Source: Cladocopium goreaui
Taxonomy: Eukaryota > Sar > Dinophyceae > Suessiales > Symbiodiniaceae
Assembly (NCBI GenBank): GCA_947184155.2
Contig: CAMXCT020003385.1
Coordinates: 1 to 64,000, forward strand
Direction: 5' to 3'
Length of the DNA: 64,000 nt
Shown: piece by piece, positions 1 through 64,000 of the stretch
Position numbering within the stretch: position 1 is the stretch's first letter
How the letters are laid out: the number at the start of each line of letters is the position of its first letter
Program-made: the position numbers and the translations under genes
Notes under the pieces: generated by a model
The model's database searches: none
Seen by the model: only the letters and a program-made list of their open reading frames with translations
What the model was told of the DNA's origin: nothing

Positions 1-1262
1 TTTTACAGATGCTCACATAACCGAGCCGTGTGTCTAGCATAAAGTTCCATTCTTCAAACAGCGAAGCACGTAACTCTCTTCATACGTCATCATGCCAAAG
101 TAAAAAATCATATACCGGTTTGTTCTATGTCATGTTGGCACAGTTCCGTTGCATCGTCTTGAAGCCTGGAAAGCAGCATGTGTCAACTCATGGATACACC
201 ATCATGGAGCAGCCTGTGGCAAGGGATTTGTTTCAGAGCTTAGCTGCCGGAATCATGCTTGTTGAACAACAGCAGAGCCGCGATAACTCACTCTGCTCGC
301 ATCCTGCCGCTTCCAACACAAGCCAAGCGGGAATTATCTACCACAAACTCCACAAAAGACAAGTTTTGGCTCCAAACTCGAAGCCAAAGTTTGGTCCCAA
401 AAATGAAGCAAGTTTTGGCTTCGCCTAATGAAACAATAGAAGCGGCCTTCCAGAAATTGAAGCTAAAAATGGCTTCCGTCAAAAGAAACACAAACGGTCC
501 AAACGAAAAGAAATGCCGCGGCGCCAAAAAAAGATCTCCCAATAAGTGTGCCCAGCAACCCTTTTACAAATGCTCGCATAACCGAGCCGTGTGTCTAGCA
601 TAAAGTTCCATTCTTCAAGCAGCGAAGCACGTAACTCTCTTTATGCGTCATCATGCCAGAAGTACAGATCATACACCGGTTTTTTCTATGTCATGTTGGC
701 ACAGTTCCGTTGCATCGCCTTGAAGCCTGGAAGGCAGCATGTGTCAACTCATGGATACACCGTTATGGAGCAGCCTGTGGCAAGGGATTTGTTTCAGAGC
801 TTAGCTGCCGGATTCATGCTTGTAGAACCGCAGCAGAGCAGCGACAACTCACTCTGCTCGCATCCTGCCGCTTCCAACACAAGCCAAGCGGGAATTATCT
901 GCCACAAACTCCAAAAAAGACAAGTTTTGGTCCAAACTCGAAGCCAAAGTTTGATCCCAAAAATGAAGCCATTTTTGGCTTCGCCTAATGAAACAATAGA
1001 AGCGGCCTTCCAGAAATTGAAGCTAAAAATGGCTTCCGTCAAAGGAAACACAAACGGTCCAAAACAAAAAGAAATGCCGCGGCGCCAAAAAAAGATCTCC
1101 CAATAAGTGTGCCCAGCAACCCTTTTACAGATGCTCGCATAACCGAGCCGTGTGTCTAGCATAAAGTTCCATTCTTCAAGCAGCGAAGCACGTAACTCTC
1201 TTTATGCGTCATCATGCCAGAAGTACAGATCATACACCGGTTTTTTCTATGTCATGTTGGCA
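1..1262 (+). repeat. Tandem copies of repeat unit A (~561 bp)
   Basis: A partial copy (1-140) is followed by two full copies (141-701 and 702-1262), about 97% alike by eye. Each unit begins at the GTTCCGTTGCATCG stretch and ends at CATGTTGGCA. Each contains a short self-complementary stretch (GAAGCCA, four T, TGGCTTC) within a purine/pyrimidine-biased middle. Open frames run on both strands, but they shift among copies and match nothing I know, so I treat the unit as non-coding satellite-like DNA. The same unit recurs at 2,976-3,537 and 5,251-5,812, and inverted at 5,816-6,368 and 8,082-8,643. Confidence 0.85.
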
Positions 1263-3537
1263 CTGAGGAGGTACACACATTAGTCTCCAGAATCACAATA
1301 TTTTCTGAGGCTTGAATTGGATTCAATGAGCTCCCCCTGCCCCCAATGCCAATGTTGACACAGATATAAGCAGCTATGTCTGAACCAACAAGCTGAGAAG
1401 ACCGGCGGAGTAATTCCAAGAGGCGTCCACATGCTTCAGCCAATAGAGAAGATGTGGAGTAAATATGGAGTAGACCATCCGCGGAGTAAAAAATGTAGAA
1501 ATATATGGCAGGCCCAATACAAAATGCGTGGAGTAATTTCGGCCCGTTTTAAGAATACACTGTTATTTTATGGTGGACTAGAATTACTCCACGGCCAGTT
1601 CAAGCAGGAAGAAACACACGCAGACACACCAGGCGTTAAGAGTCTACGGGGGTGGAGGGGTTGGACGCCGTACTACCCCCTGACATCTCATAGCCGAGCC
1701 TTCACTCTTGGGTTCTGCGACTTCTGCAACTTTTGGAATGTCGACAGCACTCGGCCTGGCAAGAAGGACGGGTGCAGGGCATTGTCAACCTTCAGGTGAC
1801 CTGTAACATCATCATATGGTCTCTTCTACTTAGCGTATGAAGCTGCAAGTGCCCAATGTCTCCACTCTAAATGTAGGAAGGCTTCCGCACTTGAAAAGAT
1901 GTGAAAAATCGAACGCGCCGGTGCGGGATCTATCTAAGAGGCCTCCCGTTTGCACAACATCCAACATTGAAATTCTGGGGCAAGGGGAGACACATCGAGT
2001 AAAGATGAAATCTAAAGCCAGCAGCCAGACTACAGACACAGTAGTTGCTGAGTGGCAAACTTCCTGTGAGACACATGGACCTGCCATTCTCTCTCAAACA
2101 TTGAGGTCTGCACTAAAGCTTCCGGCAACATAAGCAAGCATCAACCCAACGGGAAAGACTCGAGAAATGCACGTTGGCTGCCAGTACTCTAGCATGCTGT
2201 GTTTTCATATGTACAAACCCCAAACAAACTCAGAATACGCGTCCAATCAGACAGTTTACAATGGCAGGAACACTTCAAGTGGCAAAGCTCTGGCATGCTG
2301 GTTTTTCATATGTACAAACCTCAAGCAAACCTTCTTCAAACCTCAAGCCTATGGGGCCGGACCATGCCATCAGGTGCGACAGGATTTAAAGGAAAGTTCA
2401 ATTAATTTCTTTTTTTGCGCGCGGCAACTGTAGATTTCCTCCGCTGCCTAGAATTGAAGTTTGATTGGGGTTTGTACATATGAAAAAGCAACAGATCGAA
2501 GGTGTGGTCATGGCATGGCTTTCTCCAATAGAATGCGGGGCACAGAGATGTTTTCAAAGTATGTCTGGAGTTTGTACATATGAAAACACAGCACATCGAA
2601 GGTGTCACCAAGAAAGTACTCATTCCTCAATGAAATGAGCTGCGTGCATACATTAACAAGGTTTGTTTGAGGTTTGTACATGTGAAAATACCGCAGAAGG
2701 AAGAGGAACAAAGCGTTGCAAACAAACGGACGGGTAAAGAATAGATGATCAAGACGTACGGGAAGCGAGGTGTATGCAGATCCGCCTACATGGAATTTCC
2801 GGGTGCAAGCATGCGACTCCAACTACATAACCTTGAAGCAAATCCAGATCATTGACACGCTTGTCGCCAAATTTCGTAAAGCCCACAATGCCACGCCACG
2901 GCATGACACTTTCAAGACGCCAGGACAAGCTTCTCCAAACCCCAGCAACTTTGGAGACACTTGGAAGTACCTCTGCAGTTCCGTTGCATCGCCTTGAAGC
3001 CTGGAAGGCAGCATGTGTCAACTCATGGATACACCGTTATGGAGCAGCCTGTGGCAAGGGATTTGTTTCAGAGCTTAGCTGCCGGATTCATGCTTGTAGA
3101 ACCGCAGCAGAGCAGCGACAACCCACTCTGCTCGCATCCTGCCGCTTCCAACACAAGCCAAGCGGGAATTATCTGCCACAAACTCCAAAAAAGACAAGTT
3201 TTGGCTCCAAACTCGAAGCCAAAGTTTGATCGCAAAAATGAAGCCATTTTTGGCTTCGCCTAATGAAACAATAGAAGCGGCCTTCCAGAAATTGAAGCTA
3301 AAAATGGCTTCCGTCAAAGGAAACACAAACGGTCCAAAACGAAAAGAAATGCCGCGGCGCCAAAAAAAGATCTCCCAATAAGTGTGCCCAGCAACCCTTT
3401 TACAGATGCTCGCATAACCGAGCCGTGTGTCTAGCATAAAGTTCCATTCTTCAAGCAGCGAAGCACGTAACTCTCTTTATGCGTCATCATGCCAGAAGTA
3501 CAGATCATACACCGGTTTTTTCTATGTCATGTTGGCA
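1263..3537 (+). repeat. Composite repeat B+A, direct copy 1 (2,275 bp)
   Basis: Unit B (1,263-2,975, about 1,713 bp) is followed by unit A (2,976-3,537). Positions 1,263 onward align with 3,538 onward at a constant offset of 2,275. B carries several GGAGTA-type repeats (about 1,410-1,600) and a cluster of CATATG-centred motifs (2,202-2,688). Its ends are imperfectly complementary (start CTGAGGAGGTAC, reverse complement of end CAGAGGTACTTC). This suggests B was once a TIR-bearing insertion into A, because adjacent A copies elsewhere lack it. Confidence 0.85.
2202..2688 (+). repeat. Cluster of five CATATGTAC motifs, two forward and three reversed
   Basis: The 17-mer TTTTCATATGTACAAAC occurs at 2,202-2,218 and 2,303-2,319. 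Its reverse complement occurs at 2,470-2,486, 2,570-2,586 and, with one change, 2,672-2,688. Spacing is near 100 bp on each side of a ~150-bp centre, so the cluster is itself a pseudo-palindrome. The cluster recurs in every B copy. In copy 2, motifs near 4,482 and 4,850 show single-base indels. Confidence 0.75.
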
Positions 3538-5812
3538 CTGAGGAGGTACACACATTAGTCTCCAGAATCACAATATTTTCTGAGGCTTGAATTGGATTCA
3601 ATGAGCTCCCCCTGCCCCCAATGCCAATGTTGACACAGATATAAGCAGCTATGTCTGAACCAACAAGCTGAGAAGACCGGCGGAGTAATTCCAAGAGGTG
3701 TCCACATGCTTCAGCCAATAGAGAAGATGTGGAGTAAATATGGAGTAGACCATCCGCGGAGTAAAAAATGCAGAAATATATGGCAGGCCCAATACAAAAT
3801 GCGTGGAGTAATTTCGGCCCGTTTTAAGAATACACTGTTATTTTATGGTGGACTAGAATTACTCCACGGCCAGTTCAAGCAGGAAGAAACACACGCAGAC
3901 ACACCAGGCGTTAAGAGTCTACGGGGGTGGAGGGGTTGGACGCCGTACTACCCCCTGACATCTCATAGCCGAGCCTTCACTCTTGGGTTCTGCGACTTCT
4001 GCAACTTTTGGAATGTCGACAGCACTCGGCCTGGCAAGAAGGACGGGTGCAGGGCATTGTCAACCTTCAGGTGACCTGTAACATCATCATATGGTCTCTT
4101 CTACTTAGCGTATGAAGCTGCAAGTGCCCAATGTCTCCACTCTAAATGTAGGAAGGCTTCCGCACTTGAAAAGATGTGAAAAATCGAACGCGCCGGTGCG
4201 GGATCTATCTAAGAGGCCTCCCGTTTGCACAACATCCAACATTGAAATTCTGGGGCAAGGGGAGACACATCGAGTAAAGATGAAATCTAAAGCCAGCAGC
4301 CAGACTACAGACACAGTAGTTGCTGAGTGGCAAACTTCCTGTGAGACACATGGACCTGCCATTCTCTCTCAAACATTGAGGTCTGCACTAAAGCTTCCGG
4401 CAACATAAGCAAGCATCAACCCAACGGGAAAGACTCGAGAAAAGCACGATGGCTGCCAGTACTCTAGAATGCTGTGTTTTCATATGTACAACCCCAAACA
4501 AACTCAGAATACGCGTCCAATCAGACAGTTTACAATGGCAGGAACACTTCAAGTGGCAAAGCTCTGGCATGCTGGTTTTTCATATGTACAAACCTCAAGC
4601 AAACCTTCTTCAAACCTCAAGCCTATGGGGCCGGACCATGCCATCAGGTGCGACAGGATTTAAAGGAAAGTTCAATTAATTTCTTTTTTTGCGCGCGGCA
4701 ACTGTAGATTTCCTCCGCTGCCTAGAATTGAAGTTTGATTGGGGTTTGTACATATGAAAAAGCAACAGATCGAAGGTGTGGTCATGGCATGGCTTTCTCC
4801 AATAGAATGCGGGGCACAGAGATGTTTTCAAAGTATGTCTGGAGTTTGGTACATATGAAAACACAGCACATCGAAGGTGTCACCAAGAAAGTACTCATTC
4901 CTCAATGAAATGAGCTGCGTGCATACATTAACAAGGTTTGTTTGAGGTTTGTACATGTGAAAATACCGCAGAAGGAAGAGGAACAAAGCGTTGCAAACAA
5001 ACGGACGGGTAAAGAATAGATGATCAAGACGTACGGGAAGCGAGGTGTATGCAAATCCGCCTACATGGAATTTCCCGGTGCAAGCATGCGCCTCCAACTA
5101 CATAACCTTGAAGCAAATCCAGATCATTGACACGCTTGTCGCCAAATTTCGTAAAGCCCACAATGCCACGCCACGGCATGACACTTTCAAGACGCCAGGA
5201 CAAGCTTCTCCAAACCCCAGCAACTTTGGAGACACTTGGAAGTACCTCTGCAGTTCCGTTGCATCGCCTTGAAGCCTGGAAGGCAGCATGTGTCAACTCA
5301 TGGATACACCGTTATGGAGCAGCCTGTGGCAAGGGATTTGTTTCAGAGCTTAGCTGCCGGATTCATGCTTGTAGAACCGCAGCAGAGCAGCGACAACCCA
5401 CTCTGCTCGCATCCTGCCGCTTCCAACACAAGCCAAGCGGGAATTATCTGCCACAAACTCCAAAAAAGACAGGTTTTGGCTCCAAACTCGAAGCCAAAGT
5501 TTGACTCCAAAAATGAAGCCATTTTTGGCTTCGCCTAATGAAACAATAGAAGCGGCCTTCCAGAAATTGAAGCTAAAAATGGCTTCCGTCAAAGGAAACA
5601 CAAACGGTCCAAAACGAAAAGAAATGCCGCGGCGCCAAAAAAAGATCTCCCAATAAGTGTGCCCAGCAACCCTTTTACAGATGCTCGCATAACCGAGCCG
5701 TGTGTCTAGCATAAAGTTCCATTCTTCAAGCAGCGAAGCACGTAACTCTCTTTATGCGTCATCATGCCAGAAGTACAGATCATACACCGGTTTTTTCTAT
5801 GTCATGTTGGCA
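3538..5812 (+). repeat. Composite repeat B+A, direct copy 2 (2,275 bp)
   Basis: Second tandem copy: B at 3,538-5,250 and A at 5,251-5,812. It is nearly identical to copy 1 with scattered substitutions, for example in the A segment around 5,505-5,512 where the bases before AAAAATGAAGCC differ from the other copies. It abuts the centre of the large inverted repeat. Confidence 0.85.
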
Positions 5813-5815
5813 TCA

Positions 5816-8081
5816 GACATAGAAAAAACCGGTGTATGATCTGTACTTCTGGCATGATGACGCATAAAGAGAGTTACGTGCTTCGCTGCTTGAAGAATGG
5901 AACTTTATGCTAGACACACGGCTCGGTTATGCGAGCATCTGTAAAAGGGTTGCTGGGCACACTTATTGGGAGATCTTTTTTTGGCGCCGCGGCATTTCTT
6001 TTCGTTTTGGACCGTTTGTGTTTCCTTTGACGGAAGCCATTTTTAGCTTCAATTTCTGGAAGGCCGCTTCTATTGTTTCATTAGGCGAAGCCAAAAATGG
6101 CTTCATTTTTGCGATCAAACTTTGGCTTCGAGTTTGGAGCCAAAACTTGTCTTTTTTGGAGTTTGTGGCAGATAATTCCCGCTTGGCTTGTGTTGGAAGC
6201 GGCAGGATGCGAGCAGAGTGAGTTGTCGCTGCTCTGCTGTGGTTCTACAAGCATGAATCCGGCAGCTAAGCTCTGAAACAAATCCCTTGCCACAGGCTAC
6301 TCCATAACGGTGTATCCACGAGTTGACACATGCTGCCTTCCAGGCTTCAAGGCGATGCAACGGAACTGCAGAGGTACTTCCACGTGTCTCCAAAGTTGCT
6401 GGGGTTTGGAGAAGCTTGTCCTGGCCTCTTGAAAGTGTCATGCCGTGGCGTGGAATTGTGGGCTTTACGAAACTTGGCGACAAGCGTGTCAATGATCTGG
6501 ATTTGCTTCAAGGTTATGTAGTTGGAGTCGCATGCTTGCACCCGGAAATTCCATGTAGGCGGATCTGCATACACCTCGCTTCCCGTACGTCTTGATCATC
6601 TATTCTTTACCCGTCCGTTTGTTTGCAACGCTTTGTTCCTCTTCCTTCTGCTGTATTTTCACATGTACAAACCTCAAACAAACCTTGTTAATGTATGCAC
6701 GCAGCTCATTTCATTGAGGAATGAGTACTTTCTTGGTGACACCTTCGATGTGCTGTGTTTTCATATGTACAAACTCCAGACATACTTTGAAAACATCTCT
6801 GTGCTCCGCATTCTATTGGAGAAAGCCATGCCATGACCACACCTTCGATCTGTTGCTTTTTCATATGTACAAACCCCAATCAAACTTCAATTCTAGGCAG
6901 CGGAGGAAATCTACAGTTGCCGCGCGCAAAAAAAGAAATTAATTGAACTTTCCTTTAAATCCTGTCGCGCCTGATGGCATGGTCCGGCCCCATAGGCTTG
7001 AGGTTTGAAGAAGGTTTGCTTGAGGTTTGTACATATGAAAAACCAGCATGCCAGAGCTTTGCCACTTGAAGTGTTCCTGCCATTGTAAACTGTCTGATTG
7101 GACGCGTATTCTGAGTTTGTTTGGGGTTTGTACATATGAAAACACAGCATGCTAGAGTACTGGCAGCCAACGTGCATTTCTCGAGTCTTTCCCGTGGGGT
7201 TGATGCTTGCTTATGTTGCCGGAAGCTTTAGTGCAGACCTCAATGTTTGAGAGAGAATGGCAGGTCCATGTGTCTCACAGGAAGTTTGCCACTCAGCAAC
7301 TACTGTGTCTGTAGTCTGGCTGCTGGCTTTAGATTTCATCTTTACTCGATGTGTCTCCCCTTGCCCCAGAATTTCAATGTTGGATGCTGTGCAAACGGGA
7401 GGCCTCTTAGATAGATCCCGCACCGGCGCGTTCGATTTTTCACATCTTTTCAAGTGCGGAAGCCTTCCTACATTTAGAGTTGAGACATTGGGCACTTGCA
7501 GCTTCACACGCTAAGTAGAAGAGACCATATGATGATGTTACAGGTCACCTGAAGGTTGACAATGCCCTGCACCCGTCCTTCTTGCCAGGCCGAGTGCTGT
7601 CGACATTCCAAAAGTTGCAGAAGTCGCAGAACCCAAGAGTGAAGGCTCGGCTATGAGATGTCAGGGGGTAGTACGGCGTCCAACCCCTCCACCCCCGTAG
7701 ACTCTTAACGCCTGGTGTGTCTGCGTGTGTTTCTTTCTGCTTGAACTGGCCGTGGAGTAATTCTAGTCCACCATAAAATAACAGTGTATTCTTAAAACGG
7801 GCCGAAATTACTCCACGCATTTTGTATTGGGCCTGCCATATATTTCTACATTTTTTACTCCGCGGATGGTCTACTCCATATTTACTCCACATCTTCTCTA
7901 TTGGCTGAAGCATGTGGACGCCTCTTGGAATTACTCCGCCGGTCTTCTCAGCTTGTTGGTTCAGACATAGCTGCTTATATCTGTGTGAACATTGGCATTG
8001 GGGGCAGGGGGAGCTCATTGAATCCAATTCAAGCCTCGGAAAATATTGTGATTCTGGAGACTAATGTGTGTACCTCCTCAG
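5816..8081 (-). repeat. Composite repeat B+A, inverted copy 1
   Basis: Reverse complement of the 2,275-bp unit: A at 5,816-6,368 (missing the last few bases of the unit) and B at 6,369-8,081. Private substitutions (for example near 6,237, 6,302 and 6,322) show that it is not a mere copy of the adjacent left arm. Confidence 0.85.
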
Positions 8082-10357
8082 TGCCAACATGACATAGAAA
8101 AAACCGGTGTATGATCTGTACTTCTGGCATGATGACGCATAAAGAGAGTTACGTGCTTCGCTGCTTGAAGAATGGAACTTTATGCTAGACACACGGCTCG
8201 GTTATGCGAGCATCTGTAAAAGGGTTGCTGGGCACACTTATTGGGAGATCTTTTTTTGGCGCCGCGGCATTTCTTTTCGTTTTGGACCGTTTGTGTTTCC
8301 TTTGACGGAAGCCATTTTTAGCTTCAATTTCTGGAAGGCCGCTTCTATTGTTTCATTAGGCGAAGCCAAAAATGGCTTCATTTTTGCGATCAAACTTTGG
8401 CTTCGAGTTTGGAGCCAAAACTTGTCTTTTTTGGAGTTTGTGGCAGATAATTCCCGCTTGGCTTGTGTTGGAAGCGGCAGGATGCGAGCAGAGTGGGTTG
8501 TCGCTGCTCTGCTGCGGTTCTACAAGCATGAATCCGGCAGCTAAGCTCTGAAACAAATCCCTTGCCACAGGCTGCTCCATAACGGTGTATCCATGAGTTG
8601 ACACATGCTGCCTTCCAGGCTTCAAGGCGATGCAACGGAACTGCAGAGGTACTTCCAAGTGTCTCCAAAGTTGCTGGGGTTTGGAGAAGCTTGTCCTGGC
8701 GTCTTGAAAGTGTCATGCCGTGGCGTGGCATTGTGGGCTTTACGAAATTTGGCGACAAGCGTGTCAATGATCTGGATTTGCTTCAAGGTTATGTAGTTGG
8801 AGTCGCATGCTTGCACCGGGAAATTCCATGTAGGCGGATCTGCATACACCTCGCTTCCCGTACGTCTTGATCATCTATTCTTTACCCGTCCGTTTGTTTG
8901 CAACGCTTTGTTCCTCTTCCTTCTGCTGTATTTTCATATGTACAAACCTCAAACAAACCTTGTTAATGTATGCACGCAGCTCATTTCATTGAGGAATGAG
9001 TACTTTCTTGGTGACACCTTCGATGTGCTGTGTTTTCATATGTACAAACTCCAGACATACTTTGAAAACATCTCTGTGCCCCGCATTCTATTGGAGAAAG
9101 CCATGCCATGACCACACCTTCGATCTGTTGCTTTTTCATATGTACAAACGCCAATCAAACTTCAATTCTAGGCAGCGGAGGAAATCTACAGTTGCCGCGC
9201 GCAAAAAAAGAAATTAATTGAACTTTCCTTTAAATCCTGTCGCACCTGATGGCATGGTCCGGCCCCATAGGCTTGAGGTTTGAAGAAGGTTTGCTTGAGG
9301 TTTGTACATATGAAAAACCAGCATGCCAGAGCTTTGCCACTTGAAGTGTTCCTGCCATTGTAAACTGTCTGATTGGACGCGTATTCTGAGTTTGTTTGGG
9401 GTTTGTACATATGAAAACACAGCATGCTAGAGTACTGGCAGCCAACGTGCATTTCTCGAGTCTTTCCCGTTGGGTTGATGCTTGCTTATGTTGCCGGAAG
9501 CTTTAGTGCAGACCTCAATGTTTGAGAGAGAATGGCAGGTCCATGTGTCTCACAGGAAGTTTGCCACTCAGCAACTACTGTGTCTGTAGTCTGGCTGCTG
9601 GCTTTAGATTTTCATCTTTACTCGATGTGTCTCCCCTTGCCCCAGAATTTCAATGTTGGATGTTGTGCAAACGGGAGGCCTCTTAGATAGATCCCGCACC
9701 GGCGCGTTCGATTTTTCACATCTTTTCAAGTGCGGAAGCCTTCCTACATTTAGAGTGGAGACATTGGGCACTTGCAGCTTCATACGCTAAGTAGAAGAGA
9801 CCATATGATGATGTTACAGGTCACCTGAAGGTTGACAATGCCCTGCACCCGTCCTTCTTGCCAGGCCGAGTGCTGTCGACATTCCAAAAGTTTCAGAAGT
9901 CGCAGAACCCAAGAGTGAAGGCTCGGCTATGAGATGTCAGGGGGTAGTACGGCGTCCAACCCCTCCACCCCCGTAGACTCTTAACGCCTGGTGTGTCTGC
10001 GTGTGTTTCTTCCTGCTTGAACTGGCCGTGGAGTAATTCTAGTCCACCATAAAATAACAGTGTATTCTTAAAACGGGCCGAAATTACTCCACGCATTTTG
10101 TAGTGGGCCTGCCATATATTTCTGCATTTTTTACTCCGCGGATGGTCTACTCCATATTTACTCCACATCTTCTCTATTGGCTGAAGCATGTGGACGCCTC
10201 TTGGAATTACTCCGCCGGTCTTCTCAGCTTGTTGGTTCAGACATAGCTGCTTATATCTGTGTCAACATTGGCATTGGGGGCAGGGGGAGCTCATTGAATC
10301 CAATTCAAGCCTCAGAAAATATTGTGATTCTGGAGACTAATGTGTGTACCTCCTCAG
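8082..10357 (-). repeat. Composite repeat B+A, inverted copy 2
   Basis: A at 8,082-8,643 and B at 8,644-10,357, reverse oriented. The repeat stops at the CCTCAG that marks the B/A junction in the other copies, and LINE-like endonuclease sequence begins directly after it. Confidence 0.85.
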
Positions 10358-11378
10358 TACGAGCGATGTCCGGGGTTTGGGTTCGGGCTTCAAAAGACAT
10401 CGAGGGACACCATTGCTTGCCAATTTTGAGGATCAATTCGACCGGGTTGTGATCTGTATATGGGGACCACGGGAATTCCACATTGGGCCCTTCCACTAAA
10501 AATCGACACTGCTGCAAATGCCAAACATCACTGCCTTTAACAAACACATGGTCTAATTCGTGGTGGGAGAGAAATCGTGGATGTACCCAGGAAACGCGGT
10601 TACGACATTGAAACCTGCTTGCCACATCGCGAAAACCCTGTCTGGAGCACCAATCTCGCCATTCTTGACCCGGTGTAGTAATCTTTGGGGCCGAAAACCG
10701 TCCCATCACATCCCATCCACCAATAGAATGATCGACATTGTTACCCATTTCTGCGTTAAAGTCTCCCATAATAACAGTTAGACTAGTGGCAGGGGTGAAC
10801 TCCAACACAAGGTCTAAATCGTTTCTCAAGGTATTCCGTTCCTCTTTGCCTGACGAACTCGTAGGGGCATAAACCCCGACCACAAACAACACTCGACGCC
10901 AACCAACACGGGGAAAAGAAAGAGCTGCAATGCGATAAGATTTCTGATAGACTACAGCTCCACCCGACTGCCACCAGTTCCACCATACCTCTGACATGAG
11001 AAATCCCACTTTCTGTCTAACCACTAGGTACCATGTACTACCACGACAACGATACGTTCGTACCCCGTCCTCTCGGAAAGACAGATCAGTCAGAGTGACC
11101 AACCCCCAACGCTGAACAACCATACGCGATAAAAAACATTGGATTTTCAATTCTTGATTGATATATCCAGAAACTGCACCCAACCCACGCGTATTCCAGG
11201 TGGCCAATCTCCATTGCCGTTGCCATGCGCGCTGCTCTTTAGTTCGTTGATGAAAACGGGCCCGAATATGTCTGGTGCGTTGCTGTTTAGCTGCTGCGAC
11301 CTTTTTACGGACCCGAACCACCTTTCGACCTAGTGACCGAACCGCATGTGCGGCCGTTGCCTTAGTGCACGTTGACAT
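10305..11378 (-). CDS. LINE-type AP endonuclease (EEP) domain, 3'-truncated
   Basis: This would nick target DNA for target-primed reverse transcription. I take the ATG at 11,378; the open frame reaches back to a TTG at 11,468. After a basic leader, the EEP motifs appear in order: LATWNTRGL (Asn), LTDLS where a Glu is usual, GGAVVYQ, VGVYAPTS, VIMGDFNAEMG (catalytic Asp/Asn), VSWVHPRF, HHELDHVFV and YTDHNPVEL (Asp/His). The last ~15 residues (EVHTLVSRITIFSEA) are not endonuclease: they are read from the end of repeat unit B, because the LINE is cut at 10,357/10,358. No reverse transcriptase follows on this strand, so this is a fragment. The D-for-E replacement may lower activity. Confidence 0.8.
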   Translation of the reverse strand: MSTCTKATAAHAVRSLGRKVVRVRKKVAAAKQQRTRHIRARFHQRTKEQRAWQRQWRLATWNTRGLGAVSGYINQELKIQCFLSRMVVQRWGLVTLTDLSFREDGVRTYRCRGSTWYLVVRQKVGFLMSEVWWNWWQSGGAVVYQKSYRIAALSFPRVGWRRVLFVVGVYAPTSSSGKEERNTLRNDLDLVLEFTPATSLTVIMGDFNAEMGNNVDHSIGGWDVMGRFSAPKITTPGQEWRDWCSRQGFRDVASRFQCRNRVSWVHPRFLSHHELDHVFVKGSDVWHLQQCRFLVEGPNVEFPWSPYTDHNPVELILKIGKQWCPSMSFEARTQTPDIARTEEVHTLVSRITIFSEA

Positions 11379-11997
11379 TTCCACAGGGCAGTGAGAGTTT
11401 TGAGTTTTTCCCGTCGATACAACATACCGGCAGTGCGTACGGTCACACAAGAGGAGAATGGAGAGCAAAGAAAACCCGAACCCGACACGGATCCCCCGCC
11501 CTAGGACAATGTACCAACCTTTCCACGTGCGTACACTAGATCAGCCCTCGAACACACCAAATTGTACCAGTGCCGGTACCTTTGGGTCTGAAACCACCTA
11601 GGGAAAATCGAGTAAGAAAACCCAAGGTAATTAACCGCCGACCACACGGTTAACACCCGTTCCGATCTAGCCCGTACGCCCCAGGGAGAGTTCCACCGTA
11701 CAGAACAGCGAAACCCAACCGCCCCAAGGTTTGGGCCAGACGGCGTGATGGATCAATTCCGCTCCTGCCTATACCTAAAACAAGACCCTAAAAATTACCA
11801 CAGCATCAACGTCACAAGAGACTCCCGACTCAAAAAACGTCGGGGAGGGATTAGCATACACTCGTGCTCCCTGTATCTTAATAATCCGCAAACCGCGTCG
11901 CGCATCGCTTTGTTCATTCACTGCATTCAACTATCACATGTCATGAAGTGAGAAACCGCACTCAGTGCCAGTACCGTGTGATTTGCCCAACCAAGTA
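11379..11997. other. Spacer between two minus-strand ORFs
   Basis: About 0.6 kb with no convincing gene. A 68-codon plus-strand frame (11,745-11,951) has no recognisable motif. In the minus direction this would be the linker between the upstream ORF and the endonuclease of one LINE. Confidence 0.5.
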
Positions 11998-12439
11998 TCA
12001 AAATGAGGCTCTGAAATGCGGCCGAGTGTAAGTGCCCGCGGCTCGCCCACGTGGAGGTTGCGATCCATCATTGAGCCGCTTGACTTCAGGCGTGATACAT
12101 CTTACTTGACCATCGATCACTCTAGTGTATGATTCAGAGCGGTCGAAGGACGCTGTGACTTTCAGGCCTAGATAAAGTTCTCTAAACCAGTATTCCTTAA
12201 GCATCATAAAGGAAAGGTGAGGTGCCCTCACTTCCAATACGTGCGAGGCTGGCATTAGAAGAGTTACCATCCATTCAGCTAAGAACTCAATCATTTTGAC
12301 TTCGAGTTTAGGGAGGATAGCTTGAACTGCTCTCAGTGCACCCGCGATGTCCGGAACATGCCTACGCGAGGGCAACCCAACTGTTCGCTTGGCATACTCG
12401 TCAGCAAAATAAAGTCTGCACAACTTTGAGGGGGCAGTC

Positions 12440-12920
12440 GTGGAGCACCCTTCGGCGAAGGTACCTTAAGCCCCCTTCGAAGGTACCTTAAGCCTTTGCC
12501 GAAGGGGGGACGGGGGGGGAGGGGGGGGGGAACGAGGAACCGAAGCCCCCTTAAGGTACCTTAAGGGGGCTTCGAAGGCTTCGAAGGTATCTTAAGGGGG
12601 CTTCGAAGCCTTCGAAGGTACCTTAAGGGGCTTCGACGAAAGTACCTTAAGGGGTCTTCGCCGAAGACTTCGAAGGTATCTTAAGCGGGCTTGGACGAAT
12701 TCTTCGAAGCCCCCTTAAGGTGTCTTCGAAGCCTTCGAAGCTCCCTTAAGGTACCTTAAGGTGGCTTCGAGCGTTGAAGCCTTGGCTGAAGCCTTTGAAG
12801 GTACCTTAAGGGAGCTTCGAAGGCTTCGAAGGCACCTTAAGGGGGCTTCGAAGCCTTCCTCAACGGACCTTCAAATTCAATTTCTCACGCTCCCCCCTTA
12901 AGGTACCTTCCTGAAGGGTT
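12440..12920. repeat. GGTACC/TTCGAA palindromic minisatellite, block 1
   Basis: Irregular tandem of CTTCGAAGG and GGTACCTTAAGGGGG modules, all built from short palindromes (TTCGAA, GGTACC, CTTAAG). Many modules can pair with one another. A poly-G tract lies near 12,507-12,530. No coding content. Confidence 0.85.
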
Positions 12921-12944
12921 TTGTCACCGACTGCCTGGGGGCAG

Positions 12945-13830
12945 TCGTGTGGAAGGCAAGAGAATTAGATTTCAGATCATGGTATTGTGGAAGGCAAGGG
13001 GGAAAGTTTAAATAAAAGTTAGAATTTAGATCATGGCATTGTCGAAGGCAAGGAGGGGGAAGTTTAAATAAAGAGTTAGATTTTAGATCATGGCATTGTG
13101 GAAGGCAGAGGGATGAAATTGAAACAAAGAGTTGGAATTTAGATCATGGCATTGTGGAAGGCAAGCGGGGGAAAGTTTTAAGTTAGATTTTAGACCATGG
13201 CATGGTGGAAGGCAAGGGGGAAATTTTAATAAAGAGTTGGAATTTAGATCAGGCATTGTGGAAGGCAAGGGGGGAACTGAAGAGTTCGATTTTAGATCAT
13301 GCCATTGTGGAAGGCAAGAGTGGAACTATAAACAAAGAGTTAGATTTTAGATCATGGCATTGTGGAAGGCAAGGGAGGGGCAAGAGTGGAACTATAAATA
13401 AACAGTAGATTTTAGATCATGGCATTGTGGAAGGCAAGGGAGGGGGAAGTTCATAAAAAGTCAGATTTTAGATTCAAGTTTTAAAAACAAGAGTTGGATT
13501 TTAGATCATGGCATTGTGGAAGGCAAGCGGAGGGAAGTTTAAATAAAGTGTTTGACTTTGGATCATGGCATTGTGGAAGACAGGGGAGGAAGTGTAAATA
13601 AAGAGTTGGAATTTAGATCATGGCATTGTGGAAGGCAAGGGGAGAAGTTTAAATAAAGAGTTCGATTTTAGATCATGGCATTGTGGAAGGCAAGGGGGGG
13701 AATTTTAATAAAGAGTTAGAATTTAGATCATGGCACTGTGGAAGACAAGAAGGGGGTGGAAGTTTAAATAAAGAGTTAGATTTTAGATCATGGCATTGTG
13801 GAAGGCAAGCGAATTAGATTTTAGATCATG
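12945..13830. repeat. ~55-bp minisatellite, about 16 copies
   Basis: Monomer of about 55 bp with the conserved core TTTAGATCATGGCATTGTGG followed by AAGGCAAGGGG and a variable AAGTTTAAATAAAGAGT segment. Core occurrences start near 12,976 and repeat to about 13,826, with spacings of 54-60 bp and a few longer. The apparent ORFs here are repeat artefacts. Confidence 0.9.
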
Positions 13831-14490
13831 CCTTCGACGAACGTACCTTAAGGCGGCTTCGAAGCCTTCGAAGGTCCCTTAAGGGGTCTTCGCCGAAGAC
13901 TTCGAAGGTACCTCAAGCCTTTGCCGAAGGGGGGACGGATGGGGAGGGGGGGGGTGAACGAGGAACCGAAGCCCTTAAGCTACCTTAAGGGGGCCTTAAG
14001 GTACCTTAAGGGGGCTTCGAAGGCTTCGAAGGTATCTTAAGGAGGCTTCGAAGCCTTCGAAGGTACCTTAAGGGTGCTTCGACGAAGGGAACCTTGAGCC
14101 TTTGCCGAAGGGGGGGACGGGGAGGGAGGGGGGGGGTGAACGAGGAACCGAAGCCCCCTTAAGGTACCTTAAGGGGGCTTCGAAGGCTTCGAAGGGGACT
14201 TCGACGAAGGTACCTTAAGGGGTCTTCGCCGAAGACTTCGAAGGTATCTTAAGCGGGCTTGGACGAATTCTTCGAAGCCCCCTTAAGGTGCCTTCGAAGC
14301 CTTCGAAGCTCCCTTAAGGTACCTCAAGGTGGCTTCGAGCGTTGAAGCCTTGGCTGAAGCCTTTGAAGGTACCTTAAGGGAGCTTCGAAGACTTCGAAGG
14401 CACCTTAAGGGGGCGCCTTCCTCAACGGACCTTCAAATTCAATTTCTCAAGCTCCCCCCTTAAGGTACCTTCCTGAAGGGCCTCTCACCG
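13831..14490. repeat. GGTACC/TTCGAA palindromic minisatellite, block 2
   Basis: Same module types as block 1, in places the same order. The stretch from the poly-G tract through the closing CTCCCCCCTTAAGGTACC is largely shared, so one block was probably copied from the other. It ends in the right TIR at 14,498. Confidence 0.85.
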
Positions 14491-14728
14491 ACTGCCTGAC
14501 TTTGAGACCCATTGGCTCGGTTTCTCCATGTCTATGGTGATCTTAGCTAGGGGCCATGGGTCTGGGAGCGTGGACAGACAATGCAACAATTCGGAGGTTA
14601 GGTCCGCCGAGATGACGGGGAGGGCTTCTCCTTGTGGACGACAGTCAACTGCAGGTCCCACCGTGCCTTTGCTTCTTTGCGTGTGGGTGCGGGCGGCACT
14701 GTGCACGGCTTGGATGGTTACTTGCATA

Positions 14729-15508
14729 TGGAAGTATAAACTCCCGTTGATACGGTGAACATGTGCTACGTTCCCCTGACAACTTGATATGGCATGTGGA
14801 ATTTGGTTACAACAATGTCTTCTTTTTGCACAGCTCTGGATTTGCTGCAGAATGGTGGAATAACATCTGGGAACGATGTATTTTTCGTTGTTTTCTGGAC
14901 TTTGCATGGTAATGCAAAGTATTTGGTGATGATGTTTATGGACAAGAAGGTCAAACGTTGTTTTCGAAACTCACTTGCTGCATGCGCGGCATTTGCAAGT
15001 GAATTTGGACGGTTGTGGTGCAACTTTATTTTTCCTGGATGTGCATGTCGTTTGTCAACAACAACAAACCAATTTATTTTTCTGCCAAACTGCGTTTTGC
15101 ATTTTTCTGGAAGCTGCATGATGTTTTTGAGAAGTTTGTGAACGAGGAGAACGTTTTTGGAGTTTGAAGTTATTTGAGAATGTTTTGGAAATGGTGATGA
15201 ATTCAACCAACATGAATTCATCAATGTGAAGCTGAATGTTTTTGGTGCGTTTGGGATCTGTGTGATTCCGCTGCCATGTTCAAGACGGGACAAGTGCAAG
15301 AAGACCAACATAGCACAGTGCATGCTGCATGAACAGCAAACTTACTTCGCTTTGTTTCCTGTGTGGAAAAGAGTTGAGCGACTAGTGCAGTGAAAGCCGT
15401 TGTTTTGGGGTTTTGTGTTTTTGTTTAAACACTCGACGTGGCGGAGGCCGACCCCATTGCGTGCGTTTGCGACTAGTGGTTGTAATTAGGTCTGTTTGAA
15501 ATTTCGCA
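14729..15508 (+). repeat. 5' LTR of copia element (780 bp)
   Basis: Begins TGGAAGTATAAACTCC and ends AAATTTCGCA, the canonical TG...CA ends. It matches 25,947-26,727 with about a dozen substitutions and a 1-bp indel (near 15,129). TATAAA sits 7 bp inside the left edge; I cannot say whether it acts as a promoter element. Confidence 0.95.
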
Positions 15509-15522
15509 TGGTAGCGGAGCAG
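15509..15522 (+). promoter_or_regulatory. Primer binding site of copia element
   Basis: TGGTAGCGGAGC starts at the first base after the 5' LTR. It closely resembles the TGGTATCAGAGC primer site widely found in Ty1/copia elements, complementary to part of initiator methionine tRNA. Confidence 0.8.
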
Positions 15523-15553
15523 TTGTGCTCCACGCGTAGTGTAATTAGACGCG

Positions 15554-16288
15554 ATGTTGCCAGGAAATAGCCAGGGACAAGGACCAAGTAACCAGACTAG
15601 TGCGCTAGGAATGAATTCACTGCACTTAGGCTCAGGATCGCCCATCATGAATAGGATGGAAGGTGGAGGAGAACCAGGAGCAGAACGAAACACAGGTGCT
15701 GCAGGTAATTCGCCCACAGGTACTGCGATGCAAGCGAACGCGCAACAAGCAGCAGTAGGAACGGGAACAACAATGCAGACACCAGCTCAGAACTTAGTTG
15801 CTGCCGGAAGCCCAGTTGGTAGTGGTGCTCACATTCTCCCTGCACAGAACGTTTTTGGATCTTATGGACCTATGAGAGGTGGATTGATGGACCCTCGAAA
15901 TTATGGACAGAATCAAGGTTATCTTGGAGGTCAAGGTCATGGATGTGGTAGTTGCAATGCATGTCAAGGGTATCCAGGTCAAGGTTTGCATGGACAAGGT
16001 CTGTTTGGACAAGGTCAGTTCGGACAAGGTCAAGGTGGACAAGGTCTGACAGGACAAGGTCTGATGGGACAAGGTCTGCATGACAAGGGATGCCAGGACA
16101 AGGTTGCATGGGAACTGCATGCCAAAATGCCCAAGCTAGCACAGGCAGAAGTCAAGAACCAAATCAGGGGAATGCAAGTTATGGGATGCCATGGATGTCA
16201 GGTCAATGCGGAGGTGCTGCATGTCAAGGACAGGTTGGGTCAGGACAGAATGCAGGCATGTGCATGGGACAGGACATTGGCGGAGTAA
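15554..16288 (+). CDS. gag: Gag N-terminal segment, cut off by a 1-nt frameshift
   Basis: Opens at the first ATG after the PBS. The first ~110 residues are Gly/Ser/Asn/Gln-rich and low in complexity. Then come GQG(L/F/Q)-type tandem repeats at about residues 140-178. The GGACAAGGT repeat register is broken at about 16,082, where CATGACAAGG stands for the expected CATGGACAAGG. After that this frame runs into unrelated sequence and stops at 16,288, while the GMPGQG repeat continues in the frame of the long ORF starting at 16,090. One missing G explains it: 15,554-23,352 plus one base is exactly 2,600 codons. It could be a sequencing error, an inactivating mutation or a frameshift site. Confidence 0.85.
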   Translation: MLPGNSQGQGPSNQTSALGMNSLHLGSGSPIMNRMEGGGEPGAERNTGAAGNSPTGTAMQANAQQAAVGTGTTMQTPAQNLVAAGSPVGSGAHILPAQNVFGSYGPMRGGLMDPRNYGQNQGYLGGQGHGCGSCNACQGYPGQGLHGQGLFGQGQFGQGQGGQGLTGQGLMGQGLHDKGCQDKVAWELHAKMPKLAQAEVKNQIRGMQVMGCHGCQVNAEVLHVKDRLGQDRMQACAWDRTLAE

Positions 16289-19200
16289 CACCCCAAAATC
16301 AAAGACTGCAAGATGTGCTGAGGCTGATGGGAGGTTTGGAACCAATGCAGTTGTTGCAAGTAAGACAAGTTCTAGGTGAACAGGCAAGCCAGGCTAGAGG
16401 TGTACCTGAGATGTTTGGACAAAGGACCACAAGTGGATTTCCTCAGAGCATGGATCCAATGCACGTACCAGGATCATCCGGGGAATACGTAGGAGACGTA
16501 TTTGCTAAGAGTGAGAAATGGTTGGGAACGCCGCCAACTCCGGATTGTGCAAAGTGGACCAGCAGAGAAGCAGAAATCCTAGGGTGGCAAGCATACATCT
16601 ATGATTTAACAGCCTGGGCGATGCAAGCCAGCCTCGAGTTCGGCAGTGAGATCGAGCATGCGTGCAGGTGGCCAGACCCTCTTAATTGGCACCAGCTGAA
16701 TGTGAATCAGAGAGCACGCAGTCGACGACTGATGGCCATGCCGAGGAGTGCTTTTGCAAGTCACCCAAGAACTTTGACGCTGATCAATGCGTTCAGTGAA
16801 GGGATCAATCTATGCAATGCAGATGTTGGTGTGAACACGGAACTGCAGGCTTCAAATGGCTTTGAATTGGTGAGGCAACTGACCCTGGAGTACAGCATCA
16901 GGACCCGGAGTGAAGCACTTAGTTTCAGGACAGCCTTAGCTGGGAAATCTTTTGCACTGCATGGTAATGAGACCAGTGCAAGTACCATTGTCACGGACAC
17001 AATCAGAAAGATATATTTCGAGATGGCTAGGTATTCTAAGTTGCTGGGAACACTGTCAAGTAGAATTGATGCTGCAGGGTTGCATGTAGCTGAAGCTGAT
17101 TTGGTAGCTGTGTTGCTACGAAGTTTACCGGATGCAGTGAGAACGTTTTGTCTGCATCATACTGGAGGTGAATCATATCATGCATTTCGTGCCACAGCCT
17201 TGCATTGGGAACAACAGCAACGTGCGTTTGCTGAATTCCACCCCAAGAAGAACTTGTATCAGGTGAACCAGGTAGAGGTATCTGATGAGTCAACTGCACA
17301 CTATGATATGTCTGCAAGTGATGGGGATGGGAATTGGAATTTGGACGCTGTAGGCGGTATGAAGTGTGGTACATGTGGCAGTCGAAAACACAGTTCAAAT
17401 GCATGTGATGTTGATTTGTCAAAACTGAAATGTTTCAAGTGCCAAAAATTCGGACACATTTCTGTGAATTGCCCAGAGAGAAAGAAAGGAAAAGGCGACA
17501 ACAAGCAGGTGATCAAAGGTAAGGGCAAGCAGAAGGGAAAGAAAGGTAAAGGTAAAGGTTTTGGCAAGAAAGGAAAAATGAACGAAGTAGGATACGAAAA
17601 CGACTATGACGGGACTGACATGTGGTGGCAAGACGATGGATCTTGGTGGGAAGACCAGTCTTGGTTAGAAACGTCACAGGTTTGGAATGGCAATTGGGAT
17701 GAATCATGGGACAGTGCATGGAATGAGGGACAGGAATACTGGGATGAGTCCTGGAGCTGGCCGGCAACAGATGACCAACAGGCAAGTGCAAGTGCCGGTG
17801 CAACTGCTCAGGGAGTACAGTCTCTCGTGCTGAGTCCATTGATTTCCGACGTTTTTGCCAGTTTTGCAACAGGTTTGACAGTTGAAACAGACATTTCAAA
17901 CGAAACTGAAACCATTTGCAGCCATTTTTCATGTGATGAAACCGTTTTTCATGTTTCAATTTGGGGTTTGCAGTGCTTGGAATCAAATAGACTGTTTTGC
18001 AATTGTGAAAATTGCATGATCATCAGTGATGATTTCGGTGCGAACCAAGAATTGTGTCAGCTGAGAAACGTGAGATTGCGTTATTTTTTCACCAGTTTAC
18101 CACCAGCATGTTTTATTTTTGCCCCTGAATTCTTCGTAGGAGGAGAATTCGTTCCTATTTCTGACAGTGAATCTTGCGAAGAACCTGAACTCATTTTTGT
18201 TTCTGACAATGATTCTGCATGTTCATTTGTTGTGGACCAGCCAACAAACTATGGAGACGAATTTGATGACAGTTGCACTGAAACGGAAACAGAAACAGAC
18301 GTGTGCCAGTTGTGGAATTTGGATTTTGGATGGGTGCATGAACAGACCCCTCAAGTTGACTCCAGTCTACTTTGTGCCATGTCTGCATCAGGAACCAGTG
18401 TTTTGTCAGGATCTCTGCAGGAAACTTCGCATCGTGTCACGACCTTTGAATGCGGTTTGCAAGGTATCGAGGTTGAAGGTGATACTCCAGTTTCTCAGGA
18501 TCTTGTTTCATCTAACTGTCATCGAGTCGAATTGAAAAGGGTTGGAATCTCAACATTTTTGAACGTGCAAGACACAGTTTCTCATTCATTTGAACTGCAT
18601 AGGTATTCACCAGTGTTACATCCACTTTTATCTGAAATTATGATGGGAGACGAAAGCCAGCATTGGTGGTTGCTGGACTCCGGTGCAGCGGCAACAGTCA
18701 TGGCCACTGCATCACGCGCCACTTACGGTGCATGGGTTGTGAACTCTCAGAATGACCGCTTCAGGGCGGCAAATGGTAGCAAAGTGAACATTGATGGATC
18801 TACTACTGTTTCGGTTTGGGTAGGGTTCAAGAAAAAGAATGACAATTTGGGAAGATTCCCAGTGTATCGTCAAGCCAAGCTGAAATGCCTTGTTGGCGGA
18901 ATTAGCCATAACATCATTTCAACAAACACCCTTTGTGATTGCGGTTGGGAATTCAACCAGAATTCACAAGGCACTGAGGTTACTCACTCTGCAACAGGTT
19001 TGCGGTTAGATGGTGTGTGTAACTTTGGGGGATGTCCATGGGTTAAACTTGACCCTGCATGGATGTACCAGGATTCTGAATCCACTGCACAACAGGGTGA
19101 ATTTGTGATGTCAGAAGGTATGAATGCAGTGCATGACGGTGCAAACTTGAATCCTTTAAGCCGTGCAGCGGAAGCTGCATTGGAAACTCACCGAATGCAA

Positions 19201-22200
19201 GGGCATGTGCCCTACGATCCACGTTGTACCATTTGTGCAAGAGGCAAGTCGACATTCCAACATCGTCGACGTCGAGAAGGTACTCTTGAAACGGAAGTGC
19301 AAGCTGATTTTGGGTTTTTGACCACCAGAGGTGAAATGGTTGACGATGAAGCTGAAGGGACAATTAAGGTGCTAGTTCTGACTGAGCTCTCAACGAATTG
19401 CGTTGGGTATGTCATTGTAGGACAGGAGACTCGAACAGTGAAGAATCAGATATGCAAGTGGCTGGATCATTTCGGCCTTGCTTCTTCGACCTCTTCCGTT
19501 GTCCTGCATACTGATGCCGAACGTGCTGTTTCAGAATTAGTTGGCACCAGCTCTGAAAAATACACTTTCCTTGTTAGACGTGCACGACCTCAACAACACC
19601 AAAGCAATGGAGGTGCAGAACGAGCTGTTCGACGGCTTAAGGAATCCCTTGCAGTGTTGCGTGCCGAGATGAACCAAGGAGGTGCTGATGTTTGCTTCAC
19701 TGAACGTGGCCTGCATGATGTTGTGACGTACATTGCATTGAGCCACAACCATTTCTCAAAGGCTCATGGAACTGATTTTTCACCATTGGAGTACTCTACA
19801 CAGCGGAAGTTGTCTCGACCTTCCTTTGCAATGTTCGGACAAAGTGTCCTTGCTGAGTTGCCCAGTAGCATGCGAGCCCAATCACCCAATGAAACTCGAA
19901 GCATTGAAGCTTCGTTTGTGCACTCAGGCTTGGATACTGGACCCATCGTGCAAGGTGCAATCAGAATTGATGGAGAATTAGTTCTGAAGCGCTTTGTTGC
20001 AAGGAATGTCAAGCCAATCACTCCAATTGCGTGGAACCAGGTCATTGGCGATCAACTGTTTTGTGAGATTGAAGGTGGTGGACAAGCTCAAGAAGTTCTT
20101 CCTGCACGACCAGGTGTGCATGTCGAACCAGCTGCACCCAATGTGGAGAGACCCAGATTGCCTGATGCCGAGATCAACCAACCTATGCATGATGATGTTG
20201 TTGAATATCCTGATGGTGCGCCAGGTGATTTGGTCAGAGAGATGAAAGAATCCGACCCGAGCTATCGAGCTCCAATCCAACGAAAGAGACCGGTGGAGTC
20301 CGCTCCATCGCAAACCCGAAAGCCAGGTGAGCTAAAGATTGCCCGACAAGAACCAATTCGTGCATCTACTGCTGATGGACCTGCACTTCCGAAAGCCTCT
20401 CCAACTGTTTCCCCAAAGTCTCCGTCTCCGTCACCAGATGTTGTAAGACATGATGTGCGTGTGTTTCCAAAGACACCCAGGTGTCCTGCATGTGATTCTG
20501 GTATGGATGTCCCAGGAATTAGGCATAATGCTGAATGTAAGAGAAAGCGAGCTGCATTTGAGGCGAGTGAAACTCCCAGTGCAACTCCTGTTGTTGTGCC
20601 TAATGTTGCAAGACCGAGACTTGAGGTTCAAGATATGGAGGTTGAGACCGAGACAAGCCCGGCTCCGGTCGGCGCAGGTTCAGATCAGGTTGGACCATCC
20701 ATGGACACTGAAGGTTCAGGCGTGAAGAGAGAAGCAGAACAATCCGTGCAAGATCTTGAAGATGAGATGGCCGCAGAGCGTGCCGCTGGGACTCAGGTTC
20801 CAATGACTTTAGATCTTTTTGTCATGGATGATGCATGTCATGCTTTAGGACCAGTTGCATGGAGTTTGGAACAAGGACCTGAAAATGCACGAGCCACAGC
20901 TCCAGAATTGTTTGATGCTGAACTGAATTCGATCAAGTTTGCACAAGGCAAGGACCATACATGTGTGAAGGTGAAACTTGGTGGATCTGAAGTGCTTTTG
21001 TGGAAACCTGACGAAGTAATCGATGATAGTTCACTCATGCAATTAGATGTGGATCTTGGTTTTGAAGGAATGAAAGAAGAAATTGGGAATTTGGAGAAAT
21101 GTGGTGCTGGAAAGGTCATAGGACAGGCTGAGGTTGATGCGTTGAAGAAGAAACACCCACTCATGCGTGTCATACCGAGTAGATGGGTTTCAGCATACAA
21201 AAGTGAGACACGGGTTCGTGTTAGGATTGTGGCAAAAGACTTGAACAAAGGAATTAGTGCACGAAAGCTGGGAATCTCGAGCCCAACACCGAGCATTGAG
21301 GGACTGCATTTTGTCCTCACTCTTGCTGCTCAACGAGCTCTTCGACTTAAAGGTCTTGACGTTTCCCATGCATTCATGCATTCTCCACTTCCTCACGGCC
21401 TCGTGATCGTGCTGAAGCTTCCTCTCTCAGTCTCTATGCCTGATGGATCACAAGCCTACTTGTTGCTCTACAAAGCCTTGAACGGCCTGCGAGATGCGTC
21501 TCTGCATTGGCTTAATTTGCTGAGTGACAGCATTCGTGGTGTTGGACTCACTTCGGATGAAGTGGAACCATGCATTTATCAAGGTGTTGTCAATGGTGAA
21601 ACTGCCTTGCTTGTTGCCTATGTGGATGATCTGCTGCTATGTTGCCAATCTGAGAAAGCCGAGAAGATTGTGGAGAAGGCGATTGGCAAAGCCGTGCCCC
21701 TGAAGGAGACAGGAATTATCCTTCCTGCACGCCATGGTGGTGGACACCTAATTTTCATTGGCCGGCATGTACATCGAGGACTTGAAGATGACTCCTTGAC
21801 CATTGGTGTGGATCCGAAATTCTTGGACACAACGTTCACGGAATTCAACATCACAAAAGGTTCGGCTTCAGTGCCGGATGTTGCTGGGATCTTGGACAAG
21901 GCTATAGGCGACAAGAATTTGATGCAAGAACTATCTCCCTCTGCATACTCACGTTTCCGACGTGCTTTGGGCAAACTATTGTGGATGGCTCAATCAAGAC
22001 ACGATCTCAAGCTCTACCTAAGCCTCATTGGAAGTCAGCAAGCCAAACCGAATCAAGGCACGGAATCTGCAATTCGTGCATTGCTTAGATTTCTGTTTGA
22101 GGATGTAGGAACTTGTTTGAGATTACCCTCTCCTGAATATGAGAATTTAATGATTGGCCCTGCAAGACATTCAATCCTGCATTCATTCTCTGATGCATCC

Positions 22201-23352
22201 TTCGCTCCATACAGATTCAATGGTAGGAAAGGTATCTCAGGTGGAGTTGTGTTTTGTGAAGGTGCATTGGTTAGGTCATTGGCTCGTCAACAACAGTCAG
22301 TGTCTCTGTCATCATGTGAAGCAGAATTGTATGCATTGCAGATGGTTGCCCAAGAATCGGTTGCTTTCAGTAATTTCTGTCACCGTGTGTATATCGGAAT
22401 TGGAGAGATGAGAGAAAGAGATGTTCCTCAGATCCTGTTAGAATCTGACAGCTCTTCAGCGTTGCAGCTGTTAGTAGGACAGGACATTCCCAAGAGAAGT
22501 CGGCATGTTGAGATTAGAATGGCCTGGATGAAAGCTAAAATTAGTTCCAACGAACTGCTGGTTGAACACCGAGCTGGAACTGACAACGTGGCAGATCTTT
22601 TTACCAAGTGTTTGGGGACCAAGGATTTTCTCAGGCATCGAACGAGCTTAGGATTCGAAGTGCCAGAAGTACCTGCAAAGGACCTGCAAAGAATTAGGGA
22701 TGTCATGCTGTTTAACAACCGTGTGGACCAGAAACAAGACATCGCCTTTGTTGAAGTTTGTTGCGGGACGAATTCAGCACTTAGGGAAGCCTGCAAGGTA
22801 GCCAGAATGCCCTACATAGGTATCGTCAAACGAATGGAAACTGCTGATATGTTTCAGAAAGTGAAAGAATTCGTTGAGGTACAACAACAGCTAGGGTATA
22901 GATGGGTGCATGTGCATGCTTCCACACCGTGCAGTTCAGGATCGCCCCTCAAGAATTTTTCAGCGCAAGTAGAATCTGAAGCTGACAGGTCATGGAAAGG
23001 TATCATGGACAACGTTTCTAAGTATTTGTTGCTGGGGAATTCACGGTCATTTGAGTTGCCACGAAACAACAACATTTGGAAACGAGACGAAACGAAACGT
23101 GTGTTGAAACAGTGCGGTTTGCAATTTGATGCTGAAGTGTTTTTATGCCAGACTGGAATGCAAGGAAAGGTTTTGATCTTTTGTAGTGCTTCAGCCGGTT
23201 TCTGCAACTTGCTCACAAAGAGATTTGGTTGGTGCGAGTGCGACAAGCATGCTGGGATGTATGACGTGAATTGGAACCAGACAGGTGTTTACAACAGAGA
23301 ACTTGCCAAGGCCATTTTGGCCGCAGTACGTGCGGGTAGGAAAGATCCCTGA
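16090..23352 (+). CDS. pol: Copia Gag-Pol polyprotein with C-terminal MTase-like domain
   Basis: Residues of the 2,420-aa frame: Gag core about 100-400; two CX2CX4HX4C zinc knuckles starting at C426 and C448; Lys/Gly-rich tract about 466-500; Trp/Asp-rich tract about 512-560; aspartic protease LLDSGAAAT with D863; integrase zinc-binding segment (ETHRMQGH...CTIC) near 1,020-1,045 and D1073, D1142, E1177 (D,D-35-E); reverse transcriptase with RWVSAYK, LKGLDVSHAFMHSPL and YVDD at 1844-1847; RNase H with FSDAS (D2035), SSCEAELYAL and a late ADLFTK. A ~200-residue domain follows RNase H: IAFVEVCCGTNSALREAC at 2,218 and ASTPCSSGSPL at 2,277, resembling SAM-binding motif I and a PC motif of Rossmann methyltransferases. 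Catalytic residues look intact, so only the Gag frameshift disables it. Confidence 0.95.
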   Translation: MPGQGCMGTACQNAQASTGRSQEPNQGNASYGMPWMSGQCGGAACQGQVGSGQNAGMCMGQDIGGVTPQNQRLQDVLRLMGGLEPMQLLQVRQVLGEQASQARGVPEMFGQRTTSGFPQSMDPMHVPGSSGEYVGDVFAKSEKWLGTPPTPDCAKWTSREAEILGWQAYIYDLTAWAMQASLEFGSEIEHACRWPDPLNWHQLNVNQRARSRRLMAMPRSAFASHPRTLTLINAFSEGINLCNADVGVNTELQASNGFELVRQLTLEYSIRTRSEALSFRTALAGKSFALHGNETSASTIVTDTIRKIYFEMARYSKLLGTLSSRIDAAGLHVAEADLVAVLLRSLPDAVRTFCLHHTGGESYHAFRATALHWEQQQRAFAEFHPKKNLYQVNQVEVSDESTAHYDMSASDGDGNWNLDAVGGMKCGTCGSRKHSSNACDVDLSKLKCFKCQKFGHISVNCPERKKGKGDNKQVIKGKGKQKGKKGKGKGFGKKGKMNEVGYENDYDGTDMWWQDDGSWWEDQSWLETSQVWNGNWDESWDSAWNEGQEYWDESWSWPATDDQQASASAGATAQGVQSLVLSPLISDVFASFATGLTVETDISNETETICSHFSCDETVFHVSIWGLQCLESNRLFCNCENCMIISDDFGANQELCQLRNVRLRYFFTSLPPACFIFAPEFFVGGEFVPISDSESCEEPELIFVSDNDSACSFVVDQPTNYGDEFDDSCTETETETDVCQLWNLDFGWVHEQTPQVDSSLLCAMSASGTSVLSGSLQETSHRVTTFECGLQGIEVEGDTPVSQDLVSSNCHRVELKRVGISTFLNVQDTVSHSFELHRYSPVLHPLLSEIMMGDESQHWWLLDSGAAATVMATASRATYGAWVVNSQNDRFRAANGSKVNIDGSTTVSVWVGFKKKNDNLGRFPVYRQAKLKCLVGGISHNIISTNTLCDCGWEFNQNSQGTEVTHSATGLRLDGVCNFGGCPWVKLDPAWMYQDSESTAQQGEFVMSEGMNAVHDGANLNPLSRAAEAALETHRMQGHVPYDPRCTICARGKSTFQHRRRREGTLETEVQADFGFLTTRGEMVDDEAEGTIKVLVLTELSTNCVGYVIVGQETRTVKNQICKWLDHFGLASSTSSVVLHTDAERAVSELVGTSSEKYTFLVRRARPQQHQSNGGAERAVRRLKESLAVLRAEMNQGGADVCFTERGLHDVVTYIALSHNHFSKAHGTDFSPLEYSTQRKLSRPSFAMFGQSVLAELPSSMRAQSPNETRSIEASFVHSGLDTGPIVQGAIRIDGELVLKRFVARNVKPITPIAWNQVIGDQLFCEIEGGGQAQEVLPARPGVHVEPAAPNVERPRLPDAEINQPMHDDVVEYPDGAPGDLVREMKESDPSYRAPIQRKRPVESAPSQTRKPGELKIARQEPIRASTADGPALPKASPTVSPKSPSPSPDVVRHDVRVFPKTPRCPACDSGMDVPGIRHNAECKRKRAAFEASETPSATPVVVPNVARPRLEVQDMEVETETSPAPVGAGSDQVGPSMDTEGSGVKREAEQSVQDLEDEMAAERAAGTQVPMTLDLFVMDDACHALGPVAWSLEQGPENARATAPELFDAELNSIKFAQGKDHTCVKVKLGGSEVLLWKPDEVIDDSSLMQLDVDLGFEGMKEEIGNLEKCGAGKVIGQAEVDALKKKHPLMRVIPSRWVSAYKSETRVRVRIVAKDLNKGISARKLGISSPTPSIEGLHFVLTLAAQRALRLKGLDVSHAFMHSPLPHGLVIVLKLPLSVSMPDGSQAYLLLYKALNGLRDASLHWLNLLSDSIRGVGLTSDEVEPCIYQGVVNGETALLVAYVDDLLLCCQSEKAEKIVEKAIGKAVPLKETGIILPARHGGGHLIFIGRHVHRGLEDDSLTIGVDPKFLDTTFTEFNITKGSASVPDVAGILDKAIGDKNLMQELSPSAYSRFRRALGKLLWMAQSRHDLKLYLSLIGSQQAKPNQGTESAIRALLRFLFEDVGTCLRLPSPEYENLMIGPARHSILHSFSDASFAPYRFNGRKGISGGVVFCEGALVRSLARQQQSVSLSSCEAELYALQMVAQESVAFSNFCHRVYIGIGEMRERDVPQILLESDSSSALQLLVGQDIPKRSRHVEIRMAWMKAKISSNELLVEHRAGTDNVADLFTKCLGTKDFLRHRTSLGFEVPEVPAKDLQRIRDVMLFNNRVDQKQDIAFVEVCCGTNSALREACKVARMPYIGIVKRMETADMFQKVKEFVEVQQQLGYRWVHVHASTPCSSGSPLKNFSAQVESEADRSWKGIMDNVSKYLLLGNSRSFELPRNNNIWKRDETKRVLKQCGLQFDAEVFLCQTGMQGKVLIFCSASAGFCNLLTKRFGWCECDKHAGMYDVNWNQTGVYNRELAKAILAAVRAGRKDP

Positions 23353-24038
23353 AGGTGTGCTGTCTGCACAGAGCACGAAAGACCGAATGGAAAGTTTTTG
23401 TTTGACCTGCATGTGCATGAGTTTCCATAGGAAAGTTGCGTGGCAGGTGGAACTGTTTTATTTTTGCACGTCTCCGGACGCCGCCAGTTCAATTTGAAAG
23501 GGGGATGTGCAACCTTATTTCATTTTTTTTGGGCATGGAGAAACCAGAGTTTTGTTTTTGCATGTCTTATTTGAAACCAAATACAAACCAAACGAAACGA
23601 AACCCACAGTTGATGTCAGACACATTCATGTAAAGCGCTGCAGTCATGTGGAACACAGATTTTTGTTTTCGCGAAACACTGGCGAACGCGAAGCACTTTT
23701 TGATGAAACACTGCAGTGATGTGAAGCACAGTTCACTTGATGTCAACTTGTGCATGTCAGTTGAGTTTGTTTTGAGTTTTGCATGTCTGTGGACACACTT
23801 TGGACAGGGTTGGACTACAGTTTTTGATGTTTTTGCAATGTTTTGGATGAAAGGCACGTCAGTCGAGATGCAACGACCTGCATGCTACTAAGGATGTCAG
23901 GTACATGACACAACTCACACGCCCAATTCAACATTTGCGGAGTTTAGGACCCTCAAAACGGCTAAACTGCGGTACTCGACTCTGGGTGCGTGTGTGTGTT
24001 GAAACAGCTTTCAATTAGGAATTAGATCGACTGACGCA
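23353..24038 (+). other. Spacer between copia pol and the extra ORF
   Basis: No convincing gene in 0.69 kb. It is rich in short repeats such as AAACCAAAC/GAAACGAAAC and GCATGT. It may hold a promoter or processing signal for the downstream ORF; nothing specific is recognisable. Confidence 0.5.
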
Positions 24039-25544
24039 ATGGCTCGAAAGTATGGACAACAGCACTGGCCGCCAGCTGATGCAGCCCCTTACGGGCACTC
24101 TGGATCGAATTCGATGAATTCGCAGCAGCTCCCATACGATCCCAATGATCCAGTTCTTGGGACGGATATGACGCAGGGAGAATGGGACCAACTACGTGCA
24201 CTCATGCGCAAAGCTGAGGAAGGTGGGAAGATGAACGAACTTTTGACTGTCCACAAAAAGGAGGTCAAAAATGCTCCCATGAACAGAACCTACCCACCGG
24301 ATGACGACTGGCAAGAGTGTAATGAAGGTCACCCAGCTGACAAGAATTCATCTACGAATTCGAATGCTGGTAAAGCGCCTCCAGGTGCTCTATGGCCAGA
24401 TGATCCAGCATGGAAGGTACCACCGGCATCTCCACCGAAGAATTTACAGCAAGGGGCAAGCTCTGGGTTTCAGGATGCACGTGAATACCACAAGAAGTGG
24501 CAGGATCGCCCTTACGACCCCAATGACGACCCCTGGATTGAAGATGTGGAGAAGGATGACAAGCCGAAGGATAAGCCTGTGATTCAAATTTATGGGAACG
24601 TTGTGCAAAAGAATGCGGACCTTGCGGAGGCAAAGGCTGCTGCTGCCGCCATTGCAGCCATTGCAAATCAATACTGCCATCCGGATGAAGGAGGTTCAGC
24701 GGGTTTCCCAAAATTCAATGCACAGGTGCCTATCCCTCCTCCTGCCAAAGCTGATCCACCAGTACTCCCTGCCGCAGCTCTTGGAAGTGAACAGTCATAC
24801 AATGAACAGAAGGGCAAAGGCAAGGGATTCGAGAAGGGTGGAAAAGGAGAATTCGGCAAAGGTGGTCAAAGCGACAAGGGCAAGGGCAAAGAATTCGAGA
24901 AAGGTGCAAAGGGTGAGAAAGGAAAAGAAGGAAAGGGAAAGGAGTCACAGTTTCCCAAGGCCACAAGCCATTCTACAAAGTGTGCACGCATCTCGGAGGA
25001 GCCACCTGATGTGGTGGAACCGAATTCAAACAAGATGCCAGATGGTGCAATGACAGACGGCTCCAAACGTCGTCATGAGGCCGTGATGTCCGCCTCTGAC
25101 AGTGAGGATGGGCTTGGTAGCTATTCCTTCATCTCCGACACCGGGGACTCACCGCCGATCTTTCCGAGCTTTCCCACTGGATTGCCAGGCACTCACAAAT
25201 GGGCAGACAACTGGCAAGATGCTGATGTTAATTACGAAGAGGTGGATTTCTCAATTCCAAAGCCTGCATGGATCAAGGACACATATCACTGGTCTTGCAC
25301 GCTATTGAAGATGGGAAAATTCGCTGCATCGCCAATTACATATCATGCCTTTGTTGTCAAGGTCTTCAACAAGAGTGCAGATGAATGTCGCTACGCCAAG
25401 AAGATGATCGGACAATTCAGGAAGAAGTTAACTTCCACACCAAGGACACAGGGTCCTGATTTCTGTGCATTTCTTATGCACTGCCGAGTTGACGCATTCC
25501 TGAATGCTGGCTACGTGTACCAGCGTGAGTTCGAGTGGCGTTGA
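24039..25544 (+). CDS. Extra ORF of copia element, 501 aa, unknown
   Basis: Lies between pol and the 3' LTR on the same strand, where some LTR elements carry env or accessory genes. It starts MARKYGQQHWPPADA. There are two PYDPND repeats (residues about 33 and 176), an Ala-rich helix (about 203-216), and a Gly/Lys/Glu-rich tract of GKGKGFEKGGKG type (about 262-310) like the one in this element's Gag, suggesting nucleic-acid binding. A compact C-terminal part (about 405-501) includes DTYHWSCTLLKMGKF and RYAKKMIGQFRKK. No signal peptide or transmembrane segment is seen, so env is unlikely. A second Gag-like or captured host protein is possible; function is unknown. Confidence 0.75.
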   Translation: MARKYGQQHWPPADAAPYGHSGSNSMNSQQLPYDPNDPVLGTDMTQGEWDQLRALMRKAEEGGKMNELLTVHKKEVKNAPMNRTYPPDDDWQECNEGHPADKNSSTNSNAGKAPPGALWPDDPAWKVPPASPPKNLQQGASSGFQDAREYHKKWQDRPYDPNDDPWIEDVEKDDKPKDKPVIQIYGNVVQKNADLAEAKAAAAAIAAIANQYCHPDEGGSAGFPKFNAQVPIPPPAKADPPVLPAAALGSEQSYNEQKGKGKGFEKGGKGEFGKGGQSDKGKGKEFEKGAKGEKGKEGKGKESQFPKATSHSTKCARISEEPPDVVEPNSNKMPDGAMTDGSKRRHEAVMSASDSEDGLGSYSFISDTGDSPPIFPSFPTGLPGTHKWADNWQDADVNYEEVDFSIPKPAWIKDTYHWSCTLLKMGKFAASPITYHAFVVKVFNKSADECRYAKKMIGQFRKKLTSTPRTQGPDFCAFLMHCRVDAFLNAGYVYQREFEWR

Positions 25545-25935
25545 ATGCTGGAGGTCTTTGAGACATTGCATGCCCAAGCCGATGGTTTTCTTTTTGTGCA
25601 ATGTGCCTGGAATTCACTGGTATGGATGCTCTGTGCAGAATCTATGGGACTTCTTTTATGATGGGCCGGACTGCATGGAATCCGTTGCAAGGTGATTTCA
25701 ACTTGGCACTTTGAGTTCAATCTTTCTGCATCAATCAGTATGCGGACACAGACAACAGCGATGACACAGGAATAATTAACGTACACAGGTATTTTCGATA
25801 CATCTGCAACTGCTGGGAAGAGATGACTTCGTGTGCGGATCCTCACAATGGTTTTGCGGATGATGTGGATACATATACAATGCATTGTGCTGCATGTTGG
25901 AAACTTTCTTAGCCAAGCTGCATGGGAATCGTAGC

Positions 25936-25944
25936 AAAAGGGGG
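25936..25944 (+). promoter_or_regulatory. Polypurine tract of copia element
   Basis: AAAAGGGGG two bases upstream of the 3' LTR, where plus-strand DNA synthesis is primed. The ~390 bp between the end of the 501-aa ORF and this tract has no gene. Confidence 0.85.
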
Positions 25945-25946
25945 TA

Positions 25947-26727
25947 TGGAAGTATAAACTCCCGTTGATACGGTGAACATGTGCTACGTTCCCCTGACAA
26001 CTTGATATGGCATGTGGAATTTGGTTACAACAATGTCTTCTTTGTGCACAGCTCTGGATTTGCTGCAGAATGGTGGAATAACATCTGGGAACGATGTATT
26101 TTTCGTTGTTTTCTGGACTTTGCATGGTAATGCAAAGTATTTGGTGATGATGTTTATGGACAAGAAGGTCAAACGTTGTTTTCGAAACTCACTTGCTGCA
26201 TGCGCGGCATTTGCAAGTGAATTTGGACGGTTGTGGTGCAACTTTATTTTTCCTGGATGTGCATGTCGTTTGTCAACAACAACAAACCAATTTATTTTTC
26301 TGCCAAACTGCGTTTTGCATTTTTCTGGAAGCTGCATGATGTTTTTGGAGAAGTTTGTGAACGAGGAGAACGTTTTTGGAGTTTGAAGTTATTTGAGAAT
26401 GTTTTGGAAATGGTGATGAATTCAACCAACATGAATTCATCAATGTGAAGCTGAATGTTTTTGGTGCGTTTGGAATCTGTGTGATTCCGCTGCCGTATTC
26501 AAGACGGGACAAGTGCAAGAAGACCAACATAGCACAGTGCATGCTGCATGAACAGCAAACTTACTTCGCTTTGTTTTCTGTGTGGAAAAGAGTTGAGCGA
26601 CTGGTGCAGTGAGAGCCGTTGTTTTGGGGTTTTGTGTTTTTGTTTAAACACTCGACGTGGCGGAGGCCGACCCCATTGCGTGCGTCAGCGACTAGTGGTT
26701 GTAATTAGGTCTGTTTGAAATTTCGCA
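25947..26727 (+). repeat. 3' LTR of copia element (781 bp)
   Basis: TGGAAGTATAAAC to TTTCGCA, matching the 5' LTR. Followed by CAGTC, which does not match the GCATA before the 5' LTR. Confidence 0.95.
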
Positions 26728-28987
26728 CAGTCCCTCCCCCTTGCTCAGTCCAAGCATGGATCCCGAAAGCCAAAATGGGCCCTACTGCTGATAACTTCCG
26801 TCCACTAGGTATGCCATCGACAATAGACGGAAGCATCGCGACAGTCATGACCAAAGCCATTGCTCTACTCCACCCCTCTCAAACGGTGTTAAATGTCTTC
26901 CGCGAACCGCAAAGTGCTGTCCAATCCGTACAAGCTGTTCTCGATCGAGATGCACCATGCGCATGCCTGTCATTGGACCTTTCCAAAGCATTCGAGCAGC
27001 TTAACCCTCACTGGATCTTGCAAATTTTATCAGCATGTAAAGCCCCCTGGTGGATCATCATGTATACCCGGCACATCCCTTCTCTTTCGAAGATGTCGGC
27101 ACAAGGTCCAAGGCAAGTTGTTACCCTCAAAAATGATTGTCACAGGCGTTGACATGGGTCGATCCTTCTCAGTCCCTATCTGTTGGGAGTGCTCCTTGGC
27201 CGATTCGTAGTTGCTGTTTTCCGCCCGAAAATCCGACTCATCATATTGACGCTCTTTGACCTTAGGACAGGGAACCCTGGGGAAGGTATGCCCATAGCCC
27301 ACAATCCGCCCGTCGCAGTAGTTGTCAGGCCCAGTGTCCAAAACATCTGCGTCCTCCTCCCCCATCAGTCTTGCTGTCTGGGCTGCTTTTTTGCCTTGCC
27401 ATGGATCCAGTTTTGACCTATCTTAACCGAATCCCCGGCATGCTGACAGTTCAAGGCTATGTTGACGACACCACGATGGTGGGAGATACCACGGCAGGCA
27501 TGCAATGGCTCACCGATGCCTGGCAAGCTTGCATCCGTTTGAAATCCGCTGGCATCCAAATAGATGAACACCACTGCTGGCGAACCAGTGGGATCAATAT
27601 GCATGCAGCTAGCTCTGGTCAGATCGACCAATACCCTCCGTTAAATTGGGCAACAAGTTTACCAGGACATGCTACATTGCGGCAAGCCTTGGTTCACAGA
27701 GCGGGTTATAGCACCACCACCATAGTGTGCCGAGCAAATTTGTTTGTGTGTCTCACCCCAGCAGAGGTTGATTTAATATTAGCCGGAGAGCATCTTGCTA
27801 AAATTGACCCACTCTTCCTGGTACAGTGTAGTTGTTCCAACAAGTGCAGTGTACTGGTTAATCACCCAGCCTCCCATAGTACTCTGAATGCGCTAGAATG
27901 CTCCGACTGGGGAGCCCACCTCATTGAGGGAAAAACTACTGCGCTTGGTCTGCTCCTATATGGTAAATATACCCGTAGTCATCAAGGGTGGACCCCTGTA
28001 GAGGAACTTATAGGCACACAAGCCATTAACCCCAAAGCCATGTCCAAAGCAAACCATAGGCTGGCCCTGTTCGCCACACCTGCTCACTCCGTAGTGCAAA
28101 GAAGCCTTGCCAATAACTGTTTTATTCTGTCCCTTAATATTTACCAAAGTACATACTTTGGCTTTACTCCGGACGACATTAATCTATACCAACAACGCTC
28201 TGCTAAACTCATCCTTGGCAGACCATGGCTGGCCGCACGGTTTCTGCCACACATATTTCGGTGGTTAGGTATTGCTCCTGCCCTAGACCCAGCGGTCACA
28301 CTCACTGCAGCGTGTTTGGGCTATTGGCTTAGACAAAATGGCTCTACTGCCTTTCTCTCACCGAGGTACCCGGATGTGGGGACAAGGCAAGGAGCGGTTG
28401 TCCAACGCATCTTCCGAACATGGATTCCCCTGCTCGGAATTGATACAGTCGGCAACTTGTTATGCATAACTGCAGGACAAAACACCAGAAAAAAACACTT
28501 CTAATTCCTCCGCCAGCTGAAACTCAGTCTTTACGAAGCCATCCAAGTGCACGCACTGCAATATCTACAGTCTAGAGTAAGCTTACAACTCCTACCAGGT
28601 GGGGTATCGTGGGCTTGGTTGACTCATTTAGCCACAGTGCCTAAACTTGCTGTTAATGGGGTTGCACGCTTTGCGGTCTTGCGGTGGGCAGTCAATGAGG
28701 ATGATGATGAATGCCTGCGGCTTCGACTTGCGGGCTCGCTGCAGGCTGAACAGCCATGCCAACTCTGTGGAATTCCCACCCGTCTGTACCCACTCGGACT
28801 TAATTTTGCACCAGCCTGTGAGAAATGCTGCCATGACCAAGCTATCAATGCTACCACTCTTACAGTAGTGAGATATGGGGGATCCCAACCACATCCCCCT
28901 GGCATGCCGTCGCGGAATCTGCTCGGGGATCCTTTCATATTCCTGCCTCATGGTGTGACCATGCACGAGATCTCGCCCCCTGCGTAG
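26728..28987 (+). pseudogene. LINE reverse transcriptase, 5'-truncated and decayed
   Basis: The RT of a non-LTR element starts abruptly at the copia LTR edge, with WIPKAKMGPTADNFRPL (fingers). Next is CLSLDLSKAFEQLNPHW (motif A). The frame then shifts before RRCRHKVQGKLLPSK and GVDMGRSFSV (motif B region). A 196-bp insertion follows, then LLSGLLFCLAMDPVL and VQGYVDDTTMVG (motif C, YVDD) from 27,371. A TAA at 28,502-28,504 interrupts the same frame, which resumes as FLRQLKLSLYEAIQVHALQYLQ and includes CQLCGIPTRLYPLG. Near 28,930 the frame shifts again into the RNase H ORF. It is the partner half of a LINE like the one whose endonuclease lies on the minus strand at 10.3-11.4 kb, but joining the two is inference. 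Confidence 0.85.
27175..27370. mobile_element. 196-bp insertion inside RT motif B, 6-bp direct repeats
   Basis: TCAGTC at 27,169-27,174 is repeated at 27,365-27,370. Removing the 196 bases restores an uninterrupted motif: GRSFSV then LLSGLLFCLAMDP, in frame. The ends are weakly inverted (CTGTTGGGAG near the start, CTGATGGGGGAG as reverse complement of the end). It could be an introner-like or MITE-like insertion or an unspliced intron. The minus-strand frame running across it (27,030-27,365) has no family resemblance. Confidence 0.6.
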
Positions 28988-31227
28988 CGTGCGGACATGG
29001 AGACAATTCCTCTCAACATTGGGCTCGTTTCTGCATAGTGCCTGTCCTAGTTGCCAACATCTTGTCACCCTCCCCCAATCCAGTGAAATCTTTGGACCAA
29101 CTAGCCCGAGGCAACACAGCTGGATGCGTGATCGCGAGCCACATTCTGCATCAGTTCCGCCGACTCTTGCTTGAGCATGGAGGCATGCAACATGCGCCAT
29201 CTTCAGTCCCCCTAAGTGTCCCTGAATGGCCAACCCGCCTACATGACAATGCTCTGCAGGCAATCCCAACTCGCTTCCTCCCGGAGCCTGTCTCTCCCGT
29301 CAGACCCCAAAGTGCAGGCGCAGACAACCAGAATCACCCTTGCTACATGCAAACTGCCGCCAATGAAGCAGTTACTCTCCACTCTGCAGCACTTCCCGAT
29401 CTAGTTTGCACAGCTACTTCATCCATTGCCCCGGATCAGCCTATCGCTGTGCTCCCCCTTGGACATCCATGGCTAAGCCTCATTGCCCCAGCTCGAGCCC
29501 GGGTCGCTGGTTTCCGCCCTAATGCCAAGATTGTACCAGCCTGCCCCAATTCGCCTGATTCCTTCTGTACTGTTACAGCTCTTCAATCCATCAGTCCAAA
29601 TGAGTTGATCTTAGCTATCCCTCCCGATGATACACCATCCGAACCCTCGATACAGATCGTCGGCCAATTCGATGGCAGTTGTATGCACGAAGATGCCTTA
29701 GGAGGAGCTGGATATGTCATCTATGTAATAGAAGGTGGTCGGTCTCGTGTTATTGCATGTCGGTCAGTCGCCCTGCCGCATTGTTCAGATAATATAGAAG
29801 CAGAAATCATGGCCTGTTTGTATCTTGTTGAAGAAGTTGCTGTTGTCGTTAAGCAGCGTTTATCGAGCCGCGGTCTCACGCCCAAGGTAGTCATCCAAGG
29901 TGACATTCTCCCAGTCATTAAGTATTTCCAATTTGCAGGCCGTCTCCGGAGGATAGACATGCACCAACCATTGGAAAGCATTCGCTCAACCGTAAGTCTG
30001 CATCTCCCTTGTAGCCTCTTCATATATCTGCCTCGAGTTGCCAACGGCATTGCAGATGACTTGGCTGGGCAAGCCACTCAGTTCCTGTTGGCTAAATATA
30101 GGAGCAACCCTGCTGCCTTCAATCGGAATGCTGGGCCGGTGTCCATCAAGCCATCTTTCCCCACAGGCCTCTTTCAGGTCGGAGGTTTTCACATTCAAAG
30201 CTTTGAACAACCCTGGAGCCAGCCCATACTTACTCTAGTGGAGAGGCCCAGTATTGATCACGGCCTTCTCCGAAAACACGTGACCCTTCACCCCCATCAC
30301 CGCCAGCTGATTGAATCCTATCTTTCCCCGTGCCTGCCGCAAAACTGCAGTATTGAAATTGACTATTCCCCCAAAGCTGCTGACAACCATGGACGAAGAT
30401 ATTGCTGCACCGTAGGAGGCCAGCGACTACCGAGAGCTGCCAGGCTTTTGTTGTTCGGACGGACTCACTGCGAAATTGACCTCAAAGGATCTTTTTATGA
30501 ACTTGTCCGACGCCTGGGATTACTGTTTGCGCCTGACTTAGTACCCCTCCCAAACATCGATGAGTTCCGCGCGCAGCTAGCCCGAGACCCCTATATTCAA
30601 AAAGTTGAAGCAATTTGCCCTGGCATCATCAAGCAACTCCCACTGAGAATCATCAATAGCTCCCTTGATGCTACATACCGATATCTAAGCTCTCTGGTAG
30701 ATGACTCCCCCAGTGCGAGTGTGAGCACAATCCTCTGCCAACTCGGGTCTTTGAGTACAACCCTGACCACTCAGTTGCTACCGCGCTTCCGCCCAGAGTT
30801 CCTGGTCAACCATAGCGACAGCGCCTTTCGATTGCTAGAGCACTTTGAAGCCACAATTGTCGAGGACACCATTCGTGCCCTCATTGCCCGCCACCCAACA
30901 CAATCTTTGGTGTGGCTACATGATGGTTTCTTAGTTGCTCCCCCGCCTCCTGAACAAATGGTAAGGCAGATCGAGAAGGAAGTTCTGTCCAAGCATCAGC
31001 TTTACTTTGGTCAGGCATGGTTCAAGGTCACCTCCCTTACCACGGCGCGCAATGCATACGTAGACACCCTCAAGCATACCGCCAGCAGCCATGCCCTATC
31101 CCTTACCCGTCGTATATCCCACAATTCCCAACGTAAACAGCGCAGTGCTCAAGGATCACCACACATTTACACCACCCCCTTGGCAGCCCTTGCCAAATTG
31201 CGCGCTCGACGTGAACGCCCGACGTGA
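28930..31227 (+). CDS. LINE zinc knuckle, RNase H and unknown C-terminal domain
   Basis: Continues the LINE polyprotein in a new frame. WCDHARDLAPCVACGHGDNS at about 28,938-29,000 is a Cys/His knuckle. The frame listed from the GTG at 29,038 has an RNase H fold with QFDGS (D212), NIEAEIMA (E254 or E256), IQGDIL (D289) and GIADDLAG (D340/D341), a full acidic set. After about residue 400 comes a further ~330-residue domain unlike LINE termini I know. It holds HCEIDLKGSFYELVRRLG (D481) and SLVWLHDGFLV (H628, D629), loosely recalling motifs A and C of family-A polymerases. The stop at 31,225 marks the end of recognisable LINE sequence. Confidence 0.75.
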   Translation, partial: SFHIPASWCDHARDLAPCVACGHGDNSSQHWARFCIVPVLVANILSPSPNPVKSLDQLARGNTAGCVIASHILHQFRRLLLEHGGMQHAPSSVPLSVPEWPTRLHDNALQAIPTRFLPEPVSPVRPQSAGADNQNHPCYMQTAANEAVTLHSAALPDLVCTATSSIAPDQPIAVLPLGHPWLSLIAPARARVAGFRPNAKIVPACPNSPDSFCTVTALQSISPNELILAIPPDDTPSEPSIQIVGQFDGSCMHEDALGGAGYVIYVIEGGRSRVIACRSVALPHCSDNIEAEIMACLYLVEEVAVVVKQRLSSRGLTPKVVIQGDILPVIKYFQFAGRLRRIDMHQPLESIRSTVSLHLPCSLFIYLPRVANGIADDLAGQATQFLLAKYRSNPAAFNRNAGPVSIKPSFPTGLFQVGGFHIQSFEQPWSQPILTLVERPSIDHGLLRKHVTLHPHHRQLIESYLSPCLPQNCSIEIDYSPKAADNHGRRYCCTVGGQRLPRAARLLLFGRTHCEIDLKGSFYELVRRLGLLFAPDLVPLPNIDEFRAQLARDPYIQKVEAICPGIIKQLPLRIINSSLDATYRYLSSLVDDSPSASVSTILCQLGSLSTTLTTQLLPRFRPEFLVNHSDSAFRLLEHFEATIVEDTIRALIARHPTQSLVWLHDGFLVAPPPPEQMVRQIEKEVLSKHQLYFGQAWFKVTSLTTARNAYVDTLKHTASSHALSLTRRISHNSQRKQRSAQGSPHIYTTPLAALAKLRARRERPT

Positions 31228-31593
31228 GAGAGTCGCGACGTCTGCCCGGACCCTGTTGCTGCCTCGGTGACCACAAAGCAAATCACTGTTGCTCACCTAT
31301 CAGGGACTAATGCAACCCCTAATAATGAGCCTCAGAATTTATTACATCATAGTCACCCAGGAGTATAAAGCTACAACCCACTAAGTTGACGTGATCTCGC
31401 GGAAGGTGAGCCAACCCCAAGACAAACGGCCTGCCATTGCCCAGGAAGTTCCAGGCCACTGCCACGTAGTTATTGCTGATTGAGACCTCCTGTAACCAAC
31501 CTGTAACTTTCATCAGCTCACTACTTTATTGGTATCCACCCCCCGCCAATTTAGTTCTCATGCCTCATGAACACTGGTCAGGTCAAGTGGGGC

Positions 31594-31621
31594 GGGCTCC
31601 CAGGGGTACCCTGGGTAGCCC
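31594..31621 (+). repeat. Hairpin A1
   Basis: Outer arms GGGCT/AGCCC, inner arms CCCAG/CTGGG, loop GGGTACC, one bulged T between the 3' arms. Ten base pairs, all Watson-Crick. Confidence 0.8.
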
Positions 31622-32185
31622 TCCCCACCTGCACAAGACCCATGAGGACATCTTAACACTGAACCACTAGCCTCGGATAGTAGAAGACCCGTTCCATAAT
31701 TAAGCAAACTAGCCTAAAGTGTTACATGCGCACCAGCTTTAACCTGGAGGACACCAAATTATGGGCGACTTTCGACTGCCCACCAATGATATGGCACCCC
31801 CAATGGATTAAGTGGTCCTACAGATAGGACTCAGTTGCAGCCGCTCGCGGAGACTCAGCTAAGCCCAAATATCAATCTGCTAACACTATTAGATTGCCAG
31901 GCTGCAGTAACTGCAAAACGACCATGTCCACCCCACAGTGGACTAAAGGTACATCTCGCAGTAGAGCTCCACTCTGTTTTGAACTCCTGTTTGCATCTTT
32001 CTGGGCGTCCAGAGGGAATCAACTTCCCGCCCAGGGGAAACGGTGGGAAGGGAAAAAAAAAATACCTCTCTGTACACCAGCTCCTCAGCAAACACAGGAA
32101 TCGTGAAGCAGAGTGCAGAACGTTTTGCCCTGGGAGGATAGACTAGCGGTGGGATCACCACTATGCAACTGCCATGCGACCCTTT

Positions 32186-32213
32186 CTGTTCCCAAGGGTA
32201 CCTTGGGTAAAAG
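32186..32213 (+). repeat. Hairpin A2
   Basis: Outer arms CTGTT/AAAAG (one G-A mismatch), inner arms CCCAA/TTGGG, loop GGGTACC, bulged T. The inner arm differs from A1 by a compensated G-C to A-T change. Confidence 0.75.
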
Positions 32214-33262
32214 AAAAAAATAATGGATAAAGTTTTTCAGTGACCCGCATCGAGTTGCAAAGGCTCCTTCGGACTGATAAAAACTACGAAAAAGAAACAC
32301 TGTTTAATCTTTTACTGTCTCTGAATCTCGTTTTCTGTCTGTCCGTGGTCTAGTCCTGTACCGTGCCATTTTCTCTGACCCTCCGATCTACCTGCGCATT
32401 GTAGTCCACTGCACAAGCACAAGCTTGTAGGTTAGTTTTTTTGTTTGCGTCTTCGGTGCTCCAGGCCTTTCTACTCGAGTGCCGTACCAATGGTTAGGTG
32501 CAGCGGGTCGCGCTGAATACCACTGCCCTTCAGCGCTACTTGCCACTTAGATTGTTACCTTGTCGAATGAAGCATCTCATAGTAGAAACGAATGGATGAC
32601 ACTTCCCTGTCCATGCTCAGATGCCAACCAATGCTGGGTGGTTATTGCTGACTCGCATGTCTTAGGGAAAGATATATCTTCTCTGCTCCAACCATAATGG
32701 GTACTATCAGCACACTACCCAAGCACTCAACCGTAATCGCCCACCTGTAGCGAAACTGTGGGTGGATGTTCCACAAAACTGGCCAAATGGATAAAGGTTG
32801 CTCCCAGAAATAACTCTTGCCCAATTGTCATTAGTCCAGTTTACCACATTGAAGAAGGCCTTGTTCTAATAGTTATTGCCGCGTTGGTAGCAGAGCCAAG
32901 CTGAGCAACGCATATGCTTAGAGTTGGTTTCCCACTATCATTTTGCCAGCCGGCACACTATCTTAGCCTAAGTTATAGTACTACCATCAACGCGGATATA
33001 CGGAACTCCGCAGAATTGTCCAATAAATGAGGTTCACCCCCGGGTGATGGACATCGCTTCCACACGACACCGCTGAAGATCCATGGCCATGCGCCACCGA
33101 CGCAGGACAGAGAAGTACCACAATGACTCCTCCCTCGTGAGGAGCAATTGAGCCGGTAGGACATCCAGTGCCGCCAAGTTCAAGTAGATAGTGCTCTCGC
33201 CGCCCATTGCACCTCATACTCAGAGCTTGATAGCCTAGAGTGCTAGCAGTGTAGGATAGCTG

Positions 33263-33290
33263 CTATTCCCAAGGGTACCTTGGGTAATGG
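33263..33290 (+). repeat. Hairpin A3
   Basis: Outer arms CTATT/AATGG (one G-T pair), inner arms CCCAA/TTGGG, loop GGGTACC, bulged T. Confidence 0.8.
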
Positions 33291-34530
33291 CGAGATTCTT
33301 AACTACTACTCCGAAATGCGGTACACTGCCCCAAACCGGTGCCATCTTAGTGTTCTGTACTTAATTCGCGCCGAAACAACCTTTGCCTTGCCTTATATGC
33401 CAGACGGCGGCATGCAGCCGTGAAGCTCTCTTTGGCCAGCAAGTCTTGGCGCTGGTGTCCTGGACGGAGTCCAACCGGAGCACCAGACATTAATTTGCGA
33501 TAGCTCGTACACATGCGCGTCAAGTAAGCTGCTCTTGCACGGGCTTGCCTTTTCCTGCCAAGGCCCATGGCCTAAGGATCAAGTTTTTGAGCCACAAGTG
33601 TTACTCCAAAATCTATTAGCACAGAACAGCGCAAACTCTATGGGCGTCAACAATCAGTCACAGGTAGCTAGCAAGATTTTCTGACAAATAAGTTCGTGCA
33701 CAGACCAGCCTCTTGGACAAACTACCCTCTCGGACATCGCAAGAGCTCCCGACGAAGATCAAGGACCATGGTAAATGTTGATGGAAATACTTCCGCGCAT
33801 CGATGCACTTAGGCCTCTTCGGATTGGTACAAGGCACAAAAAGGAGCTGTGGCCACGGTGAGCTCTCCAGTTGCCGCATTTGAATCGGAATCACCATCTG
33901 TCCAAAGGAAAGATATAAAAGGTATCCCTTTGACCCACAGCTGTGCCCGATCATTGTAATTTACCATTATTTCAAGCTTATTCACTTTTTTCGGGCATAT
34001 CCTTTTGGAAGGTTTTGATTGCGGTCCTTGTGACAAAAACTGAGTGACCATGGAATTATTCAATAATTTTTCAGAGATTGATGAACTCCTTAGACATGCT
34101 GCTAACAGCTGCTGGAAAGACTGGTGTTTCCTAATTACTGGTGGCATAGCTCCAGCCAATGTCCTTGGCTCTGTACCACAGGGGTGTTTCTCTAGTCATT
34201 GGCTGCTCTTAAGTAATCACCTGGGGATGACACTACACCAAATACTATTACATTGTTGTAACGGCTTTGACATTTGCCTCCTTACTGCCACAGTCCAATC
34301 TAGACCTATAAGTATGCAGGACGCTAAGAATAGCCGAATAGCCACTAGGGCCTCAAAACATACTATTGACATGTTACAGTAGGAAGGTGCGTAAGTGCAT
34401 ACTACCTGTCTATCTTTGTCAGTGCGTCCGTGAAATTTGGCTAGAGCTTACCCGCCTCTGTTTTTCCTGTCCACCACCCTGTTTGCTGCCGAACGTCCAT
34501 TAGCGCTGTACAGCATTTCGGACCTGATTC

Positions 34531-34800
34531 ATGCACAGGGCAGCGCGCAGCGCAACTGCTGACCATGTTCGTGCCTTACTCCAGCAGCTCCTTTTTGTCC
34601 ATCGTGTTAAACTTTTGGCCATGAGATTGCAGTACCAGTTGGAGGAAACCATGGATGACCTGGACGACATAGGGTTTGACGAGCAAGTACTAAGCGGAGT
34701 ATTACGAACCGCCCACCTGGAGATCAGTGCATTTATCGCCCGCTGTGACCGAACAATGCTCACGACGGAACAACGCATCCTGCGTATACTACTGCGATGA
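34531..34800 (+). CDS. Small helical ORF of element P, 89 aa
   Basis: ATG to TGA, Leu/Arg/Glu-rich and probably all helical (LLQQLLFVHRVKLLAMRLQYQLEETMDDLDD). No known family. It resembles in size, position and composition the first ORF of element M (54,400-54,675), which also contains long amphipathic helices; I cannot show homology by eye. Sequence to 35,278 stays open in another frame from a GTG at 34,727 and includes GVPPRLRI, close to GVPPNLRI in the second ORF of element M. Confidence 0.45.
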   Translation: MHRAARSATADHVRALLQQLLFVHRVKLLAMRLQYQLEETMDDLDDIGFDEQVLSGVLRTAHLEISAFIARCDRTMLTTEQRILRILLR

Positions 34801-35740
34801 AGTGCGGAGCAGCAATGTACAGATAGAATTTTTCAACTCGGCTACTCTGAGTGCCCACCTGCTGCCAAAAAACAGTCAAGCAGTCAGCAATCCGTACTCC
34901 CTCGAAACCGCCCTAGGCCCCCTCCAACAGGTGAGTCGACACATTGTAGGAGTACCCCCCCGCTTAAGAATAGAACGGATTGAAACTGCTTCCCGCACTC
35001 AACCATTTATCTCAGCAGTCCCTCATGCCTTCACCCCCCGCTGTGCCCCTCACATCAGTAGGAATATGACACATGTGTCTTTCATTCCTCCACTGTTCCC
35101 AAGGGCACCTTGGGTAATGGTGAAGGTTCAGCTTCGCTTTCACCCTACCAGGCACTCATCTCACATGGTTCACACACTCATGACTGTCACCCCTCCTCCC
35201 AATATCCTGACGGCCATATATCCTCTCACTAATGTGCACTCCTTGCTGATAGTGCTCCTCAGGGTCCATCGTTTCTAGTATATCTTGCGCAGGTAGTCAC
35301 CCCCTCCTGTCATGTACTGCTGCCTCACCACTTGCCCTGCCCCTTGCTACCTCCTCCTGTGTCATGTCTCTACTACCGAACCACAATGCACCTTCACTCC
35401 AATCCTGTCACCGGTTACATGTTGCACATACTTCCCACCGTTGCAGTGTCTGGTATTTTGTCAACTGTGCCTGAACCGAACATGATTCACTGTCTCCGTA
35501 AGCAGCCGTTGGCTCGAACTGTGAGGACATCGCACCTGCATAAGCCAGTGTTGCCTGGATCCTCATTGACCCCAACTTCTAATTTGCTCGCCCGTTCATA
35601 CATTCAAGCCAACACGGGGTTCTCGTTGTTTGGCCGCTGCCCGCAATAGCGAGTGGTTCCTGTCGTTTGGTCTTAACCATACGCCGTGCAACTGCCTCCA
35701 CTCCGGAGAGTGCTGCCACTGCAGGGTACCTGCTGCTGGT
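34801..35740 (+). other. Interval before the 493-aa ORF
   Basis: A 183-codon frame starting at a GTG (34,727-35,278) is the only long frame; its coding status is unsure. Holds hairpin A4, and hairpin A5 spans its end. Confidence 0.4.
35093..35120 (+). repeat. Hairpin A4
   Basis: Outer arms CTGTT/AATGG pair only if two G-T wobbles are allowed. Inner arms CCCAA/TTGGG, loop GGGCACC, bulged T. Confidence 0.75.
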
Positions 35741-35741
35741 A
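35714..35741 (+). repeat. Hairpin A5, touching a start codon
   Basis: Outer arms TGCCA/TGGTA (one G-T), inner arms CTGCA/TGCTG (one T-T mismatch), loop GGGTACC, bulged C. The last paired base is the A of the ATG at 35,741. Confidence 0.65.
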
Positions 35742-37222
35742 TGCCGAAGCCAAACCCTTTTCCGTCTGGCCAAATCAGTGTTTCTGATCAACACCTACTG
35801 GACATATCGGCTGGAATGAATTGGGACATGCCAGCAGCCAGCAAAGTTCGCTTTCTTGCAGTGAGGGGCACAATATGGGTAGGAGATTGCCAAGCAACAT
35901 ATAACTTTACGCTGGTAGAATACCACTTGCATATTGACGAGGTGCCATGGATTCTCTTTTCTACTCTTGCAGACGTTCTTGAGAAAGAGTTTGACCCTGC
36001 CTTTTGGGAGACCGTTAATTACGGCCGGAAAGAGAGGTGGGGCTTTCTTGAACCACCCTGGGATGGGAAAGTCTACGGCGCTGCGCCACCGTATACCCAA
36101 GTCCGACTATCCATCTTTAATCGTGACGCTCACACCATGCGAGTTGTGCAACCTTTTGTGTGGAACCATACCCACCTGAAAGTTCACCCGAACGGAGCGT
36201 TGATTTTCCATGACAAAAAGAGATTAGCTTTCCTGCTGCCTTTGATCGTGGAAGCCCATGAGTTGCTACCGCCGAAGCCATTGTTCTGGGTCACTGATGA
36301 CAATACCATCCCATTGTGGAGAACCACCCTGTGGACGCATGAAGAAACTGTACAGTGGTTAGCTGAGACCGGAGAGCCGTACCCACCTGAGCTACGAGAT
36401 GAAATTCAGCCTGCAAAGCAGCCAGTACAAAAACTGCAAGCAGACACTCCACAGGACCCCAAGGGTACTCAGAGCACGCCACAGCAAGTGGCTGACCGAG
36501 AGCGGCAATATATGGAATTGCAGTCTATCATTCATCAGGCGAACCAACAAACGTTGGCAGATAGTCGACCAACGGAGGCTAGACAGACCCGAAAACCAGC
36601 CAATTTGCTGGCCGCAAGTCAACAAAGCACAGACAACGCGGCAACTGCCGCATCGTCCAATCCCAGTACAGACGTGGTGGCAGAAGCTCCAGCCCAGCAG
36701 CAAAGCAAGCCACCTGACAAAATCAGTGCACAATCTTTATCTCACAGAAGACCAGGCCCACCATCAGCCCTGCCTGCGAACAAAGCGCAAACGGATACCC
36801 CGGGTACCGGCGTGTTATCCTCTGACTCTCACTCTGCAGCTCACAGCAAAGATGATGAGCACCAGCAACCTCCGGAACAGTCCGCAGCCCACGACGACAC
36901 ATCAACAGAAGAATCGTCGCCTGCAAATTCACCCAAAGAATCGCCAGAGACTCAAGCAACTGACACTGCGGGTGCTAGCAGCCCTGAGCCCGCCAGCGAA
37001 TCCAGGCAGGACGTCGACCTCGCCGCAGTGGACATCCCGACGTTACAGAACATGGAGAAGACAGCCTGTGAAAGAGTAGCTTTCCATGAAACGCGGCTTG
37101 TCCATGCCCGCGAGCATCTCACGCGCATTAGAAAGCGCCTTAAAAGAATGCAAGATGACCAATCATCAGACACTCTGCAACCCTCTCCTGTTGCAGATAT
37201 GGAAATGGAAATCATTGACTGA
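35741..37222 (+). CDS. Element P ORF, 493 aa, globular N-terminus and C-terminal coil
   Basis: The frame is open from a TTG at 35,630; I choose the first ATG, which sits at the edge of hairpin A5. Residues 1 to ~235 look globular and aromatic-rich (RFLAVRGTIWVGDC, DEVPWILFSTLADVLEKEFDPAFWE, PPKPLFWVTDDNTIPLWRTTLWTHEETVQWL). Residues ~240-430 are Gln/Pro/Ser/Thr-rich and disordered and contain hairpin A6. The C-terminus (~435-480) is a basic amphipathic helix (METRL-like runs, HAREHLTRIRKRLKRMQ). No known domain. ORF4 of element M (387 aa) has the same plan and relative place, so they may be counterparts. Confidence 0.65.
   Translation: MPKPNPFPSGQISVSDQHLLDISAGMNWDMPAASKVRFLAVRGTIWVGDCQATYNFTLVEYHLHIDEVPWILFSTLADVLEKEFDPAFWETVNYGRKERWGFLEPPWDGKVYGAAPPYTQVRLSIFNRDAHTMRVVQPFVWNHTHLKVHPNGALIFHDKKRLAFLLPLIVEAHELLPPKPLFWVTDDNTIPLWRTTLWTHEETVQWLAETGEPYPPELRDEIQPAKQPVQKLQADTPQDPKGTQSTPQQVADRERQYMELQSIIHQANQQTLADSRPTEARQTRKPANLLAASQQSTDNAATAASSNPSTDVVAEAPAQQQSKPPDKISAQSLSHRRPGPPSALPANKAQTDTPGTGVLSSDSHSAAHSKDDEHQQPPEQSAAHDDTSTEESSPANSPKESPETQATDTAGASSPEPASESRQDVDLAAVDIPTLQNMEKTACERVAFHETRLVHAREHLTRIRKRLKRMQDDQSSDTLQPSPVADMEMEIID
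36793..36820 (+). repeat. Hairpin A6 (degenerate, inside the 493-aa ORF)
   Basis: Outer GGAT/ATCC, inner ACCCC/GGCGT (one C-C mismatch), loop GGGTACC, 3-nt bulge. It falls in the disordered linker of the protein. Confidence 0.5.
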
Positions 37223-37697
37223 CCATACAGACAGCTAGTACTGCGTGCACCTGACTGTGTGAAAGCACCTGATCAGTGCCATTTCTAATGCCGCCTACTC
37301 CACAGATGCGCCAAGAGAAAAGCAGCTGCGTGCCAGGATAATTCCCCCCAAACCTACTGTAAGGGAGAGTACCCACTCAAGTATGACCCCCATAAATTGG
37401 AGTAAGAGGATTTAAGGGGATTTTTGTATGCTCAGCCGTCTTGGTTAGGCGTGTGTCCCAGGTCCTGTCACCGTTAGTCATCTCAACTTCTGTCGAACTA
37501 ACATTTACTTTGGGCAAAGAAGGTTGCATCAACTGTCAGTGGCTCAATTGTTCGCACTGCAGCTTTTGTGGCTCCACTAGTTGTCATAGCTAGGTCAGCC
37601 ATCCGACATCAATTCGCATACCAAGGTGTAAGACAAACCCTGATTGTTTTGTTTCCTATCTGTTTCACCTCCAACGAATTGGCCCCGCAGCGGGGAA

Positions 37698-37725
37698 CCT
37701 TGACCCCGGGTGCCGGGTGTTCGGG
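37698..37725 (+). repeat. Hairpin A7 (degenerate)
   Basis: Alignable with A8: CCTTG/TCGGG outer, ACCCC/GGGTG inner, loop GGGTGCC, bulged T. Only the three loop-proximal pairs are good, so it looks like a decayed copy. Confidence 0.5.
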
Positions 37726-37810
37726 GTTTCCCTAGCCCAGCCAATCCTGTTGACACATTTTGCACTCACTGCTCATATAGCATTCACTATTTTCGCCTGG
37801 TCACTTGGCA

Positions 37811-37838
37811 CCTGACACCCGGGTACCGGCTGTTCAGG
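37811..37838 (+). repeat. Hairpin A8, 17 nt before a start codon
   Basis: Outer arms CCTGA/TCAGG perfect, inner arms CACCC/GGCTG with one C-C mismatch, loop GGGTACC, bulged T. The ATG of the glycosyltransferase-like ORF is at 37,856. Confidence 0.75.
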
Positions 37839-37855
37839 GTCAAGCCGGCGTCAAC

Positions 37856-39042
37856 ATGCTGCAGCAGCTTATGACACCAAACAGGTTCATTGCATTGACG
37901 TCGCCTGACCCTGATGACTCAGATACAGACATCGAACCAGCAGAACCAACCGCCCCAGATAACACAGTCGAGGATGTGTCAATGGACAGTGATACAGAAT
38001 ACTTTGACGCCCTCAAAGCAGAAGATGACGCTCCGTATTTCCAACAAGGGGCCGAGCCTCCCCCAAGGGAACGGTGGGAAATTGCCGCACCTATAGATTT
38101 CCTCAACGTCCAGGAGGTCACTCAATTAAGCCACCAGCTTGATGAACTTTTCCTCTCGCAAAAAGAGGTTGAGACCCCGCTCGGCATGGACGATATTAAA
38201 CAGAGGTGGAAATGGGACGATGTGGGCTCTTGTCGAATGCCCCGGTCACCCCTGACATACCCCGCACTCATGGTGGACGAAGGGAACGGCGTCCAACGCC
38301 CCGCAGCCAGCCAGGTCCATCATAAAACGCTCTTCCAGTGGATCATAGATAATCTCTCATGGTTACCACAGTATGCCACTGTTTATGTTTATGTGGACAA
38401 TCGCAAACTGTCAGGCACTGATCCTCCAGCCTACTGGCCGCAATTTGCACCCTGGATCAAGGGCCGATGTACAGTAACTGGCCCTTACCGGGAGAAAACG
38501 ACTGCCATTTATTTTCCCATTCATGCTGACACAGGTTTGCATCAGGTCCATTATACCTGGGCTGGTGCTGCAGCTCTGGAGGCACTGTGCTTAATGTTCC
38601 CCATGGTAAATTTTGCACTAATCGACTCTGACTGTGTGCCGACCTCATTGTTTGAGATAGCCGAACTAATCAATCTTATGACGGATAAGGCAAGCAGAGC
38701 CGAAGCAATGCAACACAACACAATGGCCAGCTCTAGCCAGTGCCCTCCGGCAGTACTCCTCGCCACAGAAGCCAAAGCTGAACTCAATGCCGGCTTAATC
38801 ATTGTGACAGGGCATATCCCGACCAATGCAGCTGATGTTGAAATGGACCAAGAAACCCCGGATGCATTCATGCCCCTGGCTACTGCCCAAAGCTCCTGTC
38901 CGAGTGATGCACCCGCCCCAAAGGCAAGACGAATAGCTCACCCTGCCAACCGCCGATCAGCAGATGACTGGGTCACCGCACTTAAAGATAGCCGAGCCAG
39001 TTTCCTTGCTACAACCGCTGTGCCAGAAGACCCTGCTGAAGC
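37856..39042 (+). CDS. Glycosyltransferase-like protein of element P, N-terminal half
   Basis: First ATG after hairpin A8. An acidic leader (~1-90) precedes the conserved part: KTLFQWIIDNLSWLPQYATVYVYVDNRKLSG, then YREKTTAIYFPIHADTGLHQVHYTWAG, then NFALIDSDCVPTSLFEIAEL near residues 255-275. IDSDCVP supplies a DxD-type motif as in GT-A nucleotide-sugar transferases; this assignment is tentative. The minus-strand gene at 46,724-48,931 is a clear paralogue. The frame is broken at 39,042/39,043 by the 15.7-kb insertion and resumes at 54,770. Without the insertion the ORF would run 812 codons to 56,021, uninterrupted. Confidence 0.75.
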
Positions 39043-39591
39043 TTTTTTTTTTCCTCCGGTTTGGCCGATTCGCACTAGGCACGGTCCTTACAATAGCGTA
39101 AGCGGTGAAAAGCATTGGGAAAAGGACTCGTGTGGTCCAAAAACGCGGGCAAATCATCACATCAACACAAACAAAAAACCAAAAAAACCCAACCAAAACG
39201 ACCCGCAAATCCCCCAGCCAGATTTGCGTTTCGCCATAAAGCAAACAGCGAAGCAACAAAGAACGGGGCCGGGCCCAAACAAGAACCAAACCAAACAACT
39301 TGAGATTTGCCTTGAATACAGTGACCTAAGCCACTGTATCATCATCAAAAACATGCAAACTAATTAAGTGCGGCAGAGCGAAAAATATAGTACACGATCA
39401 CCCAGATTCCAATCATCCATACAACCGTGACTGTCACTCCAGCTCTCTGAAAGGTAGGCAAAGCAGGAATAGCTGACAGTACAGCTCGTATCAGTTGCCA
39501 TTCTCATTGTCAAAGTTGGTCCTATGATGATGAGTGAAGTTGGAGTCCAATCTCTGTAGTAAGATACTGCCGCAGTGGTGATGTGACTCAA

Positions 39592-39611
39592 TACCCCCCT
39601 CAAGGGGGGTA
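39592..39611. repeat. Perfect 8-bp hairpin with TCAA loop
   Basis: TACCCCCC, loop TCAA, GGGGGGTA. CAAT/ATTG lies just outside and could extend pairing after a gap. It lies in the 3' region of element M about 550 nt before the poly(A) tail, where it could act as a 3'-end RNA structure. No U-tract accompanies it. Confidence 0.7.
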
Positions 39612-41405
39612 GGGATTGACAGCCTGTAGGTCATGCAGGACAATAACTGTAGTTCATCCCAGATGCTGTCATATCGTAGGAAGCCAAGAGGACCTGAAAC
39701 GGTGCCAATGGTGAAAGATCTCCGCAGAAAAAAAAGGATCCTCTCCGTAAGGTCATTGCAGATGAATAGAATACACTCGTGCAGAGGGGAGGCTTAAGCA
39801 AAGAAAGATTGCTACTCAGCGACCTGTACACAATTGCGCCGCTCGCACATGGCAATCGAGCTCAAGCCACAAACTTGAAGAGGTGGCTAGGTTTGCTGTA
39901 CCAGCACCAGATTGACTAGCAGGATTCACAAGGTGTCATCGTCCCAGCAAAAACTGCTGCAAGTCAGATGTTCCAGAGGTTCGCAGTGCATCTCACATAG
40001 GGCCACTCTCCCCTAGAGTGAGCCATGAGCAGAATCACAACGTCCCATCAGCGCACCGATCCATGTTGGCAGGCTTTGCTGCACTAGGGCGCTCCAGACT
40101 GAACAGCAGGAAGCACCACTGGACAGCGCCAGTAGTGCTCACTGCAGTGCAGCCTGGTCCATGGCTCTACCGGGGATCTACCGCCCCTCCCGGAGAAATC
40201 GCAGAAACAAAACAGAGCGAGAAGGGCCCTCCCCAGACAGCCAACGAAAAAGCCACATGAATCAAACAGCCAAAAACCGCAAAAAGACATAAAAGAGGTA
40301 AAACAGAGAGGAGGGGACGGTGACAGGAATCTGCCCCACCGCGAACGAATTCAGAGTAACTAGAGATAAGACCAATGTAGTGAAGGTGAAATGACAGAGC
40401 AATGATGTAGAGCGGTGACCTCAGTATCCAGGCAACAGGTAAACCAGATGACACAACAACCACCAAAGAGAACCCTGCCATCATGGGGGAAAGCACATCA
40501 CAAAAGGGGGGAGAGGCCAAAACAAAACACACACAACGACACCGGCCACACAGAAGGAGCGAGGAGAGGAGCCAGGAGGCAGCAGAGGACAGAGGGAGAG
40601 GGACACACCCGCACCAGAAGGGGTACAAACGTGCCTTAACGGAGTTCAAAAAAGGGGCCAAGGATCATACTATGATGAATACCTCAGTGAGGGTGCACAC
40701 AGCACTCCAACAGCACAGGAAACATGGTGTAGAGGGAACGAGCCCCACACAGGGCCAAAGGCCTTTAGTGCCATGAGACACAATGAAGAGGGGAAATCAA
40801 TGCACAACAATCACTCCAAGCACAGAGGCAAGGCAACCAGGCCGTCGCCGGAAGCAACGATACCCAGAGGGAGGGACCAGTAAAACCTGGACCAAGGCGC
40901 CAAGGAGGAACATCCGAGGGGGAGTGAGGGTCACGTCAGGCAGGGAACAGTAACCACAAACCGAAAGGGACAGAAAAAGGCACCAACACCTAATGAAGCT
41001 CTGCGGATGGCAAAACCTATGGATGAGTCAGCGAATTCAAGTGCCTTGGTTGGTGGAAAGGGTGGGGGAGTGGGTGGCTAATCAAGACTACATCTGGGGA
41101 CAACAACAGCCTCTTCACCCATCGATGATTGTCAGGCAAAGCCTGCGAGAAAGCGAGTGCGTGCACTAGGCTTCATGGCAGAGGCAACCTTAGTACAAGC
41201 TAAGCTCTCGACGGGACAGCACATTCAGAAAGCGGGTATTACCGAAGCCATGCGGCCCGATCTGTTATGCCTAAGCTGGCACTCGCACACAAAGCCAACT
41301 GTGGCTCCCAACTGATGGAGAGATCTGGGTTGGTTGGAGCCAGGCATGTGTCGCATGATGAGCCTAACAATTATAAATGGGGAAACTGTGTCTCCTGCTG
41401 CATAC

Positions 41406-41440
41406 CAGTGCACCTGTCACGTCTTTGGACAGACACACTG
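41406..41440 (-). repeat. Hairpin B1
   Basis: Plus-strand arms: outer CAGTG/CACTG, inner CTGTC/GACAG, 3x3 internal loop, apical loop ACGTCTTTG. All ten pairs are Watson-Crick. Lies 0.2 kb beyond the helicase stop codon. Confidence 0.85.
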
Positions 41441-41637
41441 CGTATGAGCAGTAAACTTAAGTAGATGTGACAATTGAACCAATTAGACACGTAAGTCATC
41501 ATCCACCACCGTGATTGATGAAACAAAAGCCAACCAAAGGGTGAAAACCCAGAGTGAAACAGAAAAGAGATAAGGGGAGGGGGGAGAGGGGGTGGACACA
41601 CGAAGGAAAGTGTGATACTGGGGGGTTGAGCTGGGGA

Positions 41638-44600
41638 TCATGTCATACCTCTCGTGAAATGTTCCAGATGGTGTTTTTTGTCTGCTGTAATGGTGTCATA
41701 CCATTCATTGGTGAGCCCAAATGAAACTGGGTTCACTGCTTGCTGGGCAGTAGCACGCTGATGAAGCGCTCTGAGCGCCCTTCGATGTTCATCCAGATCT
41801 TCCGGAGGGACCCTCCTGCGGACTCGCCTGTCTGGGAAGTTTCGTTCCCGCAGGTTGGTTTGCAAGGCATGTTCCGCTATATAGACTGCTGGTTGCTGGA
41901 ATAAAACTCGCTCCGCAAATCTGTCGAGATGGACTGTCCACTCAGCAAACATGTGGCTGTGTGACAGTTGCTTCCTGAGTCGCGCCTCTGTTTGATGAAG
42001 GCTCCCATTCATATGCCACAATAGTAACAGACTGTAGTTGGAAGGCCAGTCAAGTGGGCACAGTGTGGCTGTTTCTTTCCATTTTTCAGGGGTAAGCCCT
42101 TCTGGAGAGGGAATAATCACTTCAAGAGTAGTACGATTCGATCCTAGGGGTTGGAGACCTCGCATCATACATGGTTCAACGAGCCCTGTGGTGTAGCCAT
42201 TGATGAGCTCCTGGAAGCTTCCAGCCATTTGAAAGTCTTCATCCAACCCCAGGTGAAAACCAGGCAAATTTTTAGCAACAAATTTAACTGCTTGGAGCAG
42301 CTGCTTTTCTCCTTCCACGGGAGTCTCGTCATAGGAACGTTTCGGGCACGTGATGTTGATTTCTTGAGGTTTCTGTGCATTCTCAGGAGCATTCTCGAGG
42401 AGTTTGGGAGCAATTTTACTGGCCCAACTAGCCGGAAACCATGCCAAGAGGGCAGAGGCGCCACTCGTAAGGTCCACTAACCCAGTAGTGCGCCGATGCG
42501 GCCGATCTGTGACTAGGACTTTCACAGGGCCACTCGGCGCTCGACTCCGATTCACTTCGGAGCTCTCGCGGGCTGAGCCAATGAGTTCAGACAGGATGGG
42601 CCGAAACCAGTAAGTGGCATACAAAAGGCATTCAGTTTCTGGAGTCACCATGGATTCAGCCAATCTCATCAACGAGCTCATCGCCTGGGCGAGCTTCTCT
42701 GCCAATCGAATTGTGAGAGCCCTAGCTGTTTGCATAAGGACATCCTCCACCTTGGCACCTTGCCCGCGCAACCACAGTTCACCGGCCACACTCAGCAAGA
42801 CGCGCGCAAACTTTTCTTGGATGGCAATCAAAGACAACGTCAGTCTCGCCTGGAGCCACAGCGGCGGGAGAATGCCAAGGTTTTCTGGTATGCAGAATGG
42901 GTTTCCGTCAGGTTGGATATTGTCAATTAACATTGCTAGCTTATCAGCTGCGCTCAAGATCTCGTCCTCAGAGGGATCTTCAGCTGCTTCAGGTATGGGT
43001 GGACACCATGAGATGGTAGGGTCTTCTGGATCACTTTCTCCATCGGTAGAGGCTGCTTCTTCATCCGAGGAGGGGTCACTCACTGTGTCTCTTGCACCCT
43101 CCGGGCTTGCAAGTTTCATAGTGCCTGGATCAAATTGGCGATCTAGTGTGGCCAAAAGCTCAGGTTGCAACCGATGGGCATCAAAATAATGGATACCAGG
43201 GATTACCACGAGTTGTCGATCCTGTATACCAGCATGAAAGAAAACCTTGTGACCTCTGTGTCGATGAACGAGGGCTGGGGACCCATTGTAAGCTGCACAC
43301 AGCCAGAGGGGAGATCTGTAACCATCAGCGGCGTAACCATATAGGTACTCACGATCAATTGAGCAGGGGAAAAATCCGCTGGTCGTCAGCACATGGTCAC
43401 GTGTGCGGGACTCTAGCGCTGCGAGGACATTAGGGGGAAGCCGTAGCCTGTCTCTGCATGCCACTACCAGCCGATATCGTCTCCACGCTCGTGTGCCATT
43501 GGTGGTCACTATCATGGCAATAGCAAGGGGCGGTTTATCTTGGGGAGTAAAGGGTACCGATAATCCCCAGTCCAGTATGGCACATCTGTCGCTGGGGTAG
43601 TTTGTAGGGCCATGGTACTGAATGTCACGGGCTTTCAGCGTGAAGTATCCGTAATGGTAAACCCCTATTGTCTGGGCCATTCCAATCATGCCTGCCATGT
43701 CAAGAGGCGAGACAATATAGGTATGGTCAATGGCTCTTGTCAGCGCTACAGTTGCCCTTCCATAGCAGTCCTCGCGCTCGTCTGCTGTTGAATCTCTCCG
43801 TCCTCCACTGAGAAAGCCTACCCCTGTTTGAACAATGACAGCAATGCGTGCTGTCGCTCCTGCAGCAGAGGAGGTGGTGGAAACTCGCAGCCCACCATAC
43901 CACTCGGTCTGAAAGCCATGTTGGAGTAGCAAATTATGTACAGCCGTACGGTTGCATAAGACAAGCAGCTGCGAGGTCGCTCCCTGTTGCAAGTTACGAT
44001 AATAATTCTTCAGGTAGGTACAGAAGGCAACCACATCCTCAACTGCAGACCTGAGATCCTTAGGGGCTTTCCACAATACTGTGCGGAAGCCTCCAATGGC
44101 TACAGTGGACTCATGTGGCACGAAATGGCCAATGTAGATATGGTTGGACTCATGGAGGACTAACTCCGGATATCGAACTGCAACGATGGCTTGGTAGGTC
44201 AGCATTGAAACTCGTGAGCTGTTAGGGAGAATGATGCCCCATCGATGAGGACCACAGAGTCCAGCTGCTTCAAGGGTCGTGGTGCACGCAGGTACCCCAA
44301 ACTCCTCTGGTGCTGTGGCAATCAGCAAGACTGCGAGCACCGCTGCAATGAGGCTGCTGTGTGCATCCAACTGGCACGAAATTCGGCAGTGGAACACCCG
44401 CCTTAGGGCGACAGGCAGCTCGTAATCTTGCGGAGTGGATGTCCATGGGCCACTGTGCGGCTTGTTTGCAAGTCTCAGCAGACTGAAGAGCTCTGACTCC
44501 GGATCTTGGCTCGCATCAGGCCACAGCTGAGCTACGAGGGCTGCCATTCGTGCTGGTGGAAAATAGTCGCCGGACTTATCAAGTGCTCGGAGCCCCAACG

Positions 44601-46711
44601 GCCGTTGCAACAGTTTACGTCGATTGACAGCCGCTGCTCGGCCTTTGGATAGCCCTCCTGGAGTTTGCCTGTGGTCTCCAATAAAGACAGTCAGCATTGG
44701 CTGTTGTATGGCAGCAAGAGCTGCAATCTCATGGTAATTGCCATACTGTTGACTTTCGTCCATAAAGGCAAGCCAGGTGCGAGAAATCCAATGGCCAAAA
44801 GTGGAGTAGCGCATCGCCATTTCCGCCGTAGCTGAGCCACCTGTTGCGATGAGTATATTCTTATGTGAGATGATTCTATTACGGTCACTACATCGGACGT
44901 CAATTTTGGAGGCGTACGCCTCTCCTTTGCCCTCCTCCATGCGTCCAATTAGCCTGCCGAAGTTCTTGATTGTGGGGGGGCGCAAGATCACTCACTTGAT
45001 CCGCTAGTGCTTTGGCAGCTACATTCTCTTTAGTGTAGACGATTGCAACAAAGTCATTCAGTTCGCAGCTTAGGGCAATGAGCAGGACCGCAAGGGACCG
45101 CGTTTTGCCAGCACCAAAAACCCCTGCAATACATAAGTCAGATCTTCCAGTCATAATGGCCAGCAAGAGTGCAATTGAGACTGTCAGGACATGTCCATCA
45201 CCGTGTGCTGCTAGAGGAAGGAGATGTTCACGATAGTAACTGTCATGGGCCCCATCCATCAAGATCGCGGCTGGTGTCAAAAATCGGCTCAGAATTCTGA
45301 CTAACGCATCAGTCAGTTGCGTTTTGCGCTCGCTAGCCATACGGCGAACAGGTATATGCGGCTGCACGATGCCCATTGCCAATGGTAGGCGCGACTGGTT
45401 AGCTTGTGCAAACACTAAGAGTTCATGGCGGCTGCGTGTGTCTCCCAGAAAGGCCAGCTCTTCCCAAACAACGGCCATGGACGGGTGGTCTTCAATGGGT
45501 TTCAGCCAATCCTGTGCAGGATCAAAATAACTCATTGTTTTAAGATGCTGGTCCAAAAGTCGCCCACAAAAGGTCCGAGCAATAGGCAGAGAGACAATAA
45601 CAAGCTCCAGCAGCTTTGGGGCAATGCGCTTGAGCGCTCTTTGAACAGGGTTTTTGCTAGTTCCGCTCGACATCACCTTCTCATGTACCAATGCTATGAC
45701 ACAACGCTGCTGATTGTCTGGCAACTGGAATATGCCCAGTAGGGCTCTGCCTGCCATCACGTTCGCTTCCAAGTTGCCTAGGTTCCCAGCTTCACAGAGA
45801 GCACGCGGCGACAGCGCTGGAACATCGGAAGGTGCACTAAATAGCAGGAGTGGGGCACCATCAGTATGTAGGTGGATGACATGAAATCCGGCATACGCCT
45901 CATATTGATAGGTAACCTGTAACCGTGCCCAAGGCTGTAGATGTTGGAGCTGCCGTCCCGCATGATAGGCGTCTAATTGCGGAAGCACCATGTCCAGGAG
46001 GAAGATGAGGGTGCGTAGGGAAAAACCTCGCAGGAATTCCGCCAGTAAGTTGCGAACTGGCAATCCTCCCTCATCATGGGACCCTCCCGGTGTGGGAATC
46101 ATCGCAATCAGGGCTGCTTGCAGTTCAGCTTCCGTTTCAGGCTGGCCATCCCGGATATCCCGTCCGTCAATGGGCACTGTGTGCAGTTCAGTGTTCCCTT
46201 CACCAGCTGCTACTAACAGAGAACTTAGAGTTGTCTTGAGGTGTTCCGGAAGGTCAAAGCTAACCCATGAAAGTACACGCAGCAAACTCTCGCAAGGTAC
46301 CCCATGTGGAATGACTTGAGGGGTGGTGATTTGTAGTCTTTGGACTTCATGAACCCCTTCGTCAAGATCAATGAAGAGCAAGTGGCCATAGGAGTGTTTA
46401 GGACGTCCACTCCATGTGGGGTGCCCTTCTATCAGGACAATCTGATAGTTGAATTCTGTCAGAGAGTCAGGTTTCCACACACAAAGCCGGTCCTCCAGGC
46501 GGCAGGGTCCTATATGGGCCTTGCTGTCCATGAGATCCTGAGTGCGTTTGCTGTGTTCCCTGGCCTCACCAAAGTTGCTGCGATTGCGACGCCACCAGAG
46601 ATGATGAGACTTGCCACGGGCGAACGCACAGTCACACTGGTGCAACTGTGGAAAGCGTGACTTCAGAAATAGATGTTTGTCTTGCGGATGGTAGCAACGA
46701 AAGATTTGCAT
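41638..46711 (-). CDS. SF1 (Upf1-like) helicase with one frameshift
   Basis: ATG at 46,711, 13 nt after the preceding stop. The N-terminal ~500 residues have a Cys/His cluster (HQCDCAFARGKSHH near 25-38) and unassigned sequence. Then Walker A is GVFGAGKTRS (near residue 555). At 44,974-44,980 a run of seven C (minus strand) shifts the frame: LAPP then leaves frame, while PPTIKNFGRLIG continues in the next. Removing one C gives ~1,690 aa. Downstream are WLAFMDESQQ (motif II, DES), FIGDHRQTPGG (motif III) and GRATVALTRAIDHTYIV (motif VI), in SF1B order. The last ~500 residues are unassigned. Such a helicase could unwind or remodel the element RNA; that role is inferred. Confidence 0.8.
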
Positions 46712-46723
46712 AATTGCTGCTGT

Positions 46724-48931
46724 CTAGATCGGGTGTGGTGGCCTGGCATGGGCTGGCCGGATATTCGCAGCCTCAATTAGGCGAATCGCTCGCGTGAGCA
46801 GCAGTTGTTGATCAGCGAACTGTCCAGGGAGAAAATCTCGCCAAGCTGTCCATCCTTCTGCCGTGGAGAGTAGCTGATAGATCACATATTCATGCACAGT
46901 TTTGGTGAGGCCCAACTGGGTGATATGTTCTTTCCAGTCATCTGTCATCGCAAGCGATGGGCCATACACCTTGGTTTGCGCAAGATTTTTGCAGAAAAAT
47001 ATCATATTCATGCTCGCCACTAAGTGGACCACCCCCTAGTCCACTGCAATGCACTTCAAGGGGTCGGTCTTGCATCGGGACGTCATCTTGCCAGACTTCA
47101 GCGAGGGAAAAGACCCAGAAGGCCCACTCTGCAGAGCCTGTGAGGGCTACGGGCAGCGCATCTGCGGGTTGGCCCCCACTGTAGTGTTGTTTGGACACTT
47201 CCCCAATATCTATGGCCTGCTCGTTGACGGTGACTTCCCACTTAGCCATCTCTCTGAAGGGTAACGGAAGACCAAACGGGAGCTGCCTGCTGCAGCGATG
47301 TACATGAAGGTTCAGATTGTTCCTTCCGGTGCCACAGTCCACACAGCAATGTGAGTTGAGCTTGGGAGAGAGGAACAGGAGGCACTTTGGCATGCAGTCG
47401 CAGACCAACCACTGGAAGGAAATTGGGATGCAACCATTGAGGCTTCCATTCTTGTGTCCCAAATAAAGCCGCAGCCAGCGGCAACCAGCCAAATTGGGCC
47501 AGCTCAGCGAGACTGCTGGGCATTCTTTTTTGGCAGTAGTGCCAAACTCATGCAGGATAACAGGCCGCATGTAGTGTGGCTCAATTGTCATGGCTTGGTA
47601 CATCTTGTCTCCTGGTAGTACTCGTACGCTAACTTCACCCGGCAGCAGGCTAAGGGTCGGAAGGACTCCTTGCTCATAGGCAGGCCCATGGAAGTTGGGT
47701 TGTCTACCTTGGTAGCCATCAAGGATTCTCCGTAGATGACCGTGGCGCGGCCAGACTCCAGAGGCTGGGACCGGAAAAGTGACTAATCCAGACCACTGGC
47801 CCAACACACTCCACGCATGGCACCAATCTGCAGTAACCCGGGTGGACGTGCCAAGCAGAGGAGAGCCAAGTAATCCACTAGCGACCAGACCCGCGTTAAT
47901 TTCAGTGAATGTCTCACTCACTAAGATGACTCCTTTGGGCCTACACTCAGCGGCAGTTTCATCCTCGGCTGTTTTGTCTTTCCGGGTAGGTTTAGTTGAC
48001 CCAGGCGGTGAAGAGTCATCGCTGCTGGACGATGCCCGACGAGACATGCGGGGACTCGGGTCTGGTGACCCACCATAGTCAACTTCATCTGCCAGATCAG
48101 CGCTATAGGTAAGTGGCGGAGCTCGTAGCGGGTCAGCTGTTCGGACAGCAATATGGTCAGCACTATGCGATCTGGACAGCTTCGATGGTGGGCCAGGTTG
48201 CTGCATATCCCTGCCCGTGTCCACAGAGCGCGCACGTTTGTGCGATGATGCAATGGGACTTGGCAGTTTGCTTTTTGCAACTTTGCTTGGCGTAGCTGGG
48301 AGGGTTGGATCAGTGCTCGCTAGCCAAAGTTCTCGTATCTCAAAGAGGGTCACAGGCACACAATCGCTGTCAATCAGTGCAAAGTTGATGGTCGGAAAGA
48401 GGAATACACAAGCATCAAGGATGTACGTCCCAGTCCATGTCGGGTGTACCTTGTGAAGACCAGTGTCAGCCGAAATGTGGACAAAGACAACTGTGGTGAG
48501 TTCGCCATATGGACCGACATATCGTAGCCGTTCTTTCCACCAAGCAGCGACCATTGGCCAATGGCTGAGTCCAGGCACAGACTTGACCTTGTCTGATTGC
48601 AGATCCCGATTGTCCGTCACCAGATATACCGTGTGGTAGGGCAGAAAGCTGAGCTCTGACTAACCAACCATCGGTACAACTTGTGCCAATCAGGTCCAGG
48701 TAAGGTTTCGCTCCCGTCGACCGTGGCAATTTCATAGTCATGCCGATCCGGTGCAGCTGTCTTCTTATGGGGGTCTCCAAATCGCCAGTGCTGCTCACTC
48801 GATACATTCAGCCCGTATTCAGTCGAAATGCTCTTGTGCTGTTCAATTGCGTAGAGCAAGTCAAAGAAACTGATATTTGGGTTCTTTTCATACCAAGACT
48901 TCGTAACCTGTTCTCTGGAAAGCAGAGACAT
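46724..48931 (-). pseudogene. Glycosyltransferase-like ORF6 of element M, two frameshifts
   Basis: Starts MSLLSREQVTKSWYEKNPNISFFDLLYAIEQ. The frame changes near 48,640-48,660: DWHKLYRWLV leads, then LPYHTVYLVTDNRDLQ continues in another frame. The long middle frame has HISADTGLHKVHPTWTG and TINFALIDSDCVPVTLFEIRELW (DxD-type), a disordered linker (~residues 200-290), then VTADWCHAWSVLGQWSGLVTFPVPASGVWPRHGH and HCSGLGGG. A second change at an A5 run near 46,990 leads into NLAQTKVYGPSLAMTDDWKEH and the end. Each block matches the element P paralogue (37,856-39,042 plus 54,770-56,021), which shows the intended reading. A Cys/His pair group lies near 47,330-47,400. Whether the shifts are decay or homopolymer errors is open. 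Confidence 0.75.
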
Positions 48932-48997
48932 CACACTGTGAATTCCTGGGCAACTGATTTGGCTGTAGAATTGAAGAACGGGGGAGGGAGGGAGGTG

Positions 48998-49034
48998 TTG
49001 AGAATCCTGACACGTCCTTGGTCAGAAGACTCAA
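48998..49034 (-). repeat. Hairpin B2
   Basis: Outer arms TTGAG/CTCAA, extended by GTG/CAC past a bulged G. Inner CTGAC/GTCAG, 4x4 internal loop, apical loop ACGTCCTTG. It lies about 66 nt before the ATG of ORF6 on the minus strand. Confidence 0.85.
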
Positions 49035-49179
49035 GCACACCAATTGGAAAAAACAACAGAAAAACCGACAGGGAGGAACAAAGAGAAAGACAAACAAAGC
49101 AGGCAACAAAAGAAAGGGCCAACAGCACAACACACAACCAAACAAAACAAAAAAGGGGGGGGAGAGGGGGGGGCAAGTG

Positions 49180-49216
49180 TTGAAAAACCTGACACGTCTT
49201 TGGCCAGGCAGTTCAA
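49180..49216 (-). repeat. Hairpin B3
   Basis: Outer arms TTGAA/TTCAA, with the same GTG/CAC extension and bulged G as B2. Inner CTGAC/GCCAG (one A-C mismatch), apical loop ACGTCTTTG. Compared with B2, the outer arm shows a paired G-C to A-T change. Confidence 0.8.
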
Positions 49217-49350
49217 GCACCCAGAGCGCAAACTTGAAGGATCAAATCAAATACCCAGGACACTGAGACTTAGGAGCAATGGCTAAGCTAGGCAGCGCAC
49301 ACGTAGTGAGCGAAAGAGGTGAATCAGGGGGAGGAAGCAGGAAGAAGAAG

Positions 49351-49386
49351 CTGGAAGCCCTGACAGTCTTTAGTCAGAGAATCCAG
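49351..49386 (-). repeat. Hairpin B4
   Basis: Outer arms CTGGA/TCCAG, 4x4 internal loop, inner CTGAC/GTCAG, apical loop AGTCTTTA. All pairs Watson-Crick. Confidence 0.85.
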
Positions 49387-49435
49387 GCACGAGAGAGAGA
49401 AAAGAGAAGAATGGGAGAGGAGGTGAAGGGAGGCG

Positions 49436-49472
49436 CTGGTAACCCTGGCACGTCTTTGGCCAGAGAAACCAG
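49436..49472 (-). repeat. Hairpin B5
   Basis: Outer arms CTGGT/ACCAG, 4x4 internal loop, inner CTGGC/GCCAG (a compensated change relative to B2 and B4), apical loop ACGTCTTTG. Confidence 0.85.
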
Positions 49473-49920
49473 ACGTCAAATGGAAGGGAGGGAGAAGCAG
49501 GATGAAGTGAAATGAGCAATGATGGATACTATCGTGGAATGTGGTCCCTATGCACGAAAGATCAATATGTACTTTGTTGAATGGAGAAGAAGCTGTAGCA
49601 ATACCCTTCGCCCAATATCCGGGAAGTTGGCTATTTCAATCCCTTAACGTGGTTAGGAGGAGCTGTATGTCCCTTTCCTGGAACTGAGCTAAGGGCAAGA
49701 CTGGCTACGACTGTCTCTTGAGCCGATGGGATCGCAGGGAGCAGTATCTCTTTGTGACAGAGCACACAGTACTAGTGCATTGCAAACATCATGGTTCAAA
49801 TGAAACAAAAAATTTTTATGCGTACGTTCTTTCGTGTGTCTTAAGATAACAAGCAGGCCAGAGTTCCTTTTTGCCTGATGCCCGCATCCTACTGGGAAAA
49901 TGGTCATCTGGAGCACGCAA

Positions 49921-51039
49921 TTAGTCAACTTGGTGTAGGAATGTTTCTTCCTGGTTGAGCTCAGGGGGTGTCTGCAGCTCAGGGCGTAGTTGTACTGGTA
50001 AAGACAGGCCATCGAGTATTCTGCGCCATCTAAATGTGGTGAAATTTGTCTGTCGAGACTGTTTTTCGATGATGTGTTGATATTTCCACACTATTTGTTT
50101 CATGATAGCGGTGGCCCTATCTGTCAGAGCAGTGAATTTGATTCGCACCTGAGAAAGTTGCTCACTTCTCACCACGTCGGAGGGGCTACTGGCACGCTGT
50201 AAAATGTCAATGACTGTGTCTTCAGTGCTCTGCAAAGCAGCAGCTTGTACAGCGTTGAAAACTTCTTTACGGGCAGGGTAACCATACCATTCCAGGGAGT
50301 GGCAAAGCACCGAGGCAATCGTAATCTCCTGCCACGGGTCCGCTTGTGCGTCTAGGAGCAGCTGGACATTAGTCCTGTGTCGATGGAGGACAGCAAGAAA
50401 AAGGGGTGGGAGCGCTCCTTTCACGGGCATCACCGAGGCACCAGCTTCAAGCAAAATTTGTACGTGCTGTGAGCTGCCCAACTCAACTGCTAACTCCAAC
50501 ATGGTGGTAGGTTTTGTTTTGGGCGGAATGATATTGGGGTCAGCATGGGCTTGTAGCAGTAGGTAAGTTAGTGTGGCTCCATGTCGAGGGAAACAGTGGC
50601 CAGCGGTAGGCTGGTAAGCGTACGGATCAGCAGAGTGGTCTCGAAGGATAGCTGAAGCTACTAATGTACTAATATGCCCTTCCTCCGTTGTCATGTCCAT
50701 AAGGCCTACGCCCTTACCAAGAAGATAGCTTACATCAATCACATCCTTGTGACAAATGGCAGTGAGAAGGTCTCGGTATTGCTGTGCTGACGGGACTTGT
50801 AACGACTGCACTATATAGCAGAATGTTGCCTCATTTGTATCTGTGTCGAACTGAACGGCCCTCAAAGGCAATTGGATTGCTGACGAGCTGGCTGCATATA
50901 GGACCACTTGGAAAGGTGAGTCCAACCTGAGCACCTTAGCCGTCTGTTTAATAATATCCCATCCGAGGGTTGTCCGTTCCACGACGTCCATCGTCAGGGT
51001 TGTTTCACCACGGATTCCATGGCAGACACGGAGTCGCAT
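49921..51039 (-). CDS. Ubiquitin-like plus ankyrin-repeat protein (ORF5)
   Basis: I choose the ATG at 51,039. The open frame extends upstream to 51,129, but that part is hairpin B6 and its flank. Residues ~1-80 read as a ubiquitin-like fold (MRLRVCHGIRGETTLTMDV, then PFQVVLYAASSSAIQLPLRAVQFDTDTNEATFCYIVQ). Ankyrin-type repeats follow (YRDLLTAICHKDVIDVSYLLGKG; GATLTYLLLQAHADPNI; TMLELAVELGSSQHVQILLEAGA; PPLFLAVLHRHRTNVQLLLDAQADPW). The last ~90 residues are helical and unassigned. Proteins of this plan are common in dinoflagellates. It probably works as a protein-binding adaptor; a link to the USP-like domain of element P is speculation. Confidence 0.75.
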   Translation of the reverse strand: MRLRVCHGIRGETTLTMDVVERTTLGWDIIKQTAKVLRLDSPFQVVLYAASSSAIQLPLRAVQFDTDTNEATFCYIVQSLQVPSAQQYRDLLTAICHKDVIDVSYLLGKGVGLMDMTTEEGHISTLVASAILRDHSADPYAYQPTAGHCFPRHGATLTYLLLQAHADPNIIPPKTKPTTMLELAVELGSSQHVQILLEAGASVMPVKGALPPLFLAVLHRHRTNVQLLLDAQADPWQEITIASVLCHSLEWYGYPARKEVFNAVQAAALQSTEDTVIDILQRASSPSDVVRSEQLSQVRIKFTALTDRATAIMKQIVWKYQHIIEKQSRQTNFTTFRWRRILDGLSLPVQLRPELQTPPELNQEETFLHQVD

Positions 51040-51064
51040 ACTTACCCCTGGAAATAAGTAATCG

Positions 51065-51100
51065 GAGGCAACCCTGACAGTCTTTAGCCAGAGAGGCCTC
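51065..51100 (-). repeat. Hairpin B6, 25 nt before the ORF5 ATG
   Basis: Outer arms GAGGC/GCCTC perfect, 4x4 internal loop, inner CTGAC/GCCAG (one A-C mismatch), apical loop AGTCTTTA. Confidence 0.8.
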
Positions 51101-51638
51101 GCACTTATATTTGCAACCACGAAATTCATAGATGCCTAGGCAGGATGCAGAGGGGTGTATAAGGAACTGTAAAAGGACTAGTAACATATCAGACCATCTA
51201 AATTTGAGCCGATATTGCTTAGCAGATCACAAGAGAACAGTTCGCAAGGGCTTGCAAGTTGATACAACGAAAACATAGTAGCCAGTCAGAAGAAAACGGC
51301 CTGTGCTGTATAGCATATCTAGGATCCCATAGGTCTAAAGATCGATCTAGTTGGTATGTGACAAGACTTGTATCAGGAAAGTCTCGGTGAGGATCAGGAG
51401 TCCGATGCTTTTATTTGAGCTGAAAATTCTGCGGGCCTTCTATCGAGCAGCGTGGCAAGGGGTCCCATGCAAGAAGACTCCTCTACTCGACTGCCAGAAA
51501 TCTGGTAGCAGATATAGCAACTAGTGCACTTACCATCTTTTTATGTCCTGCATCCTCAGCGTGAGGAAAGAGCCACAGTCTTCGCTGCAGTTCCTTCGGA
51601 CTGTAGACAGCATGCAGATGTCAAAGGTCTAATGTCAC
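51101..51638 (-). other. Interval between ORF4 and ORF5 of element M
   Basis: About 0.54 kb with no gene, repeat or further hairpin that I can see. Confidence 0.5.
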
Positions 51639-52802
51639 TCAGGTTTGACTTCCCTCTGTAGCTGGATCTGTGCACGATTCTGTCGGAGCAGCTGAAGCAG
51701 CTTGAACCAACTCTTCCTCTTTAGCCGTGGCTTGTTCATGCTCGATCTGCACCAAGTTGCCCACGACTTCTTCCATTTGGGTGGCTGCCTCCATTACGAA
51801 GGTTAATAGAGTGCGTGCATACGCCAGCTGTTTAGCGGCCCGGGCCCGGCCCTCTGTTGCAGGTCCTAGCGGCGGTACCTCACCATGCCGCCACATTGTG
51901 ACTTTGCTTGTTGTATGATTTGGCATGGAGGGTGATTGCGGCTCCGATCGACCAGCAAAGGTCGCATTGAGTTTCTGCAAGTCGCGTTCACTGTAATTCC
52001 CAGTCGGGTCGAGCTGTTGGGTACTTGTCTGTCCCGTGGGGTCTGTGTACTTCCTCTTGCCATGCAAGTTCTCCTCTCTTCGCGGCATAGACTTTATGGC
52101 ACTTTTGTGTTCAAAGCCAGTCTTGAAAGTTTCGTGAGCTGCTGAACTACAGCGGGATTCTCTGTTCAGGGCAATAATTTTGTCCATCACCTTGCCTGAG
52201 CTATTGGTCATTTCTGTGAAGGGCCAGCAGGGCGTGCGATTCGCCAGGATATTGTGTTCATGCATCCGGTCAACATAGAAATGATTCAATTTCTCATTGT
52301 GTCGGTGGTTCGTGATGACAGCAAATCTTCTGGGACTGACCCAAATCCATAAATCCTCCTGAAAGGACTCTGTGGCATAGAAGGGCCAGATCTGCCGGCC
52401 TCCCATTTCCACAAAACAAAAATTGGTGTAGACGTCATCACTGGCTTCGGTATCTATATGACAAAAGTCATGTGACAGCTTGGCGGAACTGGACCCTGGA
52501 TAGGTCCAATCCACTGGGCTCTTCATGTCATCATTGAGAATAATGTTCCAACATTCGCCATTGATGCACATTCTATATTCGTAGAAGGACCATGCATGGA
52601 GCTGCTTGGCGTGCTCATAGCAGCCTTGCTGCCGATAGACCTGGATGCCGTCGTATTCCGCAATGTAGGACTCTTTGTACTCAAGTCGCTGGTGTTCACT
52701 GTGAGCCTCAGTATCATTACTGCCACCAGCTGGGCCCGCTTGGTCAGGCCCAGTCAGTGGGCCTGCTTTTAGCGTGACCTTATCACCGATCCACTGCACC
52801 AT
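51639..52802 (-). CDS. ORF4 of element M, 387 aa, unknown
   Basis: First ATG of the frame (the frame is open from a TTG at 52,925). Residues ~25-230 look globular with many aromatic residues (HAWSFYEYRMCINGECWNIILNDD, MGGRQIWPFYATESFQEDLWIW, LNHFYVDRMHEHNILANRTPCWPF). Residues ~230-300 are polar. The C-terminus (~300-360) is an Ala/Glu-rich helix (MEAATQMEEVVGNLVQIEHEQATAKEEELVQ). No known family. It shares plan and relative position with the 493-aa ORF of element P. Confidence 0.6.
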   Translation of the reverse strand: MVQWIGDKVTLKAGPLTGPDQAGPAGGSNDTEAHSEHQRLEYKESYIAEYDGIQVYRQQGCYEHAKQLHAWSFYEYRMCINGECWNIILNDDMKSPVDWTYPGSSSAKLSHDFCHIDTEASDDVYTNFCFVEMGGRQIWPFYATESFQEDLWIWVSPRRFAVITNHRHNEKLNHFYVDRMHEHNILANRTPCWPFTEMTNSSGKVMDKIIALNRESRCSSAAHETFKTGFEHKSAIKSMPRREENLHGKRKYTDPTGQTSTQQLDPTGNYSERDLQKLNATFAGRSEPQSPSMPNHTTSKVTMWRHGEVPPLGPATEGRARAAKQLAYARTLLTFVMEAATQMEEVVGNLVQIEHEQATAKEEELVQAASAAPTESCTDPATEGSQT

Positions 52803-53227
52803 GACTGCCCACCAGGGTTTACAAGGGTATGGCAGAAGCAGGAACGGTGTGCAGGAAGAGAGAGGAGAGGAAACAATCACAGACGAGTGAGAGGGACGGA
52901 CCAGAAAGTAAACACGAGGGGCCAACAGTTACGGACAGCAGCAGAGGTGGCAATAGGGGGCAGCCAAAGAGAGGGGAAGAAGACGTGGCAAAAGAGAGGG
53001 AAGGCAGAATAGAGAGAGGGTACTCCCCTGACACGTCTTTGGTCAGAGGAGTGGGAGCCCTGTACATGGGACGGTGGTTTGAGCCACAGGTATGCGGTAG
53101 GGTATACTAAGAATGATGCCGTATCTCTACCTGTAGACATGTACCAAAGTCACGTGTACTCATGAATGCACATGCTGATCATGCACGCTGCCTTGGCGGA
53201 AACACAACTCTCTTTTTGCCAGAATTT
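52803..53227 (-). other. Interval before ORF4 of element M
   Basis: Purine-rich on the plus strand (52,840-53,020); no gene. Contains hairpin B7. Confidence 0.55.
53022..53052 (-). repeat. Hairpin B7
   Basis: Outer arms ACTCC/GGAGT separated from inner CTGAC/GTCAG by a single C-A mismatch rather than the 4x4 loop; apical loop ACGTCTTTG. It lies about 220 nt upstream of the ORF4 ATG. Confidence 0.8.
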
Positions 53228-53758
53228 TTAAATTGGCAATATCACACCTAAGGATGATAAGCATAGTCCTTGCTTCGCGCCAGTTGATTCATCAAAAAAA
53301 GTTAAACAGTGAGTAAGTTCAGTGTAACTGTGTTGTACATAAGCTGTGGCAATGTACATTGTAGATGAATCCGTGAGGCCTATTCCTTCACGGGACAGCT
53401 GTTCAAGGAGCCCATCATCAAGGCGATCTACCGTCTCTTCCTTGATCGAAAAAACGCAAGGGGTCCTATGCATGAGTCCATTGGATATGAGGAGATAGTC
53501 TTGAATTTGTTGCTCTTCGATTCGGATTACTGCGTGTGTAGCAGTGTGTGCAATCCAAGTCTCCGCATCAGGCATTCGTAGGTGCAAAATTAGCAGTTCG
53601 ATGTTGTCTCCTATCACTGCAGATGGAGGTCTTGCTTCGAGCGAGGTTGCTCCGATAACTCCATCCACAACGTCTAAGTGCTTCATTTCGTCACCATGGC
53701 AATTCCGTATGCGCTGTCTGACTAGGTCTCCGTGTCTAGCGTAATTGCTTGGAAACAT
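53228..53758 (-). CDS. ORF3 of element M, 176 aa, unknown
   Basis: ATG to stop, starting MFPSNYARHGDLVRQRIRNCHGDEMKH. Mixed alpha/beta composition with IELLILHLRMPDAETWIAHTATHAVIRIEEQQIQDYLLIS. No recognisable motif, signal peptide or membrane helix. It is the longest frame in its interval and lies in series with its neighbours, which is the main support for coding. Confidence 0.5.
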   Translation of the reverse strand: MFPSNYARHGDLVRQRIRNCHGDEMKHLDVVDGVIGATSLEARPPSAVIGDNIELLILHLRMPDAETWIAHTATHAVIRIEEQQIQDYLLISNGLMHRTPCVFSIKEETVDRLDDGLLEQLSREGIGLTDSSTMYIATAYVQHSYTELTHCLTFFDESTGAKQGLCLSSLGVILPI

Positions 53759-53928
53759 CTAGTGATCTCAACCGATAACTACTGAGTGGTATTGTTGGAT
53801 TTGTGTTGTGAGGTATCAACTCTTGAGCAAACGATGGCACGCGTAGGTAATGAGTGGCACATAAACCATGTTGCTGCACCGATCTGTTATGCGGCAACTC
53901 TAAAATCCACAGCCATTTCACTGTTTTG

Positions 53929-54306
53929 TTATAGGAGGACGACCTCCGGCGCACTCAACTCTCTGTCGGGACTGCGAATGGCCGCAGTGGGCGGGTCCTG
54001 CACGAGAAGACTAAATCTTATGGCGGGAGCCATCATTCTGGCCACTTCCGCTAGGAGCGTGTTAGGTTGGAGTCTTTGCATCGTTGAATTAGTTCCAACG
54101 GCTGCGGTGGTCCAGATGCGGAGGTTCGGTGGCACCCCTGACCGTAATAGTAGGAAAGCAACTTCCACTACTGTATCAGCTGCTTGCCGCATGGTTCTGC
54201 GGTCCAAGAATCCGCCCAGGGTCGCAGTGATATGTATTGTCTGAATGATTAACCGAAATGGTCGGGCATCCATTGGCACTGGGGCAAGTCCCGCCTGATC
54301 GGTCAT
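53929..54306 (-). CDS. ORF2 of element M, 125 aa, unknown
   Basis: First ATG of a frame open from 54,384. Contains MRQAADTVVEVAFLLLRSGVPPNLRIWTTAAVG. GVPPNLRI is echoed by GVPPRLRI in the open frame at 34,727-35,278 of element P, hinting at a shared small protein. Function unknown. Confidence 0.4.
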   Translation of the reverse strand: MTDQAGLAPVPMDARPFRLIIQTIHITATLGGFLDRRTMRQAADTVVEVAFLLLRSGVPPNLRIWTTAAVGTNSTMQRLQPNTLLAEVARMMAPAIRFSLLVQDPPTAAIRSPDRELSAPEVVLL

Positions 54307-54399
54307 GCCTCCATCAGCAGCTGGGACTAAGTATAGGTGGTTGACCCACACACCTCGTGTAGACGGGCGACTAAAACCTGCCACTCGGACTATGTCCTC

Positions 54400-54675
54400 C
54401 TACGATGCTGCTAGTGCTGTCAAGAGATGCTGTGTGATGCGCTGTCCATCCACTTCAACTTGCTGGAGGTCAGCTTCTAAAGTGTTATATATCAACTGCA
54501 GTCCATGTGCTTCTTCTGGAAAAAAGGTGACACATCCACTCTGCACTAGCCGTACTGTGCGCCTGAGGTCTCGTACAGCCACCATAAGGTCTTGCGCTGC
54601 TTCCAAGCTATATAAGATCATCTTAACTGGCATAGAGAAGTGGTGTTCTTCTCCGCGGAGTCGCACATAATCCAT
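54400..54675 (-). CDS. ORF1 of element M, 91 aa, helical
   Basis: First ATG of the element, 75 nt from its 5' end, so well placed for ordinary scanning. Likely helical (MILYSLEAAQDLMVAVRDLRRTVRLVQ, then GLQLIYNTLEADLQQVEVDGQRITQHLLTAL). Unknown family. It may correspond to the 89-aa ORF of element P. Confidence 0.5.
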   Translation of the reverse strand: MDYVRLRGEEHHFSMPVKMILYSLEAAQDLMVAVRDLRRTVRLVQSGCVTFFPEEAHGLQLIYNTLEADLQQVEVDGQRITQHLLTALAAS

Positions 54676-54769
54676 GGCAGTACGGGTAGAGAGAGTGGAG
54701 GCCCACTATACAACACAAATATTGCTGTCTTGCATTTATCGTGAGTGAAGCAGAAGACCCTGCTGAAGC

Positions 54770-56021
54770 AATGAGGGGCGGGCTGCTTCTCACCCCCCTA
54801 CTAGGATGTAAGGCTAGAACCCCGCTTGACTGGACACATGCATGGGCGATGTTGGGCGAATGGGCGGGAGCCATTGCATTCCCCATCCCGGAGCAAGGAG
54901 AATGGCCACGTCATGGAGATGGCCGATACCTTAGACCGGACTTTGTCGAGCGGACCCCACCATTCCTTACCTGGGCGCGTCCCATTTTCGAGCAAGGTGC
55001 ACTCTCCCCTATGTCAGTTTTCCCGGCCGACTTCCTCATCCTCTGTCTTCCAGGAGACAAGTTGTTCCAAAGCAAGGAGTTAGCCATAGGGTATAGCCTG
55101 CCGCCAATAGTGCACGCCTTCCATGGGAGTGAAGTAGGCCTAGGACACCAACTCAAACAGTGGCTAAGCAAAGGGCTGCAACCGCTTGCTGTGTCGCTCA
55201 TAGGAGTCGACGAGGCACCACCGTTATGGACACACCCCACAGGCTGCGATTTTGTTCGAGGGAATAAAATAGTCGCCAAGCCGCATGTCCCGCAAAACAG
55301 AAGCCTTACTAAGACGCAGGTGTTGCTTCTCCAGAGCCTTTGGACACCAGTGGACGCCCCCAACAGCAGCAATAACCATACACCTTGGCCCAAGGCTTGC
55401 GAGCCTGCCATCGTCTTCTGCGGTCAGCATGCGAGCCTCCAGCTTCCCACTGCCCCAATCCTCCCTCTGTTGGAAGCGCTGCAACGACGACTGGAAATTG
55501 ACCCTAGCAACGCAGAGCTAGCTATCAATGAGGTTCTTGCTAGCCATACAGACCCCAAATACACTGATTGGAAAATCACTGTCATGGACAACACCTCCTG
55601 GCAACTCAATGACGCTGACCCAGGGTCCCTGGAAGTTCAGTGCACTGGGTTGGGTGGAGGTGAACTTGATGAAGATTGGGACGTACTGCTAGCTTGCAAA
55701 AAGGAAGCGCATGTGTATGGGCCATCCCTTAGCAAACAGGACGATTGGAATGCAAGAGCTGGCACAGTAGCAGGCACTGCCCACACACAAGAATACCTGC
55801 TACTGCACATTGCCATGTTTCCCATAGGTGCACACTTCTGGTGCCGCGTCTTAGGAATGCCCAGTGCGAACCAATTGCAGGCGCAAATCATCAGTCGGGC
55901 CATGAAACTGTTGCGCTTCTGCCCTATCATCCCGGCACACAGGAAACCTCCGTGGCCCGGGTACATACATGGCCTGCGGCTTTTCACTAAGTTACTAGTT
56001 GCACACCCGCTAGCCCAGTAG
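54770..56021 (+). CDS. Glycosyltransferase-like protein of element P, C-terminal half
   Basis: Resumes the frame broken at 39,042: EDPAEA continues as MRGGLLLTPLLG. Conserved blocks shared with the element M paralogue: DWTHAWAMLGEWAGAIAFPIPEQGEWPRHGD, FEQGALSPMSVFPADFLILCLPGDKLFQS, LEVQCTGLGGGELDEDWDVLL and AHVYGPSLSKQDDWN. Frame and blocks look intact, unlike the element M copy. It ends HPLAQ at 56,021. Confidence 0.75.
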
Positions 56022-56044
56022 ACCTTCTGAGATTAACAGGATAC

Positions 56045-56242
56045 ATGGTAGGCTCTATCTACATCCGAGGGCACAGCGCTGGCTCGTATGCAGGAATGGT
56101 ATGGGAGACTATCCTCTCGGAATTCCCAGACATTGAAGGCAAAACCGTGCTAGCAGCCATTGCTCTGCCACCATCGCTGCTGACGACATACAACTTATCT
56201 CAGATGAGAGAGGTCCACCTCATTCACCATGCAAACCCGTAG
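56045..56242 (+). CDS. Alpha/beta-hydrolase fragment, 65 aa
   Basis: ATG to stop: YIRGHSAGSYAGMVWE has a GxSxG nucleophile elbow with the preceding strand and following helix, and ends MREVHLIHHANP. Upstream of the ATG the frame stays open and reads SPVDLLRLTGYMVGSI, so this may be the frameshifted tail of the glycosyltransferase-like protein. It lacks the rest of a hydrolase and cannot be a full enzyme. Confidence 0.5.
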   Translation: MVGSIYIRGHSAGSYAGMVWETILSEFPDIEGKTVLAAIALPPSLLTTYNLSQMREVHLIHHANP

Positions 56243-56547
56243 CCACTGGCTCAAGGCTGTATCGGCTCAAACCCCGTGGGTACTGGGTAACCTGATTTTA
56301 ACTCAAGGGGCAAACATCCATCTTGGGTGATTTGCGAGAGTTAATTTTGGGGGCACCAGTAAAAAAGGGGCTAGGGTAGTACTGCCGTAGGAAGAGCACA
56401 AACGTGCCCGCCAACCTGTTTGTTGTGAGGATAATTTGGGAGGGGGGGGTTTTATCTTAGTTTTGTTGATTTAAGATCTACCTTCTCTGTTTTGCCCACT
56501 TGCATTGTGACCGTTGAACACACCATTTTTGAACCCCACTTGTTTAA

Positions 56548-56574
56548 GGACTCCTGGGGTACCCAGTGTAGTTC
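56548..56574 (+). repeat. Hairpin A9
   Basis: Outer GGACT/AGTTC (one G-T), inner CTG/CAG plus one C-T mismatch, loop GGGTACC, 2-nt bulge. Confidence 0.65.
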
Positions 56575-56606
56575 TTTTACTTGTGATCTGTTTGGATTCA
56601 TTCACA

Positions 56607-56634
56607 AGGCTCACTGGGGTACTCAGTGTAGTCT
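56607..56634 (+). repeat. Hairpin A10
   Basis: Outer AGGCT/AGTCT (one G-T), inner CACTG/CAGTG, loop GGGTACT, bulged T. Confidence 0.8.
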
Positions 56635-56697
56635 TTGTTTTTCTTGTTATCGTCTTTTCTGCCCTGATTGCCCCTTTTGCCTGCCTCTGTGTAGTCA

Positions 56698-56725
56698 CTA
56701 TACCCAGGGGTACTCTGGGTTATAG
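56698..56725 (+). repeat. Hairpin A11, 8 nt before a start codon
   Basis: Outer CTATA/TATAG, inner CCCAG/CTGGG, loop GGGTACT, bulged T. All pairs Watson-Crick. The ATG of the 2,410-aa ORF is at 56,734. Confidence 0.85.
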
Positions 56726-56733
56726 TCGACTAC

Positions 56734-59700
56734 ATGAACCACAACCCTCATGACACTATTGAACAACATGCCATTGAGTTGGTGTCCAGTCTTGGGAAGG
56801 AACATCTTTTTGTTGCCAACTGTCCAAGTGATATTGACTCGAACAGATATTCAGGTACAGTGATCACTTATGAAGAAGCTTTTGACCACAGTGATACAGG
56901 AGTCGGCCTCTGCCTGTTGCTCCCCAAAGCTTATGTCCTTCAGAAATTCATAGACATATGCCTTAACAAAGATATTTCTGTTCATTTTGTCTTCACTTGT
57001 TCAAGCAGTACCAGTGAATTTGAAGCTTCTGCATGGCTATACAATCTCCTCAATGATAAGGTTCAGCATGTTGGCTTCATGCAAAATCTTGGAGTTACTT
57101 TTTGCTCCGCAAATAACCAAGAGAAATATCTCATTGCATGCCAGGTTGAACCTTATGCCGAACATTGCCATGTTTCTTGGCCTCGACCCTGCAGAACGCT
57201 GGAGTATGTCTTCCCCAGAACCGTTGTTGAACGACACCAGACGATCAGTGAACTTCAGAGCCTCTCTGTAGTCAACTATATTGATTTCAGAAGACCCAAT
57301 GGATGCCATCGTATATCAGATAAGATCGATGTTACCTCACTCACTGTCCAAATTGCCAATGATTGCTTGGCAGACATCGAGCTTGTTGAGAAGATTTTAC
57401 AGCCAACTGTGGATGCCGCTTGGTTGCATGGACTTGCAGAATGTCAGGTTAAGCATTTCTTTCCATGGGATGACTCAGAATTCCAAAAGCATTTTCCACA
57501 TGGAATTACTATGTCAGTATTGGATTTGAAGGCTTTTCCGAATACCGTACTTAATGAGATTCTTGTCCAACTAGCCAACCTTAAAGTGAGGTACCACTTC
57601 ATGAATTACAGAAGGCTTGCCATCTTCGGATCGCCGTCACTTGTCATTAATCTTCACTTAGCTCTTCTTCCATTTGATGTACATCTGCCAATTGGGCCTA
57701 AACAGGGTGCTTTCACTGTCCACATGCTGCGAACAGAACCACATTGCACACAGGCTGCCCATGATTCTAATCACTTTCAAGTCAAATTTGGAAAGATTGG
57801 CTCCTTTCAGTACGCACCTGCACAGATTTTATGGGCGGAAATCCCCTCATCTTTATGTAAGGAGAATCAACTTGACCAATCAAATCAATCATCTTTAATA
57901 CGATTGCTCAAACAAAAAGTGGGAGCTGTTAATTTCTCCATTCGTTGGTGCCAGGTTGACAGGTCGCAGCAAAAGTGTCTCTGTTTTGATATTGAGATTA
58001 AGCATGAAGACTCTCTCCCTCTCTCGCTGAATTGTGACCCTGGCCAAGTGGTTATCCAGCACCAGTGCCCCTCTGCAGAAGACTTTCGGGCTGATGTGTC
58101 CCTAACTGAAGTCGAAACCAGGCGGGATCACTGGAATAAAGTCATTGCTCAGCAAATGATCCCTAAAGAAGGCAGGATCAGTCATCTTTCTTTCGAACCG
58201 AACAAGAAACAGTCAGCCAAAAGATATTATGATTTACGCACTACTGTCATTGACTCTATGCAGGACTTCACCAATATCATTGCCATTGCGTCCCAACCGC
58301 CGGCCTGGTTCTTCTCGCCTAAAGAGTTGCATATGCCTTTGATGGAATGCTTACAAAAAGTTAATTTTTGTGACAACTCTTTCATCCAGGAATCCTTTGT
58401 GGTGAACTCTGACACTGTTAAGATTGATTTACTTCATCATGAATTTATCAGGCATAGGGACCATCAGAAATGGCTTTTTTATCACATCGTCCTGGGTCCC
58501 GAACAGTGTTTTCATTTGAAATCCATCCACTTTGAGCGTGATGAATGGAAGGTACGATACTATGATGAATTGATCATACGTACTTTTGAACCATCCTCAA
58601 TTTTTATCACACTCCCACCTGGAATTTCAATATCGCAGGTCGTCGATCAAACGCAAAGTTGTTATCTCCGAGAAGCATATGCCTGTATCGTACCATCACT
58701 AAGAACCCCTGTTGTTGGCACTACCCATGCTGGATTGAAAGAGCAGTATACTAATACCACACCAACTGCTCATTTTCCAAATGGCCATGGAATGAACGGT
58801 GATAAGAGTGTGCCCTCTCATGGACAGTCGAGTCCAACACCAACAGGGAATAGACCGGCGTACCACCCACCTTACAAACCCAGGCACAGTAGAGGATCTC
58901 CCAACATACCCCCTGAGGGTGATATTGAGATGCAGCCTGCCCCAACCAATCACAGCAAACCCCCAGAACCCCCGGAAACGCATCATCAGGCGCCTGCTGG
59001 CGAACACTGTGATGATGTGCCCATGGAATGTATTGCAACAGCGCTTGATCCGGTTGACGATGATACTGGTAGTTCTGATAAAGAATCGCGCCAACTTGTA
59101 AATACTCTCCATGGTCATTCCCCTGTCGCCTCTAACAGCAACCTTGCCAAGGACAACCTCGATCAGACTCACCATAGCGAACCAGGACAAAATACCCAAA
59201 ATGGCATTATGAGCAGCCCCAATTCCCCCAAAATGAAACACTTGCACCAGAACGCTGGTATGCACACCGACCACGAAGATGTCGCCAACGTGGGGTACTC
59301 ACGGTTGTGTGACACTTCCCAACCAGAGAAATTTATCCCCAACGCCACTGTTCAACTCTCATTAATGAACTGCCCCGCTCAGAGAAAGGATGCTACCCAC
59401 GGACCCACTCATACCCACTCCATGCCTCAGGCCGCACAATCACTTAAACCTCCTACGAATATTGCCAAGGACCCAACGCCGAAACAGCAAGACCAATCTG
59501 GCAATCTTACCTCACAAGTTGGTTTACCAGCACACAAGAGCCAGGAGACCAGTAAACAGGCGAGCCACAACAAAAATGAGCACAAGGGTACACCTAATCA
59601 ACCACCCGGAACTATCCTTGACTTCTTAGCGCAGAATGCCGCCTATCAACCACTGGATGATAAGGCGCAAACGCATGCTCCTAGTGATGATGTAATCTTT

Positions 59701-62700
59701 GTCAAAGCCTCACATAGCCCTATTGACAATATCCTCTGTGGCAGCGAACAAAGCAGTAATCTCCTTATTTCCAATAGAGAAATCATCAATGGATGGCCCA
59801 GCTCATTTTCCCATGCTGATAGCGATTACTTTTCCAAGCTTGCAACGTGTTATCACATTAACTTCCCAAGCTATATGTGTTATGCGGTTACTGCACTTCG
59901 TGTCCTCACCCATGCACCTTGGAATGATAACATGTTCCATGGCCATATCAGAGAATTAGTCTTATGCGCTATTGGCAATGGATGGACATGGGCTGACCAG
60001 ACTGCTACTGTGCAAGGAAGACGAGTGAGCGTTGGAGAAGTCTGCGCTGCTTTTGCCAGCTACCTGAATGTGAATGCCTTTCCACCCGGGCAAGTCTCTG
60101 ACCTTGACACCGCGATTATTGCAGCCTGTGATGATTTATTTCCGGAACATTGCGAATTCTTCTTTGCGCATTTTCAGGTGAGCTGCCTTTCATGTAATGC
60201 ATCAGGCAAGGTTTCTGCTGCTCTGTTCGATACAATGTTGAGTATTAACCTTGAAAATGATACCATTGATCTTACACAAATGATTGCAAATCGGGCTCCG
60301 CGACTTGCGCTTGACAGGGAGGATGTTGATTTCTCTCATGCCAGTGACTGTTTCAATGAGGACCAACAAAGCAATGAAGAGATTGAAGGTTGCTTGACTT
60401 TCACCCTTAAGATTACAAGCCCCTTTGAGCAGCTGCCAATTGCCACCAAGGCATTAAACCTCCTTGGACAGCTCTTTGACGTTCCTACCCTGAGTGTCAA
60501 TCCTGTTTCTCAACCTTTCATTATCACTGGTATCATTCTTGTTCAAGGAAAGTCATCACACCATTTTCTTATCATTGAACGGTGCAATGAAGAACAGGTT
60601 CTTGTCTATGATAATCTACGAGGCCATGTTTGGATCCCGGTCAAACAACTGAAGGCAACCGCCGTTGTATGGGGTTTTGTTTTTCGTCGGCATGAACATC
60701 AGCCTTACTCCTTCCAACCTCCGCAGTATAAGGCCATTGCACCTGCCACACTTCAGTGTGCCAAGCAGTCTCAACGACTCAAAAAACCAAAGTTAAAACC
60801 TAAGAATACTATTGGCATCAGTGCTAAACGGTATCAGGCCCCCAGTTTTTCAAGAAAGAAATTGGGAAATCACAGTACTTCAGATAAGCTGACCAAAGCA
60901 TTGAATGACAAGACAATCGACTCCCCACTGCCAGGTGAGAACCTTCCTCCTGACGATATCCCGAAACACACCCACCCTGAACACAGTGAGGCGGGTGATC
61001 AACACGGGGTACTCGTGGTTGGTTACCCACCCACAACTGAACACACGTCTCTCCCCCTGCCAAATGAGTCGGCCGGCAATGATCATTGCTGCCACCATGG
61101 GGTACACATGGTTGGCCCTGGTCCGCCGTCTCCTCATGGTAGCACACCCATTCCACAGACTGGCCAGAACGATGACATAACGGGTGATGTGTCTGAAAGC
61201 CACTGTGGGGCACCCACAGTTGGCCGCACGGACACTCCTCTAAGTGATAATGTTACACTACTCCGTGCAGACCTTAGTAGTAAAGAGCTTGCTGCTGTTC
61301 CCTACCCTCATGAGACTGAGGCTTTGACACCAGTCAGTATCACTGCGAGTGCCCAGTGCTCAAAGCATGAGCATACGCCAGCAGAGGATGTCCGGTCATG
61401 CCCTGATGATAACTGCAACAAATTCAGTCCATCATGTGCACATGCTGATAGCTTTCGCCCTCCAGCCAGTGGAGAGACTTGTGCTCCCCAGAGTTCCTTT
61501 GTGAAGGAGAAAGATGCATCCCCTCCCAAAAGGGCTAAGCATTCCAAAGTTTATCCATATGCCATCATTAGCCTTTTTGACGGCGTAGGCTCAGCCATTC
61601 CGGCCATCACTAAAGCTATAGGATGTGCCCCGCGTATCATCATTGTTGCAGAATGTGATCCAATCCTCAGACAACTCGTGGGGGAACAATTTGGTCTTCG
61701 CACGGATGGTGAATGGACCCAAACCAGCAAAGACACTTACACGCTCTATGCAAACGATGTGCGGCAGCTTATTCGCAATCAATGTCAAATACTCAAGGAA
61801 GCATTTGCATTAGCTGGACCACAGTGCCGCTGGTTCGTAATTGCGGGTTCACCCTGTCAGGACCTCACCCCAGCCGGTCCCTTTAAAGGACTCCTTGGAC
61901 TCACTGGCCACTGTAGCTCCCTTTTTTATTATGTCCACATAATTCTGTGGCTTGTGCAAATGAACTATCCTCTTGAATACATCCGTTTTCTGCTTGAAAA
62001 TGCAGGTGCCATGCTTGACATTCATCGCAAAGCCATCCTCCGTGCCCTTGGGCTTAACCCTGATTCCACTCCTGACAGCTTCCGAGTTGACCCCAAGAAT
62101 ACACATGGAATACGACGTAACAGATTCTACTTTCGCAACTACCAAGACTGTGTCAAAGTCTCTAAGGCGGTCGTCCTTGAACCAAGTGACATAGAAGGAC
62201 CCTTATTAGACTTTGATGGTCATCCGATTCCTTTTGGACCACTCCTACGAGTCAGATCTGTCCTGGGTCACAATGTGTATCAGCTATCTTGGACGGCATA
62301 CCAACCAATTTCTCTTATATGGGACTACCTCTATTGGGGAGATAAAGCTCAATTTCAACTCCAAGCCAAAATGCATTCCAGTGATATAATCCCTGCCCTT
62401 GATTTTGAGAAATCCCTACCGCCACACTATTTGCGTGCATGGAATCGTTTCTTGCAGTCTCTCCGACAAAAAAATGTGAGTACCATTGATAGAGACCGGC
62501 TTGTCCGGGCTATCCTTCCAATATTCCATCATCCCCACATCAAAGCACCCATGAGAATCTTGTACTGTGAGGAAGTCGAAAAACTAGCTGGATTATACAA
62601 CCATTTTGACCGAGTACAAGCACATCGTTCGCTGCTCACTGAGTTTACAGTTAGAAACTATTGTGGCAATAGTTTTCATCCTGAATATATTCAAGCAGCC

Positions 62701-63966
62701 GTAGGACACCCTGAGAGGCTACGCGACTGGCTTACCGAACCTGCTGACACAGCAACCAAACATGCATGGTCCGGAGTCGCTCACCCAAAACAGGCTCGAG
62801 CTCAATATCAAGCCCTGCGTGAACAAGTACAAACCCTGGCACGAGAGCAACGTATTCGTGATTTCTCCTCCAAGCAAATTGGTCTTGACCCAATGCCAGA
62901 ATTCCCAATTCATGCACTCGAAGGGCCCTTAACCCCAATCATGCCCAATGTATTTCCGAAGCAGCTGCTGCCTACTGCCCGTAAGATTCACCCTGCTGAC
63001 CTAGGTGTCATGGATGATAAACCGCCATCGCAGTTATCACCAACTGCAGTCCAACTCCTTCAGGAAAAACACATGCAAAGCATCCTTATAGGAATGAAGT
63101 TTTTCGGAGCAGGAATTGGCAGAGCAGAAGATTTGTTGCAATTCTTCCTTGGGCACAACTATGATGCTACTATCGAGCGCCATTGTCCTCAAGCCAAGGA
63201 ATGGATCTCCCACATGCTGAGATCTGTTGGACGGTGCACCTCCACCATGACGCAACTTTTGCTCTGGCTGTACTCCATTTTACATCGTGAGCAGATTTCT
63301 GTCCATTTGGTCCATATTGCTGATTGGGAGGATCAAGCACATATTACCACGTTTGGGGACGCCCCTGCCAAATGGACTGTCTATTGTGTTCAATTTCCAC
63401 GTTCGAATACTTTCCACCTTGACACAGCCGCGTGGAATTGTCATACCAGAGTTGACATCCCATGGCAGCAACTGCCTCGCCCTGTTGTGTTTACGGCTGT
63501 ACCTATCCCTTTCCATTGTACCAACCCCAACTGCATCTGGTTCGCTGTTCCATATGGGCATAAAGGACAATATCTACTTTGTCATCGGTTTATCGGGGCT
63601 TTCCTATATGACCAGTGCATTGTTTGCTTTCTCTCTCGGTTTGTAGCACAATCCTCTTGTAATGTACACATGGCAGTCAGTGCTTATCCTGAATTCCATG
63701 GTTGCATGTTTATTGACAACGAGGGTGATGTCGCTGTTGCTGCTGCGCACGACTGGAAACTCGATGACACTAAGGGTTACCAAACATGCCTGATTAAAGC
63801 ATCTATTGACAACCGTGTTTTCAAGTACCCAGATCATAGTGCCGCTCTTCCACACATTAACCATATTGGGAAAATTAGTCAGGAACTCGCATGTAGCTGG
63901 AATCCAGACAATGCCCCCCCTAACTTTGCCTATTTTGTGTGTTCCCTGATTAAGTGTAACCAGTAG
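56734..63966 (+). CDS. 2,410-aa protein: USP-like peptidase plus C5 DNA methyltransferase
   Basis: Residues 1 to ~665 are globular and unassigned. ~670-1,000 is a Pro/His/Ser-rich linker (with hairpin A12). About 1,025-1,330 resembles a ubiquitin-specific protease fold: Cys box NFPSYMCYAVTALRVL (C1049) and His box SSHHFLIIERC (H1276/H1277), with a following YDNLRG. A second linker (~1,340-1,600) holds hairpins A13-A15. About 1,609-1,800 is a C5 methyltransferase: SLFDGVGSA (motif I), VAECDP (II), AGSPCQDLT with C1708 (IV), LLENAGAM (VI, E1755), RRNRFYFRNY (VIII). The last ~600 residues are unassigned apart from helical segments. Cytosine methyltransferases inside dinoflagellate retroelements are known; the fusion with a USP-like domain is the unusual part. 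Plausible roles are self-methylation or masking of DNA copies and deubiquitination of host factors, both inferred. The frame is fully open. Confidence 0.85.
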   Translation: MNHNPHDTIEQHAIELVSSLGKEHLFVANCPSDIDSNRYSGTVITYEEAFDHSDTGVGLCLLLPKAYVLQKFIDICLNKDISVHFVFTCSSSTSEFEASAWLYNLLNDKVQHVGFMQNLGVTFCSANNQEKYLIACQVEPYAEHCHVSWPRPCRTLEYVFPRTVVERHQTISELQSLSVVNYIDFRRPNGCHRISDKIDVTSLTVQIANDCLADIELVEKILQPTVDAAWLHGLAECQVKHFFPWDDSEFQKHFPHGITMSVLDLKAFPNTVLNEILVQLANLKVRYHFMNYRRLAIFGSPSLVINLHLALLPFDVHLPIGPKQGAFTVHMLRTEPHCTQAAHDSNHFQVKFGKIGSFQYAPAQILWAEIPSSLCKENQLDQSNQSSLIRLLKQKVGAVNFSIRWCQVDRSQQKCLCFDIEIKHEDSLPLSLNCDPGQVVIQHQCPSAEDFRADVSLTEVETRRDHWNKVIAQQMIPKEGRISHLSFEPNKKQSAKRYYDLRTTVIDSMQDFTNIIAIASQPPAWFFSPKELHMPLMECLQKVNFCDNSFIQESFVVNSDTVKIDLLHHEFIRHRDHQKWLFYHIVLGPEQCFHLKSIHFERDEWKVRYYDELIIRTFEPSSIFITLPPGISISQVVDQTQSCYLREAYACIVPSLRTPVVGTTHAGLKEQYTNTTPTAHFPNGHGMNGDKSVPSHGQSSPTPTGNRPAYHPPYKPRHSRGSPNIPPEGDIEMQPAPTNHSKPPEPPETHHQAPAGEHCDDVPMECIATALDPVDDDTGSSDKESRQLVNTLHGHSPVASNSNLAKDNLDQTHHSEPGQNTQNGIMSSPNSPKMKHLHQNAGMHTDHEDVANVGYSRLCDTSQPEKFIPNATVQLSLMNCPAQRKDATHGPTHTHSMPQAAQSLKPPTNIAKDPTPKQQDQSGNLTSQVGLPAHKSQETSKQASHNKNEHKGTPNQPPGTILDFLAQNAAYQPLDDKAQTHAPSDDVIFVKASHSPIDNILCGSEQSSNLLISNREIINGWPSSFSHADSDYFSKLATCYHINFPSYMCYAVTALRVLTHAPWNDNMFHGHIRELVLCAIGNGWTWADQTATVQGRRVSVGEVCAAFASYLNVNAFPPGQVSDLDTAIIAACDDLFPEHCEFFFAHFQVSCLSCNASGKVSAALFDTMLSINLENDTIDLTQMIANRAPRLALDREDVDFSHASDCFNEDQQSNEEIEGCLTFTLKITSPFEQLPIATKALNLLGQLFDVPTLSVNPVSQPFIITGIILVQGKSSHHFLIIERCNEEQVLVYDNLRGHVWIPVKQLKATAVVWGFVFRRHEHQPYSFQPPQYKAIAPATLQCAKQSQRLKKPKLKPKNTIGISAKRYQAPSFSRKKLGNHSTSDKLTKALNDKTIDSPLPGENLPPDDIPKHTHPEHSEAGDQHGVLVVGYPPTTEHTSLPLPNESAGNDHCCHHGVHMVGPGPPSPHGSTPIPQTGQNDDITGDVSESHCGAPTVGRTDTPLSDNVTLLRADLSSKELAAVPYPHETEALTPVSITASAQCSKHEHTPAEDVRSCPDDNCNKFSPSCAHADSFRPPASGETCAPQSSFVKEKDASPPKRAKHSKVYPYAIISLFDGVGSAIPAITKAIGCAPRIIIVAECDPILRQLVGEQFGLRTDGEWTQTSKDTYTLYANDVRQLIRNQCQILKEAFALAGPQCRWFVIAGSPCQDLTPAGPFKGLLGLTGHCSSLFYYVHIILWLVQMNYPLEYIRFLLENAGAMLDIHRKAILRALGLNPDSTPDSFRVDPKNTHGIRRNRFYFRNYQDCVKVSKAVVLEPSDIEGPLLDFDGHPIPFGPLLRVRSVLGHNVYQLSWTAYQPISLIWDYLYWGDKAQFQLQAKMHSSDIIPALDFEKSLPPHYLRAWNRFLQSLRQKNVSTIDRDRLVRAILPIFHHPHIKAPMRILYCEEVEKLAGLYNHFDRVQAHRSLLTEFTVRNYCGNSFHPEYIQAAVGHPERLRDWLTEPADTATKHAWSGVAHPKQARAQYQALREQVQTLAREQRIRDFSSKQIGLDPMPEFPIHALEGPLTPIMPNVFPKQLLPTARKIHPADLGVMDDKPPSQLSPTAVQLLQEKHMQSILIGMKFFGAGIGRAEDLLQFFLGHNYDATIERHCPQAKEWISHMLRSVGRCTSTMTQLLLWLYSILHREQISVHLVHIADWEDQAHITTFGDAPAKWTVYCVQFPRSNTFHLDTAAWNCHTRVDIPWQQLPRPVVFTAVPIPFHCTNPNCIWFAVPYGHKGQYLLCHRFIGAFLYDQCIVCFLSRFVAQSSCNVHMAVSAYPEFHGCMFIDNEGDVAVAAAHDWKLDDTKGYQTCLIKASIDNRVFKYPDHSAALPHINHIGKISQELACSWNPDNAPPNFAYFVCSLIKCNQ
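59286..59307 (+). repeat. Hairpin A12 (inside the 2,410-aa ORF)
   Basis: CAACGTG pairs with CACG-G-TTG around loop GGGTACT, one bulged G. The reading frame through the loop differs from that in A13-A15. Confidence 0.75.
60993..61028 (+). repeat. Hairpin A13 (inside the 2,410-aa ORF)
   Basis: Inner CACG/CGTG, bulged G, then GGGTGATCAA/TTGGTTACCC with two G-T wobbles; loop GGGTACT. Fourteen pairs, the longest of the family. Confidence 0.85.
61091..61116 (+). repeat. Hairpin A14 (inside the 2,410-aa ORF)
   Basis: Inner CCATG/CATGG, bulged T, outer GCCA/TGGC, loop GGGTACA. Nine pairs. Confidence 0.85.
61199..61224 (+). repeat. Hairpin A15 (inside the 2,410-aa ORF)
   Basis: Inner CTGTG/CACAG, bulged T, outer GCCA/TGGC, loop GGGCACC. 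Nine pairs; three inner base pairs differ from A14, each compensated. Confidence 0.85.
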
Positions 63967-64000
63967 ACATGCCGCGCCTCGGGACTGTTGCGAAACCTCT

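Follow-up and report, generated by a model that had tools for sequence, protein, structure and literature searches.

Recurrent RNA hairpins with conserved pairing along a giant LINE-like retroelement of Cladocopium goreaui

Results

The window, which is the whole 64-kb stretch of DNA that was analysed, holds two nested copies of one element (element 1 and element 2). The element carries ORF A (DNMT-like), ORF B (reverse transcriptase), ORF C and ORF D, and is more than 28 kb long as read in one copy. In element 1, the 3′ part of ORF B, with a broken frame and with reverse transcriptase and RNase H-like regions (26728..31227, plus strand), is followed by ORF C (35741..37222, plus strand; 101 homologues) and by the 5′ part of ORF D (37856..39042, plus strand). 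ORF D resumes at 54753-56232 past a nested insert, the order being read against another copy, C4445. Element 2 begins with a spliced-leader relic, recognised by its sequence (56236..56255, plus strand), and continues with ORF A and its DNMT-like domain (56734..63966, plus strand). The relic was found in 8 of 8 near-identical element copies, a count that includes the window's own; it gives the sense of the element's RNA. The window also contains a GGTACC satellite at 12,449-14,287.

The ORF A domain alone matched PF00145 with an E-value of 0.1 and 12.4 bits (cut-off 22), and ORF A matched the DNA methyltransferase structure 4onj in the PDB at E 0.028. The residues FDGVGS, GSPCQ and ENAG, picked by eye, are presumably the DNA methyltransferase motif residues. 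The open ORF B in C4445 matched RVT_1 at E 3.1e-14 and RVT_3 at E 0.0013 with 19.0 bits, below the cut-off of 21.6. A scan of ORF B (about 2061 residues) that covered its C-terminal 1800 gave no match to Exo_endo_phos. Open frames were common, with 22 of 27 scored element copies free of stops. The host of the hairpins described below is a single giant LINE-like retroelement, probably of the published SymbioLINE-Dnmt class. It shares with that class many copies with open frames and a putatively DNMT-like ORF upstream of the reverse transcriptase ORF, but two ORFs are described in the paper, whereas ORF B is followed by ORFs C and D in element 1 and C4445, the two copies read over that stretch (PMC5890265). 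Further traits of the class are an Exo_endo_phos endonuclease domain, target duplications and the lack of a poly-A tail.

All 15 positions where the hairpin had been predicted carried the described structure, and a decayed sixteenth site within ORF B (28354..28382, plus strand; 13.3 bits in the window and 25.6 bits in the C4445 copy) brings the family to about 16. The consensus was redrawn as a 7-bp stem with G-C closing pairs, a GYR triloop, a bulged T located 3′ of a C-G pair, and an outer stem. The letters of the 7-nt loop proposed in the original prediction were present, but they mostly form the GYR triloop and two closing pairs. The single-nucleotide 3′ bulge, said to be usually T, had exceptions when read by eye, with two bulged Ts at 56,548 and 37,698, a C at 35,714 and three bulges at 36,793. 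The hairpins lie in the 5′ UTR of the element, in linkers within ORFs and in the zones between ORFs, and occupy the same sites across the copies examined. The sites taken for one family spread over 31-61 kb are real, but they belong to two nested element copies, each with its own set of hairpins.

All hairpins are on the plus strand. Between its ORFs B and C, element 1 has four hairpins that were used in building the covariance model, at 31594..31621 (39.2 bits, 0.93 identical to C4445), 32186..32213 (35.8 bits, 0.89 identical, with flanks at 0.58 and 0.30), 33263..33290 (37.0 bits, 0.93 identical) and 35093..35120 (34.4 bits, identical in C4445). The last base of the hairpin at 35714..35741 (21.0 bits, held out; folding z -0.29) is the A of the ORF C ATG, and this hairpin shows a G-C to A-T pair change relative to its C4445 copy. 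A hairpin in an ORF C linker with the peptide PGTGxLS (36793..36820; 18.6 bits, held out) did not fold alone. Two more lie between ORF C and ORF D, at 37698..37725 (14.8 bits, within noise, and 15.6 bits in C4445; z -3.1) and at 37811..37838 (32.7 bits, in the model). The 5′ UTR of element 2 holds hairpin 1 (56548..56574; 22.2 bits, held out), hairpin 2 (56607..56634; 35.7 bits, in the model) and hairpin 3 (56698..56725; 38.0 bits, in the model; z -6.4). The ORF A linkers carry hairpins at 59283..59311 (frame G-Y; 21.8 bits, held out), 60997..61024 (frame G-V; 31.8 bits, in the model), 61090..61117 (34.8 bits, in the model; z -0.15) and 61198..61225 (34.1 bits, in the model); in C94, a T-A pair of the last of these is replaced by C-G.

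The covariance model was built from 10 copies, and the window was searched with filters off. It recovered 14 of the 15 listed copies, including the 10 used in building it, at 18.6-39.2 bits and E 0.018 or better; among the held-out copies, 4 of 5 scored 18.6-22.2 bits. The 37,698 copy reached 14.8 bits (E 0.22), next to hits at 35,608 on the plus strand (14.6 bits) and at 31,594 on the minus strand (13.6 bits), the latter score being the best antisense match in the window. A strict scan requiring the stated loop, the inner stem, a one-nucleotide 3′ bulge and the outer stem with at least 8 bp gave seven matches on the plus strand and none on the minus strand, compared to a mean of 0.03 and a maximum of 1 in 60 dinucleotide shuffles scanned on one strand. 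The pairing-free sequence pattern NNNNNGGGYACNNNNNGTW matched the window at 15 places, of which 12 belong to the family, and all four variable inner pairs were formed in 10; in 200 kb elsewhere it had six matches, one with the four pairs but without an outer pair. When the covariance model was run with default filters over twenty 10-kb stretches elsewhere in the genome (200 kb), nothing scored above 13.0 bits. Nor did it find any hairpin copies above noise in the nested minus-strand relative (39,043-54,752). The shuffles, the sequence-only pattern and the 200 kb of other sequence rule out a chance origin. A search for known RNA families in Rfam over 26,000-64,000 gave no match at E <= 2, and the 26 pattern matches in viral contigs included no relatives.

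Folding was examined in 48-nt pieces around the 15 sites, with z-scores against shuffles. The hairpin formed at the expected place in 14 of the 15 pieces, 36,793 being the exception, and with the triloop in 13. In 11 of the 15, z was -2.7 or lower, and 59,283 was at -1.8; the stability of 35,714, 36,793 and 61,091 was at shuffle level (z -0.15 to -0.29).

Pairing was formed in 94.3% of 385 cells compared to 61.6% after shuffling, and the covariation score was 0.787 against 0.203 for shuffled and at most 0.178 for slid alignments (33 distinct rows, chosen by the model). The G-T pairs named in the original prediction where Watson-Crick pairing fails were borne out, with 30 G.T cells against 5 A.C cells in 25 distinct copies of 11 sites. 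Three of five covariation measures beat shuffles, but two did not, namely pairs changed on both sides (9 vs 8.7) and further pair types (29 vs 27.6). Within sites, three double changes between copies kept the pair and 15 one-sided changes lost one, in pairwise comparisons that are not independent; within-site covariation between element copies was modest.

At the five inter-ORF sites, element 1 and C4445 were 0.89-1.00 identical, compared to 0.55 over 4873 columns, and 5.1% of 28-column windows reached 0.89 identity. Hairpins make up 4 of the 13 conserved blocks listed in the B-C zone, so other features are also kept there. In the 5′ UTR, 81 of 84 hairpin columns were identical to C94, compared to 112 of 261 outside them; about 46 of these 261 columns are gaps at the ends of the retrieved piece. 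Hairpins were present in five of six short 5′ UTR pieces from other copies, the piece from contig C597 being unrelated sequence. Copies that share the hairpin sites are 77-87% identical, and the stems differ between most sites.

Coding copies occur in two reading frames, as predicted, and other copies lie outside the ORFs; a protein motif is therefore rejected. In ORF A, 14 of 31 site peptides could be encoded with all 12 pairs, compared to 1 of 134 other G-V/G-A peptides, and that lone exception was the 56,698 hairpin. In frame 2 of ORF A, full pairing could be encoded in 5 of 11 site peptides and 3 of 57 others. The PGTG peptides of ORF C were able to form all 11 pairs in 11 of 15 cases, compared to 1 of 207 other peptides, the exception being a variant of the same PGTG site. 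PGTGxLS was found in 62 of the 101 ORF C homologues, and many of the 39 without it are short. These codon-pairing tests, calculated from sequence, fit the idea that peptides may be kept so that pairing remains possible. The conclusion that the hairpins are an RNA structure under selection, and not a protein motif, is supported by family hits on the sense strand only, the G.T excess, the covariation score, the copies in two coding frames and in noncoding sequence, and the retention between diverged copies.

Three hairpins stand close to start codons: one ends 8 nt ahead of ORF A, another reaches 1 nt into ORF C and the third stops 17 nt short of ORF D. When the 10 noncoding hairpins were placed at random in the noncoding parts, this proximity was matched in 7 of 200,000 trials, with a 20-nt limit that was set after the data had been seen. 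The ORF B start has no hairpin, and the four hairpins inside ORF A and the single one inside ORF C lie a long way from every start.

Discussion

The hairpins have been retained although much of the sequence around them has diverged, which suggests recognition by a protein. Our favoured reading, to which we give just short of an even chance, is that they are docking sites for an RNA-binding protein governing how the element RNA is translated and assembled. Each hairpin would then dock one RNA-binding protein, more likely supplied by the element than by the host. This protein would recognise the GYR triloop together with the bulged T and the G-C pairs beneath the loop, leaving the rest of the stem free to vary as long as it pairs. 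The hairpins next to the start codons of ORF A, ORF C and ORF D may act as translational operators, and the full set may mark the element's own long RNA and help to assemble a particle for reverse transcription.

In phage MS2 the reader of the stem-loops is the coat protein, and the present family differs from the MS2 hairpin in its 3′-side bulge and GYR loop. Several degenerate stem-loops dispersed in MS2 have an affinity for the same protein, and the replicase's translational operator is among them; a shared loop, a degenerate stem and dispersal are the likeness to those packaging signals, and here it concerns sequence and structure (PMC4751978). An MS2-like scheme in a eukaryotic LINE, in which a self-encoded reader of about 16 degenerate hairpins along an RNA of more than 28 kb shuts or times translation where ORFs A, C and D begin, and later condenses the same RNA into a retrotransposition particle, seems to us unlikely in its entirety. 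Two AlphaFold models of ORF C (mean pLDDT 46 and 58) gave no PDB fold match at E <= 0.001; because the models were weak and matched no fold, ORF C was set aside as the binder and no binder is claimed. A four-strand sheet in ORF C as a phage coat-like fold was likewise unsupported and dropped. The DNMT ORF has been suggested as a possible RNA binder (PMC5890265).

The hairpins could instead be expression signals of a multi-ORF RNA, serving internal initiation, re-initiation or spliced-leader acceptor use for ORFs C and D, with no packaging. A hairpin at or beside three of four start codons, a 5′ relic that points to spliced-leader trans-splicing and a copy with four ORFs speak for this, but no ORF start is near the four ORF A linker hairpins or the one within ORF C, and another four precede ORF C by as much as 4.2 kb; we judge it somewhat unlikely.

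Another reader could be the ORF B reverse transcriptase, with the hairpins as entry or template-switch points like the 3′ tail stem-loops of stringent-type LINEs. LINE ORF2 proteins are reported to bind their cognate stem-loop through stem and loop, so that in both cases a LINE RNA carries a stem-loop, there recognised by the element's protein (PMC4176376). Three B-C hairpins have near-identical arms, and their variants differ by site in the two copies, as though one site had served as template for another. However, the known signal lies in the 3′ tail, whereas here about 16 copies extend from the 5′ UTR as far as the beginning of ORF D, with none beyond it in the stretch read, which stops short of the 3′ end of the element (PMC4176376). 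In the literature searched, the 3′ tail stem-loop was the one LINE RNA signal found (PMC4176376). We regard recognition by the ORF B protein as quite unlikely.

It is very doubtful that the sites are bound by a host protein or small-RNA machinery through which the element would be silenced, exported or degraded. Proteins often read hairpins that combine a set loop with a bulge, but no copy was found in the 200 kb of other sequence, a small sample, and the retention of the hairpins through divergence speaks rather for a use by the element itself. Mobile short palindromic DNA repeats appear highly improbable. REPINs and mitochondrial double-hairpin elements are short palindromic units in many copies, and the many copies of one design and the three near-identical arms in the B-C zone recall them; here, in contrast, the hairpins sit at fixed sites and in one orientation inside one element, in copies that are 77-87% identical, and their stems mostly differ between sites. 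No scatter at independent genome places was seen in the 200 kb sampled (none above 13.0 bits), and the same sites recur in other element copies. We give next to no credence to palindromes that arose by chance around a GGTACC core, or to a protein motif that is conserved, since the nearly palindromic loop and the GGTACC satellite are outweighed by the shuffles, the strand bias, the two reading frames and the noncoding copies, which refute both at the level tested.

The original prediction knew of no described dinoflagellate element of this form. The host LINE class has been published, but the claim stands for the hairpins in that the main text of that paper contains none of the terms 'hairpin', 'stem-loop' or 'secondary structure' (PMC5890265), and no description of the family was found in the open-licence literature searched. 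Since one design is repeated about 16 times, a single short RNA can be used to fish out the binder, and docking by an RNA-binding protein is thus a testable question. The hairpin also offers a structural marker by which to recognise an element family that has many open copies in the genome analysed. If the proposal is true, a retrotransposon would be recognising and regulating its own RNA in a new way, through dispersed covarying hairpins of which some adjoin start codons.

Design and detection of the hairpins

The described hairpin was present at all 15 positions of the original prediction (31,594 to 61,224), and a strict scan found seven on the forward strand and none on the reverse strand, compared to a mean of 0.03 in 60 shuffles. 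A covariance model seeded with 10 of the copies scored 14 of the 15 sites at 18.6 bits or more. Because these 10 copies had built the model, the five sites left out of the seed were a fair test, and they scored 22.2 (56,548), 21.8 (59,283), 21.0 (35,714), 18.6 (36,793) and 14.8 bits (37,698), the last being at the noise edge in the window. The design is best written as an outer stem, a 7-bp inner stem, a GYR triloop and a bulged T on the 3′ side before the outer stem closes. The inner stem opened with a C-G pair and closed with G-C followed by G-C or G-U; the 7-nt loop proposed earlier corresponds to the triloop with its two closing pairs. Some copies had a second or third 3′ bulge. When single RNA pieces were folded, the hairpin formed at the site in 14 of 15; in 11 of the 15 copies, stability was clearly above that of shuffles (z ≤ −2.7), whereas 59,283 had a z of −1.8 and the remaining three were not more stable than shuffles.

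Viral contigs contained no relative, and no Rfam family matched. Elsewhere in this genome, nothing above 13.0 bits was found in twenty stretches of 10 kb sampled on four large contigs.

Anatomy of the host element

A single family of about 15 copies across about 30 kb had been proposed; the copies stood, and their spread was explained by one giant LINE-like element being present twice, each copy with its own set of hairpins. Element 1 lies on the + strand in two parts (26,728–39,042 and 54,753–56,232) with a 15.7-kb insert between them (39,043–54,752), whose long ORFs are on the − strand. Element 2, also on the + strand, has its start at about 56,236, inside element 1's ORF D, and extends beyond the window end. 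This nesting interrupts the element order in the window, and the order was taken from a 40-kb read of C4445, another contig of this 1.17-Gb, 6202-contig genome and the sole copy read across all four ORFs: 5′ UTR, ORF A, ORF B, 4.5 kb without long ORFs (the B–C zone), ORF C and ORF D. ORF A is DNMT-like with a weak Pfam match, and ORF B matched reverse transcriptase (E 3e-14), with an RNase H-like match below its cut-off. ORF D exceeds 2600 aa and is still open where the stretch ends.

A relic of the dinoflagellate spliced leader opened the element in all eight near-identical copies examined (L001–L008), the window's own included; that of element 2 lies at 56,236–56,255 (+ strand). Since the relic marks the element start, the sense of the element RNA is the + strand in the window. 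Two of these copies, L003 and L005, had two relics in tandem, as if the element had been trans-spliced and copied more than once. On contig C5913, a distance of 32 kb separates two equally oriented 5′ UTRs of the element (5492 and 37,548); if the copies are in tandem or nested, this spacing may reflect how long the complete element is. The minus-strand ORFs of the insert are partly related to ORF D, with one ankyrin ORF in addition. When its two flanks in element 1 are placed on C4445 they share 17 bases, the pattern expected of a target duplication. The covariance model found no hairpin above noise in this minus-strand relative.

All hairpins are on the + strand. Element 2 accounts for seven of the listed copies, three of them within its 5′ UTR and the other four within linkers of ORF A. 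Of the eight in element 1, four occupy the B–C zone and two lie ahead of ORF D, while one overlaps the start of ORF C and one is internal to that ORF. A sixteenth, in ORF B (28,354), is sound in C4445 (25.6 bits) and decayed in the window (13.3 bits). A further 5′ UTR hairpin of similar build with a different loop (TCT) lies at 56,310–56,335, and is also in the C4445 copy with the bulge base changed.

The most telling point of this anatomy is the position relative to start codons. One hairpin stops 8 nt short of ORF A and another 17 nt short of ORF D, and at ORF C the last hairpin base is the A of the ATG; the ORF B start has none. With a 20-nt limit that was set after the data were seen, random placement of the 10 noncoding hairpins in noncoding parts gave the observed proximity in 7 of 200,000 trials, and random placement of all 16 over the element gave at least three of four starts with a hairpin in 0 of 200,000.

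Evidence for selection on RNA pairing

The covariation claimed for the arms held across sites on three of five measures, whereas two were at shuffle level. In 33 distinct copies, picked and aligned by the covariance model and therefore leaning towards pairing, 94.3% of 385 cells were paired (61.6% shuffled), the covariation score was 0.787 (0.203 shuffled, at most 0.178 with a slid alignment), and 120 cells had changed on both sides (38.6 shuffled). There was no excess in these copies of pairs changed on both sides (9 versus 8.7) or of further pair types (29 versus 27.6). Among 25 distinct hairpins from 11 sites, 30 G.T cells were found compared to 5 A.C cells, as expected of sense RNA. Covariation within sites was modest: pairwise comparison gave 3 double changes and 21 single changes that kept the pair, 15 single changes that lost it, and 7 other changes unpaired in one or both copies. 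Clear compensation was seen at 61,198, where T-A became C-G in the copy on contig C94, and at 35,714 (G-C to A-T). Three B–C zone hairpins (32,186, 33,263 and 35,093; 6370, 7648 and 9332 in L035, a piece of C4445) have common arms, and a given site's variant differs between copies yet equals another site's, as if sequence had been copied between sites.

Between element 1 and C4445, five B–C zone sites were 0.89–1.00 identical, compared to 0.55 for the whole zone over 4873 columns with gaps scored as differences; 28-column windows reaching 0.89 made up 5.1% of the zone. Of the 13 conserved blocks listed, however, only four are hairpins, which means that conservation in this zone extends to other sequence as well. 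In the 5′ UTR, 81 of 84 hairpin columns matched the diverged C94 copy, compared to 112 of the 261 remaining columns, about 46 of which are end gaps of the fetched piece.

In coding sequence, the ORF A site peptides used two reading frames, as originally noted. The 19 ORF A homologues were 49–98% identical to the query over aligned parts, and P0010 is probably from another genome because its best identity here was 51% among 29 scored copies. By eye, hairpin-site peptides were conserved islands in the linkers, though not in all rows. For the G-V/G-A peptides, a coding sequence with all 12 pairs was possible in 14 of 31 site peptides and 1 of 134 others (Fisher 5e-11), and in the other frame for 5 of 11 and 3 of 57 (Fisher 0.002), both values being nominal as the rows are related. 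The lone G-V/G-A exception was the window's own 56,698 hairpin, and the other three belonged to a look-alike peptide elsewhere in P0010, P0013 and P0017. In ORF C, 62 of 101 homologues had the PGTGxLS peptide of hairpin 36,793, and many of the 39 that lacked it were short. Of the 28 rows of alignment A4, 25 had the peptide (absent from P0102, P0104 and P0105). All 11 pairs of this hairpin could be formed by 11 of 15 PGTG peptides, compared to 1 of 207 others.

Cysteine-peptidase-like blocks were seen by eye between two hairpin-bearing linkers of ORF A (residues about 1060–1330), with a weak Peptidase_C39 match at 1269–1320 (E 0.09). Structure models of ORF C gave no usable fold.

Other repeats in the window

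A 9.1-kb stretch (1262–10,358) made of 2.27-kb repeats matches its reverse complement at 99% identity, which reflects either a genuine giant palindrome or an error of assembly. At 12,449–14,287, an array of ~55-nt units breaks a satellite of AAGGTACCTTAAGG-type units. A copia-type element (14,727–26,727) has 783-bp LTRs that are 98.7% identical and a single open frame of 2422 aa, in which RVT_2 was matched.

Relation to known systems and proposed function

The host element most likely belongs to the published SymbioLINE-Dnmt class, described with two ORFs and conserved UTRs in a main text where hairpin, stem-loop and secondary structure do not occur (PMC5890265); the C4445 copy (L033–L036) is apparently a LINE of more than 28 kb with four ORFs. 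The original view that no such dinoflagellate element was described thus holds for the hairpins, with none of this kind in the titles and abstract starts among the open-licence matches listed, but probably not for the LINE class. From the hairpins, which are shown together with their strand, upkeep and places, we infer an RNA-binding protein, encoded by the element, for which they would be putative docking sites. We favour this reading because the common loop, common bulge, free stems and dispersal have the look of protein docking. The nearest described logic is that of phage MS2, whose coat protein has affinity for degenerate stem-loops dispersed along the RNA, one being the translational operator of the replicase (PMC4751978). 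By this analogy, the predicted protein may control both how the element RNA is translated and how it is assembled.
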